DNA from: Scilla litardierei
Taxonomy: Eukaryota; Streptophyta; Magnoliopsida; Asparagales; Asparagaceae
Reading direction: 5' to 3'
NCBI GenBank assembly: GCA_030789695.1
Contig: CM061139.1
Span: 105,002,837-105,066,836, forward strand
DNA: 64,000 nt
Every line of letters starts with the position of its first letter. Positions within the stretch are counted from its first letter, which is position 1. Made by a program: the position numbers and the translations under genes. Shown here in pieces: positions 1-64,000 of the stretch. The notes beneath the pieces were generated by a model. The model made no database searches and was not told the DNA's origin. It saw nothing but the letters and a program-made list of their open reading frames with translations.

Positions 1-836
1 TCCAAATAAGAGTAGATATAAATATCAAAAGAATAATGATAATAGAAGAGATCTAACATCAAAATAAAAATATAAACTATGCAATAACAATTTTATTAAC
101 AAAGGATTACAAATGTCATACACATAAATAATGAAGAAGTTAGTACACAATAAATAACAAGAAATAATCACAGAAAATCACACAGAGAGACAAGAGATTT
201 ATTCTGGTTCACCACAACCTGGGTACGTCCAGTCCCCGACTGTTACAGATCGAGATTTAATCCACTATTGCCTTTGCAATACAATTACCTAGCTTCACTC
301 GCTAGGATTTCCAACAACCTAGTTCCACCACTAAGATTTCCAACCACCTAGTCTCAACTAAGGTTTACTCCACCTAGCCTTAGCCAGGATTTCCAACACC
401 CTTATCTCTAAGGGACTACAAGTAAAATCGAAATCCAATTCACCACAATAATTTAGTGGAGATTAGTTTACACCCAATAATTCTATAGCCAAAATGAATT
501 TGCAATTGTGCTTCTAGTGGCTAAAGAATTTAAATTGTTCGTTGATCACACAAAGAATATGAAATGATTTGATGTGATCAAGAACTTTGTTGTTTTTCAA
601 AATCCTTTAAGAATATGAAAATGATAGTAGAGGATTTTGAAAAACCAATTTACAATAGCAAAAAATAATGATCTAAAAAAGATTCAGAAAGAAAATACGA
701 AATAAGATCACAGATTTGAAAACTGCTTGGCTATGAAGAACATGAGAGCGATGAGAGCTTTGAGAGCTTTGAATTACTGGAGAGAATTATAATTTTGCTC
801 AAGAATGAATAGTATTAAAAAGAGATCTCAAATGTT

Positions 837-850
837 CTCTATTTATAGAG
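837..850 (-). promoter_or_regulatory. TATA-like box of element A LTR
   Basis: On the minus strand this reads CTCTATAAATAGAG, a strong plant TATA consensus. It lies about 100 bp downstream, in the sense of the element, of the paired TAGTCGACT boxes. The same region is deleted from the 5' LTR of this copy. Confidence 0.6.
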
Positions 851-944
851 CTAAGAGAAGATTTGAATTAATTCAAATGAAAGTGGACTTCAGCCCAAAA
901 ATCAAGCTAGGAATAAATGGGAGAGGAAGTCAAGGGAGTCTACT

Positions 945-1040
945 CGAACACAGCTGGTAGTCGACTCTCAGACACTTTTCAGGGATATGGCAGATTTCAG
1001 AGTAATTGACTACTGGGTGTTTGTAGTTGACTACGGTTTG
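945..1040 (-). repeat. Paired inverted TAGTCGACT-type boxes
   Basis: Near-palindromic boxes occur in pairs: GAGTCTACT with AGTCGACTC, then GTAATTGACTAC with GTAGTTGACTAC. Starts are about 20-23 bp apart within each pair. Similar boxes recur at about 9680-9725 inside the same element. Confidence 0.6.
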
Positions 1041-1529
1041 GAACTTAGCTCCAATGAAAAGTAAGCTCTCAAATAAATTTAAAATAGGTTTAAAAATATT
1101 TTAGAAAATCATTTTGTGTGTGTGCATATTCTTCTTGGCTTTAACATAATCCTAAGAAAAATAAAAGACAACTCACACACTAGACACTATGAAGACTTTG
1201 AAGCCATGGTTGAAGTTGATGTAGTTGCATGGGCTTCACTTGAATTTGAGCTCCTCTTTAGCTTGAGCTTGAGCACATTATTTGAGCTTCATCTTTGAGC
1301 TCTTCTTGTACTTGAACTAAAGCTTTAGAATGTAGATGTTGAATTGCGAGCTAAATTCATCTTCATCTTCTCTACGTGTGGTCGAAGTTCATCTTCTCGG
1401 AGTATGCTTTGAGCTTCAATTAGCTTATTTGCACAACCTACACATCTTAAATAATATGATTAGTACATTAACAACATTTGGTATGATCATCATCAAAACC
1501 ACTTTGGGGTGGGACTAGATTTCCCAACA

Positions 1530-1860
1530 CTCTCCCCCCTTTTGATGATGACATCCAAATGAAAAACAAATGAATAAGATGAAATGAAAACTACGAAGTG
1601 TACTTACTCCCCCTACTTAGATGAGGTATGAAATCATATCATACTACCCCTGCATCAAAGCTGGTTAGCAACACATTATTCATTTATGTTTTTGTTTTTA
1701 CTATTTCTCTCCACTTGTCATCATTCAAAAAATATGATAACATTCATGACAATTTTTTCAAAGTTACACCAAGTGTTGAAATAATTAAACAAAGTGTTAA
1801 AAACAATTAAACCAAGTGTTTGAAAAACATATCATGAGTTAGAATAATCAAACCAACTCA
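1530..1860 (-). other. Element A polypurine tract and 3' non-coding region
   Basis: The minus strand reads AAAAGGGGGGAGAG directly before the LTR, which is a standard plus-strand primer. A second purine tract lies near 1606-1620. Repeated polypurine-like tracts before the 3' LTR are a Sirevirus habit. No coding sequence is seen. The left end of the LINE is placed near 1861 only approximately. Confidence 0.7.
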
Positions 1861-1872
1861 AAGAAAAAAATT

Positions 1873-2709
1873 ATGTGCGGGTTTCTTGGAGCGGAAAATG
1901 GCGATCCTGGCGATCTTGGATCCAAGGCGGCGGGCAACTCTTTTTCCAGCGAAGGTAGCAAGGCGGAGAGCGATCAAATTGATGTAGGATCCAAGTCGAT
2001 GGGAGATCAAAGGGAACTGGGTTCCAAGGCAGTGGGAGATCAAATGAAACTGGGTTCCTTGGCGGCGATTGGAAATTCGTCCTCCACTGCTGAGGGTTTC
2101 AGCGTTCTGAGAGCGGCGGTCAAGCAGAGTTATCCTCTACAGGTGGAGGGGAGCAAAGCGACAGGTGGAGTCTTCCTCGACGAGGGCTCATCTACTGAGG
2201 GATGGAAGATGGACTCGATGCGATCTGGCGATCGCTCCAAGTCACCGACCACTGAGCAGCCGGATGCCAGCGGCAAGGGTTCGGGAGGAATAAATACTGG
2301 CACTACAGCGGATGAAGGCCAATCAGCTAACAGAGAAACTAACGATGGCGGATAGAAAGTGGTCACGAGGAAGGCTATGAACAATCGGAGATTGGGAGGT
2401 GTCGGGACCTACCAGGGAGGAGTCAGAGGTCTCACTGGCAGAGGTAATACACAAACTAATTCAAATCTATTCTTAAGAGATGAACAACCAAATTTCGAAG
2501 AGGCAGTATGGTGAGTGGAAGATGCTCGACAAAATGCCTGTGAGACCCAAAGTTACAATTTCGATAGATACAATTGCAGCAAAGCAATACTGGTCTGACG
2601 TGTGTGCCAATAGGCGTACGTACGACACTGACATGGCCATGTCAACGTACCCCCTGTTATCAAAGAGGATGGAACGGCGATTGTTAAAGTAGAAAATTCC
2701 CTAATGGTT

Positions 2710-2751
<42 letters not shown>

Positions 2752-4160
2752 GCAATGGAAGAATACGCTGGTGGGTTATGTGATGTCCCGTACTATGGAC
2801 AAATCCGTGCATAAGACTATGGAAGCTTAAGAAAAGGTTTCAAATTTTTAGCCGCAAAAATAGATTATTTTACTTCAATTTGAAGACGTGGAGGAGTGCG
2901 AAAGAATATTGCACGTGGTACCTTGGCTATTTGATGGGCAACTAGTGGTACGACAGCATTGGAGCTTAACCCTCAGACATGATCGAGACATCTTATCCTC
3001 TGTGCCGATGTGGGTGCAGCTTCATGGCGTGCCAATAGGCATGTGGACGCTGGAGACCCTAAATATTATCGCATCTATCATTGTTACTCCATTATGTTTG
3101 GATAGGTTAATGGCAAGGCTGGAAATAATTTCTTACGCGCGGTGCTTAGTGGATGTTGAAGCCAAACAACCTCTTTCGAAATCAGTAGCGGTTGAACTTG
3201 AGGATGGATCAACAATTTCTATAGGTGTTAAAATTGAAAGTGAACCACCAAGATGCAAGAACTGCGTATGTTTTGGCCATACAGAAGCACAATGCCCAGA
3301 TTCAGAGAAGCTGCCTTCAATCCAAAAATGTGTCCCAGTGACATCAATACAACAGTGAAAGGGGAATGAAAGTGCTGTGATTGAACCAGGTAATATTGAG
3401 AGCTCAACATTAGGAAATGATGAAGATATGCTAGCTTATAACAATATTGTTGCACAAAATGAAGAGGATGTTAATAAAGTGATACAGGATGTGGGGAATA
3501 ATAAAGCTGAGAGGCAAATTGCTGATGAAATCCCAAATACATATGCTAAATTGATTTCTACAGAGGCCAGTGCTAATGATGATACAGGGTTGGCAGCTAC
3601 ACCTCCGATTCCTGCTTCAGGGTTGGTGGCAACACACAATACTGCGCATGGAAATAATGCACCTGGAAATAATATTGCACCCGGGAATAATTTTGATTTA
3701 GGGTTGGTGGCTACACCTCCGAATCCTGCTTCAGGATTGGTGGCAACACAAAATTCTGCACCTGGAAATAATGCTCGAGAGAAGGTTTTTGAGATGAAAG
3801 ATGGAACGGATAATGGGAAAGAAATACAACATACAGAGGGGGAAAGCAATGCTGCGGTCATCAGATCAGCCAAAGGCCAGGGGCAATTAGGACACTGACC
3901 AATCTACTACTGCGGGTGACAAATGCAAAGCTACAAAACAACCACCATCAGATCCAGTTGACTGTACTGAAATGGATGAACTGCCGAATGAGATGACCTA
4001 TGAGAATACTAAATGGGAGGAAGAGAAGGAATTGACGGAGAAGAAGCAAGCCAAAGTTTCCAATCTCAAGAAGGGGATCCCCCCAAGTTCTATTACAGTC
4101 GGTAACATGAGAAGTATAAGGATAGGGGCTTGTGGCCGAAATCCTCAAACCCAAAATTAA
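1873..4160 (+). pseudogene. LINE ORF1 (nucleic-acid-binding protein), broken
   Basis: The region starts with a low-complexity Gly/Ser/Asp-rich segment (1873-2355) with repeated LGSKA-type words. It ends at a stop, and homologous frames continue past further stops to a 40-base G run. The central piece (about 2750-3357) has the pattern of DUF4283 (VPMWVQLHGVPIGMW) and a CCHC knuckle, CKNCVCFGHTEAQC. The tail (3377-4160) is acidic and carries a duplicated segment of about 111 bp near 3590-3775 with repeated ATPP/ASGLVAT words. In plant LINEs this protein coats the transcript as a ribonucleoprotein; that role is inferred from the family. At least four stops or frame breaks prevent a full product. 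Confidence 0.75.
2711..2750 (+). repeat. 40-base guanine homopolymer
   Basis: Forty consecutive G residues sit inside the LINE ORF1 region. It may be a real G-quadruplex-forming expansion or a sequencing/assembly artefact. It interrupts the ORF1 frame. Confidence 0.95.
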
Positions 4161-4163
4161 CCA

Positions 4164-5125
4164 ATGTCAGTTTTTATTTGGAAAGTGAGAGACCTTAACA
4201 ACTATGTTAGGAGAAGAGACCTTCGAGATAGGATGAAGGAGCTGAAGTAATCCATGGTTGCCCTACTGGAAACTAAGCTGAGATCCGACACTAATAAGCT
4301 CAAATCTATTTTGCCTAAAACTTGGATGAAGATTGACAATTTTGCAGCTCACAAAGGAGGCCGAATTCTAATTGGTTTTGATCCAGCCATATGGCATTGC
4401 GCCAAGATGACAGATTCATCCCAGCACCTCTCTTGCAGATGTATAAATGTGGGGGGACTTACTCTCTTTTTCACAGCGATCTACGCTTCCAACCTCAACT
4501 CTAAACGACATAAGCTTTGGGGTAACTTGAAGAGGACACGTCAAAATTCAAGGATGATGTGTGGCTAGTGGGGGAAGATTTCAACTGTGTACACTATTCG
4601 AAGGAAAAAATAGGTGGGCGTAAATTAAATGAGGGAGTTACTGAAGATTTTAATGCTTGTATAAATCAATGCGCGTTAACAGAGATTAAAAGTGTGGGAA
4701 GAAGGATAAGCTGGTGCAACAACAAACTTGGAGCTGATCGGATAGCTGCTCAATTGGACCGCGTTATGGGTAATTCGAATTGGCTCAACAAACTTCCAGA
4801 ATCATTTGTGGAATACCTTGATCCACGCACGAGCGACCACTCCCCTATGATGATCATGCTCCATACTAAGGTATCATCTGAACCCAAGCCTTTTAAATTT
4901 TTCAATCATTGGCAACGCTCGCCTAGTTGCAAAGAGATCACTGACACGAGCTGGGCTCGATATGTGCATGGTACTCCCATGCAATGCGCTGTATACAAAT
5001 TACGGAGACTAACATCCGAACTTAGAGCATGGTCAAAGGAGCAAAATCTGAATATCTCTTGCTGCCGCAATATATTGGAAGAGGCTAGAGCTCAGGATGA
5101 AATACACACTGATCCGATTTTATAA
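4164..5125 (+). pseudogene. LINE endonuclease domain (APE/EEP type), frameshifted
   Basis: The first part (4254-4568) holds VALLETK, GGRILIGF and FFTAIYASN, the usual blocks of plant L1 endonucleases. The second (4559-5125) continues in another frame with WLVGEDFNCV, EKIGGR and the terminal SDHSP block containing the catalytic Asp-His pair. A one-base frame change near 4530-4560 separates them. A stop also follows ELK near 4248. In active LINEs this domain nicks target DNA to prime reverse transcription. Confidence 0.8.
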
Positions 5126-7698
5126 CAGAAGGAGCGGAAGCTTGCACATCAGCTCGCAAATCAACTTGATTTGGAAGAGAAAATTCTATGGCAAAAGAGT
5201 AGACATGATTGGATGATCTTGGATGATCGGAACAATAAATTCTTTTATACTGCTATAACGGCCAGGTAGGGACACAACAACCTGGGTCATTTAGTGGATG
5301 CGGGGGGAGGGGAATCAAAACAGATCATTTGAGTTAAAGATAGATGCCCCTAGATTCTATGAAACCCTCTATCATCAAGAAAGTTACTGGAATGTTTTTC
5401 CTAAATTGACTCCTAAACGCAAGCTCACGGATGAAGTAACTAGTTGGATGGAAAGACGAGTCTCAGCTGATGAAATCAGAGAAACAGTGTTTCAAATGGG
5501 ACCTGACAAAGCTCCAGGACCAGATGGATATAACGCATTCTTCTACCAGTAAAATTGGGGAACAATTAGAAGTGACTTATTGATGCCGTCAAGTCTTTTT
5601 TCCGCTCTAGTACTTTAGTACGGCAACTCAATCATACATTCCTCGCATTAGTCCCCAAGAATTCTAATGCTTCTGGCTTAGGGGACTATAGACCAATTGC
5701 ATGTTGCAACGTGATTTATAAGGTAATCGGAAAGGTGTTGTGCAACAGACTTAGAGCATCTATTCATGAACTCATTGCACCCAATCAAGCAGCATTCCTT
5801 AAGGGGAGGCTTCTTTCAGACTGCGCACTACTGGCCCATGAACAAATAAGGGATTTCAGCAACCCCATGGGTCTCGAGCTTGCATTAAACTGGATTTGAA
5901 GAATGCATTTGACAGCGTAAACAGAGAGTTTATTTACTTTATTCTTCATCAGTTTTGGTTTGGCAGGAAATTCACAAATTGGATTAGAGAATGCATCTCA
6001 ACACCATCATTCTCTGTTATGGTTAATGGTTCACAATATGGGCTTTTTGAAGGTAATAGAGGCCTTCGACAAGGAGATCCTCTATCCCCTTATCTCTTTG
6101 TTATGGTGATGGAAGCCTTCTCGCTCCTGGTTGCAAGGGCAATGACTGCTCGTACTATCCACCCCATGAAGCGAACAAGTTCTATATCCCATCTTTTCGC
6201 AGACGACCTTCTAGTATTTTCTCGTGCAAATCTTCACTCCTTGGTTAGTCTTAAAAACTTGTTGGGGGATTTCTCCAATCTAATAGGACTTCATATTAAT
6301 TGGGATAAAAGTACTACTATATTCAGCAAGGGTACCAAAAACCCTATGGAATTGGCTAACTCCTTAGGCATAAAGCTAGCATCGTCTTTTACTACTTATT
6401 TGGGACTTCCACTGTCCACCAATTACCCTAAGGCATCTATGTACACCAGATCAGTAAACAAATGCAAGAAGAGGCTAGCAGGCTGGACATCATCCTTACT
6501 CTCCATCTCTGGGCACATTGAATTAGTAAGAACTATAATATATGGCATGGTATCATTCTGGATGCATGCTTTCTGCATTCCAAGATCAGTTCTTCGCACC
6601 ATTACCTCAGCTTGCAGGAAATTCATTTGGGGGTCTACCAATACTTGGGCCTGGAGAGAGGTTTGTACCCCAAAGGAGGAGGGAGGGGTAGGGCTGAGAC
6701 TACCAACGGACCTCAATCTAGCATCAGGTGTCAGAATGACATGGAGGCTTTGGTCCAGGGATGGTATATGGGCGTAAAAATATGAGGAGCAGCTATGGAG
6801 ATATTGATACATTCTATGCGGCTAAAAGTAAGGCCACCTAGTCAGGCACCTGGAAATTTATGATTCACTGTATGAGGTTCGCTCAGAAGCTTATTGTGAG
6901 AAAGGTACGAGATGGAAGCACCACTTTATTCTGGCATGACAACTGGCTGTCATGTGGGCCACCCATGAATCTGTATAATATTCCAGAGGGTGAAAGCAAC
7001 AAAAGGTCAGTGACTATTGGGGGGCTTTGGGTTGGATCGAGGTTCCAGCTATACTGCATATCCACCCTCTTCTTCAGTAGACCTCACTTCGACGTGAGAC
7101 CGACACATGTGATTGGGCTTCTGGGCCTACATTTCGCTTTTATGATGCATGGGATGGATTCAGGAGACAAGGTACTATATTTCCTTATTATAGGTTGGTC
7201 TGGCATAAAAAAAATATTCCTAAGATGGCGCTCACACTCATGCGAGCCTTCCAAAGTAAACTTCTTACCAGAGACCATCTTACTAAATGGGCTCCAAATG
7301 CGCCTAATCAGTGTGTACTTTGTGAGGATGGAGCTGCAGAAAACATCAATCATTTATTTTTCGAATGCGGATCCTCTAATTATATTCTTGTCAGGAGCCT
7401 CCTCAAACTGGGTGCCCTAACCCCTATTGAGCCATCTCTTACGGAGGTGGGAAACTACTTCCTGGGTCACATTGCAAAGAAGAATGTGTTGAGCTTTCTT
7501 GCCAAAACTGCCTTTGCTACTATGGTCCGGCACATTTGGAAAGAGAGAAACAAAAGGATCTTTGAAAATTCTAAGAAGATGAAGACAACAATATTTGAGG
7601 ATATTGCAGCCGATATTAGACTAGTTTTGCGGGACCAAGACAATGATTCATATGCCGTGGAAGCTATGTCTAATTGGGAGTTTAGAGATCTGGGATAA
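5126..7698 (+). pseudogene. LINE reverse transcriptase and C-terminal zf-RVT region, broken
   Basis: Recognisable blocks are KAPGPDGYNAFFYQ (5298-5552), RPIACCNVIYKVIGKVL (about 5690-5745), the GLRQGDPLSPYLF block and the FADDLL catalytic motif (5896-6777), then a WH/FW.D.W segment (6860-7065) and a zf-RVT-like segment, CVLCEDGAAENINHLFFEC (7195-7698). Key aspartates of FADD are present. Stops or frameshifts separate the pieces near 5550, 5899, 6777 and 7065-7195. The combination of GDPLSP with FADD is diagnostic of plant L1 LINEs. There is no sign of a functional protein. Confidence 0.85.
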
Positions 7699-7925
7699 AT
7701 ATTTGTACTTTTTATTTCTCTTTTTTGGGAGAGGAACCAAGCGGGGGAAGGATATAGTAGTAGGGAGTGACGGCGCTTGTGCCCTCTCCTCCCTCTACTA
7801 TGTCTAACCACCACTAGCTCCTCTCGTATGATATGTACAGTTTATGCCACTTTTATAGAAATACACTAAATTTTCAATACACGCACAAGCGCGCGCGCAC
7901 ATACACACACCCCACCCACCCATGC
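7699..7925 (+). other. LINE 3' untranslated region and simple-repeat tail
   Basis: After the last stop come pyrimidine-rich blocks and a run rich in CA/CG dinucleotides (about 7880-7922). Element A sequence resumes afterwards. Confidence 0.55.
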
Positions 7926-8140
7926 AATCTCATTTCTAATCAATCAAGCTGTATGGGGGATATCAAGAGATAATAATAAGCATGGCATATCAATTAAAGC
8001 AATGTAAGATCAGTGTATCATCATATTACAAACCAAGTTGTTTAAGCTATCAAACAACCACAAGTGCAAAGTATTAGAATTTATTACAAACCATTTGTTT
8101 AGAAATGCATTGTATCAAACATGCAAGAAAGTAAGCATAA
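7926..8140 (-). other. Element A 3' non-coding sequence between LINE and accessory ORF
   Basis: AT-rich sequence with no ORF. It lies downstream of the accessory ORF in the sense of element A. Confidence 0.55.
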
Positions 8141-9307
8141 TCAAGAAGAACCGCCATTCTTCTTCTCCTTCTTCAATTCCTTGATCTCATCAAGGATTTT
8201 ACCAAGAACATTTTCGATGATCTGATATCTGCTAATCACCAAGTCCTTCAGATTTTCCACCTTTTTGTTGAGATCTTCAAAGCCTTTTGCATGTGAAATC
8301 TTCAACCTGTCAATTTTCTTCAGGAGCATATCCTGAAGCTCAATAATATATGGAGGAACATCTTCAAATGGTGCAAGATCTTCTTCTTCTTCGGTGTCTT
8401 CTTCTTCTTCAATAATTTTCTTACCTTTCTTCCTCTCTATAGTGAAACTCGATTCACCTACCAACTTCTCCTCTAGAACATTCTCGTTTAGGTCTCGGTG
8501 AAGTCCCATACGAGCAAAAGTACGGACATAAAAAACAAAAGCAGGTTCCAAGAACTCAGATTCATTATCCAAAGGAATGTCATATGCATTGAAGAGGATG
8601 GTAAGAAAATGGCCGTGTGATAAGGGAGTGATGACTCTATCAGATAACACAGAATGAATAATAGAGTCCATGATGATCCTAGCCCAATTGACTTTGATAT
8701 TTCCAAGTATAGCATAAATACACTTAGCTTGATGTTCAGAAAGCACCGAATGACTGCCAGATTTCTGGGTGATGTTATATGACAGCATGTTTGCTAAAAT
8801 TCTAGTAGGATATTTGAGATCACGACTAGGCAATTTGGTTAGGAAGAATTTTCATGGCAAGTACATCTTGTTTAACACATTATCATCAAACATTTCTATT
8901 TCATCTAGCAGTTTTCCGGTGAAGGGAATTCTTAAGGCTTGTCCTAAGGATTTCACAGTTATATGAAATTGAGTATCAAGCACTTTGGTTCGAAATGGGA
9001 TTTGTTCAGATCAGCATCCATGTTTGCATAAAAGAGATGAATAAGTCTAGGGTAGCACAAATAAGAGTTGTTCTTAGAAAAGAGGTTCAACAAGTTCTGA
9101 AATTCAAAGATGTTGTCTATGCCATAGTTTTCAACATCTTCAATGGTGACAAATCTTTCATGGAGGATTTTCCTTTTTGAGATGCTCAAAAATTTGGCAT
9201 AGCTACTGAAATTTACAAGGTAGGGTTAAATCACTTCCTTCTAAGTAAGAGCATGGGTAGTTTCATCAACTTTCCTCTTCTTAATAGCAACAACCTTCTT
9301 ACGCATG
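8141..9307 (-). pseudogene. Element A accessory ORF (putative plant transposon protein domain)
   Basis: Minus-strand frames starting with MRKKVVAIKKRK at 9307 contain the pattern LHERF, FEFQNLLNLF, CYPRLIHLFYANM and, after a frame change, RIPFTGKLL and PSRDLKYPTRI. This resembles the 'putative plant transposon protein' domain that often lies downstream of pol in Sirevirus- and Athila-type elements. The intact end (8141-8833) holds an acidic stretch and a coiled-coil-like tail (KKVENLKDLVISRYQIIENVL) ending in a Lys-rich segment. Two or three stops and one frameshift lie between 8834 and 9250. Its position between the deleted pol and the 3' LTR matches the env-like/accessory slot. The function is unknown. 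Confidence 0.7.
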
Positions 9308-10040
9308 ATTTCTAAGATGAAAGATATGTAATGTAGAAAATAGATGAATGATATTACCTTGTTGAATGGGAACTTCTTGAAAAAAAATTGAGAGATCATA
9401 GATGAATATGAGCTCCAAAGAAGAGAGAGGCAAGAGGATCAAGAGAGAATTCCAAGAGAGAGCTCTAAAAGAGGTAGTCGGCTAGCTTAGGGTTTTGGGA
9501 GATGGGGTTTTGTGTTTTCTTGATGAAGAGAATGATGAATAAGGTCCATTGATCTAAGGGAGCAATGGTTGAGATCAATTCTTCTTAATGGGCATAAGTC
9601 ACCTTAGTGGGTATGAATCCAATAGGCCTTGAAAACCCGCTTAAAGTTAGTCAAAAAGAGCACAACAATTTGGCAGACTACACTCTGGTAGTCGACTCCC
9701 TCCCTTGGTAATCGACTCCCTCCTGTGTTTGAGAGTTTTCTCAACCAAGTTGATTCAACCTGCTAATTTGAGTGTCTTGCCAAAAGTTTTGAAAATAGTG
9801 TTTATAAAAACATCAAAACACACATATGAAGTCACAAAAAATCATAAAAATAATTTTTAATCATTTATATATTCCTTACACACTTGCGAAGCGATGAGTT
9901 TTAAGCGTTCTTTTCACAGTGCTGATTTTTGTTCAACGTATTTGAACAGATGTTTCTGTCTTCCTCCTTTATTTAGAGTGCTTGAAAAGATATAAACGTT
10001 GTGGTACTCTTATATTCTCGAGTCTAGAGGATTATTTTAC
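9308..10040 (-). other. Leader-like region upstream of the accessory ORF
   Basis: In the minus sense this holds a TATA-like box (ATATATAAAT, about 9864-9873), then paired TAGTCGACT-type boxes (about 9680-9725), then a pyrimidine-rich leader with CCAAAACCCTAAGC and runs of CTCTCTC before the ATG at 9307. It looks like a separate transcription-start region for the accessory ORF. Protease, integrase and reverse transcriptase should lie here but are absent. Confidence 0.45.
9675..9730 (-). repeat. Internal copy of paired TAGTCGACT-type boxes in element A
   Basis: GGTAGTCGAC and GGTAATCGAC occur 20 bp apart, followed by the repeated word TCCCTCC. The box type is the same as in the LTR of this element (about 945-1040). 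Confidence 0.5.
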
Positions 10041-10059
10041 AGGAAGCCAAACCCAATAT

Positions 10060-11607
10060 GGTTTAGCTCCTTCAAGAGAAACATATTTATAATTTTTATT
10101 CAAATGAATACTTTGAATAAAGTAAAATGTTTCTTTTGATACGTCTCATGCTTGGGAACTCATATGCTCAAAAATTAGGGTATTAGCATGATGCGTCCTA
10201 ATATGCTTATTCCTTTTATTGGCATAAGTGGAGTCATAACCAAGTCCGGTTTTACTAGATGATGCTTTCTAACTATCAAGTAAACTATCTAGTTTCCCTT
10301 TTCCTTTATTGAAAATTTCAACAATCTTCATAGTGGAGTCATATTTGTCTTTAATAGACACTAGAAGATTATCTAATCCTTCAATCTTTTTCTTCATTGA
10401 GTCGATATCCTTTTCAAGCAATTCATTTTTCTCTTTTAAAGCACTGTTCTCTTTGAGTAGTTCTTCTTTATCTTTTGCATCCTTTTTACCCAACTTTAGA
10501 ATTTTTCTATGTTCTTTAATGAGTTTTTCATGAAGTGAGCAAAGCTCCTTATATGCACCTCTATAGTCCATATCTTCATCATCACTAAACAATGTATCAT
10601 CTTCACTAAATGATGAATGATGAAGTGAGTTTACCTGAGAGGATGTGGAAGCTAAGAAGCACATATGAGCTGACTCTCTTCTATCTCCTTTGTCGTCAGA
10701 TGAGGATGTCGATTCGTTGGCGCTCGAGTCATCACGTTGGTCAAAGGCTGCATATGCTTCCTTTCTCGGTTGTCGAAGCTTGTTTCTTCTATCATTCTTT
10801 ATCTCACTGTTGTCTCTGCTTTTGCCACGGTCTTGGGTATCTCGGTTGTTCTTCTCTAATGGACAATCTCTTTTTATGTGTCCTTGTTAATTACAGCCAA
10901 AACAGATAATATTGTTAGTAGAACGAAACAATCGTTTACCGTACTTACTTGACATGAAGTCCTTGAAATTTTTCGAGATGAATGCAATATGTTCTTTTCT
11001 ATCAGTGTAGTCGGAGTCTTCTTCGTTGACGTTGAATGCTAGGTTCTTTTTCTTCTGCTTTTCTTCCGCATTCTTATATTCTTCGAGTTCAATCTCATAT
11101 TCCATAAGATTTTCCATCAGCTCTTCAAGAGTGAGGTCACTTATGTTATGAGCTTCTCGAATGGCTGTTGTCTTTCCTTTCCATTCGGGTCTGAGCGATC
11201 TCAAGATCTTCATTACCTGATCATACTCAGATACCTTTTTCCCTAATCCTGCAAGCTCATTGGTTATATCAGTGAAGCGAATATTCAGATCTCTGATACA
11301 TTCGCTCTCTTCCATTTTAAAACTTTCGAACTTAGAATTAAGTAGATTAATACGGGACTCTTTTACCTTGCCCATTCCCTCATGACTTACCTCAAGTGTG
11401 TGCCAAATCTGATGAGCAGTCACACACTGGGAGATTCAGTTGAATTCGGTTCTAGTTACATCACAGAATAAGCAATTCATCGCTTTGGCTTTTAGGTTGC
11501 CTGCTTTCTTCTCCTCTACAGACCATTTCTCCATCTCGGTGATCAGCGTTGTGTATTTGTTCTTCGTAATTGTCCAAACATCTATGTCAAGTGACTGGAG
11601 ATGTATC
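10060..11607 (-). pseudogene. Element A gag (main part)
   Basis: The segments 11436-11607, 10887-11423 and 10269-10664 read as a copia gag. It starts at the B insertion with the IHLQSLDIDVW block, has the AMNCLFCDV/EFNRIS and QIWHTLEVSHEG blocks, then a zinc knuckle (CFGCN, stop, QGHIKRDC) and a long coiled-coil linker (KELLKENSALKEKNELLEKD) ending near YWVWLP. The N-terminal ~32 codons are across the B insertion at 44083-44177. Gag packages element RNA into particles. Lesions include a stop between 11423 and 11436, a stop inside the zinc knuckle near 10885 and a stop near 10268. The pol frame that should follow is missing. Confidence 0.85.
11603..11607. repeat. Left target-site duplication of element B (GTATC)
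   Basis: GTATC precedes the LTR here and recurs at 44078-44082 after the far LTR. Both copies lie in the gag frame of element A. Confidence 0.9.
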
Positions 11608-12059
11608 TGTTGGATCTGGATCATAGCCTAGAGGGGGTGAATAAGCTAATAAAAATATTCGTGCAACCCACGAACAATCACACGCAGTTATAAGGACATG
11701 CAGAGTAAATAATGAGCAACCACAGATGCACAGCAGATTTACCCTGGTTCGGTCATACCAACGACATACGTCCAGCCCCTAAAGCAGATACTAGTATTAA
11801 TAATGTAACAGGTACAACCACAAGCTAGAGCACGACTAGAGCACCTCTCTACTTCTCTACACTAGCCAGGCTCTCAGTACCCCACAATACACGTGTTCAA
11901 CAAGATTAATCATAGTAAAAGCTTTCTATTGGCTAATCCTAACTAGCCAAGTCCCTCTTGTCTATACCAACTAGACAAGACCCCAAAACATCACAATGGT
12001 AAAGTTTCCCCTACAGAGATCTATATAACTACACAAAATAATAGTAAAGAGTTTAGAGA

Positions 12060-12640
12060 ATCTCAGTTTGTGTAGCGGCAGTCGTCTCTGTCAATCAGCT
12101 CAGGTCAGATCGCATCTGACCGGATGTCGTCGCCAACACCATGTCCTCGCCTCTGGAAGTTACGGCATAGGTGACTTTGGCTCCTCCTTGAAACTTGCAG
12201 CCCTTGTGTGCTCTCCTCTTTGTGTTGTGCAATATATGGTGACGCTCCTCCTATGTGTTGCGCAATATTTGAAGCACTCTCCAATGGAACTTGTAGCCAA
12301 GGCTATGGATGGAGGGATAGGTTGTAGCCTAGATGCATGCTTGGGCTATGGAGTTGCGCAAGGAGATGAGGAGGGTCTCTTGGACATGTAGCTTGCGGCC
12401 AAGGGCTTGGAGGAGATGTGACTTGCGCAAAGAGTATGGTATGTGATCTTAGAGCTTTGGTGATGGAGATGAGAGGTTGCGCAAGGGTGATGAGGCTATG
12501 TCAAGTATATTTCGGCCATGGAGAAGTTTCCAAAGGAGATAGGATCTTTGGGTTTGGAGATGGCTTGATGCACTAGAGGAAGAGGCTTTTTAATCAATGA
12601 TGTGCAATGGGTACTCCTCGCAAAGTTACGGCCACCTCTC
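12060..12640 (-). repeat. Scattered TTGCGCAA / TTGCGGCC-type boxes in B LTR
   Basis: About ten copies of an 8-bp near-palindrome (TTGCGCAA, TTGTGCAA, TTGCAGCC and similar) are scattered through this stretch. The same words recur in the other B LTR (about 43000-43450) and in the C LTR (about 45500-46090). They lie downstream of the TATA-like box, so they would be transcribed. Confidence 0.5.
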
Positions 12641-12715
12641 TCTCCCTTTGATGTTGGCCAAATTCTCCTTGGTATATTTGTTACCCTCTCTCTCAAAATA
12701 TCTCTCATGGAATAT

Positions 12716-12728
12716 GGGTTTATATGGG
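12716..12728 (-). promoter_or_regulatory. TATA-like box of element B LTR
   Basis: On the minus strand this reads CCCATATAAACCC. The C LTR has the equivalent sequence at 45426-45438. Confidence 0.55.
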
Positions 12729-13240
12729 AGAGGATGGGATATGATAGAATCAATTAGAATCCCATATTTGATGGAGATTGGAAGGAATCCTAATTTGATT
12801 TAGATTTGAATAAATCTCTTAGGATATGGAGTTTGAATATGAATGACTATGGGATTCAATATGTGTAGCTATAGGATTTGAATTAGATCTTATTTAATCA
12901 CCTTTGATTTGCATGAGATTCTCCATATCTCTCCATCTTTGACCAAGTCTCCAATTTTCATGTCATTAAGATTTGAATATTGCACCAATTGATTTGAATC
13001 AATTCAAATATGGATTTGAATTGATTTTCTCCTTATATTCTCATCTTTGACTTAGTTCAATTGTTGTAACCATATTCTTCATATTTGACTTAGTCAACTT
13101 GAAGTGTGTATAGCAATTCTCCATCACTTTTGGCTAGTCTCTCTTTGAGTATTCGCGAGAGTCATTCCTGAAAACACTTAGCACATAAATTACACGTTTG
13201 TTATCATCAAACATGAACTCATCGATCGTTGTATCCAACA

Positions 13241-14614
13241 ATCTCCCCTTTTTGATGATGACAAACTAATATAAGATTTGAGTAAGAACGATTCATATGA
13301 TTTCATTGTGACATATGTGTGTGAAGTAAGAAGATGGAGGATGTATGCAATATGCAATAAGTATGACAATGCTGTGCAAGCATACAAGCATGCAACAATG
13401 ATGTTTCAAGCATTCAAACATGTATGCATGCTCTCCCTTTATTAATGCTCGCCCTTGAACCAATATTCATATATTCAATAAGCACATTTTCATTGTTCAT
13501 TAATGCTCCCCCTTAAACCAATATTCATATAAGCAACATATAAGCATTAATGCACAAACCGAATCATTCAAATCTTTCTCAATATTTTCTCCCCTTTTGT
13601 TATCATCAAAAGTATATAAATGAAGTCTAATTCATGTTACATGCAAAAATAGAGTATTATAAATTACAACTAGCACTTGAATGTCATTTTTCTTAAAATA
13701 AGCACTTCAAATTTAATAAAAAATGTAACATAGACTTCTACACCATCGTGTTAGTGTGATGATTAAATAATTCAAGCACAAAGGGAGATACTCTTAAGAA
13801 ATACAACCAAAACCAATCCACATTTTCCATTAAACATGAAATTACCTAGGATTGATTTTCCACATCTCATTAAAAATGAGTTCAAGGTACCACACCCCAA
13901 AAACATAGCCTATAAGGACTCTTAGATGTAGGGGTGGCATTGCTTGACGAGTATAACACCAACGCTAAAGATTACTCATAAAGCATATGTTGGATACTAA
14001 TGGGTAGTGTACTTGCCATGAATTGTATCCATTTTTCATACAGAGCAATATTCATGTAATTATTTTTCATATTCAATTCTTTTGATCTCAATTTTTATCC
14101 ATGGCAAATACACATCATATCTCTTAGATTTTTCAGTTATTATACATCCTACATTCACTTTCCAATATTTCAAAAAGAATCTCCAATTCTGCAACAATAT
14201 CTAATACTAGTGGAAGTGAAAGTATAGGTGTAGAAAACATGTTATTCAATTCATTAAACATGTCATGGCTATTTAGGAATTCTAACATACGCATATAGCT
14301 ATACCAATTATACAATGATTTCTACAAGGATATGAATGTCATTCATAAATTTTACTTGAATGATACAAATGAAAAGATATACATTAAGCTCCAATTTTTT
14401 TTTCCTTTTTGCCTTTTTCAATTTTTTATTTTTGTTTTATAATGAACTAAAACAAACTAAACATCAAGCAAGCTAGCACACAAATAAAAAAAATCAAGCA
14501 CACAAAATAAAAAAAGATGCTATGAACGTATGCATTAAGTGCAAATTAGAAAAATATACCTTCGCATCGTCGCTTGGATAAGGAACTAAATAATGAAGTG
14601 TTCAATTTGTATTT
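13241..14614 (-). other. Element B polypurine tracts and 3' non-coding region
   Basis: Directly beside the LTR the minus strand reads AAAAAGGGGAGAT. Further purine-rich tracts occur near 13433-13455, 13505-13520 and 13588-13605. Several polypurine tracts before the 3' LTR are a known Sirevirus feature. The rest is AT-rich with no credible ORF, up to the insertion point of G. Confidence 0.75.
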
Positions 14615-15392
14615 TGTCACGCCCCGCTTCCCTAAAATGGAGGCGAGACGTGAGAAGGTCCGCACAGACGTGGAGCCGTGAAGCCTCACGCCTGATAAGC
14701 GTCAATAAATCATATGCAGGTCCCTGAAAGTGCAAACGGAACAACAATAATAACACAAGGAGAAACGGAAATAAAATCCCAAATTTCAGTAATTGTCCAA
14801 CATTAAAATTAAGTTCAGCATCCAGAAAAGCCACCAGGCTAAAGGAAAGAGTCTAAAGGCCCAGAACAAGGCCAACAAAGGACAGACATAAAACAGAGTA
14901 TTGGTGCTACGCACCGACAACAAAAACAATCTAAAACGAAGAACACAAGCATCCTCTACGACTGATCGCCCGTGTCCTCGTACACCTCAACGAACGTATG
15001 CTTTGACTAAGCGTCAGCACACACCACGTCCACAGCAGCACTCTCAGGCTCGGGATCTAACATGTGTCACCCAAAAGAGTAAAGGGGCACATGTCAGCAA
15101 GTCTAAAAGACTTAGGCAAGGAAACTGAAAGGAAGGTAAACTAGCAACCTAGCAGTTATAGTATGCATGACATGGCAAGTAAGGTATGGGAGTGACAAGA
15201 AAAAGGGAAGTACAAGTAGCAGGTATGGCATGGATGACAAGTTTTACAAGTATAAACACGGACAAGTACAAGTCAAGTATTTCACATCAAGTAAACAAAT
15301 TGTGCACAGAGATTCCGCATGTTGGCTAGAGTGGCTGATCGGGCCAACTCCTAAGCTCAAGTGACCGTTTATCTCTACCCCCTCCCACGTGT

Positions 15393-15545
15393 GTCGAGCC
15401 AGGGCATTACCCCGAACACGGAATGCTCGCTTCTGGAACACGAGCCAGGAAATGTGCTTAACACGTATATCGAGCCAGGGCATTACCCCGAACACGGAAT
15501 GCTCGCTTCTGGAACACGAGCCAGGAAGTGTATTTAACAAGTATG
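15393..15545 (+). repeat. 77-bp tandem duplication inside G LTR
   Basis: The segment starting CGAGCCAGGGCATTACC occurs twice in tandem. It recurs in the second LTR at about 22158-22310. Confidence 0.8.
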
Positions 15546-16343
15546 GCGTAGGGTTATGCCCGCATAACATGTGCCTAGCCGGTAACACGGAAACACGGAC
15601 TTGTACAAGGATTTGTAGCGTGTGCTACGATGCAGCATTCAATGCATGGATGACATGGCATGCAGTAAGGCGTGCAGGTAAGGAATTTAAACATGGCAGT
15701 TTAGTATGCGTGAACAACAAGTTAAAAAGGGGTTGGATCTAGCTTCGTCGTCAAACTAGATCAGTTGAGGTGACGGATCTAGTTTCATTGTCAAACTAGA
15801 TCAAATAGGCTTCTAGGCAGCTATCATTTCACTGTCTAGTCTCTTTTACGCTACAACAAGCAAATGGCCTAAGGCATGGCCTAAAACCCTAAGTGGCAAG
15901 TTTCACTTGCCTAGCACCGAGGATGACGATCAACGAGGCACGTCTCACAATCGCTAATCTACGGGGAAAGTCGCTGTTACGGAGAAACAATCATCAAAAC
16001 AACATCCATTTATATTAGGGTTTCAAAATACCAAATGGGTTAGGAGAATATTAAAGGGGCGAGTTATTACCGAATCGTTAGCGGAAGAATGATACCGAGC
16101 AAGCACGGCGACGGAAGAAACGATCCGGGGATCCACGGTTCAAATCTGGAAATGGGGAGAAAATCTGGAGAAATGAGATTTTGGGGGTTTTGGGGTGTTT
16201 TCCGGCGACCTAGAGGTGGTGGCCGGCCAAAATGGCGAGAGGGAAGGGCTCTTGATGAAGGAGGAAGGCTAGGGGAAGATGGATGATGGTTTGGGGAAGA
16301 AGGAGGCTCAGGAGAAATGAATGAAGAAAGAAAAACGTTTGGG

Positions 16344-16356
16344 GGCTTTAAATAGG
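16344..16356 (-). promoter_or_regulatory. TATA-like box of element G LTR
   Basis: On the minus strand this reads CCTATTTAAAGCC. It lies about 35 bp downstream of the end of the inverted-box array in the sense of the element. An equivalent box is present in the second LTR near 23106-23118. Confidence 0.6.
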
Positions 16357-16389
16357 CATAAGCCGGCGGCTGGTCAAACCCTAGGTTTA

Positions 16390-16818
16390 CGACAGCGATT
16401 AGTCGGTCAAGGTAGGTTGGCTGACCGACTAGTTTAAGAACTAGTCGGTCGGTCGTTCTACTGTGACCGACTAAGAGCAAGCAGCGAAAGTAGGGAAAAT
16501 TCTGGGTAATGAATTAGTCGGTCTGTGAAGGCCCATCGACCGACTAGTTTGCAACCTAGTCGGTCGGAGGGTGTTCATTGACCGACTAACGATAAACAGT
16601 AGTATAGGCGAAATTTACTGACTGAAACTAGTCGGTCTGAGAGCAAGTTCTGACCGACTAGTTTCACATCTAGTCGGTCGGTGATTGTTCTTAGACCGAC
16701 TAAAAGTAAACAGTAACTCCTGTACAATTGATTCAATGAACTAGTCGATCTGAGAAGAGTTCCTGACCGACTAAATCTCAATCTAGTCGGTCGATACCCC
16801 TTCTTGAACCAACTAACG
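16390..16818 (-). repeat. Array of eight 32-nt inverted-repeat units, first G LTR
   Basis: Each unit is TAGTCGGTC, 14 variable bases, GACCGACTA. I counted eight, all with exactly 14 bases between the arms; units 7 and 8 have one or two arm changes. Units come in pairs separated by spacers. The right arm contains ACCGAC, which fits the plant DRE/CRT core RCCGAC. Confidence 0.9.
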
Positions 16819-17087
16819 TGCACGAAAAGTGCCGAATTGAAGCGCGAAGCTTCGGGAAGATTTCTGTAGCTCCTAAGATCACTCTAACTCTAAAATATGA
16901 GCGATTTGAAGTTCTTCATGAGTGACTTACTCCAAGATCAACGATTCTAAGGAAGAAGCTAGAAAATCACAACGAAACAAACGAAAGCGAAAGCTACGGA
17001 GACGAAAACCACACATAAGGAGAAAATCCTCCAAAACATATATATATAATATATATAATCCAAATACATGAAAAACCAGTCGTTACA

Positions 17088-18830
17088 TCCTCCCCAACTT
17101 AGAATGAAGTCCGTCCTCGGACTTTCTAACATATCTAGTCGCTCTAGTAACTACCCCAATCATATCACATTCAATCAGGTATAGTCATTACAAGTGCTTA
17201 TATTCGCACTAGGTAATCAAACATTAACACTACTAGCATGTATCATCCGCGCACATCATACTCTTAAACCTATCATAACCATTCATACTCATACATGTAT
17301 CTCAATCATACATATACATCCCCTATATAGCTACTACTTACCTAGCACAAACAATAGTTCAGCTACTCACTTATAGATAATATTAGTCTCATACATGCAA
17401 TTACAACCATCGCTCTACGCATAGATAGCTACCTATGCATCAAGCAAACATGGGCATATTACTCCCTAATATTTCCTAGTTACATCCAAGGTCAACATAT
17501 CACTACAAGTAACCACACCACTCAATATTCAATCATGTTATTATACCTAAGATACATCTATCGTTACTATAATTTCACAATTCTTAGTTACTCATATGCA
17601 TGCAAATATTTCACTATAACTTCAAATCACATACGGCCCTATAATTATACCCACGACATGCCACACATATTATAGTCACCAAAACTTATAACTAAGCACA
17701 TACTTACTCGTGCATGGTGCACACCCACACACGCTAATATTCCATTCCTATATACCAATCACACCACTGTATACTTAGCACATCCACACACCTGGTTAGC
17801 TAGCACACATACGTTCACACAGGCAAGTCCTTAGTAAATAACTATACCACAAGACCAACACATATATAACTATATACTGGTATAGCGACCCACAATCATG
17901 TGCGTAACACGACCAGGCACAAACACTCCTACCCCTATACATGTATCAAACATCGCTATATGCAAACTACAGACATACATAGCAATACTCTTAGAGTATA
18001 CCCACTCAAGTTTGAGTGAGACCCAAAACATATATCTATGTACGTAACACGGTATATATACTTATACCAATACCACACTCTAATACATTTACATTTACCA
18101 ACATAACCACATACATACTAAAATATCAATCACTATATTTAGTCAGGTCACACTCACATAATTAAATCACTTTACATACCATAGTAATAGTACAGACCTC
18201 AGCACACGTATAACTATAATACCCTTCCTAAAACATGCATTCACCGTATAGTCACGCACATGTACCTCATATATTCACACCATATCCTACTACTTATGAT
18301 TAGTATACCAATACATCTACACATACATAGTTACGGTATGCAATAATCGTGTATACCTCATGGTATACACGCATACGACATCCCGTAAAAGCAAGCAATA
18401 CCAATCGAACTTATAATCATATTACCATATGTATATTACCTACAACTCATGCAGCAATTCATAACTACTTACGTCTACGCACAATACGTATCTACGTACG
18501 AGCACATACTCACACGTACAAGCACACAGGTCATATAATAGGCCTACTCGCTTAACTATACGTACACCTATTATTATTGCTCACATCAACACATAGCTTT
18601 ACCAACATATTATTTCAATCATTAAAAGCATCTCCGACTACATACGTCTCATTAAATAATCCAACACTGATTCATAACATCATGAAAAACTCTGAGTAGG
18701 TATATATCACATAATAGGCAAACATTTTTTTATACTACAGGGGAGTACACTCATTCAAGCCCACATACACAACTTAGGTACAAGCACCACGACAACATCA
18801 CAAGGTCCAAGGCCTACTTAACAAATTAGG
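17088..18830 (-). other. Element G 3' internal region, guanine-poor
   Basis: A polypurine tract borders the LTR. The rest is strongly G-poor on plus, with many CATA, CACA and TATA words and no ORF of interest. It is probably the untranslated region between pol and the 3' LTR. Confidence 0.6.
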
Positions 18831-20490
18831 GTTGACACAGACATAGACGGGCACAAAAGCCTAAACAATAGAGGAAGACCTAAGTCGAAAGCGTGACGAG
18901 GGAAGGATCAATAAGCACGCGTTCAGATAGGACGAATACAAGGAGACAGCCTGGTTAGACAGCGACCCACTTGTGAAAGTTTAGGTAGAGGAAAGGGAGG
19001 TGTAGCGATACTTTTATAGGATACGGAAATAAAATAGTGTAAGTAACATAAGCTAAAATACGGGGAAATTGAAACTGCCGTACTTCAAATGTTGGAGTCC
19101 TCATCTGTATAAAAATATTTGGAGATCGATAAAACAAGTTGTTCGAAACGAGTTTAAGTGAAATATACATAGTAAGAGAAAATGGTGTATTGGCTTATCG
19201 AAAGCTATTTTAAAAAGTAAATCATTCACACGGATATTAAGGACGTAGTTTTAGAAAGCATTATACGGCGGTGATTTACTAATGTTGGCAAAAGTTTTGA
19301 AATGAAATTAAATTAATTAAAGAATCTTAAACTCGTGTTAAATACTTTCAAAGTCTTTAAGCCAGGAAAAACTTAAATAATCAATATTGAAACTACTTTT
19401 AGAGTAACCAGGTTTTGCCAAAAAGAAATCGTTTTACACAAAGCTCTTAACATACGAGCTAATGAGCCTAGTACGGATATATATATAAAAATAATTGAAA
19501 TTCCAATTTAGTTTAGACATTATTCTAAAAGCATGTATGGTGAACGGGAAAACTTAGTAGTAGGTTCATCAAAATTCGTAATAAGCTTTAAAACCAAATT
19601 ATGGAAGGTCCAAATCAGAAAAGGGTTTCGAAATAGTAATTCCATAATAATCTGAAATAGGGGAAACGATGAGCACAACTTGGCTTGTTGAAAGCTGAAA
19701 TCATATGTGACTTAAAAAGTATATTAAAGGAAACGCGATGAGTCAATTGTATGGCATAAATAAGAAAGGGAAAATTATAAATCGAATTGGGCAAAATAAA
19801 GGTACGGTTCAGAATAAAATTTATATAAGAAGGGACACGGTGTTTTCATGGGTAAGGAAGGTATAGGCTGGCAAAATACAATGGGTTAGTATTCCAAATT
19901 TCGACAAAAGTTTTAGAGATCTTTAAGTCAACGAAGGAGCATGAAGTATAAATATATAAATATTAAAATTTCGAACGAATTTAAACTTAGGAAAAAGGAA
20001 GTCGAAAAGATACTTTCAGAAAATTCAAGATTTGCAACGGAGAGGTTCGAAAATATTATACGGCAGTAGCTTAATATAATATTTCGGAAAAATTTCGAAA
20101 TTCAAAGAATGAAATCCGATCAACTATAGTGTGAAAATTTAGGCCCATACTAAATGCTTCCAAGTTTTAAAACTGAAGAGAAATTCCAAATAAATAACAT
20201 TTAAAATACTTTTTAGAGGGACCCGGATTTGCCAAACAATTGATTTATACAAGATCTTAAAGTACGAGTACAATGAACCGAGGACTGATATAAAAAATAA
20301 TTGAAGTTCTATTTACCTTGGAAGATATTCTAAAGTAATCAAAATTGTAGTAAAGTTTTAAAACCAAAATACGAGAAATATTGGTTAGCAAAAGCTACGA
20401 GATTAAAAATTTCAACCAATAGACTTCAAAAGCTACGAAAGGATTTTAACTCGATCGAATAGGGAGGAATTAAATATTTAAGAAGGGGGT
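18831..20490 (-). other. Element G internal non-coding filler with diverged ~0.8-kb duplication
   Basis: No coding domain is recognised. Two diverged copies, about 19245-19560 and 20045-20345, align in order: TTATACGGC(A/G)G, AAATTTCG/AAGTTTTG, TACTAAATGC/TTAAATACTT, GATTTGCCAAA/GTTTTGCCAAA and GATATA..AAAATAATTGAA. The period is about 0.8 kb. It stands where pol should be. Confidence 0.5.
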
Positions 20491-20499
20491 AGTCATCAA

Positions 20500-20575
20500 G
20501 AATTGCTTCTATATGAAGCTCTGGGATATAATGCACATTGATGCACCAGAGTCAAGAGGACTCGTGCCAGAAATG
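20500..20575 (-). pseudogene. Element G protease scrap
   Basis: The minus strand reads ISGTSPLDSGASMCIISQSF before a stop. DSGAS is the aspartic-protease active-site block of gypsy chromoviruses, followed by the usual IIS. A few residues before the Asp are missing, and nothing after is recognisable. Confidence 0.7.
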
Positions 20576-20661
20576 TGCAAACCCAAATCACACCTAACAA
20601 CCAGCCTAGCAATCAAACCCTATTCTAGCAAACATAACATATTCAACCAACCAAACATATT

Positions 20662-21231
20662 CTAACAAACAAGACTGTCTAAGGGAAGAAGGCAACTAGA
20701 CTGAGGGTTACCTGCAATAACCTCATCCACAGGCTCAGCCTCAACTACAGTCATCAGGGAAGCCTGCCTCCTCAGTGGAAACGCCTGCCGAAAAGCCTGC
20801 TTCTGTGGAACAAGGGCTGCCCCACGTCTAACAGCTACGGGTGCTTTTCGTAGTTGAGCTCCGACTAGCGCTTTCCCCAGATGCTTAGCTCTCGGACAGT
20901 CCTTTAAGGTATGCGCTACGGCGCCACAAATCAAGCACTGGCCCAGCTTCCGCCTGCACTGTTCCTTCTTATGACCAATATTGCCACAATGATGGCACAC
21001 CTTCCGACTCGGCCCAGCTTCCGGTGCTTGCTGCTACGGAACTCTATCTGACGCCTTCCGCAGTTGATTTGCATGCCGACAATCCTTTGCCGAATGAGTA
21101 GCACCACCACAAACCAAACACTGACCTAGAAAGCTTCTGCACGACTCCTTGATGTGCCCGGTCTTACCGCAGAAATAGCAAGCCTTCAGAGTAGATCCAC
21201 CACCAGCTCGGATCTGACGTCTTCTAGCCAT
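20662..21231 (-). pseudogene. Element G gag C-terminal part with four zinc knuckles
   Basis: Two frames separated by one stop (21231-21034 and 21000-20662) carry four CCHC knuckles: CYFCGKTGHIKESC, CLVCGGATHSAKDC, CHHCGNIGHKKEQC and CLICGAVAHTLKDC. A basic linker and EAEPVDEVIAGNP follow, matching the gag-protease junction of chromoviruses. The knuckles bind genomic RNA during packaging. The usual gag capsid region of several hundred residues is missing, and the frame begins MARRRQIRAGG only ~150 bp from the LTR. Four knuckles is more than the one to two usually seen. Confidence 0.8.
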
Positions 21232-21378
21232 CTAGCGCCATAGAAACGGACCAAAATTAGACTCAAAGCTTAATGACTCGGATGTCGAACTTAGTTCATT
21301 GGACATTCTAATATTATTATCGTTATTCCGATATTCGCAGTTACAGAAGAGAGACCTGCATGGTCCACCAACAAAACC
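21232..21378 (-). other. Element G leader between 5' LTR and gag remnant
   Basis: This lies between the LTR and the gag remnant. No methionine-tRNA-type primer site is visible beside the LTR, which supports loss or rearrangement here. Confidence 0.5.
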
Positions 21379-23849
21379 TGTCACGCCCCGCTTCCCTAAA
21401 ATAGAGGCGAGACGTGAGAAGGTCCGCACAGACGTGGAGCCGTGAAGCCTCACGCCTGATAAGCGTCAATAAATCATATGCAGGTCCCTGTAAGTGCAAA
21501 CGGAACAACAATAATAACACAAGGAGAAACGGAAATAAAATCCCAAATCTCAGTAATTATCCAACATTAAAATTAAGTTCAGCATCCAGAAAAGCCACCA
21601 GGCTAAAGGAAAGAGTCTAAAGGCCCAGAACAAGGCCAAAAAAGGATAGACATAAAACAGAGTATTGGTGCTATGCACCGACAATAAAAACAATCTAAAA
21701 CGAAGAACACAAGCAGCCTCTACGACTGATCGCCCGTGTCCTCGTACACCTCAACGAACGCATGCTCTGACTAAGCGTCAGCACACAGCATGTCCACCGC
21801 AGCACTCTCAGGCTCGTGATCTAACATGTGTCACCCAAAAGAGTAAAGGGGCACATGTCAGCAAGTCTAAAAGACTTGGGCAAGGAAACTGAAAGGATGG
21901 TAAACTTGCAACCTAGCAGTTATAGTATGCATGACATGGCAAGTAAGGTATGGGAGTGACAAGAAAAAGGGAAGTACAAGTAGCAGGTATGGCATGGATG
22001 ACAAGTTTTACAAGTATAAACACGGACAAGTACAAGTCAAGTATTTCACATCAAGTAAACAAATTGTGCACAGAGATTCCGCATGTTGGCTAGAGTGGCT
22101 GATCGGGCCAACTCCTAAGCTCAAGTGACCGTTTATCTCTACCCCCTCCCACGTGTGTCGAGCCAGGGCATTACCCCGAACACGGAATGCTCGCTTCTGG
22201 AACACGAGCCAGGAAATGTGTTTAACACGTATATCGAGCCAGGGCATTACCCCGAACACGGAATGCTCGCTTCTGGAACATGAGCCAGGAAGTGTATTTA
22301 ACAAGCATGACGTAGGGTTATGCCCGCATAATGGGTGCCTAGCCGGTAACACGGAAACACGGACTTGTACAAGGATTTGTAGCATGTGCTACGATGCAAC
22401 ATTCAATGCATGGATGACATGGCATGCAGTAAGGCATGCAGGTAAGGAATTTAAACATGGCAGTTTAGTATGCGTGCAACAAGTTAAAAAGGGGTTGGAT
22501 CTAGCTTCGTCGTCAAGCTAGATCAGTTGAGGTGACGGATCTAGTTTCATTGTCAAACTAGATCAAATAGGCGTCTAGGCAGCTATCATTTCACGGTCTA
22601 GTCTCTTTTACGCTACAACAAGCAAATGGCCTAAGGCATGGCCTAAAACCCTAAGTGGCAAGTTTAACTTGCCTAGCACCGAGGATGACGATCAACGAGG
22701 CACGTCTCACAATCGCTAATCTACGTGGAAAGTCGCTATTACGGAGACACAATCATCAAAACAACATCCATTTATATTAGGGTTTCAAAATACCAAATGG
22801 GTTAGGAGAATATTAAAGGGGCGAGTTATTACCGAATCGTTAGCGGAAGAATGATGCCGAGCAAGCACGTCAACGGAAGAAACGATCCGGGGATCCATGG
22901 TTCAGATCTGGAAATGGGGAGAAAATCTGGAGAAATGAGATTTTGGGGGTTTTGGGGGGTTTTCCGGCGACCTAGAGGAGGTGGCCGGCCATAATGGCAA
23001 GAGGGAAGGGCTCTTGATGAAGGAGGAAGGCTAGGGGAAGATGGATGATGGTTTGGGGAAGAAGGAGGCTCAGGAGAAATGAATGAAGAAAGAAAAACGT
23101 TTGGGGGGTTTAAATAGGCATAAGCCGACGGCTGGGCAAACCCTAGGTTTACGACAGCGATTAGTCGGTCAAGGTAGGTTGATTGACCGACTAGTTTAAG
23201 AACTAGTCAGTCGGTCGTTCTACTGTGACCGACTAAGAGCAAGCAGCGAAAGTAAGGAAAATTCTGGGTAATGAATTAGTCGGTCTGTGAAGGCCCGTCG
23301 ACCGACTAGTTTGCAACCTAGTCGGTCGGAGAGTGTTCATTGACCGACTAACGATAAACAGTAGCTTAGGCGAAATTTACTGACTGAAACTAGTCGGTCT
23401 GAGAGCAAGTTCTGACCAACTAGTTTCACATCTAGTCGGTCGGTGATTGTTCTTAGACCGACTAAAAGTAAACAGTAACTCCTGTACAATTGATTCAATG
23501 AACAAGTCGGTCTGAGAAGAGTTCCTGACCGACTAAATCTCAATCTAGTCGGTCGGTACCCCTTCTTGAACCAACTAACGTGCACGAAAAGTGCCGAATT
23601 GAAGCGCGAAGCTTCGGCAAGATTTTTATAGCTCATAAGATCACTCTAACTCTAAAATATGAGCGATTTGAAGTTTGTCATGAGTGACTTACTCCAAGAT
23701 CAACAATTCTAAGGAAGAAGCTAGAAAATCACAACGAAACGAACGAAAGCGAAAGCTACGGAGACGAAAACCACACATAAGGAGAAAATCCTCCAAAACA
23801 TATATATATAATATAGATAATCCAAATACATAAAAAATCAGTTGTTACA
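21379..23849 (-). repeat. Element G LTR, second copy
   Basis: It matches 14615-17087 with few differences. An eight-unit inverted-box array lies at 23160-23580. Confidence 0.92.
23160..23580 (-). repeat. Array of eight 32-nt inverted-repeat units, second G LTR
   Basis: Same layout as 16390-16818. Small arm changes, such as TAGTCAGTC in unit 2, distinguish it from the first copy. Confidence 0.9.
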
Positions 23850-24073
23850 TCCTCCCCAACTTAGAATGAAGTCTGTCCTCGGACTTTCTAACATCTCTAG
23901 TCGCTCTAGTAACTACCCCAATCATATCACATTCAATCAGGTATAGTCATTACAAGTGCTTATATTCGCACTAGGTAATCAAACATTAACACTACTAGCA
24001 TGTATCATCCGCGCACATCATACTCTTATACCTATCATAGCCATTCATACTCATACATGTATCTCAATCATAC
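23850..24073 (-). other. Element G internal stub (polypurine side)
   Basis: It matches 17088-17310 and stops abruptly at B gag. It shows that internal sequence once continued beyond the second LTR. Confidence 0.8.
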
Positions 24074-24268
24074 AGATACGATTAAACTCTGATTTATCAA
24101 GAGAGCATATAAGCGCATTCATAGCTTTGACATTTAAAGAATAAAGCTTTTTATTGGAGGCATCCCATTTATCTTTAGGCTTAACCATTATGGTGTCTTC
24201 AATTTTAATAGTGGGTGGATTATAACCATTTTCAACAATATCCCACACATCATAATCTACATACACTA
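24074..24268 (-). pseudogene. Element B-type gag fragment, duplicated
   Basis: About 195 bp encode VYVDYDVWDIVENG...DKSEFNRI on the minus strand. They match 42078-42270 with only a few changes. It is bounded by the G stub on one side and the J LTR on the other. Because the same gag segment also lies on the far side of J, this is a second copy and not the continuation of it. Confidence 0.85.
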
Positions 24269-25980
24269 TGCACCCGGAACCTACACCTAGATTCCACCTA
24301 GCGGTGTCACGGTCGCTAGGCGTAGTATGGCCCCTAGGTGTCAATTCTGGGCTCTATCCGCAAGCGGACGATGTCAAATTATAGTATAGAAGATGTCGGA
24401 TCCCACAGGGACGGTGACAGTGTATTTGGGGTCTCAGCTTATTTTTATTTATCGGAGTGAGATAGCTGTCGGGTTGAACGGATTGGTTGTGGTATTGTTG
24501 TTGATTCAATAATAAAAGAAACTAGGGTATTAGGGATCACCGCTAAGACCGTTGGGGATCGATGTTGGAATAGGATCCTTACGTTGCATTAGGATTAGGG
24601 GATTAATCTCTCAATTTGTACCACTCTCGTGGGTTAGAATTTCGAGGTATTTCAATGGCTCTCGTTGGCACAATGGCGGTAGCAGTCAACGTAGCGATAT
24701 AGTTCGTCGGTGAATCCCCTCAAGGAACGAGCCGGGCATGGTCACCATCCTTGATTGGATCCACCAATTTCATATTCGAATCCCAAGGATACCAATTAAG
24801 CTCATCAATTCCACAGACCGTGGGCATGATCTCAGTGCGGGTTATCCTAGGGATCCAGTATAATCGACTGAAATACTCCCCTTCATTCCTAATCCAACCT
24901 AGAGATCCAGATCTACATCTTCCCCCTAAAGTCTTTGGGCTAACTCATCAATCCTAGAAGAGACTACTCACACATGGCGATATTGACAAATAAAGCGGGT
25001 TTTATCAAGGAGAGCATTATGGCAAATCAATCGAATAAGAAAACGAATAACTTATACAACGAAGGTAGTGAAAAACAGTCATAAATAATAATCCAAAAGA
25101 AAGCCCAAGATTCCAGAACGCAAGAATAGTAGATCTCCAAGAAATAATTCAATAATCTCCAAAAACTAGGTTTAGATATAATAAAACTATTTCTAATCTC
25201 CTCTGCTCTCAAAACGTAATCCAAAATTACAAAATGAATGAACTCCCTCAAACGTGCAACCCAGATCCACTCTTCACTCCCAAGCGGGCCTCAGACGGCC
25301 GCGAGGAATTTCCGAAAATGGCCTTCAGTGTCGTTGACCGAGTCAGTGACTCGGTCGAGCAGGAGCTTGCTCAGTCGGCTTCTTGGTCAAGCAGCCGTCT
25401 TGCTCGGTCGAGCATGTCAGTAAGTCGGTCTTCTCCAAAAATGTTTCTTTGTATGCTCGGCCCGAGTCAGCTCAGCTCGGTCGAGCACCCAACTGACTCG
25501 GTGGCTGTGAGATCTGCTCGGCTCGAGTAAGAGGCGGATTGAACTTCGGGAATGAGAGCTGCTCGACCGAGAACCTTAATTACTCGGTCCGAGCGGCATG
25601 TGTATCTGCTCCCCTTCTTCGTCTAGCATCTGCTCGACCGAGCAGCTGCTCTGCTCGGTCGAGTCGTCTGGGAAAATATTGGCTGAAGCTCCTGATAGCT
25701 TCTCCTCTCTTCTTGCACTCTCCTCGACTCCTCCCATGGCTTCCAAAACTCGGCGAACTCCTGTAGGGCTTCGCCAACAGGCTCACTGGTTGTCAGATGT
25801 GTCCATATCCAAAGTGGGTCCCGAATCGCTCCAAAATCCCTAAAAATTCATTAAACACTACGAAACTCGAATATAACGTTAGAATTGCAATATCGTTGGA
25901 AAATACGGGATTTGGGTGTGAAAATGTCATGAAATGCAATGACATGATGCTATGAAAAGATGTAAAATATGGACACATCA
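24269..25980 (-). repeat. Element J 3' LTR
   Basis: It matches 40170-41882 over its whole length. The outer end lacks three bases present in the other copy (TGCACCC against TGACGCACCC). An inverted-box array lies near 25330-25675. Confidence 0.9.
25330..25675 (-). repeat. Array of CTCGGTCGAG/CTCGACCGAG boxes in J 3' LTR
   Basis: Near-palindromic ten-base boxes recur about a dozen times, often in pairs with starts 20-21 bp apart. One box of a pair is often CTCGACCGAG and the other CTCGGTCGAG, which are complementary. Confidence 0.85.
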
Positions 25981-26836
25981 AAATCCCTCAAGCTTACCTC
26001 TTACTCGTCCTTGAGGAAGACGAATACTAGGTACGCCGGGATAAAAACAAAAGGAAATAAAAATAAAAATAAAAGCAAGTAAAGATGGATGAAGGGTGCT
26101 AAGATTGTTCAATCAGATCTCAAGCCTCAGCAGTATAACACGATGCTTCGAATGGTAAAAACACATGCTATGGGTATTTTCAAGTTCTACTAATCATATG
26201 TCTAGCATGCAATAGAGACAAAAATAGGGATCTTCTAAAATAATGCCATCAACTCATATCAATCTCATGCAATCTATAGAGTCTAGTATAAAAAAGAGTT
26301 GGCAATACAATTTTCAATCAATAGATACAAGTGGAGCATGTAAAAGTCACACCAGCATGCAATAAAGAATGGAAACAAGTCATGCTATTCAAATATTCAT
26401 TTTGAATAGTGAAAAATCTCCAAAACTAAAGTATTTTGTAAAGTTCAAGCATTATCTAATCTCCCCGCTATGCACCGTCTCCACTCTAATGGTGTACTCA
26501 CTCATATGATCACTTGGTTCACCCCCATATGCTTAGCTCGAGACGTCACATCTAGGAATATGATATGAAAGTTTTTGTCTTTTCCCAAGTAATTGTGATA
26601 GCTTCTAATAAAGAAATATGGAACAATTTTACTTCTTTCTTTTCTTTATTTTTCTTTTCTTCCACATTTTTTTTCTTTTTTTCTTTTTCCTTTTATTTAG
26701 AAGCTATATTTTTTCGTTTGGGATTTTTGGGAAGTAGGATGCGGTAAGGGTAGCTGTGGGGATGAAACCAACTGATATGTAGAGAATCATAAAGATATGT
26801 GGAGGAGGAAAATAATGGATCACTCGGTTCACTCAG
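25981..26836 (-). other. Element J polypurine tract and 3' non-coding region (part 1)
   Basis: The minus strand reads GAGGACGAG-type/AAGCTTGAGGGATTT sequence before the LTR, typical of Athila/Tat elements (AAGCTTGGGGG). The rest is AT-rich, with T-rich stretches at 26625-26715. It stops at the K insertion. Confidence 0.75.
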
Positions 26837-27906
26837 TGATCGGCCCCGGATATACACACGGAGAACGATTGTAGTTTTACCGCAAGCGCACGGTCAAGTG
26901 GCGAGCGGGTATCGAACGCGAGGAGGTGGTGTTGGTTCCAATCTATCCTAGGTTGGTTTGACTACGAATGTCTTATTGGTGGAGATGGTTATGGAATGAT
27001 GTAATGGAAATGGTCGTGGATGTCGGTGTCGGTGATAAAGAAGTCGGTCAAATATCGATTCAAATACAATATAATAAAAGTGTCTAGGGCTAGGGAATTC
27101 CCACTATGGATCGTCATACATCATTGTAAATAGTGAATCTCAATATTACTAGACTTGCGTTGAGGTGAACTAGTCGTAACTGAATAGAGAACCAAGCTCA
27201 CGCTTTCGCGCTATTGCCGGTCTACAGCAAACCTAGGATAGGGCCCAATCTCTTGCAAACCCTAGCCTAAGCCACTAGCATTAGGATCGACATCATCGTT
27301 CAATCGCTCCTCGAGCCCACTCTCGTGCAAACTCGAGTTACGATCTAGGTTGTGATAGTTCGTATTCGTCCAATCTCTTGCAAACGAATATGGGTATAGA
27401 TTTGTAATAAAAATACTAGCTTTGGTCCAATCTCTTACAAACCACGTCTAGCAAATCTCGATTATAAATCTAAATCGAATATCTAGGCCTTCCCATCGAT
27501 AGGAATCCAATCTCTTGCAAACCCCAAATCGATGGAAATTCCTAGCTATCCGTAATAAATCAATCACAACCTAACCTCCTAAAAATTCTAGCAATTTAGA
27601 AATTCATTCATTACAAATATAAAATTAGATCCATATGGTTCATCCCCATGCCCTAGAACAATCAATTCTACTCTAGCATAGCAATAAGCATATGAGAATC
27701 AATAAAAACAATTGCTTGCATACAAAAGATAGAAAAACAAAGATTCAAATAAAAAGAGCAAAATACTTAGCTTGGTGAAGATCTTCAATCCAAATACAAG
27801 CTTTTTGATCCAAGAGGGGGCTTAGGGCATGGCCTAACCTCTAAAATAATCACTAAGAAAACAATGGGAACCTATGGGAACTCTCCTCTAATGGTGGCTA
27901 CAAAAC

Positions 27907-27919
27907 CCTTAAATAGCCT
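27907..27919 (-). promoter_or_regulatory. TATA-like box of element K LTR
   Basis: On the minus strand this reads GGCTATTTAAGGG. It lies about 100 bp downstream of the CTCGGCCGAG array in the sense of the element. The equivalent in the other LTR is near 33792-33804. Confidence 0.55.
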
Positions 27920-28014
27920 CCCAAAACCCTAGCAAAAATCCCCCAAAACCCCTCTGAAACCCGCGCCCGAAACACAGTCTACGTACAACTTAGATTCTGG
28001 GCAAGTTACGACTC

Positions 28015-28620
28015 GGCCGAGTGGGGAAAGCTCACTCGGCCGAGTGAGAATTCCAGCACTGCAGCGTCGACTTGCAGAAATTCTCCAGATTTCATCCGAC
28101 CTCCGATTTGCGTGTTCTTGGCGGAGTTGGAATCGTCATGAAGTATACTATCCATAAAAAATATGAGAAAAATACTTTGATGGCTGAAATGATAGCAGAT
28201 TTTAAAAGAGTAAGAGGAGGTCTGAAATTCTGGGCGATGTGTGTCCTCGGCATAACTCGGCCGAGTTGACTTCTCTACTCGGTCGAGTGGGCTTCTCTAC
28301 TCGACCGAGTGAAAGACCCTGTAAAATTCCAGTAAGTCGGGGGTCTTGGGGGTCTGTCTTCGGAGGTGGCTCGGCCGAGTGGCTTTACTCGCTCGGCCGA
28401 GGGGCATTCGGTACTCGGCCGAGTCGGAACCGTCAAAAGCCTGTACATTTCCAGTAAGTCGGCCTTTTTTGATGGTGGATTTTCCATGCCACTCGGGCGA
28501 TGCGATCTTCATACTCGGCCGAGTGGGATATCGTCCCTCGGCCGAGTGCACGCCCAATTCCTTCTGTTGGAGCGTGTCCGGTCGGGTCGGCCGAGCGGTC
28601 TTCTTGCTCGGCCGAGTGAC
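28015..28620 (-). repeat. Array of CTCGGCCGAG palindromes in K 3' LTR
   Basis: At least eleven copies of CTCGGCCGAG or one-base variants (CTCGGTCGAG, CTCGACCGAG). Within clusters the starts are 21-23 bp apart. Confidence 0.9.
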
Positions 28621-28923
28621 ATGCTGTAGATGCCCAATCTTCATCATTTCACCTCCTCTTCGCTCCTGCGAAGTTCCTTCTTCTTCCACCCATCTTCCAT
28701 CGCCGTTAGCTCCTCGATAGAGCCATGGGCGAGGCTCCGGTACATGTGCAAGTCCTTTAAGCTCATTTGTGTTCCCGATCGCTCCATATTTCCTGAAATT
28801 AGACAAAAACAAGAAATAGTGAAAAGTAACGCAATATCGTCGAATACTCGTGAAAATCGCAATATGAGCAATCGAAATGGCGTGCAAACATTCAGAAAAA
28901 AGGTGTAAAATATGGAGTGATCA

Positions 28924-30909
28924 AAATCCCCCAAGCTTACCTCTTACTCGTCCTCGAGGAAGATAAGTAGAGAGACGAACTTGGGTGATGAAAATAAAGA
29001 AAATGAAATGAAAAAGGAATACGAAGTGGAAGGGGTCGCTAGATTATTCTCTCAGATCTCAAGCCATAAGCTACACATCATGATAACTTGAAAAATACGG
29101 ATCACATGCTATAAGGATTTCATGTCTTACTTAAACATGGTACTTGCAAGCTTTTAAGAACAAAGGAAGGGACTCCCTAAATTCATGCAATCAACTCATA
29201 TTCACATCATGAATTTCATAGAATATAATATACAATTCATTGGCGATGCACTTTTCAATCAAAAGTTATAAATGAAGCATATAAGATACACACAAAGCAT
29301 GCAATAGAGAATAGAATAAGAGTCATGGCATTCACATATTTATTTCAAACCATGAAAAATCTCCATATCTAATATATTTTGCAAAGTTTAAGCATTATCG
29401 AATATCCCCATTCATGCACGTCTCCACTCTAAGGTCATACTCACTCATTTGGTCAAATGAATTCACCCCCAAAGCTTAGCTTAAGACATCGCATCTAAAG
29501 GAATATGATAGTGGAAAATGGGATTTTTGCCTTGGTTTTCCCAAGTATTTTGTGGCTCCAATAATGAGATAGATAAATATCTTTCTTTTTCTCATTTTTT
29601 GAACATTTTGTTTCTCATTTTTTTCTTTTGGGATTTTTGTAGGAGCTATATGATTTGTATTTTTGGTTTTTGGCTCCTTTTTGGCTTTTTGGACTTTTTG
29701 GACTTTTTGGAGCAACATTTTTCTTTTGTAGGGATTTTTGGGAAATAGATGCGATATAAATAGCTTTAGGAGGTGAACTCAAGTGACATGTAGAGAATAA
29801 AAAGATATATGTGGAGGAAGAAATAATGTAGCACTCGGTTCACTCTAAGATGTGCACGAACGGTTCAATAAAATAATACTTCAACTAAAACTCATATGTA
29901 AGCATGGATATTCTCAATCATCTCAATAAAAAGCGAAGTCAAGCGGTAAAGAGTACTTTCATATCAAGCATGCAACAGAAGGTGAATAAGACAATAAAAC
30001 TGATGCTTCAGATATACTAATGATGCGTGAATCTTGGTGCATTTCCACCAAAAGCATACTAAACACTAATCCATACATTCAGTTTCAATTAATATCATGC
30101 ATTCATGTAGAGGAATCATCGAAAGAAATAGATTTGCAAGCATATGTGAATAGCAAGACTATGGAATACTCTAAGTAGCATGGCATGGAATAATAAGCAT
30201 CGTGATGGCTACTAAAGCAATAAGAGATATCATCATAAGGAACGCATCTAGCAAAAGAAGAGAAAGGAAAATAAAGAAATAAGAAAAATAAAAGAGAGGA
30301 AAGAAAAGAAAAACAAGCACACAACATGATGCATGAACACACATAAAAGGAAAATAAGATGGAAAATTCAAAAAGATGATGCAAAATTTTGAAAAATTCT
30401 AAAAAAACTCTAAAAATAAAGTAAAAGTGCAACTAGATGGCATGGAAATGCACTCCCCTAAGCTTAAACTTCACATTGTCCTCAATGTGATCATAGTGGA
30501 AGAATATGAGGAACAACGATAATAATAGGGGGGTGAATGCAAAATGATGAAATGAATGACATGAGATCCTAATGCAACTACATGCACATACAATGATGCA
30601 TGAGAGCGCCTTCCCCCAAGCTTATACCAAACAATCCTATTCAAATGACTCGATCAATAAAATCACGATTTTGCTAATCGTGATCAAGTCAAACAAATAA
30701 GAAAGTGAGGTTTCACTTGAAAGAAATGCTCGATGGTGGTGAGGAAAAGGATGTGACACATCAAAATATGAAGGGGGCAATTAATATATGTAATGGGTTT
30801 GGGGTGTAAAAATTTTTGTTGCCGTCATATGAGGTGATATTTATTCAATCAATCTATACGGTCCTCTCGCTGTCGAGAGAATTCGTGTTTATTTAAAGCA
30901 TAAAAATTT
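28924..30909 (-). other. Element K 3' non-coding region
   Basis: AT-rich sequence between the ORF stop and the 3' LTR. It resembles J's 3' non-coding region (25981-26836 plus 34831-35460) in order and wording, including the CACTCGGTTCACTC block and the T-rich stretch. No credible ORF. Confidence 0.65.
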
Positions 30910-32514
30910 CTACACTACTGGATTGATATCACCTATAGAAAAAGGCGGATCCAGTATCTTTGCCGATGCAGGCAACTGCTCCAACTGCTCCTTCCGTGGC
31001 TCCGCCAGATGCGTGTGTCCACAGACTCCATCAGACTCCAGCAATGCGGCTCCCAGCACCTCTCCAAGGACTCCACCTGTACCCTGCAAGAGATAAGCCG
31101 CATCAATCTGATGTGGATAATTCTTCCCCAAAATAAATGTATTCCAAAGAGGGTCATCAACATAAGTATTTAAAATTAAAGACGGGTGACAACACTTCCC
31201 TGGAAATAAATCTCCACTCTCGTATACCACGTTGTTCAACTCCTCATTGTTCTCCTCAGGTTGTTTAGAGAGCTTGGGCATGTAAGCGTAGGTCTCATCA
31301 GGCAGCTCCTCATCATCATCAGACTTATCCCATCGCACCTCCTGATCATATTCAATAGCATCCATGGGTGCTAACTCCTCGCTCTCCTCCTCGTATACGT
31401 CCCATCGTACCTCTTGATCATATGTACATGAATCTTGCAAAAGGCACGATGAGTCGCCAAAATCTGAATCATAAAAGACATCATACACGGGAGGAAAATC
31501 AAATGTAGGAGATGAGGGAGTAAAGAGATCTCCCTGAAGGGGAGCCATAAGCTCTGTGGGATTGTCCTCAACATCAACGGAAGCGTGGTCCTCTGAGGGA
31601 TGCTCAGCCTCTGTAGAAGGTGGGGATGGCTGCGGTAGCTCGAAAGGAGGGAGGCACAATTCGGGCTCCATCTGTGTGCAGATGTCATCGTCCAAAGTCA
31701 CGTCCTCCTCGATGGTCTGCTCCGCTACTGTATGCATGACCTCCACAATAATATCCTCTGATGGTATAAGCTGCTCCGACTCAGGAGGGTGGCAGGGGGA
31801 GGCGACGACGGCATAAGGTGGCTCTATAGGCTCATGTATCTCGACCATGGTGTAAAAATGGGTCTTGTGCCCCTCAATTAGAGCGTAGACTCCATCATCA
31901 ATTGTGCCTGTGGAAGAGATAAAATGAGTAATAAAGTTTTGAAATTCAAGCTCAAAAGGATCACCTGCCGTTATTGTCAATGGACCGGAATTTCGAACTA
32001 TGTCGACAATGTTTCTCAATAGGTCCATGTACATGTCCTCCTTTGGCAACTCAGATGTCTCTATTTGTAGAGTGTTGATGGTATAAAGGTGGATATGATC
32101 ACCTTCAAGTGAAGCATACACTCCATCTATGATAGTACCTGCACCAGAGACATTAGCCATAACAAAATCGATGAATACTTGGTCGTATGGTTTACTTACC
32201 GTAACGGTTAGTGAACCGGTAGATCGAACATCATCTATCATTTGCTCCAAGGTTGCTGCCAACTGTAGATCACTGAACTTCCCCACTTGCATCCTCTTCA
32301 AAAACTCATGTGAGGGTCCCTTTAGCCTTCTAGTGAAGATATCAAATAGCGTGGAGTCATTCCACTCATGGTCTGACTCCGTCTGGAACATTTCTAACAT
32401 TCCTTCAAACCTAGACAAGGCTTCCCCGAAGGATTCTCCATCAGCCTGATAGAATGCAGCGAGATATATGTAGGATTGTATAGAGCCTGCTCTTATTTTC
32501 TTTGGAAGCACCAT
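30910..32514 (-). CDS. Element K ORF: gag-like N terminus plus duplicated novel domain, 534 codons
   Basis: This is the longest intact frame in the window. Residues ~20-95 (YQADGESFGEALSRF ... LKGPSHEFLKRM ... LEQM) follow the pattern of Athila-type gag, compare ETWERFKDL ... LLEHM in J. Residues ~97-160 and ~170-230 are two copies of one domain sharing GxLTxT, F(I/Q)xF, GTIxDGVYAxxEG and HxYT. A long acidic, Pro-rich region follows, with YDQEVRWD twice, then a C-terminal segment (PLWNTFILGKNYPHQIDAAYLL). No zinc knuckle, protease or membrane segment is seen. Start at 32514 is the first ATG; sequence upstream also resembles coding. A structural role in RNA packaging is inferred only from the gag-like part. 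The duplicated domain is unknown to me. Confidence 0.75.
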   Translation of the reverse strand: MVLPKKIRAGSIQSYIYLAAFYQADGESFGEALSRFEGMLEMFQTESDHEWNDSTLFDIFTRRLKGPSHEFLKRMQVGKFSDLQLAATLEQMIDDVRSTGSLTVTVSKPYDQVFIDFVMANVSGAGTIIDGVYASLEGDHIHLYTINTLQIETSELPKEDMYMDLLRNIVDIVRNSGPLTITAGDPFELEFQNFITHFISSTGTIDDGVYALIEGHKTHFYTMVEIHEPIEPPYAVVASPCHPPESEQLIPSEDIIVEVMHTVAEQTIEEDVTLDDDICTQMEPELCLPPFELPQPSPPSTEAEHPSEDHASVDVEDNPTELMAPLQGDLFTPSSPTFDFPPVYDVFYDSDFGDSSCLLQDSCTYDQEVRWDVYEEESEELAPMDAIEYDQEVRWDKSDDDEELPDETYAYMPKLSKQPEENNEELNNVVYESGDLFPGKCCHPSLILNTYVDDPLWNTFILGKNYPHQIDAAYLLQGTGGVLGEVLGAALLESDGVCGHTHLAEPRKEQLEQLPASAKILDPPFSIGDINPVV

Positions 32515-32722
32515 CGCTGCAACAACTGTACCTGATCAAACAAAGTAAACAACCTGGAAAAGACGTCAGTGGTACAAAGAGAGATAAAGATAATAATAGC
32601 AGGTGGTGGGAAAAATCTCTCTCAATGTTTTTTTTTGATTTTTTTAATGTAATCTAATCAACCTAATTGTGACAAATTGGCACCCAACGGGAAACACCTC
32701 CCCGGCAACGGCGCCAAAAACT
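32515..32722 (-). other. Element K leader and primer-binding site
   Basis: The minus strand reads TTTTTGGCGCCGTTGCCGGG next to the LTR (32701-32721), the usual Athila/Tat primer site. A short non-coding leader follows up to the ORF. Confidence 0.8.
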
Positions 32723-34830
32723 TTATCGGCCCCAGATATACACCCGGAGAACAATTGTAGTTTTACCGCAAGCGCACGATCAAGTGGCGAGCGGGTATCG
32801 AACACGAGGAGGTGGTGTTGGTTCCAATCTATCCTAGGTTGGTTTGACTACGAATGTCTTATTGGTGGAGATGGTTATGGAATGATGTAATGGAAATGGT
32901 CGTGGATGTCGGTGTCGGTGATAAAGAAGTCGGTCAAATATCGATTCAAATACAATATAATAAAAGTGTCTAGGGCTAGGGAATTCCCACTATGGATCGT
33001 CATACATCATTGTAAATAGTGAATCTCAATATTACTAGACTTGCGTTGAGGTGAACTAGTCGTAACTGAATAGAGAACCAAGCTCACGCTTTCACGCTAT
33101 TGCCGGTCTATAGCAAACCTAGGATAGGGCCCAATCTCTTGCAAACCCTAGCCTAAGCCACTAGCATTAGGATCGACATCATCGTTCAATCGCTCCTCGA
33201 GCCCACTCTCGTGCAAACTCGAGTTACGATCTAGGTTGTGATAGTTCGTATTCGTCCAATATCTTGCAAACGAATATGGGTATAGATTTATAATAAAAAT
33301 ACTAGCTTTGGTCCAATCTCTTGCAAACCAAGTCTAGCGAATCTCGATTATAAATCTAAATCGAATATCTAGGCCTTTTCATCGATAGGAATCCAATCTC
33401 TTGCAAACCCCAAATCGATGGAAATTCTTAGCTATTCGTAATAAATCAATCACAACCTAACCTCCTAAAAATTCTAGCAATTTCGAAATTCATTCATTAC
33501 AAATATAAAATTAGATCCATACGGTTCATCCTCATGCCCTAGAACAATCAATTCTACTCTAGCATAGCAATAAGCATATGAGAATCAATAAAAACAATTG
33601 CTTGCATACAAAAGATAGAAAAACAAAGATTCAAATAAAAAGAGCAAAATACTTAGCTTGGTGAAGATCTTCAATCCAAATACAAGCTTTTTGATCCAAG
33701 AGGGGGCCTAGGGCATGGCCTAACCTCTAAAATAATCACTAAGAAAACAATGGGAACCTATGGGAACTCTCCTCTAATGGTGGCTACAAAACCCTTAAAT
33801 AGCCTCCCAAAACCCTAGCAAAAATCCCCCAAAAACCCTCTGAAACCCGCGCCCGAAACACAGTCTGTGTACAACTTAGATTCTGGGCAAGTTACGACTC
33901 GGCCGAGTGGGGAAAGCTCACTCAGCCGAGTGAGAATTCCAGCACTGCAGCGTCGACTTGCAGAAATTCCCCAGATTTCATCCGACCTCCGATTTGCGTG
34001 TTCTTGGCGGCGTTGGAATCGTCATGAAGTATAATATCCATAAACAATATGAGAAAAATACTTTGATGGCTGGAATGATAGCAGATTTCAAAAGAGTAAG
34101 AGGCGGTCTGAAATTTTGGGCGCTGTGTGTCCTCGGCATCACTCGGCCGAGTTGACTTCTCTACTCGGTCGAGTGGGCTTCTCTACTCGGCCGAGTGAAA
34201 GACCCTGTAAAATTCCAGTAAGTCGGGGGTCTTGGGGGTCTGTCTTCAGAGGTGGCTCGGCCGAGTGGCTTTACTTGCTCGGCCGAGGGGCATTCGGTAC
34301 TCGGCCAAGTCGGAACCGTCAAAAGCCTGTACATTTCTAGTAAGTCGGCCTTTTTTGATGGTGGATTTTCCATGCCACTCGGGCGATGCGATCTTCATAC
34401 TCGGTCGAGTGGGATATCGTCCCTCGGCCGAGTGCACGCCCAATTCCTTCTGTTGGAGCGTGTCCAGTCGGGTCGGCCGAGCGGTCTTCTTGCTCGGCCG
34501 AGTGAGTGCTTCACTCGGCCGAGTGACATGCTGTAGATGCCCAATCTTCATCATTTCGCCTCCTCTTCGCTCCTGCGAAGTTCCTTCTTCTTCCACCCAT
34601 CTTCCATCGCCGTTAGCTCCTCGATAGAGCCATGGGCGAGGCTCCGGTACATGTGCAAGTCCTTTAAGCTCATTTGTGTTCCCGATCGCTCCATATTTCC
34701 TGAAATTCGACAAAAACAAGAAATAGTGAAAAGTAACGCAATATCATCGAATACTCGTGAAAATCGCAATATGAGCAATCGAAATGGCGTGCAAACATGC
34801 AGAAAAAAGGTGTAAAATATGGAGTGATCA
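32723..34830 (-). repeat. Element K 5' LTR
   Basis: It matches 26837-28923. Its outer base pair has changed (TTATCGG for TGATCGG). The inverted-box array has one extra unit. Confidence 0.92.
33896..34527 (-). repeat. Array of CTCGGCCGAG palindromes in K 5' LTR
   Basis: Same array as at 28015-28620, plus one additional unit of about 21 bp near 34503-34524. Confidence 0.9.
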
Positions 34831-35699
34831 CTCATCAGAGGTGTACAACGGTTCAATATGATAATACTCTAACTAAACTCATAACTAGCATGGATATTTT
34901 CATTCATCTAGATGAATACTGAAAAGCACGCAGTAATAAACACAATGACATCAAGCATGCAAACAGAAGTAAATGAGATAACAAGCAGATGCTCCAAGTG
35001 TTCTAATGATGCGTGAACCTAGGTGCATTACCCAACATAACGCATACTAGATACTATTTCATGCATTTGATTTTCAATTCATAACAGGTATTAATTCAGA
35101 TAGATCAGCAAAAGAATGTGCACGCATATAGAAAGTAAAACCGAAACTACCCTAAATAGCATGTCATCAAATAAAAGAATGAAAAGCAGGTATGTATGCA
35201 TCATGCAGAACCACAGCAGAAAGAGATAAAGGGTGGAGAAAATAAAAGAATGAAAAACAAGTATGCATGAATGGCAATAAATGAAAAACGTGATGCTGAA
35301 TGAGAAAAAATATAAAAAGGTGGAAAATGAGTGGAAAAGTAAACTAAAAAGCTGAAAAAGGAAGAAAAATATAAAATAAAAATAAAAATAAAAATAAATC
35401 GATAGCGCTCATCCCCCAAGCTAAACGCAGCAATGTCCTCACTACTGAGAAAACTCTAGTATACGGGAGATGATGCTAGAAAGGGTGGGAGGGAGGGAGG
35501 ATAGAAAATGGATGAAAAATAAAACTGTACAAGAAGAAAATAAGACGTGGTATGATGCAATGCATAGAAGATGAGGCGTATGCAAGAAATGATGCATGGT
35601 GGGTCCTCCCCCAAGCTATGAAAGACAAAGACCCAAACAGACAGATGGGCACAATAAAATGTGAGGGAGGCAAAAAGTGAATATGGACAGAATCAAGCA
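34831..35699 (-). other. Element J 3' non-coding region (part 2)
   Basis: Continuation of J beyond K. It is AT-rich, with an AAATAAAA-type simple repeat at about 35365-35400. No ORF. Confidence 0.6.
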
Positions 35700-36240
35700 G
35701 GGGCACCACCCTCTGGAGGTGGTGGTGGGTCCCACTGCTGTGGATCAGAAAATGTGGGGGGTGACTGCGACTCGATATGTGGGTCAGTTCGCCAGTGCCT
35801 AACTAGGTTACGGAGACGTGGGAGGTCATGTTCAATGGACTGTCAAGTAATGCTGCCTCCCTGACCTATGAGTAGGAGCATGGCAATGAACTGATTGCCC
35901 TGGTCAGCGTAACAGAAGGGAACGTCATATGATGTGTTGCTGATATGAAGACGCTCGGGAGGGATTGAGGCGTTGGTTGGCAGAGGTGAAGTGGTGGATG
36001 ATTTGCCAACCATATGGGTCTGTGTGGGTAAGCGTGTACGATCGTGCATCGAGTGGGCCTAGGATTTGGTGTGCCAATGTTGGTGTTTGTGGCTCTTGCA
36101 CGGCGTGGCGGCATCTTGAAAACAGTATAAAAACGTGCGACAGTATGTAAAGTATATAGGGGAAAGGGTGTACCGACACGAGCGATGCGGCGATGTGATC
36201 GGTCACATGACTGCTGCTGATCGGGAGTATCTCCCAAGCT
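35700..36240 (-). pseudogene. Element J accessory-ORF remnant
   Basis: Minus-strand frames carry MPPRRARATNTNIGTPNP (start near 36114) and, in another frame, a tail QGNQFIAMLLLIGQG, stop, then IEHDLPRLRNLVRHWRTDPH ending in a Pro-rich segment (about 36049-35701). MPPRR starts and this placement between pol and the 3' LTR are common for Athila accessory/env-like ORFs. The central domain is deleted, and at least one frameshift and one stop are present. Function unknown. Confidence 0.45.
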
Positions 36241-37458
36241 GCTCCTAGATTCTCCCTTCTATGTAGATGACACGTACCTGAAATAATAGGGAGTAATGTC
36301 AGGCGAGGAGAACTAATGTGCGTAAATCGACCGAGCGAGAGTCTAGCTCGATTGAGGCTTATGGAGTATGTGGGGCGTTTGGGAAAGGCGCGGGGGGGAG
36401 GAAGCTTGAGGAGGAAGAGAGAGGGATGGGTATTTGAGTGGAAGAGAGGGAGGGGAAAAGGTTAAACGGGAGGAGGCAGGCGGCGGCTGTGGGCGACTCG
36501 TAAGGAGGAGGCGGCGGCTAGGGAGATGATTAGGGTAAGGTCGCTTAGGGCAAGGGTTATACGATGGGTTAAGGTAAGTAAATAGCTCGAAACCGACTTA
36601 AAACGAGACCCGCAACCAACCACTGCTGACTCGGTCCGAGCAATCAGATTGCTCGGTCGAGCTGGTTATTCATATAAATCAAAAAATAATTCAAATGCTC
36701 CCTTCGTCCAGCTCGGCCGAGCAGACGGTTACTCAGTTGAGTAGGTGACCGCTCGGACCGAGCTGATTCTGCTCGGGCCGTGTAGACAGAATGACATTTT
36801 CGAGCTCTTTTCTTGTGCTTGCGCTACTCGACCGAGCAGATCATTGCTCGGTCGAGCGGGTGACCGCTCGGACCGTGCAAAGACCGCTCGGGCCGTGTAG
36901 ACAGATTGACGTTTCTTCTTTGTTTTGTCGACCCTGCGCTGTTCGACCGAGCAGGTGGCTGCTCGGTTCAGTCGGTATCTGCTCGGACCGAGATGAATCT
37001 GCTCAGGCCGTGCAGGCAGAGCAATGTTTTGTGCTTCTTTCTCGTACCTGCGTTGCTCGACCGAGCAGAGTGGCTGCTCGATCGAGCAACCTGTATCCCC
37101 TTTTTGCTCTTCTCCTTTGGTCTTGTCTTCAAATCTGCTGCTCTCCTCCAGCTTTCTTCCATTCAAAATGTCGATTTGCATGCCCCTTCATGTTCAACCT
37201 GTAGAAAGGAAGAACCAATTAAATTTTTATGATTTTGTGTTTTTAAGAGAAATAAATATCATTTTTATTTGATTTTCTTAAATAGATAAAGTAAAAATAA
37301 GAAATTGAAAAAGAAAATCCAAGATCTAAGAGATTGGGTTGCCTCCCAATAAGCGCTCGTTTTAATTCATGAGCTCGACTCCCTTTGTTTCATCAATAGT
37401 TGTTTGGTGCCCATGAGATCCGCGCATCGTTCTTGCCAATGATACCGTGCGGCGGTAT
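36241..37458 (-). other. Element J region between protease and accessory ORF, with box array
   Basis: No coding domain. In the minus sense it runs from the protease stop through an array of CTCGGTCGAG-type boxes to a C-rich leader with repeated GCCGCCGCC (about 36480-36530) and a TATTTCAGGTACGTG junction near 36280. Reverse transcriptase and integrase should lie here but are missing. Confidence 0.5.
36630..37095 (-). repeat. Internal J array: CTCGGTCGAG boxes in a 115-bp tandem repeat
   Basis: Box pairs follow the same grammar as in the J LTRs. In addition a longer unit starting GCTCGGGCCGTG/GCTCAGGCCGTG begins at 36771, 36886 and 37001, giving an exact 115-bp period over three copies. Confidence 0.8.
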
Positions 37459-38529
37459 CTAGCATTCTTTCAATCCAGGCTTTTCATTTGCGTAACTGAT
37501 GGCCTCCGGTTCTTCGTGATGCAGAGAATGATCCAAGAGCTCCTCATCCAACACACGGATATAGGAAGCGACCACTTTGTAGTAAATTGGGTCACCGTCG
37601 TCGTCGACACTTGTTCTTGTCGGGTCCTTCATGACCCCCTCAAAAGTAAAATCTCCTACAATCTCATCTTCTAGGAGCTCCAAATAGCTAGCTCCTTCTT
37701 CATGAGCATGCTCTCTCATAGGCTTCTGCAGCCTGAATTCATCTTCAATGTTGCCCATGTTCAACAAGAGAGTTCCTTCACGGACATCAATCAAGATGCC
37801 AGCCATCGCCATGAAGGGACGTCCAAGTATAAGCTGGGAGCTCCCTCCCTCAGGCATATTCATAATGACGAAATAAACTGGAACACATAACACGTGAGGT
37901 ATCTGCCGAATTATGTCCCTGGCCATGCCCACCGGATATGTAATCGAATGATCCGCTAGCTGAATGGGCATGTTCGTCGGCTCCAATTCGCTTTCGGTAT
38001 GCAGTCTTTCAAATATGGATAGCGACATCAAGGTGATACTCGCTCCCAGGTCAATTAGTGCACGGCTGATGAGCATGCCTCCTATCGAGCATGGAACAGT
38101 GAAGCTTCCAGGATCCGGTAGCTTCCGCAGGAGATGATTATTTATAATGGAGGTAGAGTCCTCCATGAGCTTTATCTCTTCATGCTTCCTCTTCCCCGTG
38201 ATCAGGTCCTTTAAAAATTTGGCATAAATGGGAATCTCCGTGATGGCATCCATGAATGGGATATTGAGCTGGATGCCCTTCAGAAGCTCCGTGAATTTGG
38301 AGTATTTCTTCTCCATTTTGGCCAAAGCCAACCCCTGTGGATATGGCGGTGGAGGTCGGCTTTCTTTGTTCCTTGCGACATCGTTAGCAGACGGCGTCGC
38401 CATGGATGTGGTGGAGGGTAAATCTTCCTTCTCCTCATTCTTTGTAGGCTCTTCTGCAGCCTCTTCTTTATCACTGCTAATAACGACCTCTTCAGTTATG
38501 ACTTTCTCCTTGTTCATAACCGGAATCAT
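37459..38529 (-). pseudogene. Element J protease region (Athila/Tat gag-pro)
   Basis: An open frame of 356 codons contains RPPPPYPQGLALAKMEKKYSKF, LLKGIQLNIPFMDAI, IPIYAKFLKDLITGKRK and the aspartic-protease block RALIDLGASITLMSLSIF, then GRPFMAMAGILIDVREGTL. This order is the hallmark of Athila/Tat gag-pro. The active-site Asp is present (DLGAS). The enzyme would cut the element polyprotein. An internal N-terminal start is unlikely; the frame probably continued from gag, with a stop near 38545. The following polymerase is missing. Confidence is high for family and low for function. Confidence 0.85.
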
Positions 38530-38553
38530 AACGGGGTCAGTTGCCCATCCTCC

Positions 38554-40005
38554 TCATGTGGTAACAGAGACCACAACGTTGGCTTGAGCCCTTGGATTTG
38601 GCTCTGGTTGCGAAGGCAACCTCCCTTGGTTCTTCAGCAGCTGGGACATCTGTCCCCTTAGTTCATCGAGCGAAGTATTAATATTCTTGAACTGAGCGGA
38701 GGTGTCCTGGTTGAACCCAACCTGACCACTCATAAATGTTTCCAATGTGGCCTCCAGATTGGATCAAGGTGGAGATGGTGCATAGCCCTGCTGGGGTGGG
38801 CGATTGAACTGGTAGCCTGGTGGTCGATATGGCCCGGCTGGCCTAACCCCACTCTGCTGCTGATTCTGTGGATGCCCTTGTTATTGCTGAGGTGGGGTGG
38901 CGGTCTCTGAAATTGTGGAGGTTGCCCCCCTCCACTTGGGTTTCCGTAAGAAAACACCGGATGCTTTCTAGCAGCCGGGTGTTGCCATTGGTTACGTCCC
39001 TCTCCTTGGACATATTGCACGGACTCCGATGATTCAGCACCATTATAATGCACCTCATTGGGAACATAATTATGCTCCCTATATTCATCTAAAGGATGGT
39101 AAGCAGGGGTGCCGGTGGTCATTGGGATGGAATCCAAACATTTTTCAATTCTGGCCACCTGTTTGCACAAGGTCTCGATGTGAGAATCAAGTTGGCTGGC
39201 AGCTTTGACCTCGGGGGTCCTGGTCATAATGGTTTGTTCTTCGGTCCACTGCTGATTATTTGCCACCATATGCTCAAGCAGGTCTATGGCTTCTTCAGGA
39301 GATTTATCCAGCGATGCACATTGAGCGGTAGCATCAATTATCATTTTGGTGCTGGACTGCAGCCTATTATAGAAACTCTGAACCAAGTCCCAGAGCTGGA
39401 TCCCGTGATGAGGGCATTGATGTTGGAGGTCCTTGAATCTCTCCCAGGTCTCGTAAAGATATTCTTGTTGGAGTTGCTTGAAATTTGAGATAGCCCCCGG
39501 ATCCGCACCGTCTTGGAGGGTGGATAGAACTTGTCCACAAAAGCGAGCGCCAACTTCTCCCATGTGGTAAAATGGTTGGGTGGATGGGCCCGTAGCCAGT
39601 ACGATGCTTTATCCCTCAAGGTGAATGGGAAAAGATGTAGCTTGATGGCGTCATCACTCACATCTTTCGCCTTGAAAGTGTCACACTTTGCCAGGAAAGT
39701 GTCGATGTGGTGATTGGGGTTCTCGTGAGGATGACCATGAAGGGATCCTGCTGCATTAAATTTATAAGCCACGTCTTCAGCTCGATGCTAGCTGTCGCCA
39801 GTTGCGGTCTCAGGATAGAAGAATTATTTCCAAAGGTGTGATTTATGTGGTCCCTGATGGACCCGGTGCGAGGAGGGGCAGCAATATTGTTTGCCATCTG
39901 GCCAGAGGGAGATTGATTTATACTTGAGGCCCTCAGAGCCTTTGTCGTTTTCTCGATCTCGGGGTCGAATAATAACTCTTGACTAAATGCCCCAAAGCGA
40001 GTGTT
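38554..40005 (-). pseudogene. Element J gag (Athila/Tat type), frameshifted
   Basis: Three minus-strand frames follow each other: MNTRFGAFSQELLFD (from 40005), MAYKFNAAGSLHGHPHENPN (39772) with IKLHLFPFTLRDKASYWL, then FKQLQQEYLYETWERFKDL and FYNRLQSSTKMIIDA (39563-38730), and a short tail to 38554. These are the capsid blocks of Athila gag, including PFTLRDKA and SPEEAIDLLEHM. Frameshifts occur near 39770 and 39480, and a stop or shift near 38740. Gag would form the particle and carry RNA. It lies just after the primer site, as expected. Confidence 0.88.
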
Positions 40006-40147
40006 CATGCACCAAAACAACTCAGAAAAATACTGTCAGTAGCATGGTAATAATTAAAAGAATAAAAAGGGTGGAAAGATGAGAAATGATAAGAGTTGCT
40101 AGCAAACTCTTCAAAATAAAAATAAACTGAGATACACTATTGCCGTC

Positions 40148-40168
40148 TCCGGCAACGGTGCCAAAAAC
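40148..40168 (-). promoter_or_regulatory. Element J primer-binding site
   Basis: The minus strand reads TTTTTGGCACCGTTGCCGG beside the LTR. Athila/Tat elements use this site. One base differs from the commoner GGCGCC form seen in K. Confidence 0.85.
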
Positions 40169-40169
40169 T

Positions 40170-41882
40170 TGACGCACCCGGAACCTACACTTAGATTCCA
40201 CCTAGCGGTGTCACGGTCGCTAGGCGTAGTATGGCCCCTAGGTGTCAATCCCGGGCTTTATCCGTAAGCAGACAGTGTTAAATTATAGTATAAAAGATGT
40301 CGGATCCCATAGGGACGGTGACAGTGTATTTGGGGTCTCAGCTTATTTTTATTTCTCGGAGTGAGATAGCTGTCAGGTTGAAAGGATTGGTTGTGGTATT
40401 GTTGTTGATTCAATAATAAAAGGAACTAGGGTATTAGGGATCACCGCTAAGACCGTCGAGGATCGATGTTGGAATAGGATCCTTACGTTGCATAAGGATT
40501 AGGTGATTAATCTCTCAATTCGTACCACTCTCGTGGGTTAGAATTTCGAGGTATTTCGGTGGCTCTCGTTGGCGCAATGGCGGTAGCCGTCAACGTAGCG
40601 ATATAGTTCGTCGGTGAATCCCCTCAAGGCACGAGCCGGGCATGGTCACGAGCTTTGATTGGATCCACCGATTTCCCTATTCGAATCCCAAGGTTACCCA
40701 TTAAGCTCATCAATTCCACAGACCGTGGGCATGATCTCAGTGCGGGTTATCCTAAGGATCCGATAGGATCGACCGAAATACTCCCCTGCATTCCTATTCC
40801 AACCTAAAGATCCAGATCTATAGCTTCTCCCTAAAGTCTTTGGGATAACTCATCAACCTTAGAAGAGACTACTCACACATGGCGATATTGACAAATAAAA
40901 ATGCGGTTTTTATCAAGGAGAGCATTATGGCAAATCAATCGAATAAGAAAACAAATAACTTACACAACGAAGGCAGTGAAGAACAGTCGTAAATAATAAT
41001 CCAAAAAAGCCCAAGATTCCAGAACGCACGAATAGTATATCTCCAAGAAATAATTCAATAATCTCCAAAAACTAGGTTTAGTCTAACAAAACTATTTCTA
41101 ATCTCCTCTGCTCTCAAAACGTAATCCAAAATTACAAAATGAACGAACTCCCTCAAACGCGCAACCCAGATCCACTCTTCACTCCCAAGCGTGCATCAGA
41201 CAGCCGCGAGGAATTTCCTAAAATAGCCTTCAGTGTCGTCGACCAAGTCAGTGACTCGGTCGAGCAGGAGCTTGCTCAGTCATCCGATCGGTCGAGCATC
41301 TGTCTTGCTCGGTCGAGCACGTCAGTAAGTCGGTCTTCTCCAAAAATGTTGCTCTGTATGCTCGGCCCGAGTCAGCTCTGATCGGTCGAGCAGCCAACTG
41401 ACTCGGTGGCTATGAGGTCTGCTCGGCTCGAGCAGGAGGCTGATTGAACTTCGAGAATGAGAGCTGATCGACCGAGCACCTTAAGTGCTCGGTCCGAGCG
41501 GCATGCATATCTGCTCCCCTTCTTCGTCTAGCATCTGCTCGATCGAGCAGCTGCTCTGCTCGGTCAAGTCATCTGGGAAAATATTGGCTGAAGCTCCTGA
41601 TAACTTCTCCTCTCTTCTTGCACTCTCCTCCACTCCTCCCATGGCTCCCAAAACTCGGCGAACTCCAGTAGGGCTTCGCCAACGGGCTCACTGGTATGTC
41701 AGATGTGTCCATATCCAAAATGGGTCCTGAGCTCCAAAATCTCTAAAAATTCATAAAACACTACGAAACTCAAATATAACGTTAGAATTGCAATATCGTA
41801 GGAAAATACGGGATTTGGGTCAAAAATGGCATGAAATGCAATGACATGATGCTATGAAAAGATGTAAAATATGGACACATCA
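40170..41882 (-). repeat. Element J 5' LTR
   Basis: It begins TGACGCACCCGG and ends GGACACATCA on plus. It matches 24269-25980. An inverted-box array lies at about 41240-41575. Confidence 0.92.
41240..41575 (-). repeat. Array of CTCGGTCGAG/CTCGACCGAG boxes in J 5' LTR
   Basis: It corresponds to 25330-25675, with scattered single-base changes in the boxes. Confidence 0.85.
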
Positions 41883-42382
41883 CTTACCGAGGGAGCTAGA
41901 CGTGTAGACAATGTCGGTGAACCTCACAAACATCGCTGAAATGGATTCTGATGGAAGCATGCAGAATCTCTCGTACTCTGTGCTCAGCAGGGCAAGTCTA
42001 GATTCCTTCACTTGTGACGTTCCCTCCTGCGTCACCTCCAGCGTATGCCATATTTCCTGTGTAGTTAAACAATGTGAGATACGATTAAACTCTGATTTAT
42101 CAAGGGAGTATATAAGCGCATTCATAGCTTTGACATTTAAAGAATAAAGCTTTTTATTGGAGGCATCCCATTTATCTTTAGGCTTAACCATTATGGTGTC
42201 TTCAATTTTAATAGTGGGTGGATTATAACCATTTTCAACAATATCCCACAAATCATAATCTACAAACACTAGATAGATTTTCATCTTAGCCTTCCAATAT
42301 GCAAAATCAACTCCATTAAATTTAGGGGGTGGGCTATGGATTGAACTTTAGCAAAAGCAGAATCAAATATATTCATGGCCAT
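41883..42382 (-). pseudogene. Element B gag N-terminal part
   Basis: From a start at 42382 (MAMNIFDSAFAKV), after a one-base frame change, the frame reads PPPKFNGVDFAYWKAKMKIY, LWDIVENGYNPP and EIWHTLEVTQEGTSQVKES, and ends at the J LTR. The YWK, WDIVENG and EIWHTLE blocks are those of copia gag (UBN2/DUF4219 type). Everything after about residue 165 is missing. A shorter copy lies at 24074-24268. Confidence 0.85.
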
Positions 42383-42411
42383 CTAAAAATCTAGACTAGA
42401 TCCTCTAAACT

Positions 42412-42424
42412 GGTTCTGATACCA
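42412..42424 (-). promoter_or_regulatory. Element B primer-binding site
   Basis: The minus strand reads TGGTATCAGAACC, matching the 3' end of plant initiator methionine tRNA except for one or two bases. It lies 2 bp from the LTR. Confidence 0.9.
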
Positions 42425-42426
42425 CT

Positions 42427-44077
42427 TGTTGGATCTAGATCGTAGCCTAGAGGGTTGTGAATAGGCTAATAAAAATATTCGTGCAACCCACAAACAATCA
42501 AATGAAGTTATAAGCACATGCAGAGTAAATAATGAGCAAACATAGATGCACAGCAGATTTACCCTGGTTCAGTCGTTCCAACGACTTACGTCCAGCCCCC
42601 AAAGCAAATACTAGTATTAATAATTTAACGGGTACAACCATAAGCTAGAGCATGACTAGAGCACCTCTCTACGTCTCTACACTCGCCAGGCTCTTAGTAC
42701 CCCACAATACACTTGTTCAACAAGATAATCCTAGTAAAAGCTTTCTATTGGCTAATCCTAACTAACCAAGTCCCTCTTGTCTAGACCAACTATACAAGAC
42801 CCTAAAATGTCACAATGGTAAAGCTTTCCCTACAAAGATCTATACAACTACACAAAATAATAGTAAAGAGTTTAGATAATCTCAGTTTGTGTAGTGACAA
42901 TCGTCTCTATCAATCTGCTCAGGTCAGATCGCATCTGAGAGGATGTCGTTACCAATGCCACGTCCTTGCCTTTGGAAGTTGCGGCCTAAGTGACTTTTGC
43001 TCCTCCTTGAAACTTGTGGCCCTTATGTGCTTTCATCCTTGTGTTACGCAATATATGGTGAATCTCCGCCTTTGTGTTGCGCAATATGTGAAATACTCTC
43101 TAATGAAACTTGCAGCCAAGGCTATAGATGGAGAGATAGGTTGCGGCATTGATGTGTGCTTGGGCTATGAAGTTGCACAAGGAAATGTGGAGGGTCTCTT
43201 GGATATGTAGCTTGCAGCCAAGGGCTTGGAGGAGTTGTGACTTACGCAAGGTGTATGCTATGTGATCTTGGAGCTTTGGCAATGGAGATGAGATGTTGTG
43301 CAAGGGTATTAATGCTATGGCAAGTATATTTCGGCCATGGAGAAGTTTGCAAAGGAGATAAGAGCTTTAACTTTGGAGATGACTTGATCCAATGGAGGAA
43401 GAGGCTTTTTAATCAATGTTGCGCAATGGGTACTCCTCCTTGCAAAGTTACGGCCACCTCTCTCTCCCTTTGATGTTGGTCGAATTCTCCTTGGTATATT
43501 TTGTTGCCCTCTCTCTCAAAATCTCTCTCATGGAATATGTGTTTTTATAGGAGATGATGGGATATGATAGAATCAATTCAAATGCCATATTTGATGGAGA
43601 TTGGAAGGAATCCTAATTTGATTAGGATTTGAATAAATCTCTTAGAATATGGAGTTTGAATATGAATGGCTATGAGATTCAATTTGTGTAGCTATAGGAT
43701 TTGAATTAGATCTCATTTAATCACCTTTGATTTGCATGAGATTCTCCATATCTCTCCATCTTTGACCAAGTCTCTAATTTGCATGACATTAGGATTTGAA
43801 TATTGCACCAATTGATTTGAATCAATTCAAATGTGGATTTGAATTGATTTGCTACTTATCATCTCATCTTTGACTTAGTCCAATTGTTGTAGCCATATTC
43901 TCCATCTTTGACTTAGTCCACTTGTAGTGTGTATAGAAATTCCTCCATCACTTTTGGCTAGTCTCTCTTTGAGTATTCACGAGAGTGCCATTCGTGAAAA
44001 CACTTAGCACACAAATTAAATATTTCACATACATTTGTTATCATCAAACACGAAGTCATCGATCGTTGTATCCAACA
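42427..44077 (-). repeat. Element B 5' LTR
   Basis: It runs TGTTGGATCTAG to TATCCAACA and matches 11608-13240. TTGCGCAA-type boxes are at about 43000-43450. Confidence 0.92.
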
Positions 44078-44082
44078 GTATC
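44078..44082. repeat. Right target-site duplication of element B (GTATC)
   Basis: It matches 11603-11607. Confidence 0.9.
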
Positions 44083-44177
44083 ATCATACAGATCTTCCAG
44101 TTGGCATAGTTTGTGTCGTCGAAGAGAGGTGGTCGAAGAGTGTTAATTCCTTCATTGTGGAAAGAAGTCGATGCCAT
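44083..44177 (-). pseudogene. Element A gag N terminus, separated by element B
   Basis: From 44177 the frame reads MASTSFHNEGINTLRPPLFD and continues to the YWK-like block (ANWKICMM). It stops at the B insertion and resumes in frame at 11607. Start choice: first ATG after the primer site, 12 bp away. Confidence 0.88.
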
Positions 44178-44188
44178 CGCTTAACCTT

Positions 44189-44200
44189 GCTCTGATACCA
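44189..44200 (-). promoter_or_regulatory. Element A primer-binding site
   Basis: The minus strand reads TGGTATCAGAGC, a perfect plant initiator methionine tRNA complement, 2 bp from the LTR. Confidence 0.95.
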
Positions 44201-44202
44201 AG

Positions 44203-44785
44203 TGTTGAATCCCGTGGATGGCAAACAACACTAGAATGGGGGTTGAATAGTGTTGTAAGAATAAAAAATTTTCGTCAACGATATTACAAGACTAACTTTC
44301 CTTCCAATGTTTCCTAAGGAACCAAGTAGAGTTATCTACGCGTGGTTCTTAATCAACACGATTATCTCCAAATAAGAGAAGACATAAAGATCAAAAGAAT
44401 AATGATAATAGAAGAGAACTCACATCAGAATAAAAATACAAACTTTGCAATAACAATTTTATTAACAAAGGATTACAAATGACATACACATAAATAATGA
44501 ACAAGTTAGTATACAATAAATAACATGAGACAATCACAGAAAATCACACAGAGAGACACGAGATTTATCCTGGTTCCCCACAACATGGGTACATCTAGTC
44601 CCCGACCGTCACAGATCGATATTTAACTATGAGTTTGGTTGAAATTCTTCTTCTCGAAGTATGCTTTGAGCTTCAATTAGCTTATTTTCACAACCTACAC
44701 ATCTTAAATAATATGATTAGTACATTCAAAACATTGGTGTGATCATCATCAAAACCACTTTGGGGTGGGACTAGATTTCCCAACA
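44203..44785 (-). repeat. Element A 5' LTR with ~1.1-kb internal deletion
   Basis: It runs TGTTGAATCCC to CCCAACA. Compared with the 3' LTR it lacks the part equivalent to about 266-1370; the junction is at about 44628/44629. The missing part contains the box pairs and the TATA-like box. Confidence 0.9.
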
Positions 44786-44885
44786 CTTTACTCTAGTAGA
44801 AGCAATATCATGAGTAAGCAAATTAACTCTAGCATCAAGATCATTGCAATCATTCAATTTAGTAAGAGAAATAAAATGCTCATTC
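44786..44885 (-). pseudogene. Scrap of an older copia gag linker
   Basis: The minus strand reads EHFISLTKLNDCNDLDARVN and onward, a coiled-coil segment found between gag zinc knuckle and protease in Sirevirus-like elements. It is squeezed between A and C and is the oldest layer visible here. Confidence 0.6.
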
Positions 44886-46643
44886 TGTTGGATACAACGT
44901 GTAGTTGGATAACGATCGATGACTTCGTGTTTGATGATAACAAACGTGTGTGAACGATTTGATGTGTGTGCTAAGTATTTTTCAGGAGTGGCACTCTCGT
45001 AAATACTCAAAGGAAGACTAAGTCAAAGTGAAGGAGAATTTACCATTCATTAGCAAAGTGGACTAGTCAATGATGGAGATAATGGCTACACATATTGGAC
45101 TGAGTCAAAGATGGGGAGATAAGGAGGGAATCAATTCAAATCCATATTTGAATTGATCCAAATCAATTGGTGCATGAATCAAATCCTTCCTACACACATG
45201 AAGACTTGGTCAAAGATGTAGAGATATGGAGAATCTCATGCAAATCAATTGCGATTAAATGAGATCAAATTCTAATCCTAAAGCCATACAAATTCAAACT
45301 TCATATCCAATGTGGCTAGAAGAGATCTTCCATAGTGATTCATTCAAATCCTATTCAATCTAGAATTCCATCCAATCTTCTTCAATTATGGGATTCTATT
45401 TGATTCTAATTGATCACATCCTCTCCTATATAAACCCATATTCAAAGGAGAGAAAAGAGAGAGGGCAACCAAGAAGAAATTTTGGCCATCGTCTCCACAA
45501 AGCTCCCTCCTTCCGCAACATCCCTAGCTTCTCAATCTCTTCATTGCGCAAGATAACTCCAAGCTCCATTGCCAAAATATACCAAGGGGTTTCTCATCTT
45601 CTCTTGCAAGCTATAGCAAGCCAAGAAACATATCCTTCTTCTCACAAAGCCAAAGCTTCATTGCCCAAAACTCCATGGCCGCAACAACCTAGTCCCAATC
45701 ATCTTCAAGGCCATAATGTATACAAGGTTTCATCATCACACATTGCGTAACTTGCATCCAAGCTTCATGCTCATCCTCCTCAAGGCCGCAACAAAGCAAG
45801 GGGAGTCGTCTTTAACATTGTGCAATCTACAAGCAAAGTTCCCACAAGCAAAGCCTTGCAAGCAAGCATCATTATGCAATCTTCATAGTTCAAGGATCTC
45901 CCCTTCATAGCAGAAAGCAAGGGACTCAACACCATCCCCTTCATCAAGGCCACAACATCATTGGATGTTCACCATCAAGGCTGCAACATCTCTTTGGGGA
46001 TTTACCGTCAAACAGCTCTCCATCCATCCCTATATTGTGCAACATCACTAAAGGATTCTTCATACATTGTGCAACAAGGGGAGTCACCAAGACTGCAAGT
46101 TTCATCCAAGGAGGGACGTGACATTGGGGACTACATCCTGTCAGTCTTGATCTGACCTGAGCTGATTGATAAGGAGGACTACGCCTACATAAACTGAGCT
46201 TTCCTAAACTCTTATTTACTTATATATGTGTATTGGTGTATAGATCTCTGTAGGGGAAACTTTACCATACTTGTGTGTTTTGGGATCTTGTCTAGTTGGG
46301 GCTAGACAAGAGGGACTTGACTAGTTGGGACCAGTCAATAGAAAGCTTATACTAGAATTAGTTTTGTTTAACACTGTGGGAGTGGGATACGGAGAGCCTG
46401 GTAATCGTAGAGGAGGTGCTCTAGGTTTTTATGATTGTACCTATAACATTATTAATCTAGTATCTGCTTTGGGAGCTGGACGTAGGTCGTGGGGACGAAC
46501 GAACCAGGGTAAATCTGTTGTGCACTCTGTGATGGCTTATTATTACTCTGCATCTGCTTATAACTGCCTGTGATTGCTCGTGTGTTTGCAAGAATTTTTA
46601 TTAGCCTATTTCCCCCCCTCTAGGGTTAGATCCAGATCTAAGA
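44886..46643 (+). repeat. Element C 5' LTR
   Basis: It begins TGTTGGATACAAC and shares ordered blocks with the reversed B LTR (CGATCGATGACTTCGTG, the TATA-like box, TTGCGCAA-type boxes). The exact right end is uncertain because the usual CCAACA has decayed. Confidence 0.8.
45426..45438 (+). promoter_or_regulatory. TATA-like box of element C LTR
   Basis: It reads CCTATATAAACCC, the counterpart of 12716-12728 in B. Confidence 0.6.
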
Positions 46644-46645
46644 AG

Positions 46646-46657
46646 TGGTAACAGAGC
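46646..46657 (+). promoter_or_regulatory. Element C primer-binding site (decayed)
   Basis: It reads TGGTAACAGAGC, one change from the methionine-tRNA form. Confidence 0.75.
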
Positions 46658-46685
46658 AGGTTAGAGGATCTTTGCTAGAATAACC

Positions 46686-48388
46686 ATGAATATCTCTGAT
46701 TTAGCATTTGTTGAAGGTCAGTCTATTACCCGACCCCTTAAGTTTAATGTAGTAGACTTTGCCTATTGGAAAGCGAGAATGAAAATTCATTTAGTGTATG
46801 TTGATTATGATGTGTGGGATATTGTTTAAAACGGATATGAAGCCCCTACTATTAAAATTGAAGACACTGAAATTGTTAAACCAAAAGATAAATGGGATGC
46901 TGCTAATAAGAAACTTTTTTCATTAAATGGCAGAGCTATGAATGCACTTATTTGCTCTTTGGATAAAGCTAGATTTAATCGTATCTCACAATGTATAGCT
47001 ATGCAGAAAATATGGCATACGCTGGAGGTGACGTATGAAGTAACGTCACATGTGAAGTAGTCTAGACTTGCTTTGCTGAGCACAAAGTATTAGAGCTTCT
47101 GCATGCTCCCATCAGAATCCATCAAAGAGATGTTTTCGATGTTCACAGACATCGTCTACAAGTCTAGCTCCCATGGTAATCCATACTTTAGTCTTGAGCA
47201 GGTAAGAAAGATCTTAAGAGCGCTGCCAAGCTCGTTCTGTCCTAAAGTCATAGCCATTAAGAAGCTAAATATCTATCAAAGATGAGAGTAGAGGACTTGA
47301 TAGGTAACTTGATGTCACACGAGCTTGAGCTGTAGAGCATTGAAGAAAGAGAGAAACCAGATGTAAAAGCTCCAAAAAACACTAGCTCTTTAAGCAAGCT
47401 AAGATAAAGATGATAATGAGGAGCAAGCACTAATGGTTAGAAACTTCAAAAAATACATCAAGACCGAGCAAGGAAGAACAGGAATGGCACCAAGGTTTAA
47501 TCGCTCTAATAACTCTAATCCTGCTAGAAATTCTTCTGATCAGATTGCTACTGAAAAAGTGATATGTTTTAAATGAAGGAACAAGGACATCGTATGAAGG
47601 ATTGCCCACAAGAAACGAATAACGTCGCAGAAAAGAAAGGAAAAGCTCTAAAGTTAACGTGGGATGACGATAGAGAAGATGAGATTAAGGATACTGCTCA
47701 CACCTCCGTCTGCTTGATGGGAAAACATGATGAGGTAAAATATGGTAAAGCTGAACTTCTAAATATTTGTAAGGCAATGCAAGATGAAATTGTAGATCTA
47801 GAATCCACCTTATATGCCTATAGAAATGATAACTTTAAAATGCAACAAGAAAACTGTGACATGTATAATGAAAGTAATAATCTGAAAGAAAAACTTGTTG
47901 CATGTAATTCTACAATTGATTTGCTGAAAAAGGAAAAAGCTAACATGCCTGAAAAAGTTGAGTGTCTTTCTTGTCCCACTTTATTAAATAAAAATAGCAT
48001 GTATAAAGAAAAATTGATTAAGCTAGAAACTGAAAATAAATTGCTTATTGAAAAGATGTGCATGCTAAATAATGAGCTTAAAAGCAAAATGATTGATTTT
48101 GAAAAGAAAGAAGAGAAAAACAAGAAAGCTTTCATTAGTAAATGCACTTTGCTTGTGAATGAAAATACATTCTTGAAATCCAAAGTCATGAACCTAGAAT
48201 TGTCCATTAAGAAATGTTCTATTGGAAAACAATCTTTGGATACTATTCTTGAAAATCAACTTTATCGCAATAATAGACGTGGACTTGGATATGATTTGAA
48301 ACATGTTCAAAAGCCTAATTATAAGAGAATTCACATTGTGCCAATCAAGGTTAAAAATATTTATGCAACGTGCTTTACATGTACTAGT
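46686..48388 (+). pseudogene. Element C gag with coiled-coil linker, broken
   Basis: From 46686 the frame reads MNISDLAFVEGQSITRPLKF, then YWKARMKIHL, WDIV, a stop at about 46827, KIWHTLEVTYE, further stops near 47058 and 47088, and SLEQVRKILRALPSSF. A zinc knuckle (CFK ... QGHRMKDC) is split by a one-base deletion near 47573. The open segment 47573-48394 is a long coiled coil (NLKEKLVACNSTIDLLKKEK) ending YKRIHIVPIK just before D. It is the same gag type as B. At least five lesions make it non-functional. Confidence 0.88.
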
Positions 48389-48830
48389 TGTTGAGTATTG
48401 GACTTCCCGGATTTGGTTTTGGATGATGAACAAACATAAATATATCGTGAACTAACACTTTGTGAGCACAGTTATGGAGATCATCGCCAAATTCATATGA
48501 ACATCCCAAGCGACGTCTCAAGACTTTTTAAAGCGCGTGAACGTGTGCTTGAAGCTTCGTTGAAGCTCAAGGACCATTATTGAAGTCATGAAGATTCGAT
48601 CGAAGCTTTTAAAGACGGTTCGTCAAGTTTTATTTATAGTCTTTTAGCTTCGTATCGTAGAATGTTAAGCCTTGAGTAGGTCTTACGTTTTAATCTTCAT
48701 AACGCTCATATCTTAGAGCTAGGATCTTAGTAGAAGTCCATACGAACTTTCCCGAAGCTTCGCGCTTCGATTCGCGACTTCTTGTGCATGTTAGTTGGTT
48801 CAAGAAGAAGAACCAAACGACTAGATGGTG

Positions 48831-49325
48831 ATCTAGTCGGTCGGAAAAGCTTCTTGGACCGACTAGTTTGCCTCCTTCAATTCTAGCTCACTTACTCTTT
48901 ACAGTTAGTCAGTCAAAGAAGGTTCACCGACTGACTAGTTTGTGAACTAGTCGGTCAGTGTTTCTTCTTTGACCGACTAGTTGAGCTTCTATTGTACATG
49001 ACTAGTTACTGTTTGTCGTTAGTCGGTCTATGTACATTTGTCGACCGACTAGTTGATGAACTAGTCGGTCAACATTTGTTCTTGGACCGACTAAATCTAT
49101 TTGTGCTCAGACTTTTAATTTTATCTCTTAGTCGGTCTCAGTTGAGTCACCGACCGACTAGTAGTGAAACTAGTCGGTCAGCAACTCTTCTTTGACCGAC
49201 TAGTTCTCTTCAGTCTGAACTTCTCTTCTTGGCTGTTCTACCATTAGTCGGTTCATGCTGTTTGACCGATCGACTAGTTGATGAACTAGTTGGTCAGTCA
49301 ACCTTCTTTGACCGACTAGTTTGGT
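48831..49325 (+). repeat. Array of nine 32-nt inverted-repeat units in D LTR
   Basis: Units are TAGTCGGTC, 14 variable bases, GACCGACTA. All nine have exactly 14 bases between arms. Unit 2 has TAGTCAGTC with GACTGACTA, a change in both arms that keeps complementarity. Unit 8 has two mismatches and unit 9 one G-T type pair. Confidence 0.92.
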
Positions 49326-49384
49326 TCAGAATAGAGCCGTTGGAGCATTAAATGCCACGATTTTCACTCTCTCTTTCCTCTATC

Positions 49385-49393
49385 CTATATATA
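49385..49393 (+). promoter_or_regulatory. TATA-like box of element D LTR
   Basis: CTATATATA lies about 60 bp after the end of the inverted-unit array and is followed by ACTTGGAGTG. It is a good plant core promoter. Confidence 0.65.
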
Positions 49394-50126
49394 CTTGGAG
49401 TGTTGCATTCATTGCACTCAAGGCTGATATTAAGTGAACTTTAGAGATCAAAGAGAAAGCATTAAATCTTCATTCAAAGCTCTTTCATTCCATTCAAGAA
49501 TCTCTCCCTCACTCTTATTTCAAAAGAGAGATTCATTGATTGTGAGCCTTCCAAGCCAAGTGCTTGATTCTAGGTCACCAACAACCTCATAGCTCTCCAT
49601 CGCTGATCTACATCTTGGAGCTAGGGTTTGGTGCCTCTTCATCTTCCCCAAAATCATCTTTGTCCTAATTCGTAAGTTTACTCAAGGCATAGGTATTTTG
49701 TGGTAAGAATTTCTATTTCATTTACTTCATATTGTAAGTGTTTTACTCTCGGTTGTGAGAGTGTGTTTTTGATCCCAGGTTGTGGGAGTCACAATTACCT
49801 TGTGTATGATTTGGTCTTGTAGAGGTTTATCTACAAGAATTTCATAGTGCAAATCTAGGGTTAGTGGTTTCTAACTCTAGTATCCGGAGGGGATCCAGGT
49901 GTTTGGGACGTAGGATCACCGGGAACAAGTCGGGGAGACTTGGGTGGATCCGAACCCAGTAATATCATTTGTTTGTGAATGATTTTAATTGTTGTCTATA
50001 TTTACATTTCTGCATTTCCGCATTGTTGGTTAGAGTTTGCAAGATAATTAGGAATTATCCTCTTAATTATTTTAAAGTACTATTCACCCCTAGTACTTGT
50101 GCAGTAGCTTCGTAGGGCATTACATT

Positions 50127-50140
50127 TGGTATCAGAGCCA
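50127..50140 (+). promoter_or_regulatory. Element D primer-binding site
   Basis: TGGTATCAGAGCCA is a perfect methionine-tRNA-type site, 2 bp from the LTR. Confidence 0.95.
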
Positions 50141-50151
50141 AGTACCTAGCT

Positions 50152-51395
50152 ATGTCTGCCAACGACAACAAAAGCATTCGTCCACCTTCTGACTACAGCA
50201 CCTTCAGGAACCGTGAAGGAGCTTCTTCGGTGATGGAAGGACACTCCTCGACGAGGCCTCCCTTCTTCAACGGTACCAACTACGGGTACTGGAAATGCCG
50301 GATGGAAACTTTCCTCTGGAGTGCTTCATTATGGAGAGCCACGATGAAGGAGTATGTGGAGCCCGTCGAAGAGGATTTCGAGAAGTGGACTATCACGGAG
50401 GTCACCGCGGAGGTAAGCAATGCCAAGGCAATGAACGCCTTGCAATGCGCTTTGGAGCCCGAGGACTTCAATAAGATATGCACATGTAAGAGTGCATATC
50501 AAATATGGAACTCCCTCCTCATCTTGCATGAAGGAACGAGTAGGGTAAGAGACTCCAAACTCGTACTAGTAAATAAAGATTACGAGTTGTTTCATATGCT
50601 ACATTGTGAGAAGATGAAGGAGTACTATGCTCGCTTCGTCGACATCACCAACGAGTTGGAGGCTCTCGGTAAGACCTACACCCAAAAGGAGAAAGTCTCG
50701 AAGATCATCGATGGACTTCCTTCTTGTTGGGAGAAACTTACCTTCGCCATCGAGGAAGGTAATGATATGAAAACATATACCGTTTTTCAACTAATGGGTA
50801 CCTTGATGTCTTACGAGGTACGCAAGGATAGCAAGTTTAAGTTGCAGGACAAGATGAAGTCCTACTTGAAGCAAGACGAGCCAAAGAAGAAGGCGATTGC
50901 ATTCAAGGCCGCTCCATCCACATCCACATCTACCGATGATGAAGACTCGGAAGACGAGTTGGACTTGGAGTCCATGGCCCTCATGGCAAAAAAGTTCAAC
51001 CGGTTCTTCCGGAAAGGTAACTTCAAAAATAAATCGAAGTTTAGTTCTACTAACGTCTCCTCTCCTTTGTGCTTTAAATGAAATAAGACAGGACACATGA
51101 AAGCGGATTGTCCTCAAATTAAGCAAAAGGAGAAGTGGAAGGCGCCGAAGTTCGATAAGTCGAAGAAGTACAAGAAAGGGTACAAAAAGGGACTTGTCGG
51201 GACAACATTCATCGACTCCGAGGATTCTTCTAGTGGAGAGTCGGACGATGAGCAAGTGGAGCAAGCACACATGTCCTTCATGGCAAGAGAGGAGCATGAT
51301 CAAGGATCTTCCTCTTCCGATGATAGCGACAATGAAGGCGATGAGGTAACAATGGATGGCCTTAGAAATGCTAATGAGCAAATATGGTCTAAATA
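50152..51395 (+). pseudogene. Element D gag, N-terminal part
   Basis: The ATG at 50152 is the first after the primer site. Blocks: RPPFFNGTNYGYWKCRMETF, WRATMKEYVEP, AMNALQCAL, YQIWNSLLILHEG, SKIIDGLPSCWEKL and a zinc knuckle (CFK, stop at 51079-51081, NKTGHMKADC), then a basic stretch and a Ser/Asp-rich region. The stop replaces the second Cys of the knuckle. The frame otherwise stays open to the E insertion, interrupted only by this TGA. Gag builds the particle. Confidence 0.9.
51391..51395. repeat. Left target-site duplication of element E (AAATA)
   Basis: The same five bases lie at 59359-59363. Confidence 0.88.
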
Positions 51396-51944
51396 TATAG
51401 GATCCTGTCAAAACAACGATGTTAGGATCGAAATAAAGTAGAGACTTACACTTGCGTACGCGGCACCGTAATCTCTGAACTTTGCCCTCGGATTTGCCAC
51501 AACGGTCGATACTTCGTCACGGAGGATCGAAGCAGAGTTTCACCGTCTAAATCTCTATTTAGAAGAGGATTTTAATGGAAGGGAGAAGAAGAACATAAGA
51601 TGCCTTTTGCAAACTTATGGCATGGAAAGTGTAGTATGAATTCCGTACCCTTGGGTCCTATTTATAGGCTTTAGGGGTAGTTATTGTAGGAAATAACTAA
51701 ATATAAGCTTATTAGCCTATATTAGCACATTCATTTATCTTCTTCTTCATTCACTTATCAAGTGCCTTTATGCACTTATAAAGTGACTTTTTCCACTTAT
51801 CGAGTGGCTTTTTCCACTTATCGAGTGGTCCTTTTCACACAAGAAAAGGTTCCCTTCGTGCACGCTTTCGTGCACGCGACATCTGAGGTCCGTATACCCT
51901 CATACATCCCCTCATGGGTGTATTCATGTCGTCCATATCCAACA
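51396..51944 (-). repeat. Element E 3' LTR
   Basis: 549 bp. Its outer end is TATAGGATCC instead of TGTAGGATCC. A TATA-like box (CCTATAAATAGG on minus) lies near 51658-51669. Confidence 0.92.
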
Positions 51945-52963
51945 TCTCCCACTCACACTTGAGGGGATTGTAAGGAAACATCTTTTCCTTTAACTCTTTT
52001 GTTTATCATACCGAGAAATAGACCGTGTGACCGTCATGCACATAGAGTCCGCTGTTGTGCACTTGTTAGAGATACACAACACTCCTCGAGGTGCAAAGTT
52101 GAGTAGATCAACGCATGCTTTACCCTAGATTATTTCTTCTCATTTCTTATACTTTATATTCAACAATTGAATCCCATCTGAATTAAAATTGGCTGGCCAG
52201 CTTTGAATCTCTAAAGTCCAAATGTGAATATGAAATTAATCTTCCTCTTCTTGCGATCCTTTTGATCTTGACTTGACTTGCTTTTCTAACATGCCCCGCC
52301 GGACCGAATTGACCATAGTCCATAAGCAACATGCTAAGATAGCAATCACCCAGTCAAATCTAAAAGACCCAATTAGAGTCCATAAGGGTAATGAGTTAAG
52401 ACCCATGTGGTCTTTGGGTCTCACATAATAGTAAACACAATTACTATTCTAACCCAATGGTCAAAATGCATACGTAGTATGAATACGTATTACAACATCA
52501 CTCCTTTCCCAGGGAGCGTATGGCTTAATGATGTTGTAAGGATGATAACCAGACACCACAATGTCTGACTTTGAGTCCCTTTTTACTACTCAAATAATCT
52601 TATGGACTCACATCCCGCATAAGACAGATAGGATTTCAAAAATCCTCTTAGATCTTTTGAAAGCATCCATATGATGCAGATCTTTCATACGACCATTTTG
52701 TTTAAGTCATGACTCTAAATCATCCGTCTGACGTTTTTGACTTTAAACAGGTCTCATCTTTATTTTATCCGTCTGATAGAATAAAGGCGGTTGCTCATGT
52801 GAGAGAGCCAACCTTAATCTGTCCGACATACTAGAAAGTATAGCTGAGATTTCAAAAATGTACACAAACATTTCTTAAATAATTCATATGCAATATTGAA
52901 AAAGAACTTATTCTTTTATTAAATTTGATCATTTACAGACATGGAAATTTATATTGGTACAAC
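51945..52963 (-). other. Element E polypurine tract and 3' non-coding region
   Basis: The minus strand reads GTGAGTGGGAGA before the LTR. The rest, up to the RNase H stop, has no ORF. Words such as ATCCGTCTGA repeat near 52720-52790. Confidence 0.7.
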
Positions 52964-53445
52964 TCAGCTCTTACGCAATCCTTGAGATGATAAGTGTTTG
53001 TAAAACACATCTCTGGGGATCGCTTTCGTAAGCGGATCCGCTATAATCTCATGCGTAGATATGTACCTTATGTCTACCTTCTTGGTCTTATCATAGTCTT
53101 TTGCAAATTTGTAGCGGATATCTATGTGTTTGGTCTTACAATGGAATTTAGGATCTTTGACATTGGCTATAGATGCTTGACTGTCGCTGTGTATAGGTAC
53201 AGCACCTGAGTCACTTGCATCAATTAGCCTGTCTAAGAACTTCCTAAGCCAAACAGCCTCTTGGACTGCCATGCTAAATGCTACAAACTCAGCTTCCATA
53301 ATTGAAAGTGCGATGCAGGATTTTTTCTTGCTACTCCAGGATATTGCACCAGATCCGAGTAGAAAACATATCCTGAGGTCGATCGTCGCTCATCGAGATC
53401 ACCCACCCAATCAGCATCAGTGTAGCCTTCGAGCCTCAAGGCATC
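52964..53445 (-). pseudogene. Element E RNase H domain
   Basis: The frame 53299-52964 reads MEAEFVAFSMAVQEAVWLRKFL ... PIHSDSQASIANVKDP ... KHIDIRYKFAKD ... DPLTKAIPRDVF, the standard copia RNase H end. Upstream (53300-53445), in another frame, are EGYTDADWVGDLDERRSTSGY and the SSKKKS block. A stop near 53445 and a one-base deletion near 53360 break continuity. RNase H would remove the RNA template. Confidence 0.88.
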
Positions 53446-54181
53446 TCATTGATAGCATAAAGCATAGTCTGCAGTTCCTCTGAGATACCGCAATATCCTC
53501 TTAACCGCTTTCCAGTGTACTTGCCCTGGATTGGATTGGTAACGACTTACCATTCCAACGGCAAAACAGATGTCCGGTCTTGTACACATCATAGCGTACA
53601 TAAGACTACCAACTGCATAGGAATATGGAACTTTTTCCATAATTTCCTTTTCCTTTTGGTTCTTTGGACATGATTTCAGACATAAATTGTCACACTTGCT
53701 TATAGGAGTATCAATGTACTTGCATTCCTGCATATTAAAACGTTCTAGAACCTTCTTTATATAAGTCGCTTGTGAAAGAGAAAGAAGTTTCTTCGAACGA
53801 TTTCTTGAAATCTTAACTCCAAGGATATATGCGGCTTCTCCCATGTCTTTCATCTCAAAAACTGATGAAAGCCAAGCCTTGATATCCATCACAAAGCCCT
53901 TGTCATTTCCGGCTATTAAAATGTCATCTACATATAGAGACATAATAACGTACTTGCTCTTAATCCACTTGATATATATGCAGTTATCTTCATCAAGCAT
54001 GGAAAAACCATTTGATAAGACAACTTCTTGAAATCGTATATACCATTGCCTCGAGGATTGTTTAAGACCATATATGGACTTACGAAGTTTACAAACCTTA
54101 TGTTCGTTTCCTTCTTTTACAACCCTGTTGGTTGTTCCATATAGATCTCCTCGTCCAATTCTCCATTGAGAAAGGCAGTCT
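53446..54181 (-). pseudogene. Element E reverse transcriptase, C-terminal part
   Basis: The frame 54000-53446 has the catalytic YVDDILIAGND motif near residue 23, then LGVKISRNRSKKLLSLSQATY, PYSYAVGSLMYAMMCTRPDI and WKAVKRILRYLRGT, all classic copia RT. Between 54001 and 54181 the matching frame is shifted: one base is missing near 54205 and one near 54125, so the stretch with FLNGELDEEIYMEQP and SIYGLKQSS is off frame. The Asp pair is intact. Confidence 0.9.
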
Positions 54182-55693
54182 TTACATCCATCTGATGTAT
54201 TCGAGGTCTAAGCAAGCTACCATAGCCAGAATCAGGCGAATCGAGGTAAAACGAACAACAGGTGAGAAGGTCTCTTCGTAGTCTATCCCTTCCTGTTGCG
54301 TAAAACCTTTCGCGACAAGGCGAGCTTTATATCTGTCTATAGAGCCATCAGCCTTATGCTTGATCTTGAGAACCCATTTGTTCCCAATAGCTCTACGTCC
54401 TCTGGGTAAGTCAACTAAGTCCCAGACTTGGTTAACTTTCATGGATTCCAACTCTTCCTTCATCGCTTCCATCCATTTGTCTTTAGCGGGGCATGATACG
54501 GCCTGTTTGAAAGTAGCAGGCTCGTCATCATCTTGTAGTAAAGTCATAAAGGTTTGCGGAAATTCATCCTCAAATCTTAGAGGAGCCAACCTTGTACGAC
54601 TACTACGTCGTATTTGAGATTCTTCAAGTCCTTGTTGACTCGAATTTAGATCAATTCTAATATCACTCCCACTTGGAATGTCGTTAGAAATGCTCCCACT
54701 TGGATCATTATTCCCGTATGGAATAGGATTAGCGTCATTCGTATCATCCATTAGTGAAGTTTGAAACGTATTTTCTTCTTCACCAAGAATTCTCCCACTC
54801 GAATGAGGTAATCCTTCTTGATCATTAATCTCAAATAGAGATAAGTCCTGACTTATCTCGCCCTGTCTTGGAAACTCGTTTTCCAAGAAAGTGACATCCC
54901 TCGACTCAAATTCAATTAGACCTCCATTGTCTTCTTGACCAATGAAAACATAACCTTTGGAGTTTTCTGCGTATCGTATAAAGATACATTTCCTTCCCCG
55001 TGGCCCAAGTTTGCCATACTTATGGGAGAAAATATGTGCGTAGGATGCACATCCCCAAGGTTTTAAAATGTTTAAGTCAGGAGACCTTTGGTTCCATAAC
55101 TCATAAGGAGTGGAGCTAACTGATTTCGAGGGTACGCGGTTTAATATGAAAGCGGCCGTCAATAATGCATCACCCCAAAAGGAGATTGGCAAGTTAGCTT
55201 GCGCCATCATTGAACGGACCATTTCCATTAAAGTCATATTTCTCCTTTCTGCAACACCATTTTGTTGAGGAGTATAAGGCATAGTTACCTGATGTACTAT
55301 GCCCTTTTCATCACAAAGTTCCTTAAAACTTGTTGATTGATATTCACCGCCCCTATCGGTTCGCAAGACCTTAATCTTGCGATCTAATTGATTCTCCACT
55401 AAACTCATATAGTTTTTTAAGCAGGTTAATGCTTCACTTTTGTGGGATATCAAATAGATATGACGGAATCGGGTGAAATCATCAATAAAAGTGATGAAAT
55501 AGGACTTCCCGCGTCTTGTCTTGACATTCATCGGACCACATATGTCCCAATGGATAAGCTGTAATGGAACCTCGGCCCTTGTGCCAGTTCCAAACGGCTT
55601 GCGACAAGATTTCCCTACAAGGCAATGTTCGCAGGTCGACATTTCAACCTTTGAAACATTGGATAGAAGGCCACGTTTGGCAAGTCTATCCAT
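54182..55693 (-). pseudogene. Element E integrase and reverse transcriptase N-terminal part
   Basis: Open frame of 503 codons. Integrase: CEHCLVGKSCRKPF (zinc-binding end), HWDICGPMN with the first catalytic Asp, FIDDFTRF, VLRTDRGGEYQS with the second Asp, and TPQQNGVAERRN with the catalytic Glu. A linker rich in Asp/Ser follows, then RT start KWMEAMKEELESMKVNQVWDLVDLP, GNKWVLKIKHKADGSIDRYKARLVAKGF and YEETFSPV. It ends at a frame change near 54205. The catalytic residues look present; the protein is truncated. Confidence 0.92.
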
Positions 55694-56608
55694 TCGTGTT
55701 GGTCCAATGTGACTAAGCCTTGCATGCTAACAAATTATATCAGACTCATAAGTCGAAGAATTTGTAACAAGGAAATTTTCATTACAAAATGAAGAGTCAT
55801 ACATTGCATTTAATACAATAAATCCTTTGAATACATACCCAGTACCAATTAAGGAATTATTACAACACAAGTCCACTTTACAATTTTGAAAAAACCAGCT
55901 ATAACCAAGACACATTAACATGACCACAGATATTATATTCCTTCGAATATCTGGAGCGAAGAGAACATCATGAAGTAGGAGAGTGCGGCCGTTGTCTAAG
56001 ACTAGCTTGCAAGTCCCAACGCCTTTCACTTCAACACGAGTGTTGTTTCCTACATAGATCCACTTCGTTCCTTGGGGTATCCGGTGATACTCCACGAAGG
56101 AACGTCTGTCCATTGCTATGTGGTCGGTGGCACCTGAATCAATTATCCAAAATGGATTAGATTCCACAAGAAATATTGAACTAGAAACACATATGTAACT
56201 AGTATAATTACAAGTTACCTCGTCACCTCCACTCGTACACGAACGAGCATAGTGACCGAGCTTGTTGCACTTGAAGCACTTGATCCTCTTCAAGTCTTTC
56301 TTCTTGTGCCATTTCTTGTGCCCACCCTTATGTTTGGGTTTCTTGGTAGACTCAGGTTGCTTATTACGTTCATTAGTAGACTTCGAACAATTTTTCCGTT
56401 TCTTTCCCCCGTGTGAGGAATTAGCAACCATGTGCACTTCTGCACTTGGCTTGGCAACCACAAGCCGCTCTTCCTCTAATTCGAGGTGCTTGAAAACATC
56501 GCTGAAGGTCTTGATGCCCTCATTGTGAGTGAGATGCATCTTCATTTGGTCCCACCTATTTGGTAGGGAACGTATGACTGCTTGGATTTGTTGCTCATCA
56601 GTGAGCAC
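55694..56608 (-). pseudogene. Element E gag C-terminal part, protease and start of integrase
   Basis: The frame 56608-55727 has PNRWDQMKMHL, a basic region, an intact knuckle CFKCNKLGHYARSC and the protease block FWIIDSGATDHIAMDR with catalytic Asp, then YVGNNTRVEVKGVGTC and FAPDIRRNIISV. It ends at a TAG at 55724-55726 where the pre-integrase Trp is expected (next HARLSHIG). One stop separates it from 55693. Confidence 0.9.
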
Positions 56609-56629
56609 ATGACCTGCATCCTTTAACTC

Positions 56630-57067
56630 TTAGATAAGATTCGCCATATGTCGTAGATGTTTCCCCATGGAATGATCTGGACGTTTCTTGTATGAATCAA
56701 ATATTTTAGTTAAGGCGCGAAGTTTGGACACCGATGTGCCACGTAACTTCTCCTCTAGCTTGGACCATATGTCCATGGCTAGGTCATGCTCTCGGAAGAT
56801 GCGCATTATGTCATCGGCCATACTGCTCAATAACGTAATGCGAGCTATCTTATTCTTCCGAGACCAAGCATCAAAAGCTTCCTTGTCTCGTCTGTGTTGG
56901 GCCGTAGTGCCCAACTCGGTTTCAATCATTACGTTCTTTAGAGTTTCGAGCACTTCTTGCTCCTCTAGAACGTATTGTATCTTGATGGACCATAGTTTGT
57001 AATTATCGCCATTGAGTTTTTCACCTCTGTTTAACTCAGCGACGATATTCTTTGAAGCGGAAGACAT
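56630..57067 (-). pseudogene. Element E gag N-terminal part
   Basis: A start at 57067 (MSSASKNIVAELNRGEKLNG) is preferred to the ATG at 57121, because related gags begin here. Blocks: DNYKLWSIKIQYVLEEQEV, AWSRKNKIARITLLSSM, MDIWSKLEEKLRG. It ends at a TAA at 56630-56632, after which the same frame continues. One stop therefore divides gag. Confidence 0.88.
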
Positions 57068-58796
57068 TTTACTTTTAAAATGCTGCAAAAGACACAAAAC
57101 CGAAGGTTTGATCAAAAACATTGCATTAAAATTCTTAAAATATAATTCCCACTTGAAATGATAATAGAATATCCCATTTGGATAGTTCTAATTTCAACTC
57201 ACACTTGGAATGATATTTACAATTTGATAAGTTACTTTCGAAAAATATTGAAAATGTTACTCTAGAATCGGAAAGGTCACTACGTTTCCAATCACCATCT
57301 AGAGTAACTTTTAATATTTCCCCATCACTTTATCAAATAAAAGTACTCTTATAGTACTTTGCAGCAGAAAAGCGTTTTTGAAAACGTATTTTTCAAAACG
57401 TATGAAAACGTATTTTTCAAATAAATGTATATTTCAACCTAGTACCCTTATGATACTAGCGAAATATTCGGCACTTCCTGGCCATTTGCCGGGATGAGCC
57501 GTAGCCATGCAAAGGCCGGATCCCCCCTTTGGGGATTTTTCTGCAAGCCGTTGTCGTCGGCTCCCATATGGATCCAGGCGCTTCCCCCCTTATAGGAGAA
57601 TTTTGTCGCAGATGACTGTCGTCGGCCCCGTATGGGCTAGCCATGCATGTCACACTCATGCAAGCCCCCCCAAAAAAAGCAGGGTCAACCGGGGCTCGGC
57701 ACTGGCCGAGGCCGGCCAATGCCGGCCAAAACTTCCACACTGGTCGGCCAGGGGCCCTGGCCCCTCGGCCAGGGCTTCTACCCTGGCCGAAGGCCGGCCA
57801 GGGCCTCTACCCTGGCCGAAGGCCGGCCAGGGCCGGCTAGTGCAGGGCCCTGGCAGAGGCCAGGGCACCGGCCCTGGCCCCTGCCAGGGCGCCGGCCCTG
57901 GCCCCTGCCAGGGCCGGCCTGGCCGGCCCCTGGCTCTGGCCGAGGCCGGCCAGGGCCTCCTGGCCCTGGCCCCTGCCAGGGCCGGCCAGGCCCTGGCCTG
58001 AGGCCAGGGCGCCGGCCCTGGCCTGAGGCCAGGGCGCCGGCCCTGGCCCCTGCCAGGGCCGGCCTGGTCGGCCCCTGGCTCTGGCCGAGGCCGGCCAGGG
58101 CCTCCTGGCCCTGGCCCCGGCCAGGGCCCCCTGGCCGTGGCTGTGGCCGGCCAGGGCCGGCCATGGCCTAGCCATGGCCCTTTGGCCATGGCCGGCCATG
58201 GCCCATATGGCCATGGCCGGCCACCCCCTTGCATGGGGTTGGCCGCACACCCCCGCCGGAGGGGTGGCCGTGGAAGTTATTGGCCGTAGCCAACCCCCTC
58301 CGCATGGGGAGGGGGGATGCATTGCCTCCATAGCCCATTTGGCCATGGTGATCATGCACCAAAAGTCATCTTCTCCGATGGGAATAACCACCGTCGTCTT
58401 CTTTGATGAAGCACCCGTTCGTCGATGAAGCACCCGTTTGTCGAGAAAGTAGTTATTCTCTAATGGCCGTGTGCCAAAATGAAGAAATAACATACTCTAA
58501 AGTTCGCAAACTACACGCTCCACATGAAGAGAGTTCACATTCCCTATGAATGGAGACTCAGCATCCATGAAGAGTGGGAGCTTGACGATATGAACGGTCG
58601 GTTCTTCCCGTCACGGAGAGTTCCTGCCATATCCGTAATGACAGAAGACCCTAACGTGAAAAGAACAACCGATGTGTTCTCTCCGTCACGAAGCGTTCCT
58701 ACCATATCCATAATGGTAGGATACCCATTCGTGAAAAAGACAACGCCTCGTTCATCGGTTCGACGGGGCGACGGTTTGACCGGGGCGAACACGTAT
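57068..58796 (-). other. Element E leader with GC-rich array
   Basis: This is about 1.7 kb between primer site and gag, long for a copia leader. It includes a GC-rich array (57660-58240) and two diverged ~75-bp copies at about 58600-58740 (CGTCACG, CCATATCC.TAATG). No conserved ORF; the frames inside the array are low-complexity Pro/Gly/Arg/Ala. Confidence 0.7.
57660..58240 (-). repeat. GC-rich GGCCAGGGCCGGCC-type array
   Basis: Many overlapping copies of CTGGCC, GGCCGGCC and CCAGGG words over about 580 bp, with very high GC. Longer units repeat: CCCTGGCCGAAGGCCGGCC twice near 57780-57835, and a larger unit near 57880-57965 repeats near 58035-58120. Confidence 0.9.
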
Positions 58797-58809
58797 GGCT
58801 CCGATACCA
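58797..58809 (-). promoter_or_regulatory. Element E primer-binding site
   Basis: The minus strand reads TGGTATCGGAGCC, one change from the methionine-tRNA form, 1 bp from the LTR. Confidence 0.9.
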
Positions 58810-58810
58810 A

Positions 58811-59358
58811 TGTAGGATCCTGTCAAAACAACGACGTTAGGATCGAAATAAAGAGAGACTTACGCTTGCGTACGCGGCACCGTAATCTCTGAACTTTTCC
58901 CTCGGATTTGCCACAACGGTCGATACTTCGTCACGGAGGATCGAAGCAGAGTTTCACCGTCTAAATCTCTATTTAGAAGAGGATTTTAATGGAAGGGAGA
59001 AGAAGAACATAAGATGCCTTTTGCAAACTTATGGCATCGAAAGTGTAGTATGAATGCCTTACCCTTGGGTCCTATTTATAGGCTTTAGGGGTAGTTATTG
59101 TAGGAAATAACTAAATATAAGCTTATTAGCCTATATTAGTACATTCATTTATCTTCTTCTTCATTCACTTATCAAGTGCCTTTATGCACTTATAAAGTGA
59201 CTTTTTCCACTTATCGAGTGGCTTTTTCCACTTATCGAGTGGTCCTTTTCACACGAGAAAAGGTTCCCTTCGTGCACGCTTTCGTGCACGCGACATCTGA
59301 GGTCCGTATACCCTCATACATCCCCTCATGGGTGTATTCATGTCGTCCATATCCAACA
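58811..59358 (-). repeat. Element E 5' LTR
   Basis: 548 bp from TGTAGGATCC to TATCCAACA; matches 51396-51944. The TATA-like box (minus CCTATAAATAGG) is near 59071-59082. Confidence 0.93.
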
Positions 59359-59500
59359 AAATATACTAAATTAGTAAATAGATATACTAAGGAAAAAGAT
59401 GATTTAGCTAGCATCCAAACCTCGCCTAAATCTATCATCACCAACAACAACACCGTTGTTGAAGAGTTGAGAAATGAGATTGTAAATCTCAAGTCTCAAC
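59359..59500 (+). pseudogene. Element D gag, middle part
   Basis: The frame reads YTKLVNRYTKEKDDLASIQT and VVEELRNEIVNLKSQL, a coiled coil. It continues in frame from the left side of E and into the right side of F. Confidence 0.88.
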
Positions 59501-60125
59501 TGAAGGGTTTTGCGGGACCCTTAGGGCACAAAAACTCTAGTCCCGTCCTAAGTCGGACGGAACATAGACAGAAAAGAACAGCGGAAGAATAAAACTTATG
59601 TTAATCTAATTAACATGCAGTTAAAACATTTTTAACTTAGCCCTAAGGTCCAAGACCCTTAGCCAAGATCTATGCCAACTTGGGATGGATCTGACCATCC
59701 CAAGAAGGATCTAACCTACTGCGATTAAATTAAACTAATGCTAATTAAACACATACCCGGAATCTCAACCCTGGGGCAGGCGAGATGTTCCGCACCGTCT
59801 TCCGAGCTGCTCCCGTCCCACGCCGAGCCGCTCCTTGAACTGCTCCCCGAACTGCTCCTCGAACCGCTCCGCATCCCGAGGCGATCAATCCCATGTCGTC
59901 GAGCCAACCACGCGCGGAAGAAAGTTTCACGCGAGTGAAACCTTCGCCTAGATTTCGGATCTGAATCCGAACTCCGTTGCGGCTTTGCTAGAGCCCTCAA
60001 GAGTAAGGCAGAAATTTATAGGGAGATAGAGAATATTATTTTAGCCTAGATCCGAGCGTGCTCCAACATTTACGAGAGCCGCTCAGATCTAGAGCTTGGG
60101 ACAAGTTTTGAGGAGGAGAGCAGAC

Positions 60126-60140
60126 CCCTATTTATATAGG
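60126..60140 (-). promoter_or_regulatory. TATA-like box of solo LTR F
   Basis: The minus strand reads CCTATATAAATAGGG, about 340 bp downstream of the GCCCAGGC array in the presumed sense. Confidence 0.55.
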
Positions 60141-60479
60141 TGGCGGACTCTCCCCTTTACTCAATATCCGATGTGGGACTAAAATAGAGTTTAATCAAAT
60201 TCAATTTAGTTTGCACTTCACAAAGTACAAACTTCCGTGAATTTTAACTCCCTCACCGTTGAACTTCAGGATTGATACAACCTATCAATTCGAAGGGTGT
60301 TCAACGGTGAACGCATAGGAAAAAACCGTTCGTCAATCGGAGTTCGTTTGACCCTCCAATTGATTGTCCAAAGATCAACCCAAGGCTAGTTTTTCGCAAA
60401 AACTGAGCCGTCAAACAATTCTGCACAATAAGGGTTCAAAACCCTAGAGCTGGGGCCCACAAGTGGGCCCCACGCGTTC

Positions 60480-60800
60480 AGCGCGCGCAGAAACCCACCT
60501 GGGCAAGGCCCAGGCCGCGCCTGGGCTTGCCCAGGCGCTGGGCAAGGCCCGCCTGGGCTTTGCCCAGGCCCGCGCCTGGGCCTTGCCCAGGCGCTGGGCA
60601 ATGCCCAGGCCCCGCCTGGGCCTTGCCCAGGCGGCCTGGGCCACGCCCAGGCCCCGCCTGGGCCACGCCCAGGCCCGCGCCTGGGCCACGCCCAGGCCCG
60701 CGCCTGGGCCTTGCCCAGGCGCTGGGTAAGCCCAGGCCGTGCATGGGCCATGCCCAGGCCTGTGCCTGGGTTAGCCCAGGCCTGTGCCTGGGTTTACTGT
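60480..60800 (-). repeat. GCCCAGGC/GCCTGGGC array in solo LTR F
   Basis: Over thirty copies of CCCAGG or CCTGGG alternate over about 320 bp, giving many potential hairpins such as GCCTGGGC-TT-GCCCAGGC. Larger units repeat too (GCCTGGGCCACGCCCAGG three times). Confidence 0.92.
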
Positions 60801-61096
60801 ATCTGTTGGGCCTGGCCAGCAGTCCAGACCCAGTCTGGCCTGATCTTGTCTTTTGGGCTGTTTTGGGCATAACTTTGGTATTTGGTGTCCGATTTGGACG
60901 CCGTTCGAACCTGGGTCTAGACCGGGACATTCCCGTCTTACCCGTGAACTTTTCCTTGCGTTTATTTTATTAAATATTGTATTAAACAATTTAATACATA
61001 TTTAATCGCTTTTGCATCAAATGCAAAATAGTCCCTATCTAAGCTTAAAATATCATTTGCATCAAATACAAATGATCTGAGGGCATATATCCTACA

Positions 61097-61967
61097 TCAA
61101 CTTGAACATGTTAGCATTGAGGACTCGGAGGAACACGAGATAGCGGATTTGACTTCTCAAAACTCGACTTTGAGTATTGAGAATGAGAATCTCAAATCTC
61201 GTGTCTATGTGCTCACATCGCAAGTATCCACTTTGGATGCTTCTATACGTTCTCTCACCGAGAAATATGAGTGCACATTAGGCCGAATCAATGAATTCAA
61301 TAAGGGTAAGGGCCATTTGGATAATATCCTAAATGACTTACCTCCGGCCAATGACCACATTGGCTTGGGGTATATGGTGGGAAATTCATCTAAGTCGGCC
61401 ACTACCTTTGTTAGGCCAACTTCCGATGCTTCGACGAGTGGTAGCAAACACTCTATTGGTAGTTCAACTACCAATGGTGCTTCCACCTTGTACACACCCT
61501 CTTTTGGAAAGAAACCCACTTTGGGTGGACCTCCAAAGAAGGGTCATGCTTATATGTACACAAATACCATGCCACGTAGGAACACACATCCTACTCCACA
61601 TGCTCACACATATGATGATTTTTATGCACCACATCCACGGGCACATGCACACCATGTGAGACACCCTCACACATGTGTTCCTCCACCTGCATATGTTCAC
61701 CCACACCATCATATGAACCATTCTCATAATGCACCATTTCATCATGTTCCTTATGCCTATCCACGACATGCATCACGTAGAAATCAACAACGCATGCATG
61801 CTCCCAATAGGATTAAGGCTCCCAAAATCTTCACTATTTGGAGCCCAAAGGACACAAGCATGAATGAAAAACAAATTTACATGAATTCGTATTTCATGAA
61901 TGTTGTGCATAGTGATAATTATGTGGGGAAGTCTAAGTCCAATTGGACTTGGCTTCCAAAGGTCTAA
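61097..61967 (+). pseudogene. Element D gag, C-terminal coiled coil and His/Pro-rich linker
   Basis: The frame reads VSIEDSEEHEIADLTSQNST, then a coiled coil, INEFNKGKGHLDNILND, then a region very rich in His, Pro and Tyr (about 61620-61790, e.g. HPHTCVPPPAYVHPHHHM) and ends NWTWLPKV at 61967. The WLPK block precedes protease in this family. The next 58 bases carry a stop; the protease frame opens afterwards. Confidence 0.85.
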
Positions 61968-62019
61968 TCTTTTGGACCAATGACCTTGGGTACCATGATA
62001 CGATATTTTCTATCTATAG

Positions 62020-63612
62020 GTACTCAAGAGAAAGAAACGGAGCAACAAATCCAAATTTGGCTCCAAGAATAATTGGATACTCGATAGCGGGTGTTCAAAA
62101 CACATGACGGGTGACGCTCAATTGCTCCCCGGAGTGGTGCCCATTGCAAATGGAAACCGCGTCGTCTTTGGAGGCAACGAGAGCGGAACCATCATAGGTG
62201 TTGGCAAAGTGGGTAATCCTTCTAAACCACTTATATGTGATGTTTACCTTGTTAAAGGATTGAACCACAATCTTATTTCAATAAGCCAACTTTGTGACAA
62301 AGGTTACAAAGTTAGCTTTGCGAAAGGAATGTGCCATATTTTGAATAAACTTACTAATGATGTATTGTTTTCTGGCACACGCCATAAGGATATATATATC
62401 CTAGATCTTCCAAGATCACATGAACAATGTCTCATTGCCAACACAAATGAACAACACTTATGGCATCGACGTTTTGGTCATGTGAACTTTGGAACACTAT
62501 TTAAACTTTCCAAGTTAAATTCTATTAGAGGCTTCCCTAAGCTTGTCTTTCAAAAGAAAAGCTTTTGTGACTCGTGTCAACGAGGCAAGCTTCCAAAATC
62601 TTCATTTAAACCTAAGAAAAGCATTTCTTCTAAGCGGCCTCTAGAGCTATTACATCTAGATTTATTTAGGCCAACTAGAGTTGCTTCATTAGGTAATGCT
62701 AGATATGGACTTGTCATCGTTGATGACTTTTCTAGATTTACTTTGGTATTTTCCTTAAGTAATAAAAATGATGCCTTTGAAAACTTCACAATTTTTGTTA
62801 ATAAAGTACAAAATCTCATTGGAACCACCATTGTCACTATTCGTAGTGATCATGGAGGGGAATTTGAGAATGAGTCTTTCTCAACGTTTTGTGATGAAGT
62901 TGGTATTACACACACCTTTTCATTCCCTCACGCACCTCCTCAAAATGGTGTTGTTGAGAGAAAGAATAGGACGCTAGTGGAATGTGCTCGCCCGATGCTT
63001 GATGATAGCCAACTTGGCCATCAATTTTGGGTGGAAGCGGTACATACCGCTTGCTATGTGTTTAATAGGATACTTTTGAGGCCATGCACTAAACAAACTT
63101 GTTATGAATTGTTGTTTGGTAGGTTGCCTCAAGTTAAACATTTTCGTGTTTTCGGTTCAAAATGTTTTATTAAAAACACGTATGGTAGTTTGGATAAATT
63201 CGATCCAAGATCTGATGAGGGGATATTTGTTGGATATTCCTCCCGTAGCAAAGCCTACCGGATATACAACAAACGAACCTTAACGATCGAGGAATCACTT
63301 CATGTCTCATTTAATGAAGGTTTTGTCCCTACTAGAATTACTAATGATGATGACTCCATGGATGTCTTATGTGATTCTATTGGTAATTCTAATTCTATTG
63401 ATTCTATTGAGACTAACCCAACTAATGAATCTTTTGAGAATGTTCCTAGTGATCAGGGAATTCCCAAACGGCTTCATTCCATTCGTGACCATCCTCATGA
63501 GCAAGTCATTGGCAATATCCTTGATAGTGTCAAGACGAGATCGCAAGTCAACTACTTCGCTCATTGTGCCTTTGCCTCCTCGATAGAGCCAAAGAATATT
63601 AGCGAAGCATGA
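62020..63612 (+). pseudogene. Element D protease and integrase
   Basis: The protease block WILDSGCSKHMTGD (about 62070-62111) has the catalytic Asp, followed by GVGKVG and LVKGLNHNLISISQLCDKG. Pre-integrase: LWHRRFGHVN and FCDSCQRGK. Integrase: LLHLDLF with the first Asp, VDDFSRF, IRSDHGGEFENESF with the second Asp, and PPQNGVVERKNRTL with the Glu. The expected Gly after LHLDLF is Arg. The frame ends at TGA 63610-63612 in front of the reverse transcriptase; otherwise it is open for over 500 codons. The ATG at 62104 is inside protease and is not a real start. Confidence 0.92.
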
Positions 63613-64000
63613 GAAGATAGTGCTTGGATCCTTGCCATGGAGGAGGAACTCATTCAATTCGAGAGGAATGAAGTTTGGGAGCTTGTTCCATTGCCTTTGA
63701 AGAACCACACCGTTATTGGAACGAAGTGGATTTTCAAGAACAAGACCGACGAAAACCAAATCGTCGTCCGGAACAAAGCTCGGTTGGTTGCTCAAGGCTA
63801 CCGTCAAGAGGAAGGTATCGATTTCGAAGAATCCTTTGCTCCGGTAGCTAGATTAGAATCAATTAGATTATTGTTGTCTTTTGCATGCCATAAAGATTTT
63901 AAACTCTTTCAAATGGATGTTAAAAGTGCGTTTTTAAATGGAGATGTTGTTGAGGAAGTTTATGTTTCTCAATCTCCGGGTTTTATAAATGAAAAATTTC
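63613..64000 (+). pseudogene. Element D reverse transcriptase, start (cut by window end)
   Basis: In the same frame after the [79 protein letters not shown] and [15 protein letters not shown]. This is the N-terminal third of copia RT, with the first catalytic Asp ([10 protein letters not shown]). The YVDD motif would lie outside. Confidence 0.92.

Follow-up and report, generated by a model that had tools for sequence, protein, structure and literature searches.

Arrays of inverted units with fixed spacing in the LTRs of Ty1/copia and Ty3/gypsy retrotransposons of Scilla litardierei

Results

Two LTR retrotransposons in the window

The window (the whole 64,000-nucleotide stretch of Scilla litardierei contig CM061139.1 that was analyzed) contains two LTR retrotransposons, the 5' part of D on the plus strand and G on the minus strand (Table 1). 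The blocks that a first-pass annotation had given as LTRs are only parts of longer LTRs.

Table 1. Features of the D and G elements in the window
Feature	Position	Strand	Remarks
G 3' LTR, ~2.7 kb	about 14615..17317	-	direct repeat with 21379-24079, 97.1% over 2703 bp
G 3' LTR TATA-like box	16347..16354	-	45 bp downstream of array
G 3' LTR array in U3	16400..16815	-	8 units = 4 doublets; pattern search
G zinc-knuckle (gag-like) remnants	20662..21231	-	sole coding trace found in G (three of its small ORFs scanned)
G 5' LTR	about 21379..24079	-	direct repeat with 14615-17317
G 5' LTR TATA-like box	23109..23116	-	offset 45
G 5' LTR array	23162..23577	-	8 units; pattern search
D 5' LTR, ~1.74 kb	about 48389..50124	+	ends set by repeat with 3' LTR outside the window
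Block of ~100 bp directly upstream of D array	48692..48791	+	alignable between copia and gypsy
D array in U3	48792..49318	+	10 units = 5 doublets, first unit degenerate
D TATA-like box	49386..49393	+	67 bp downstream of array
D gag ORF, stop to stop	50116..51078	+	copia type (PF14223)
D primer binding site TATCAGAGC	50130..50138	+	Sirevirus motif according to passages of PMC2829016
D pol ORF	62020..63609	+	BBD, pre-integrase, integrase, SH3

Judged by its domains and motifs, D is an envelope-type Sirevirus (Ty1/copia). Its domain order is of the copia type, with a PF14223 gag and an integrase followed by RVT_2 (L009:47-721). Two Sirevirus characters are present: the 5' LTR is followed by the short Met-tRNA primer site TATCAGAGC, and the 3' LTR is preceded by four AGGGGGAG polypurine tracts (L009: 4191, 4274, 4404 and 4476); L016 and L017 also have four such tracts each before the 3' LTR. 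D further contains an optional Sirevirus trait between pol and the 3' LTR, a PF20167 ORF (L009:1874-3541) that is putatively envelope-like. A PF20167 ORF is likewise found in L016 (1947-3497), and among the elements looked at this extra ORF occurs only in the Sirevirus ones. A domain scan of the ORF recognized no DNA-binding domain beyond PF20167 itself, and a protein search gave no relatives at E 0.001 among 8000 candidates scored.

A scan of three of the small ORFs in G itself revealed only zinc knuckles, and its putative superfamily follows from LTR homology with the group of L024, L025 and L009:5535. Its sense strand is inferred from the side of the array on which the TATA-like box sits.

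Unit geometry

Each unit consists of two 9-base arms, TAGTCGGTC and GACCGACTA, separated by 14 bases. This exact spacing, noticed in the first-pass annotation, is found in all eight units of each G array (starts in the 3' LTR at 16400, 16442, 16515, 16557, 16629, 16671, 16742 and 16784) and in all nine D units at 48834-49318; a degenerate tenth D unit lies at 48792. Our local unit caller takes N14 only, and the rigidity of the spacer therefore rests on genome-wide counts. We identified 481,387 exact copies of TAGTCGGTC-N14-GACCGACTA in the 3.68-Gb genome. The same exact arms occur 1,023 times at N0-13 and 835 times at N15-40, so that N14 accounts for 481,387 of the 483,245 pairs of exact arms whose spacers measure 0-40, with no broad length distribution. 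A reversed-pattern control gave 0 matches at N14, 1 at N0-13 and 0 at N15-40. Elsewhere the pattern was found in only two places in a prokaryote collection (257 Gb by description) and in one in IMG/VR, and the unit pattern is thus far above chance.

Units are arranged back to back in doublets with a fixed gap of 10 bp (253,184 at N10 versus 254 at N11-24). Within doublets, unit starts are 42 bp apart (n=119 by the definition used; 41 bp once). The step from one doublet start to the next is mostly 108-125 bp; these steps are mixed and not all whole helical turns, and we therefore claim no helical phasing between doublets.

The 14 bases between the arms were first described as varying freely, which does not hold at every position. 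Among 49 doublets taken from 11 arrays, the first unit has G at spacer position 4 in all 49, and the second has C at the mirror-image position in 47. A heat-shock-like GAAnnTTC motif inside the spacers was considered and rejected (8 observed versus 7.0 expected in 238 spacers).

Position in the LTR and occurrence in Ty3/gypsy elements

A TATA-like box lies at most 150 bp downstream of the array in 29 of 30 LTR arrays with our first pattern, and in 30 of 30 with the pattern widened to include L017:7471. The upstream control gave 4/30 (at least three of these 30 stretches being shorter than 150 bp) and letter shuffling a mean of 4.4. The pattern used found no such box at the four arrays that were not placed in LTRs.

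The first-pass annotation proposed that a copia and a gypsy element have these units in common, and the elements with preserved coding regions bear this out. Arrays are present in the LTRs of L024, L026 and L027, whose coding domains are those of Ty3/gypsy: L024 and L027 encode gag, RVT_1, RT_RNaseH and Integrase_H2C2 in Ty3/gypsy order (with SH3_Tf2-1 in L024), and L026 encodes gag (PF03732), RVP_2, H2C2 and SH3_Tf2-1 in a scan without its RT ORFs. A single chromodomain match at the integrase end of L024 scored 21.9 bits, below the cut-off of 25.1.

In both elements for which this region was covered, a second, internal array of four units precedes the PF20167 ORF (L009:1371-1557 and L016:1383-1569).

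Arms are conserved between elements and decay within them

We compared 46 of 66 array pairs (those of similar length) from 12 arrays. Between elements, arms differ at 426/8185 sites (5.2%), spacers at 2395/6370 (37.6%) and linkers at 3118/7200, and neither the spacers nor the 10-bp gaps contain any alignment-gap column. Between the two LTRs of the same element (six pairs), the differing sites are 13/1008 in arms, 16/784 in spacers and 13/870 in linkers. The arms thus decay like their surroundings after insertion, yet are conserved between elements. Arms changing at the rate of the surrounding LTR had been named as evidence against selection; they do so within elements but not between them. Together with the rigid spacing, the conservation of arms between elements supports the earlier suggestion of selection on geometry.

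By sequence comparison, the module is homologous across the two superfamilies and the TATA/R/U5 half of the LTR is not. The block of ~100 bp upstream of the array aligns between copia and gypsy elements, and arrays of both share an odd first unit. Copia and one gypsy group have collinear doublets (rank 3 among 120 orderings; rank 10 for the other gypsy group). Independent gain of the arrays in each superfamily for the same host factor would leave these three similarities unaccounted for, and we consider such convergence unlikely. It would fit the TATA/R/U5 halves, which gave no match between superfamilies in the LTR comparison (the copia stretch L046 did show a gypsy match in another test), the array tree, which splits cleanly by superfamily, and the doublet order of the two gypsy groups, which is not collinear (rank 42/120).

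Pairing tests

The first-pass annotation offered two readings of the geometry, a hairpin or a protein pair bound to DNA. In the former, each doublet would fold into one long hairpin in the 3' U3 RNA, with a role in export, packaging or stability and with selection on pairing. The predicted RNA fold is indeed strong (z -13.5), although any dyad array would fold well. Within doublets, spacers exceed permuted ones in complementarity (7.36 versus 6.56 of 14 positions; in 32 non-redundant doublets, 7.03 versus 6.11, P 0.0003), an excess that an RNA stem would also give. G-U pairs exceed permutation in the 10-bp gap (61 versus 45) and fall below it in the spacers (111 versus 134), as do A-C pairs there (206 versus 229). 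Raw counts of G-U exceed those of A-C in outer arms (38 versus 20) and, with first doublets left out, in inner arms (22 versus 3); despite this excess, the arms are at permutation expectation.

At arm position 9 both sides are changed in 13 cases versus 5.7 expected, partly because of one homologous first unit, and at positions 1-8 in three cells only. Genome-wide, we counted 18,735 and 10,447 single changes, and 311 non-compensating double changes versus 203 expected by independence (a 1.53 excess). The one compensating example put forward earlier, D unit 2, does not stand: its copy in the D 3' LTR (L009:5003) is unmutated in both arms, and the two changes thus arose after insertion in only one of the LTR copies.

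The pairing evidence is mixed. We regard an RNA element as improbable: the length of a 14-nt loop would not have to be fixed, whereas departures from N14 and N10 are very rare, and placement near the TATA box would be left without explanation. Rigid spacing and the intact D unit 2 in the other LTR make reading of the DNA by a protein the better supported alternative, short of proof.

Discussion

A spaced relative of Sirevirus RM boxes

The first-pass annotation took the layout for one without a name among element features, which was wrong in kind. The arrays match the RM boxes of Sireviruses in position and core, and the layout thus has a known relative. In the passages considered here, RM boxes are described as palindromes with a CGG-CCG core, repeated at least eight times, that precede the TATA box, for the most part within the LTR's upper half, with extra copies ahead of the ENV gene (Bousios et al., 2010; PMC2829016). 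They were termed Sirevirus-specific there after comparison with classic Ty1/copia elements, and that paper could name no common binding factor; the later passages covered name none either. D likewise has 10 units with a CGG-CCG core in its LTR upstream of the TATA box, above the eight-copy minimum, and further units lie upstream of the envelope-like ORF in L009 and L016. The Osr10, Osr8 and Vitis boxes listed in Table 3 of PMC2829016 have the same half-sites, CGGTC/GACCG. The boxes of that table are compact, their two halves adjoining or nearly so; here, half-sites within a doublet are separated in turn by 14 bp and by a fixed gap of 10 bp. Nor are the arrays restricted to Sireviruses, as L024, L026 and L027 carry them.

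Other likenesses are looser, as far as the passages considered go. Maize Sirevirus palindromes also cluster in the cis-region of the LTR and are predicted to fold strongly (Bousios et al., 2016, as cited in PMC10760457), but their sequence is CACCGGAC-NNN-GTCCGGTG. VANDAL elements also have a short motif densely repeated in non-coding regions, in one orientation and bound by an element-encoded anti-silencing protein (PMC5735166), in contrast to the inverted pairs with fixed spacing seen here. The Tnt1 BII boxes (PMC3316501) and the dehydration-responsive elements in the Rider promoter region (PMC6762207) are LTR cis elements too, with no mention of a fixed inverted lattice in these passages. 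We found no published Ty3/gypsy case of such an array in literature searched without most subscription journals, and in passages of one paper Ty3 elements of maize generally lack such a peak. At least one of the exact arm words occurs in 243 papers; among the matches listed, titles were on unrelated subjects. As far as these searches show, what is new is the separation of half-sites by 14 nt, their arrangement in a lattice of doublets, and the presence of the same U3 module in Ty3/gypsy elements.

Proposed function and alternatives

The arrays probably represent promoter-proximal cis-regulatory modules of LTR retrotransposons, a spaced form of the RM-box type. Each 9-base arm would be a half-site read on double-stranded DNA. 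Successive arms point in opposite directions and are separated by 14 and 10 bp in turn. With the sixth base of TAGTCGGTC as reference, neighboring sites in a doublet would all be 21 bp apart, or two helical turns. A doublet holds four such sites, and a full LTR array, placed ahead of the TATA box, comprises four or five doublets. We infer that a candidate host DNA-binding protein reads the array and that the array activates transcription. In envelope-type Sireviruses, the short second array before the envelope-like ORF is probably a promoter element of its own. The Ty3/gypsy lineage may have acquired its homologous module through one past exchange with a Sirevirus, the simplest route since RM boxes occur in many Sireviruses.

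The reader could instead be encoded by the element. A Sirevirus protein, such as the product of the PF20167 ORF, would bind the array as its address on a two-turn DNA lattice, and the Ty3/gypsy lineage would have captured that address, parasitizing the control of another superfamily. Such a capture would help to account for a unit count close to half a million in a single genome. VANC21 provides an analogy, as it binds a 9-base motif arrayed in the non-coding regions of its own element (passages of PMC5735166), and the PF20167 ORF is confined to the Sirevirus elements looked at and has its own array. This scenario is nonetheless highly unlikely given the domain scan and protein search of the ORF, and RM boxes were also reported in Sireviruses without ENV (passages of PMC2829016). 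Functionless tandem duplication of one palindromic unit, regular because young, is hardly credible: tandem arrays can arise in this way and LTR copies within an element are unconstrained, but recent duplication cannot give the contrast between arms and spacers seen between elements.

On the preferred reading of the arrays as cis-regulatory modules, 481,387 exact units at one spacing offer a sharply defined bait for a binding protein. The presence of the same U3 module in a Ty3/gypsy lineage suggests that enhancer modules can move from one retrotransposon superfamily to another; the activity of unrelated elements would then be linked to a single factor. Every intact arm contains ACCGAC, a form of the DREB/CBF (AP2/ERF) core A/GCCGAC. 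A factor of this family is a candidate reader of the arm, although only a lead.

Array anatomy and rigidity

We identified units of two inverted 9-base arms around a 14-base spacer (N14) in the LTRs of an element, G, placed with gypsy by LTR homology, and a copia element, D. Each unit reported by the first-pass annotation, eight in G and nine in D, was refound at N14 by direct scan of the window, and D contains a tenth, degenerate unit. The units are arranged in doublets, with unit starts 42 bp apart and a 10-bp gap back to back. From the second unit of one doublet to the next doublet, the step is mostly 66-68 (17), 70-74 (70) or 82-83 bp (10) among 31 arrays with 119 doublets. The array is real and belongs, as an extreme example, to a type of LTR regulatory array already described; as far as our literature searches reach, its geometry and its carrier are new.

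The proposed check of spacer length returned a narrow distribution: the 3.68 Gb genome contains 481,387 exact units with an N14 spacer versus 1,023 exact-arm pairs at N0-13 and 835 at N15-40. Exceptions are predominantly 13 bases (37 of the 50 N0-13 matches listed) or 15 bases (27 of the 50 N15-40 matches listed), as expected from single-base indels. The back-to-back arrangement GACCGACTA-N10-TAGTCGGTC occurs 253,184 times versus 254 at N11-24. Outside this genome the unit is rare (two places in a prokaryote collection, one in IMG/VR). Of 13 ten-kb stretches sampled at positions blind to the motif, 4 contained arrays. CpG-type arm changes are unequal genome-wide, with 18,735 at arm position 6 and 10,447 at position 5.

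In the 150 bp downstream of the array, 29 of 30 LTR arrays have a TATA-like box, at 44-117 bp; the thirtieth (L017:7471) has one only by a pattern widened after that array was inspected. The same patterns matched 4 of 30 upstream stretches and a mean of 4.4 of 30 letter-shuffled stretches, and found no box at the four arrays not placed in LTRs. Among the 30 LTR arrays, which represent few independent lineages, distances from array end to TATA cluster near 45, 55, 66 and 74 bp, in steps of about ten bases. The distance is also larger by ~42 bp where the last unit seems lost.

Conservation of arms and spacing

In six LTR pairs, each of one element (D's own pair, interrupted by an insertion, was excluded), differences number 13/1008 in arms, 16/784 in spacers and 13/870 in linkers. 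This similarity indicates that the arms are not exempt from post-insertion decay. Across elements, differences number 426/8185 in arms, 2395/6370 in spacers, 578/2260 in 10-bp gaps and 3118/7200 in linkers; these totals come from 46 of the 66 possible pairings of 12 arrays, the remainder being excluded for unequal length. Alignment gaps in these pairs occupy 361 columns in linkers and 14 in arm B, and none in spacers or 10-bp gaps. The few arm differences and ungapped spacing show that lineages that spread maintain both the arms and the distances between them. Contrary to the first-pass annotation, the spacers are not free: all 49 of 49 doublets have a G four bases inward from the first outer arm, and 47 of 49 have the mirrored C.

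DNA or RNA

Gaps of 14 and 10 bp would place neighbouring sites 21 bp apart, taking the arm's sixth base as reference, a distance that would correspond to two turns of B-DNA. The arm includes ACCGAC, the core of DREB/CBF target sites, which makes these factors a lead only. Dehydration-responsive elements are described in Rider LTRs (PMC6762207).

The array also folds strongly as predicted RNA (z -13.5), and spacers within one doublet are mutually complementary above permutation (7.36 versus 6.56 of 14). The wobble test is mixed, since G-U pairs fall below permutation in spacers (111 versus 134, with A-C also lower, 206 versus 229), exceed it in the 10-bp gap (61 versus 45) and match it in the arms. 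Raw outer-arm counts are 38 G-U versus 20 A-C; inner-arm mismatches, first doublets excluded, are 22 G-U versus 3 A-C, and the two inner arms change unlike each other. Two-sided arm changes occur at 16 positions in 238 units and all match; 13 are at arm position 9, the least conserved letter, and many come from one homologous first unit. The compensating change noted in D unit 2 did not hold up, the corresponding unit in D's other LTR (L009:5003) being unmutated. Non-compensating double arm changes occur genome-wide at 1.53 times the independence expectation, so any compensation test must exceed that factor.

Carriers and a shared module

D, whose LTR is 1.74 kb and which runs on past the window end, shows Sirevirus hallmarks: four AGGGGGAG tracts ahead of the 3' LTR, a TATCAGAGC primer site, gag and pol of copia type, and, separating pol from the LTR, an additional ORF (PF20167). 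For Sireviruses, Bousios et al. (2010; PMC2829016) describe palindromic CGG-CCG boxes (RM boxes) that precede the TATA box and the ENV gene. Array positions here agree with that description, including an internal array before the PF20167 ORF (L009:1371, L016:1383). Unlike the boxes described there, the halves are 14 bp apart and arranged in doublets.

The interior of G, with LTRs of 2.7 kb, yielded zinc knuckles as the only coding trace among the small ORFs scanned. In other stretches of the genome, LTRs with arrays accompany Ty3/gypsy pol (RT, RNase H, H2C2; L024, L027) and gypsy gag, protease and integrase parts (L026). A further 20 stretches were chosen for one unit with a shortened spacer; downstream homology assigned 13 of them to copia (L046 among them matched gypsy too), 5 to gypsy and 1 to the internal arrays, leaving 1 unassigned.

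When the downstream halves of the LTRs were compared, copia and gypsy did not match. The block preceding the array matches between copia and gypsy for some pairs (E about 1e-5 to 1e-15), not counting stronger matches of L009:5535, a gypsy-group array, to D-type LTRs, which stem from insertion of that element into D. Doublet order in copia is collinear with that of one of two gypsy groups, at rank 3 of 120, and more weakly with the other (rank 10); the two gypsy groups are not collinear with each other (rank 42 of 120). A tree was built from 27 LTR arrays, after dropping three short copia arrays from the 30 and retaining five short gypsy arrays; in it a single branch (97/97) splits 15 copia from 12 gypsy. 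One past copia-gypsy exchange would account for the sequence matches, doublet order and tree; its direction was probably Sirevirus to gypsy, since RM boxes occur in many Sireviruses. The ~100-bp upstream block (window 48692-48791 and G counterparts) has its own short inverted repeats, GAAGC/GCTTC.

Nested elements and other features

Direct scanning found no units in the LTRs of a second copia element nested in D.

Coordinates of features in and adjoining the window
Feature	Position	Strand
G, LTRs (strand from the TATA side of the array)	about 14615-17317, 21379-24079	minus
D, 5' LTR	about 48389-50124	plus
Copia element nested in D, LTR pair (98.2% identical)	51395-51944, 58810-59358	
Nested copia element, RVT_2, integrase, gag	between its LTRs	minus
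Gypsy element inside D's 3' LTR	L009:5035-7880, L010:2099-4943 (window scale 69035-71880, 76099-78943)	
Short local repeats, inverted-repeat patch and tandem patch	57746-58181 and 60499-60792	
LINE-type reverse transcriptase with zf-RVT	5842-7695	

One contig, G000:C13, measures 824.7 Mb versus 146-358 Mb for twelve others; it is either a single chromosome of very large size or the result of joining. At its far end, the gypsy element inserted in D's 3' LTR is followed by a repeat of about 230 bp of that LTR, which exceeds a target-site duplication.
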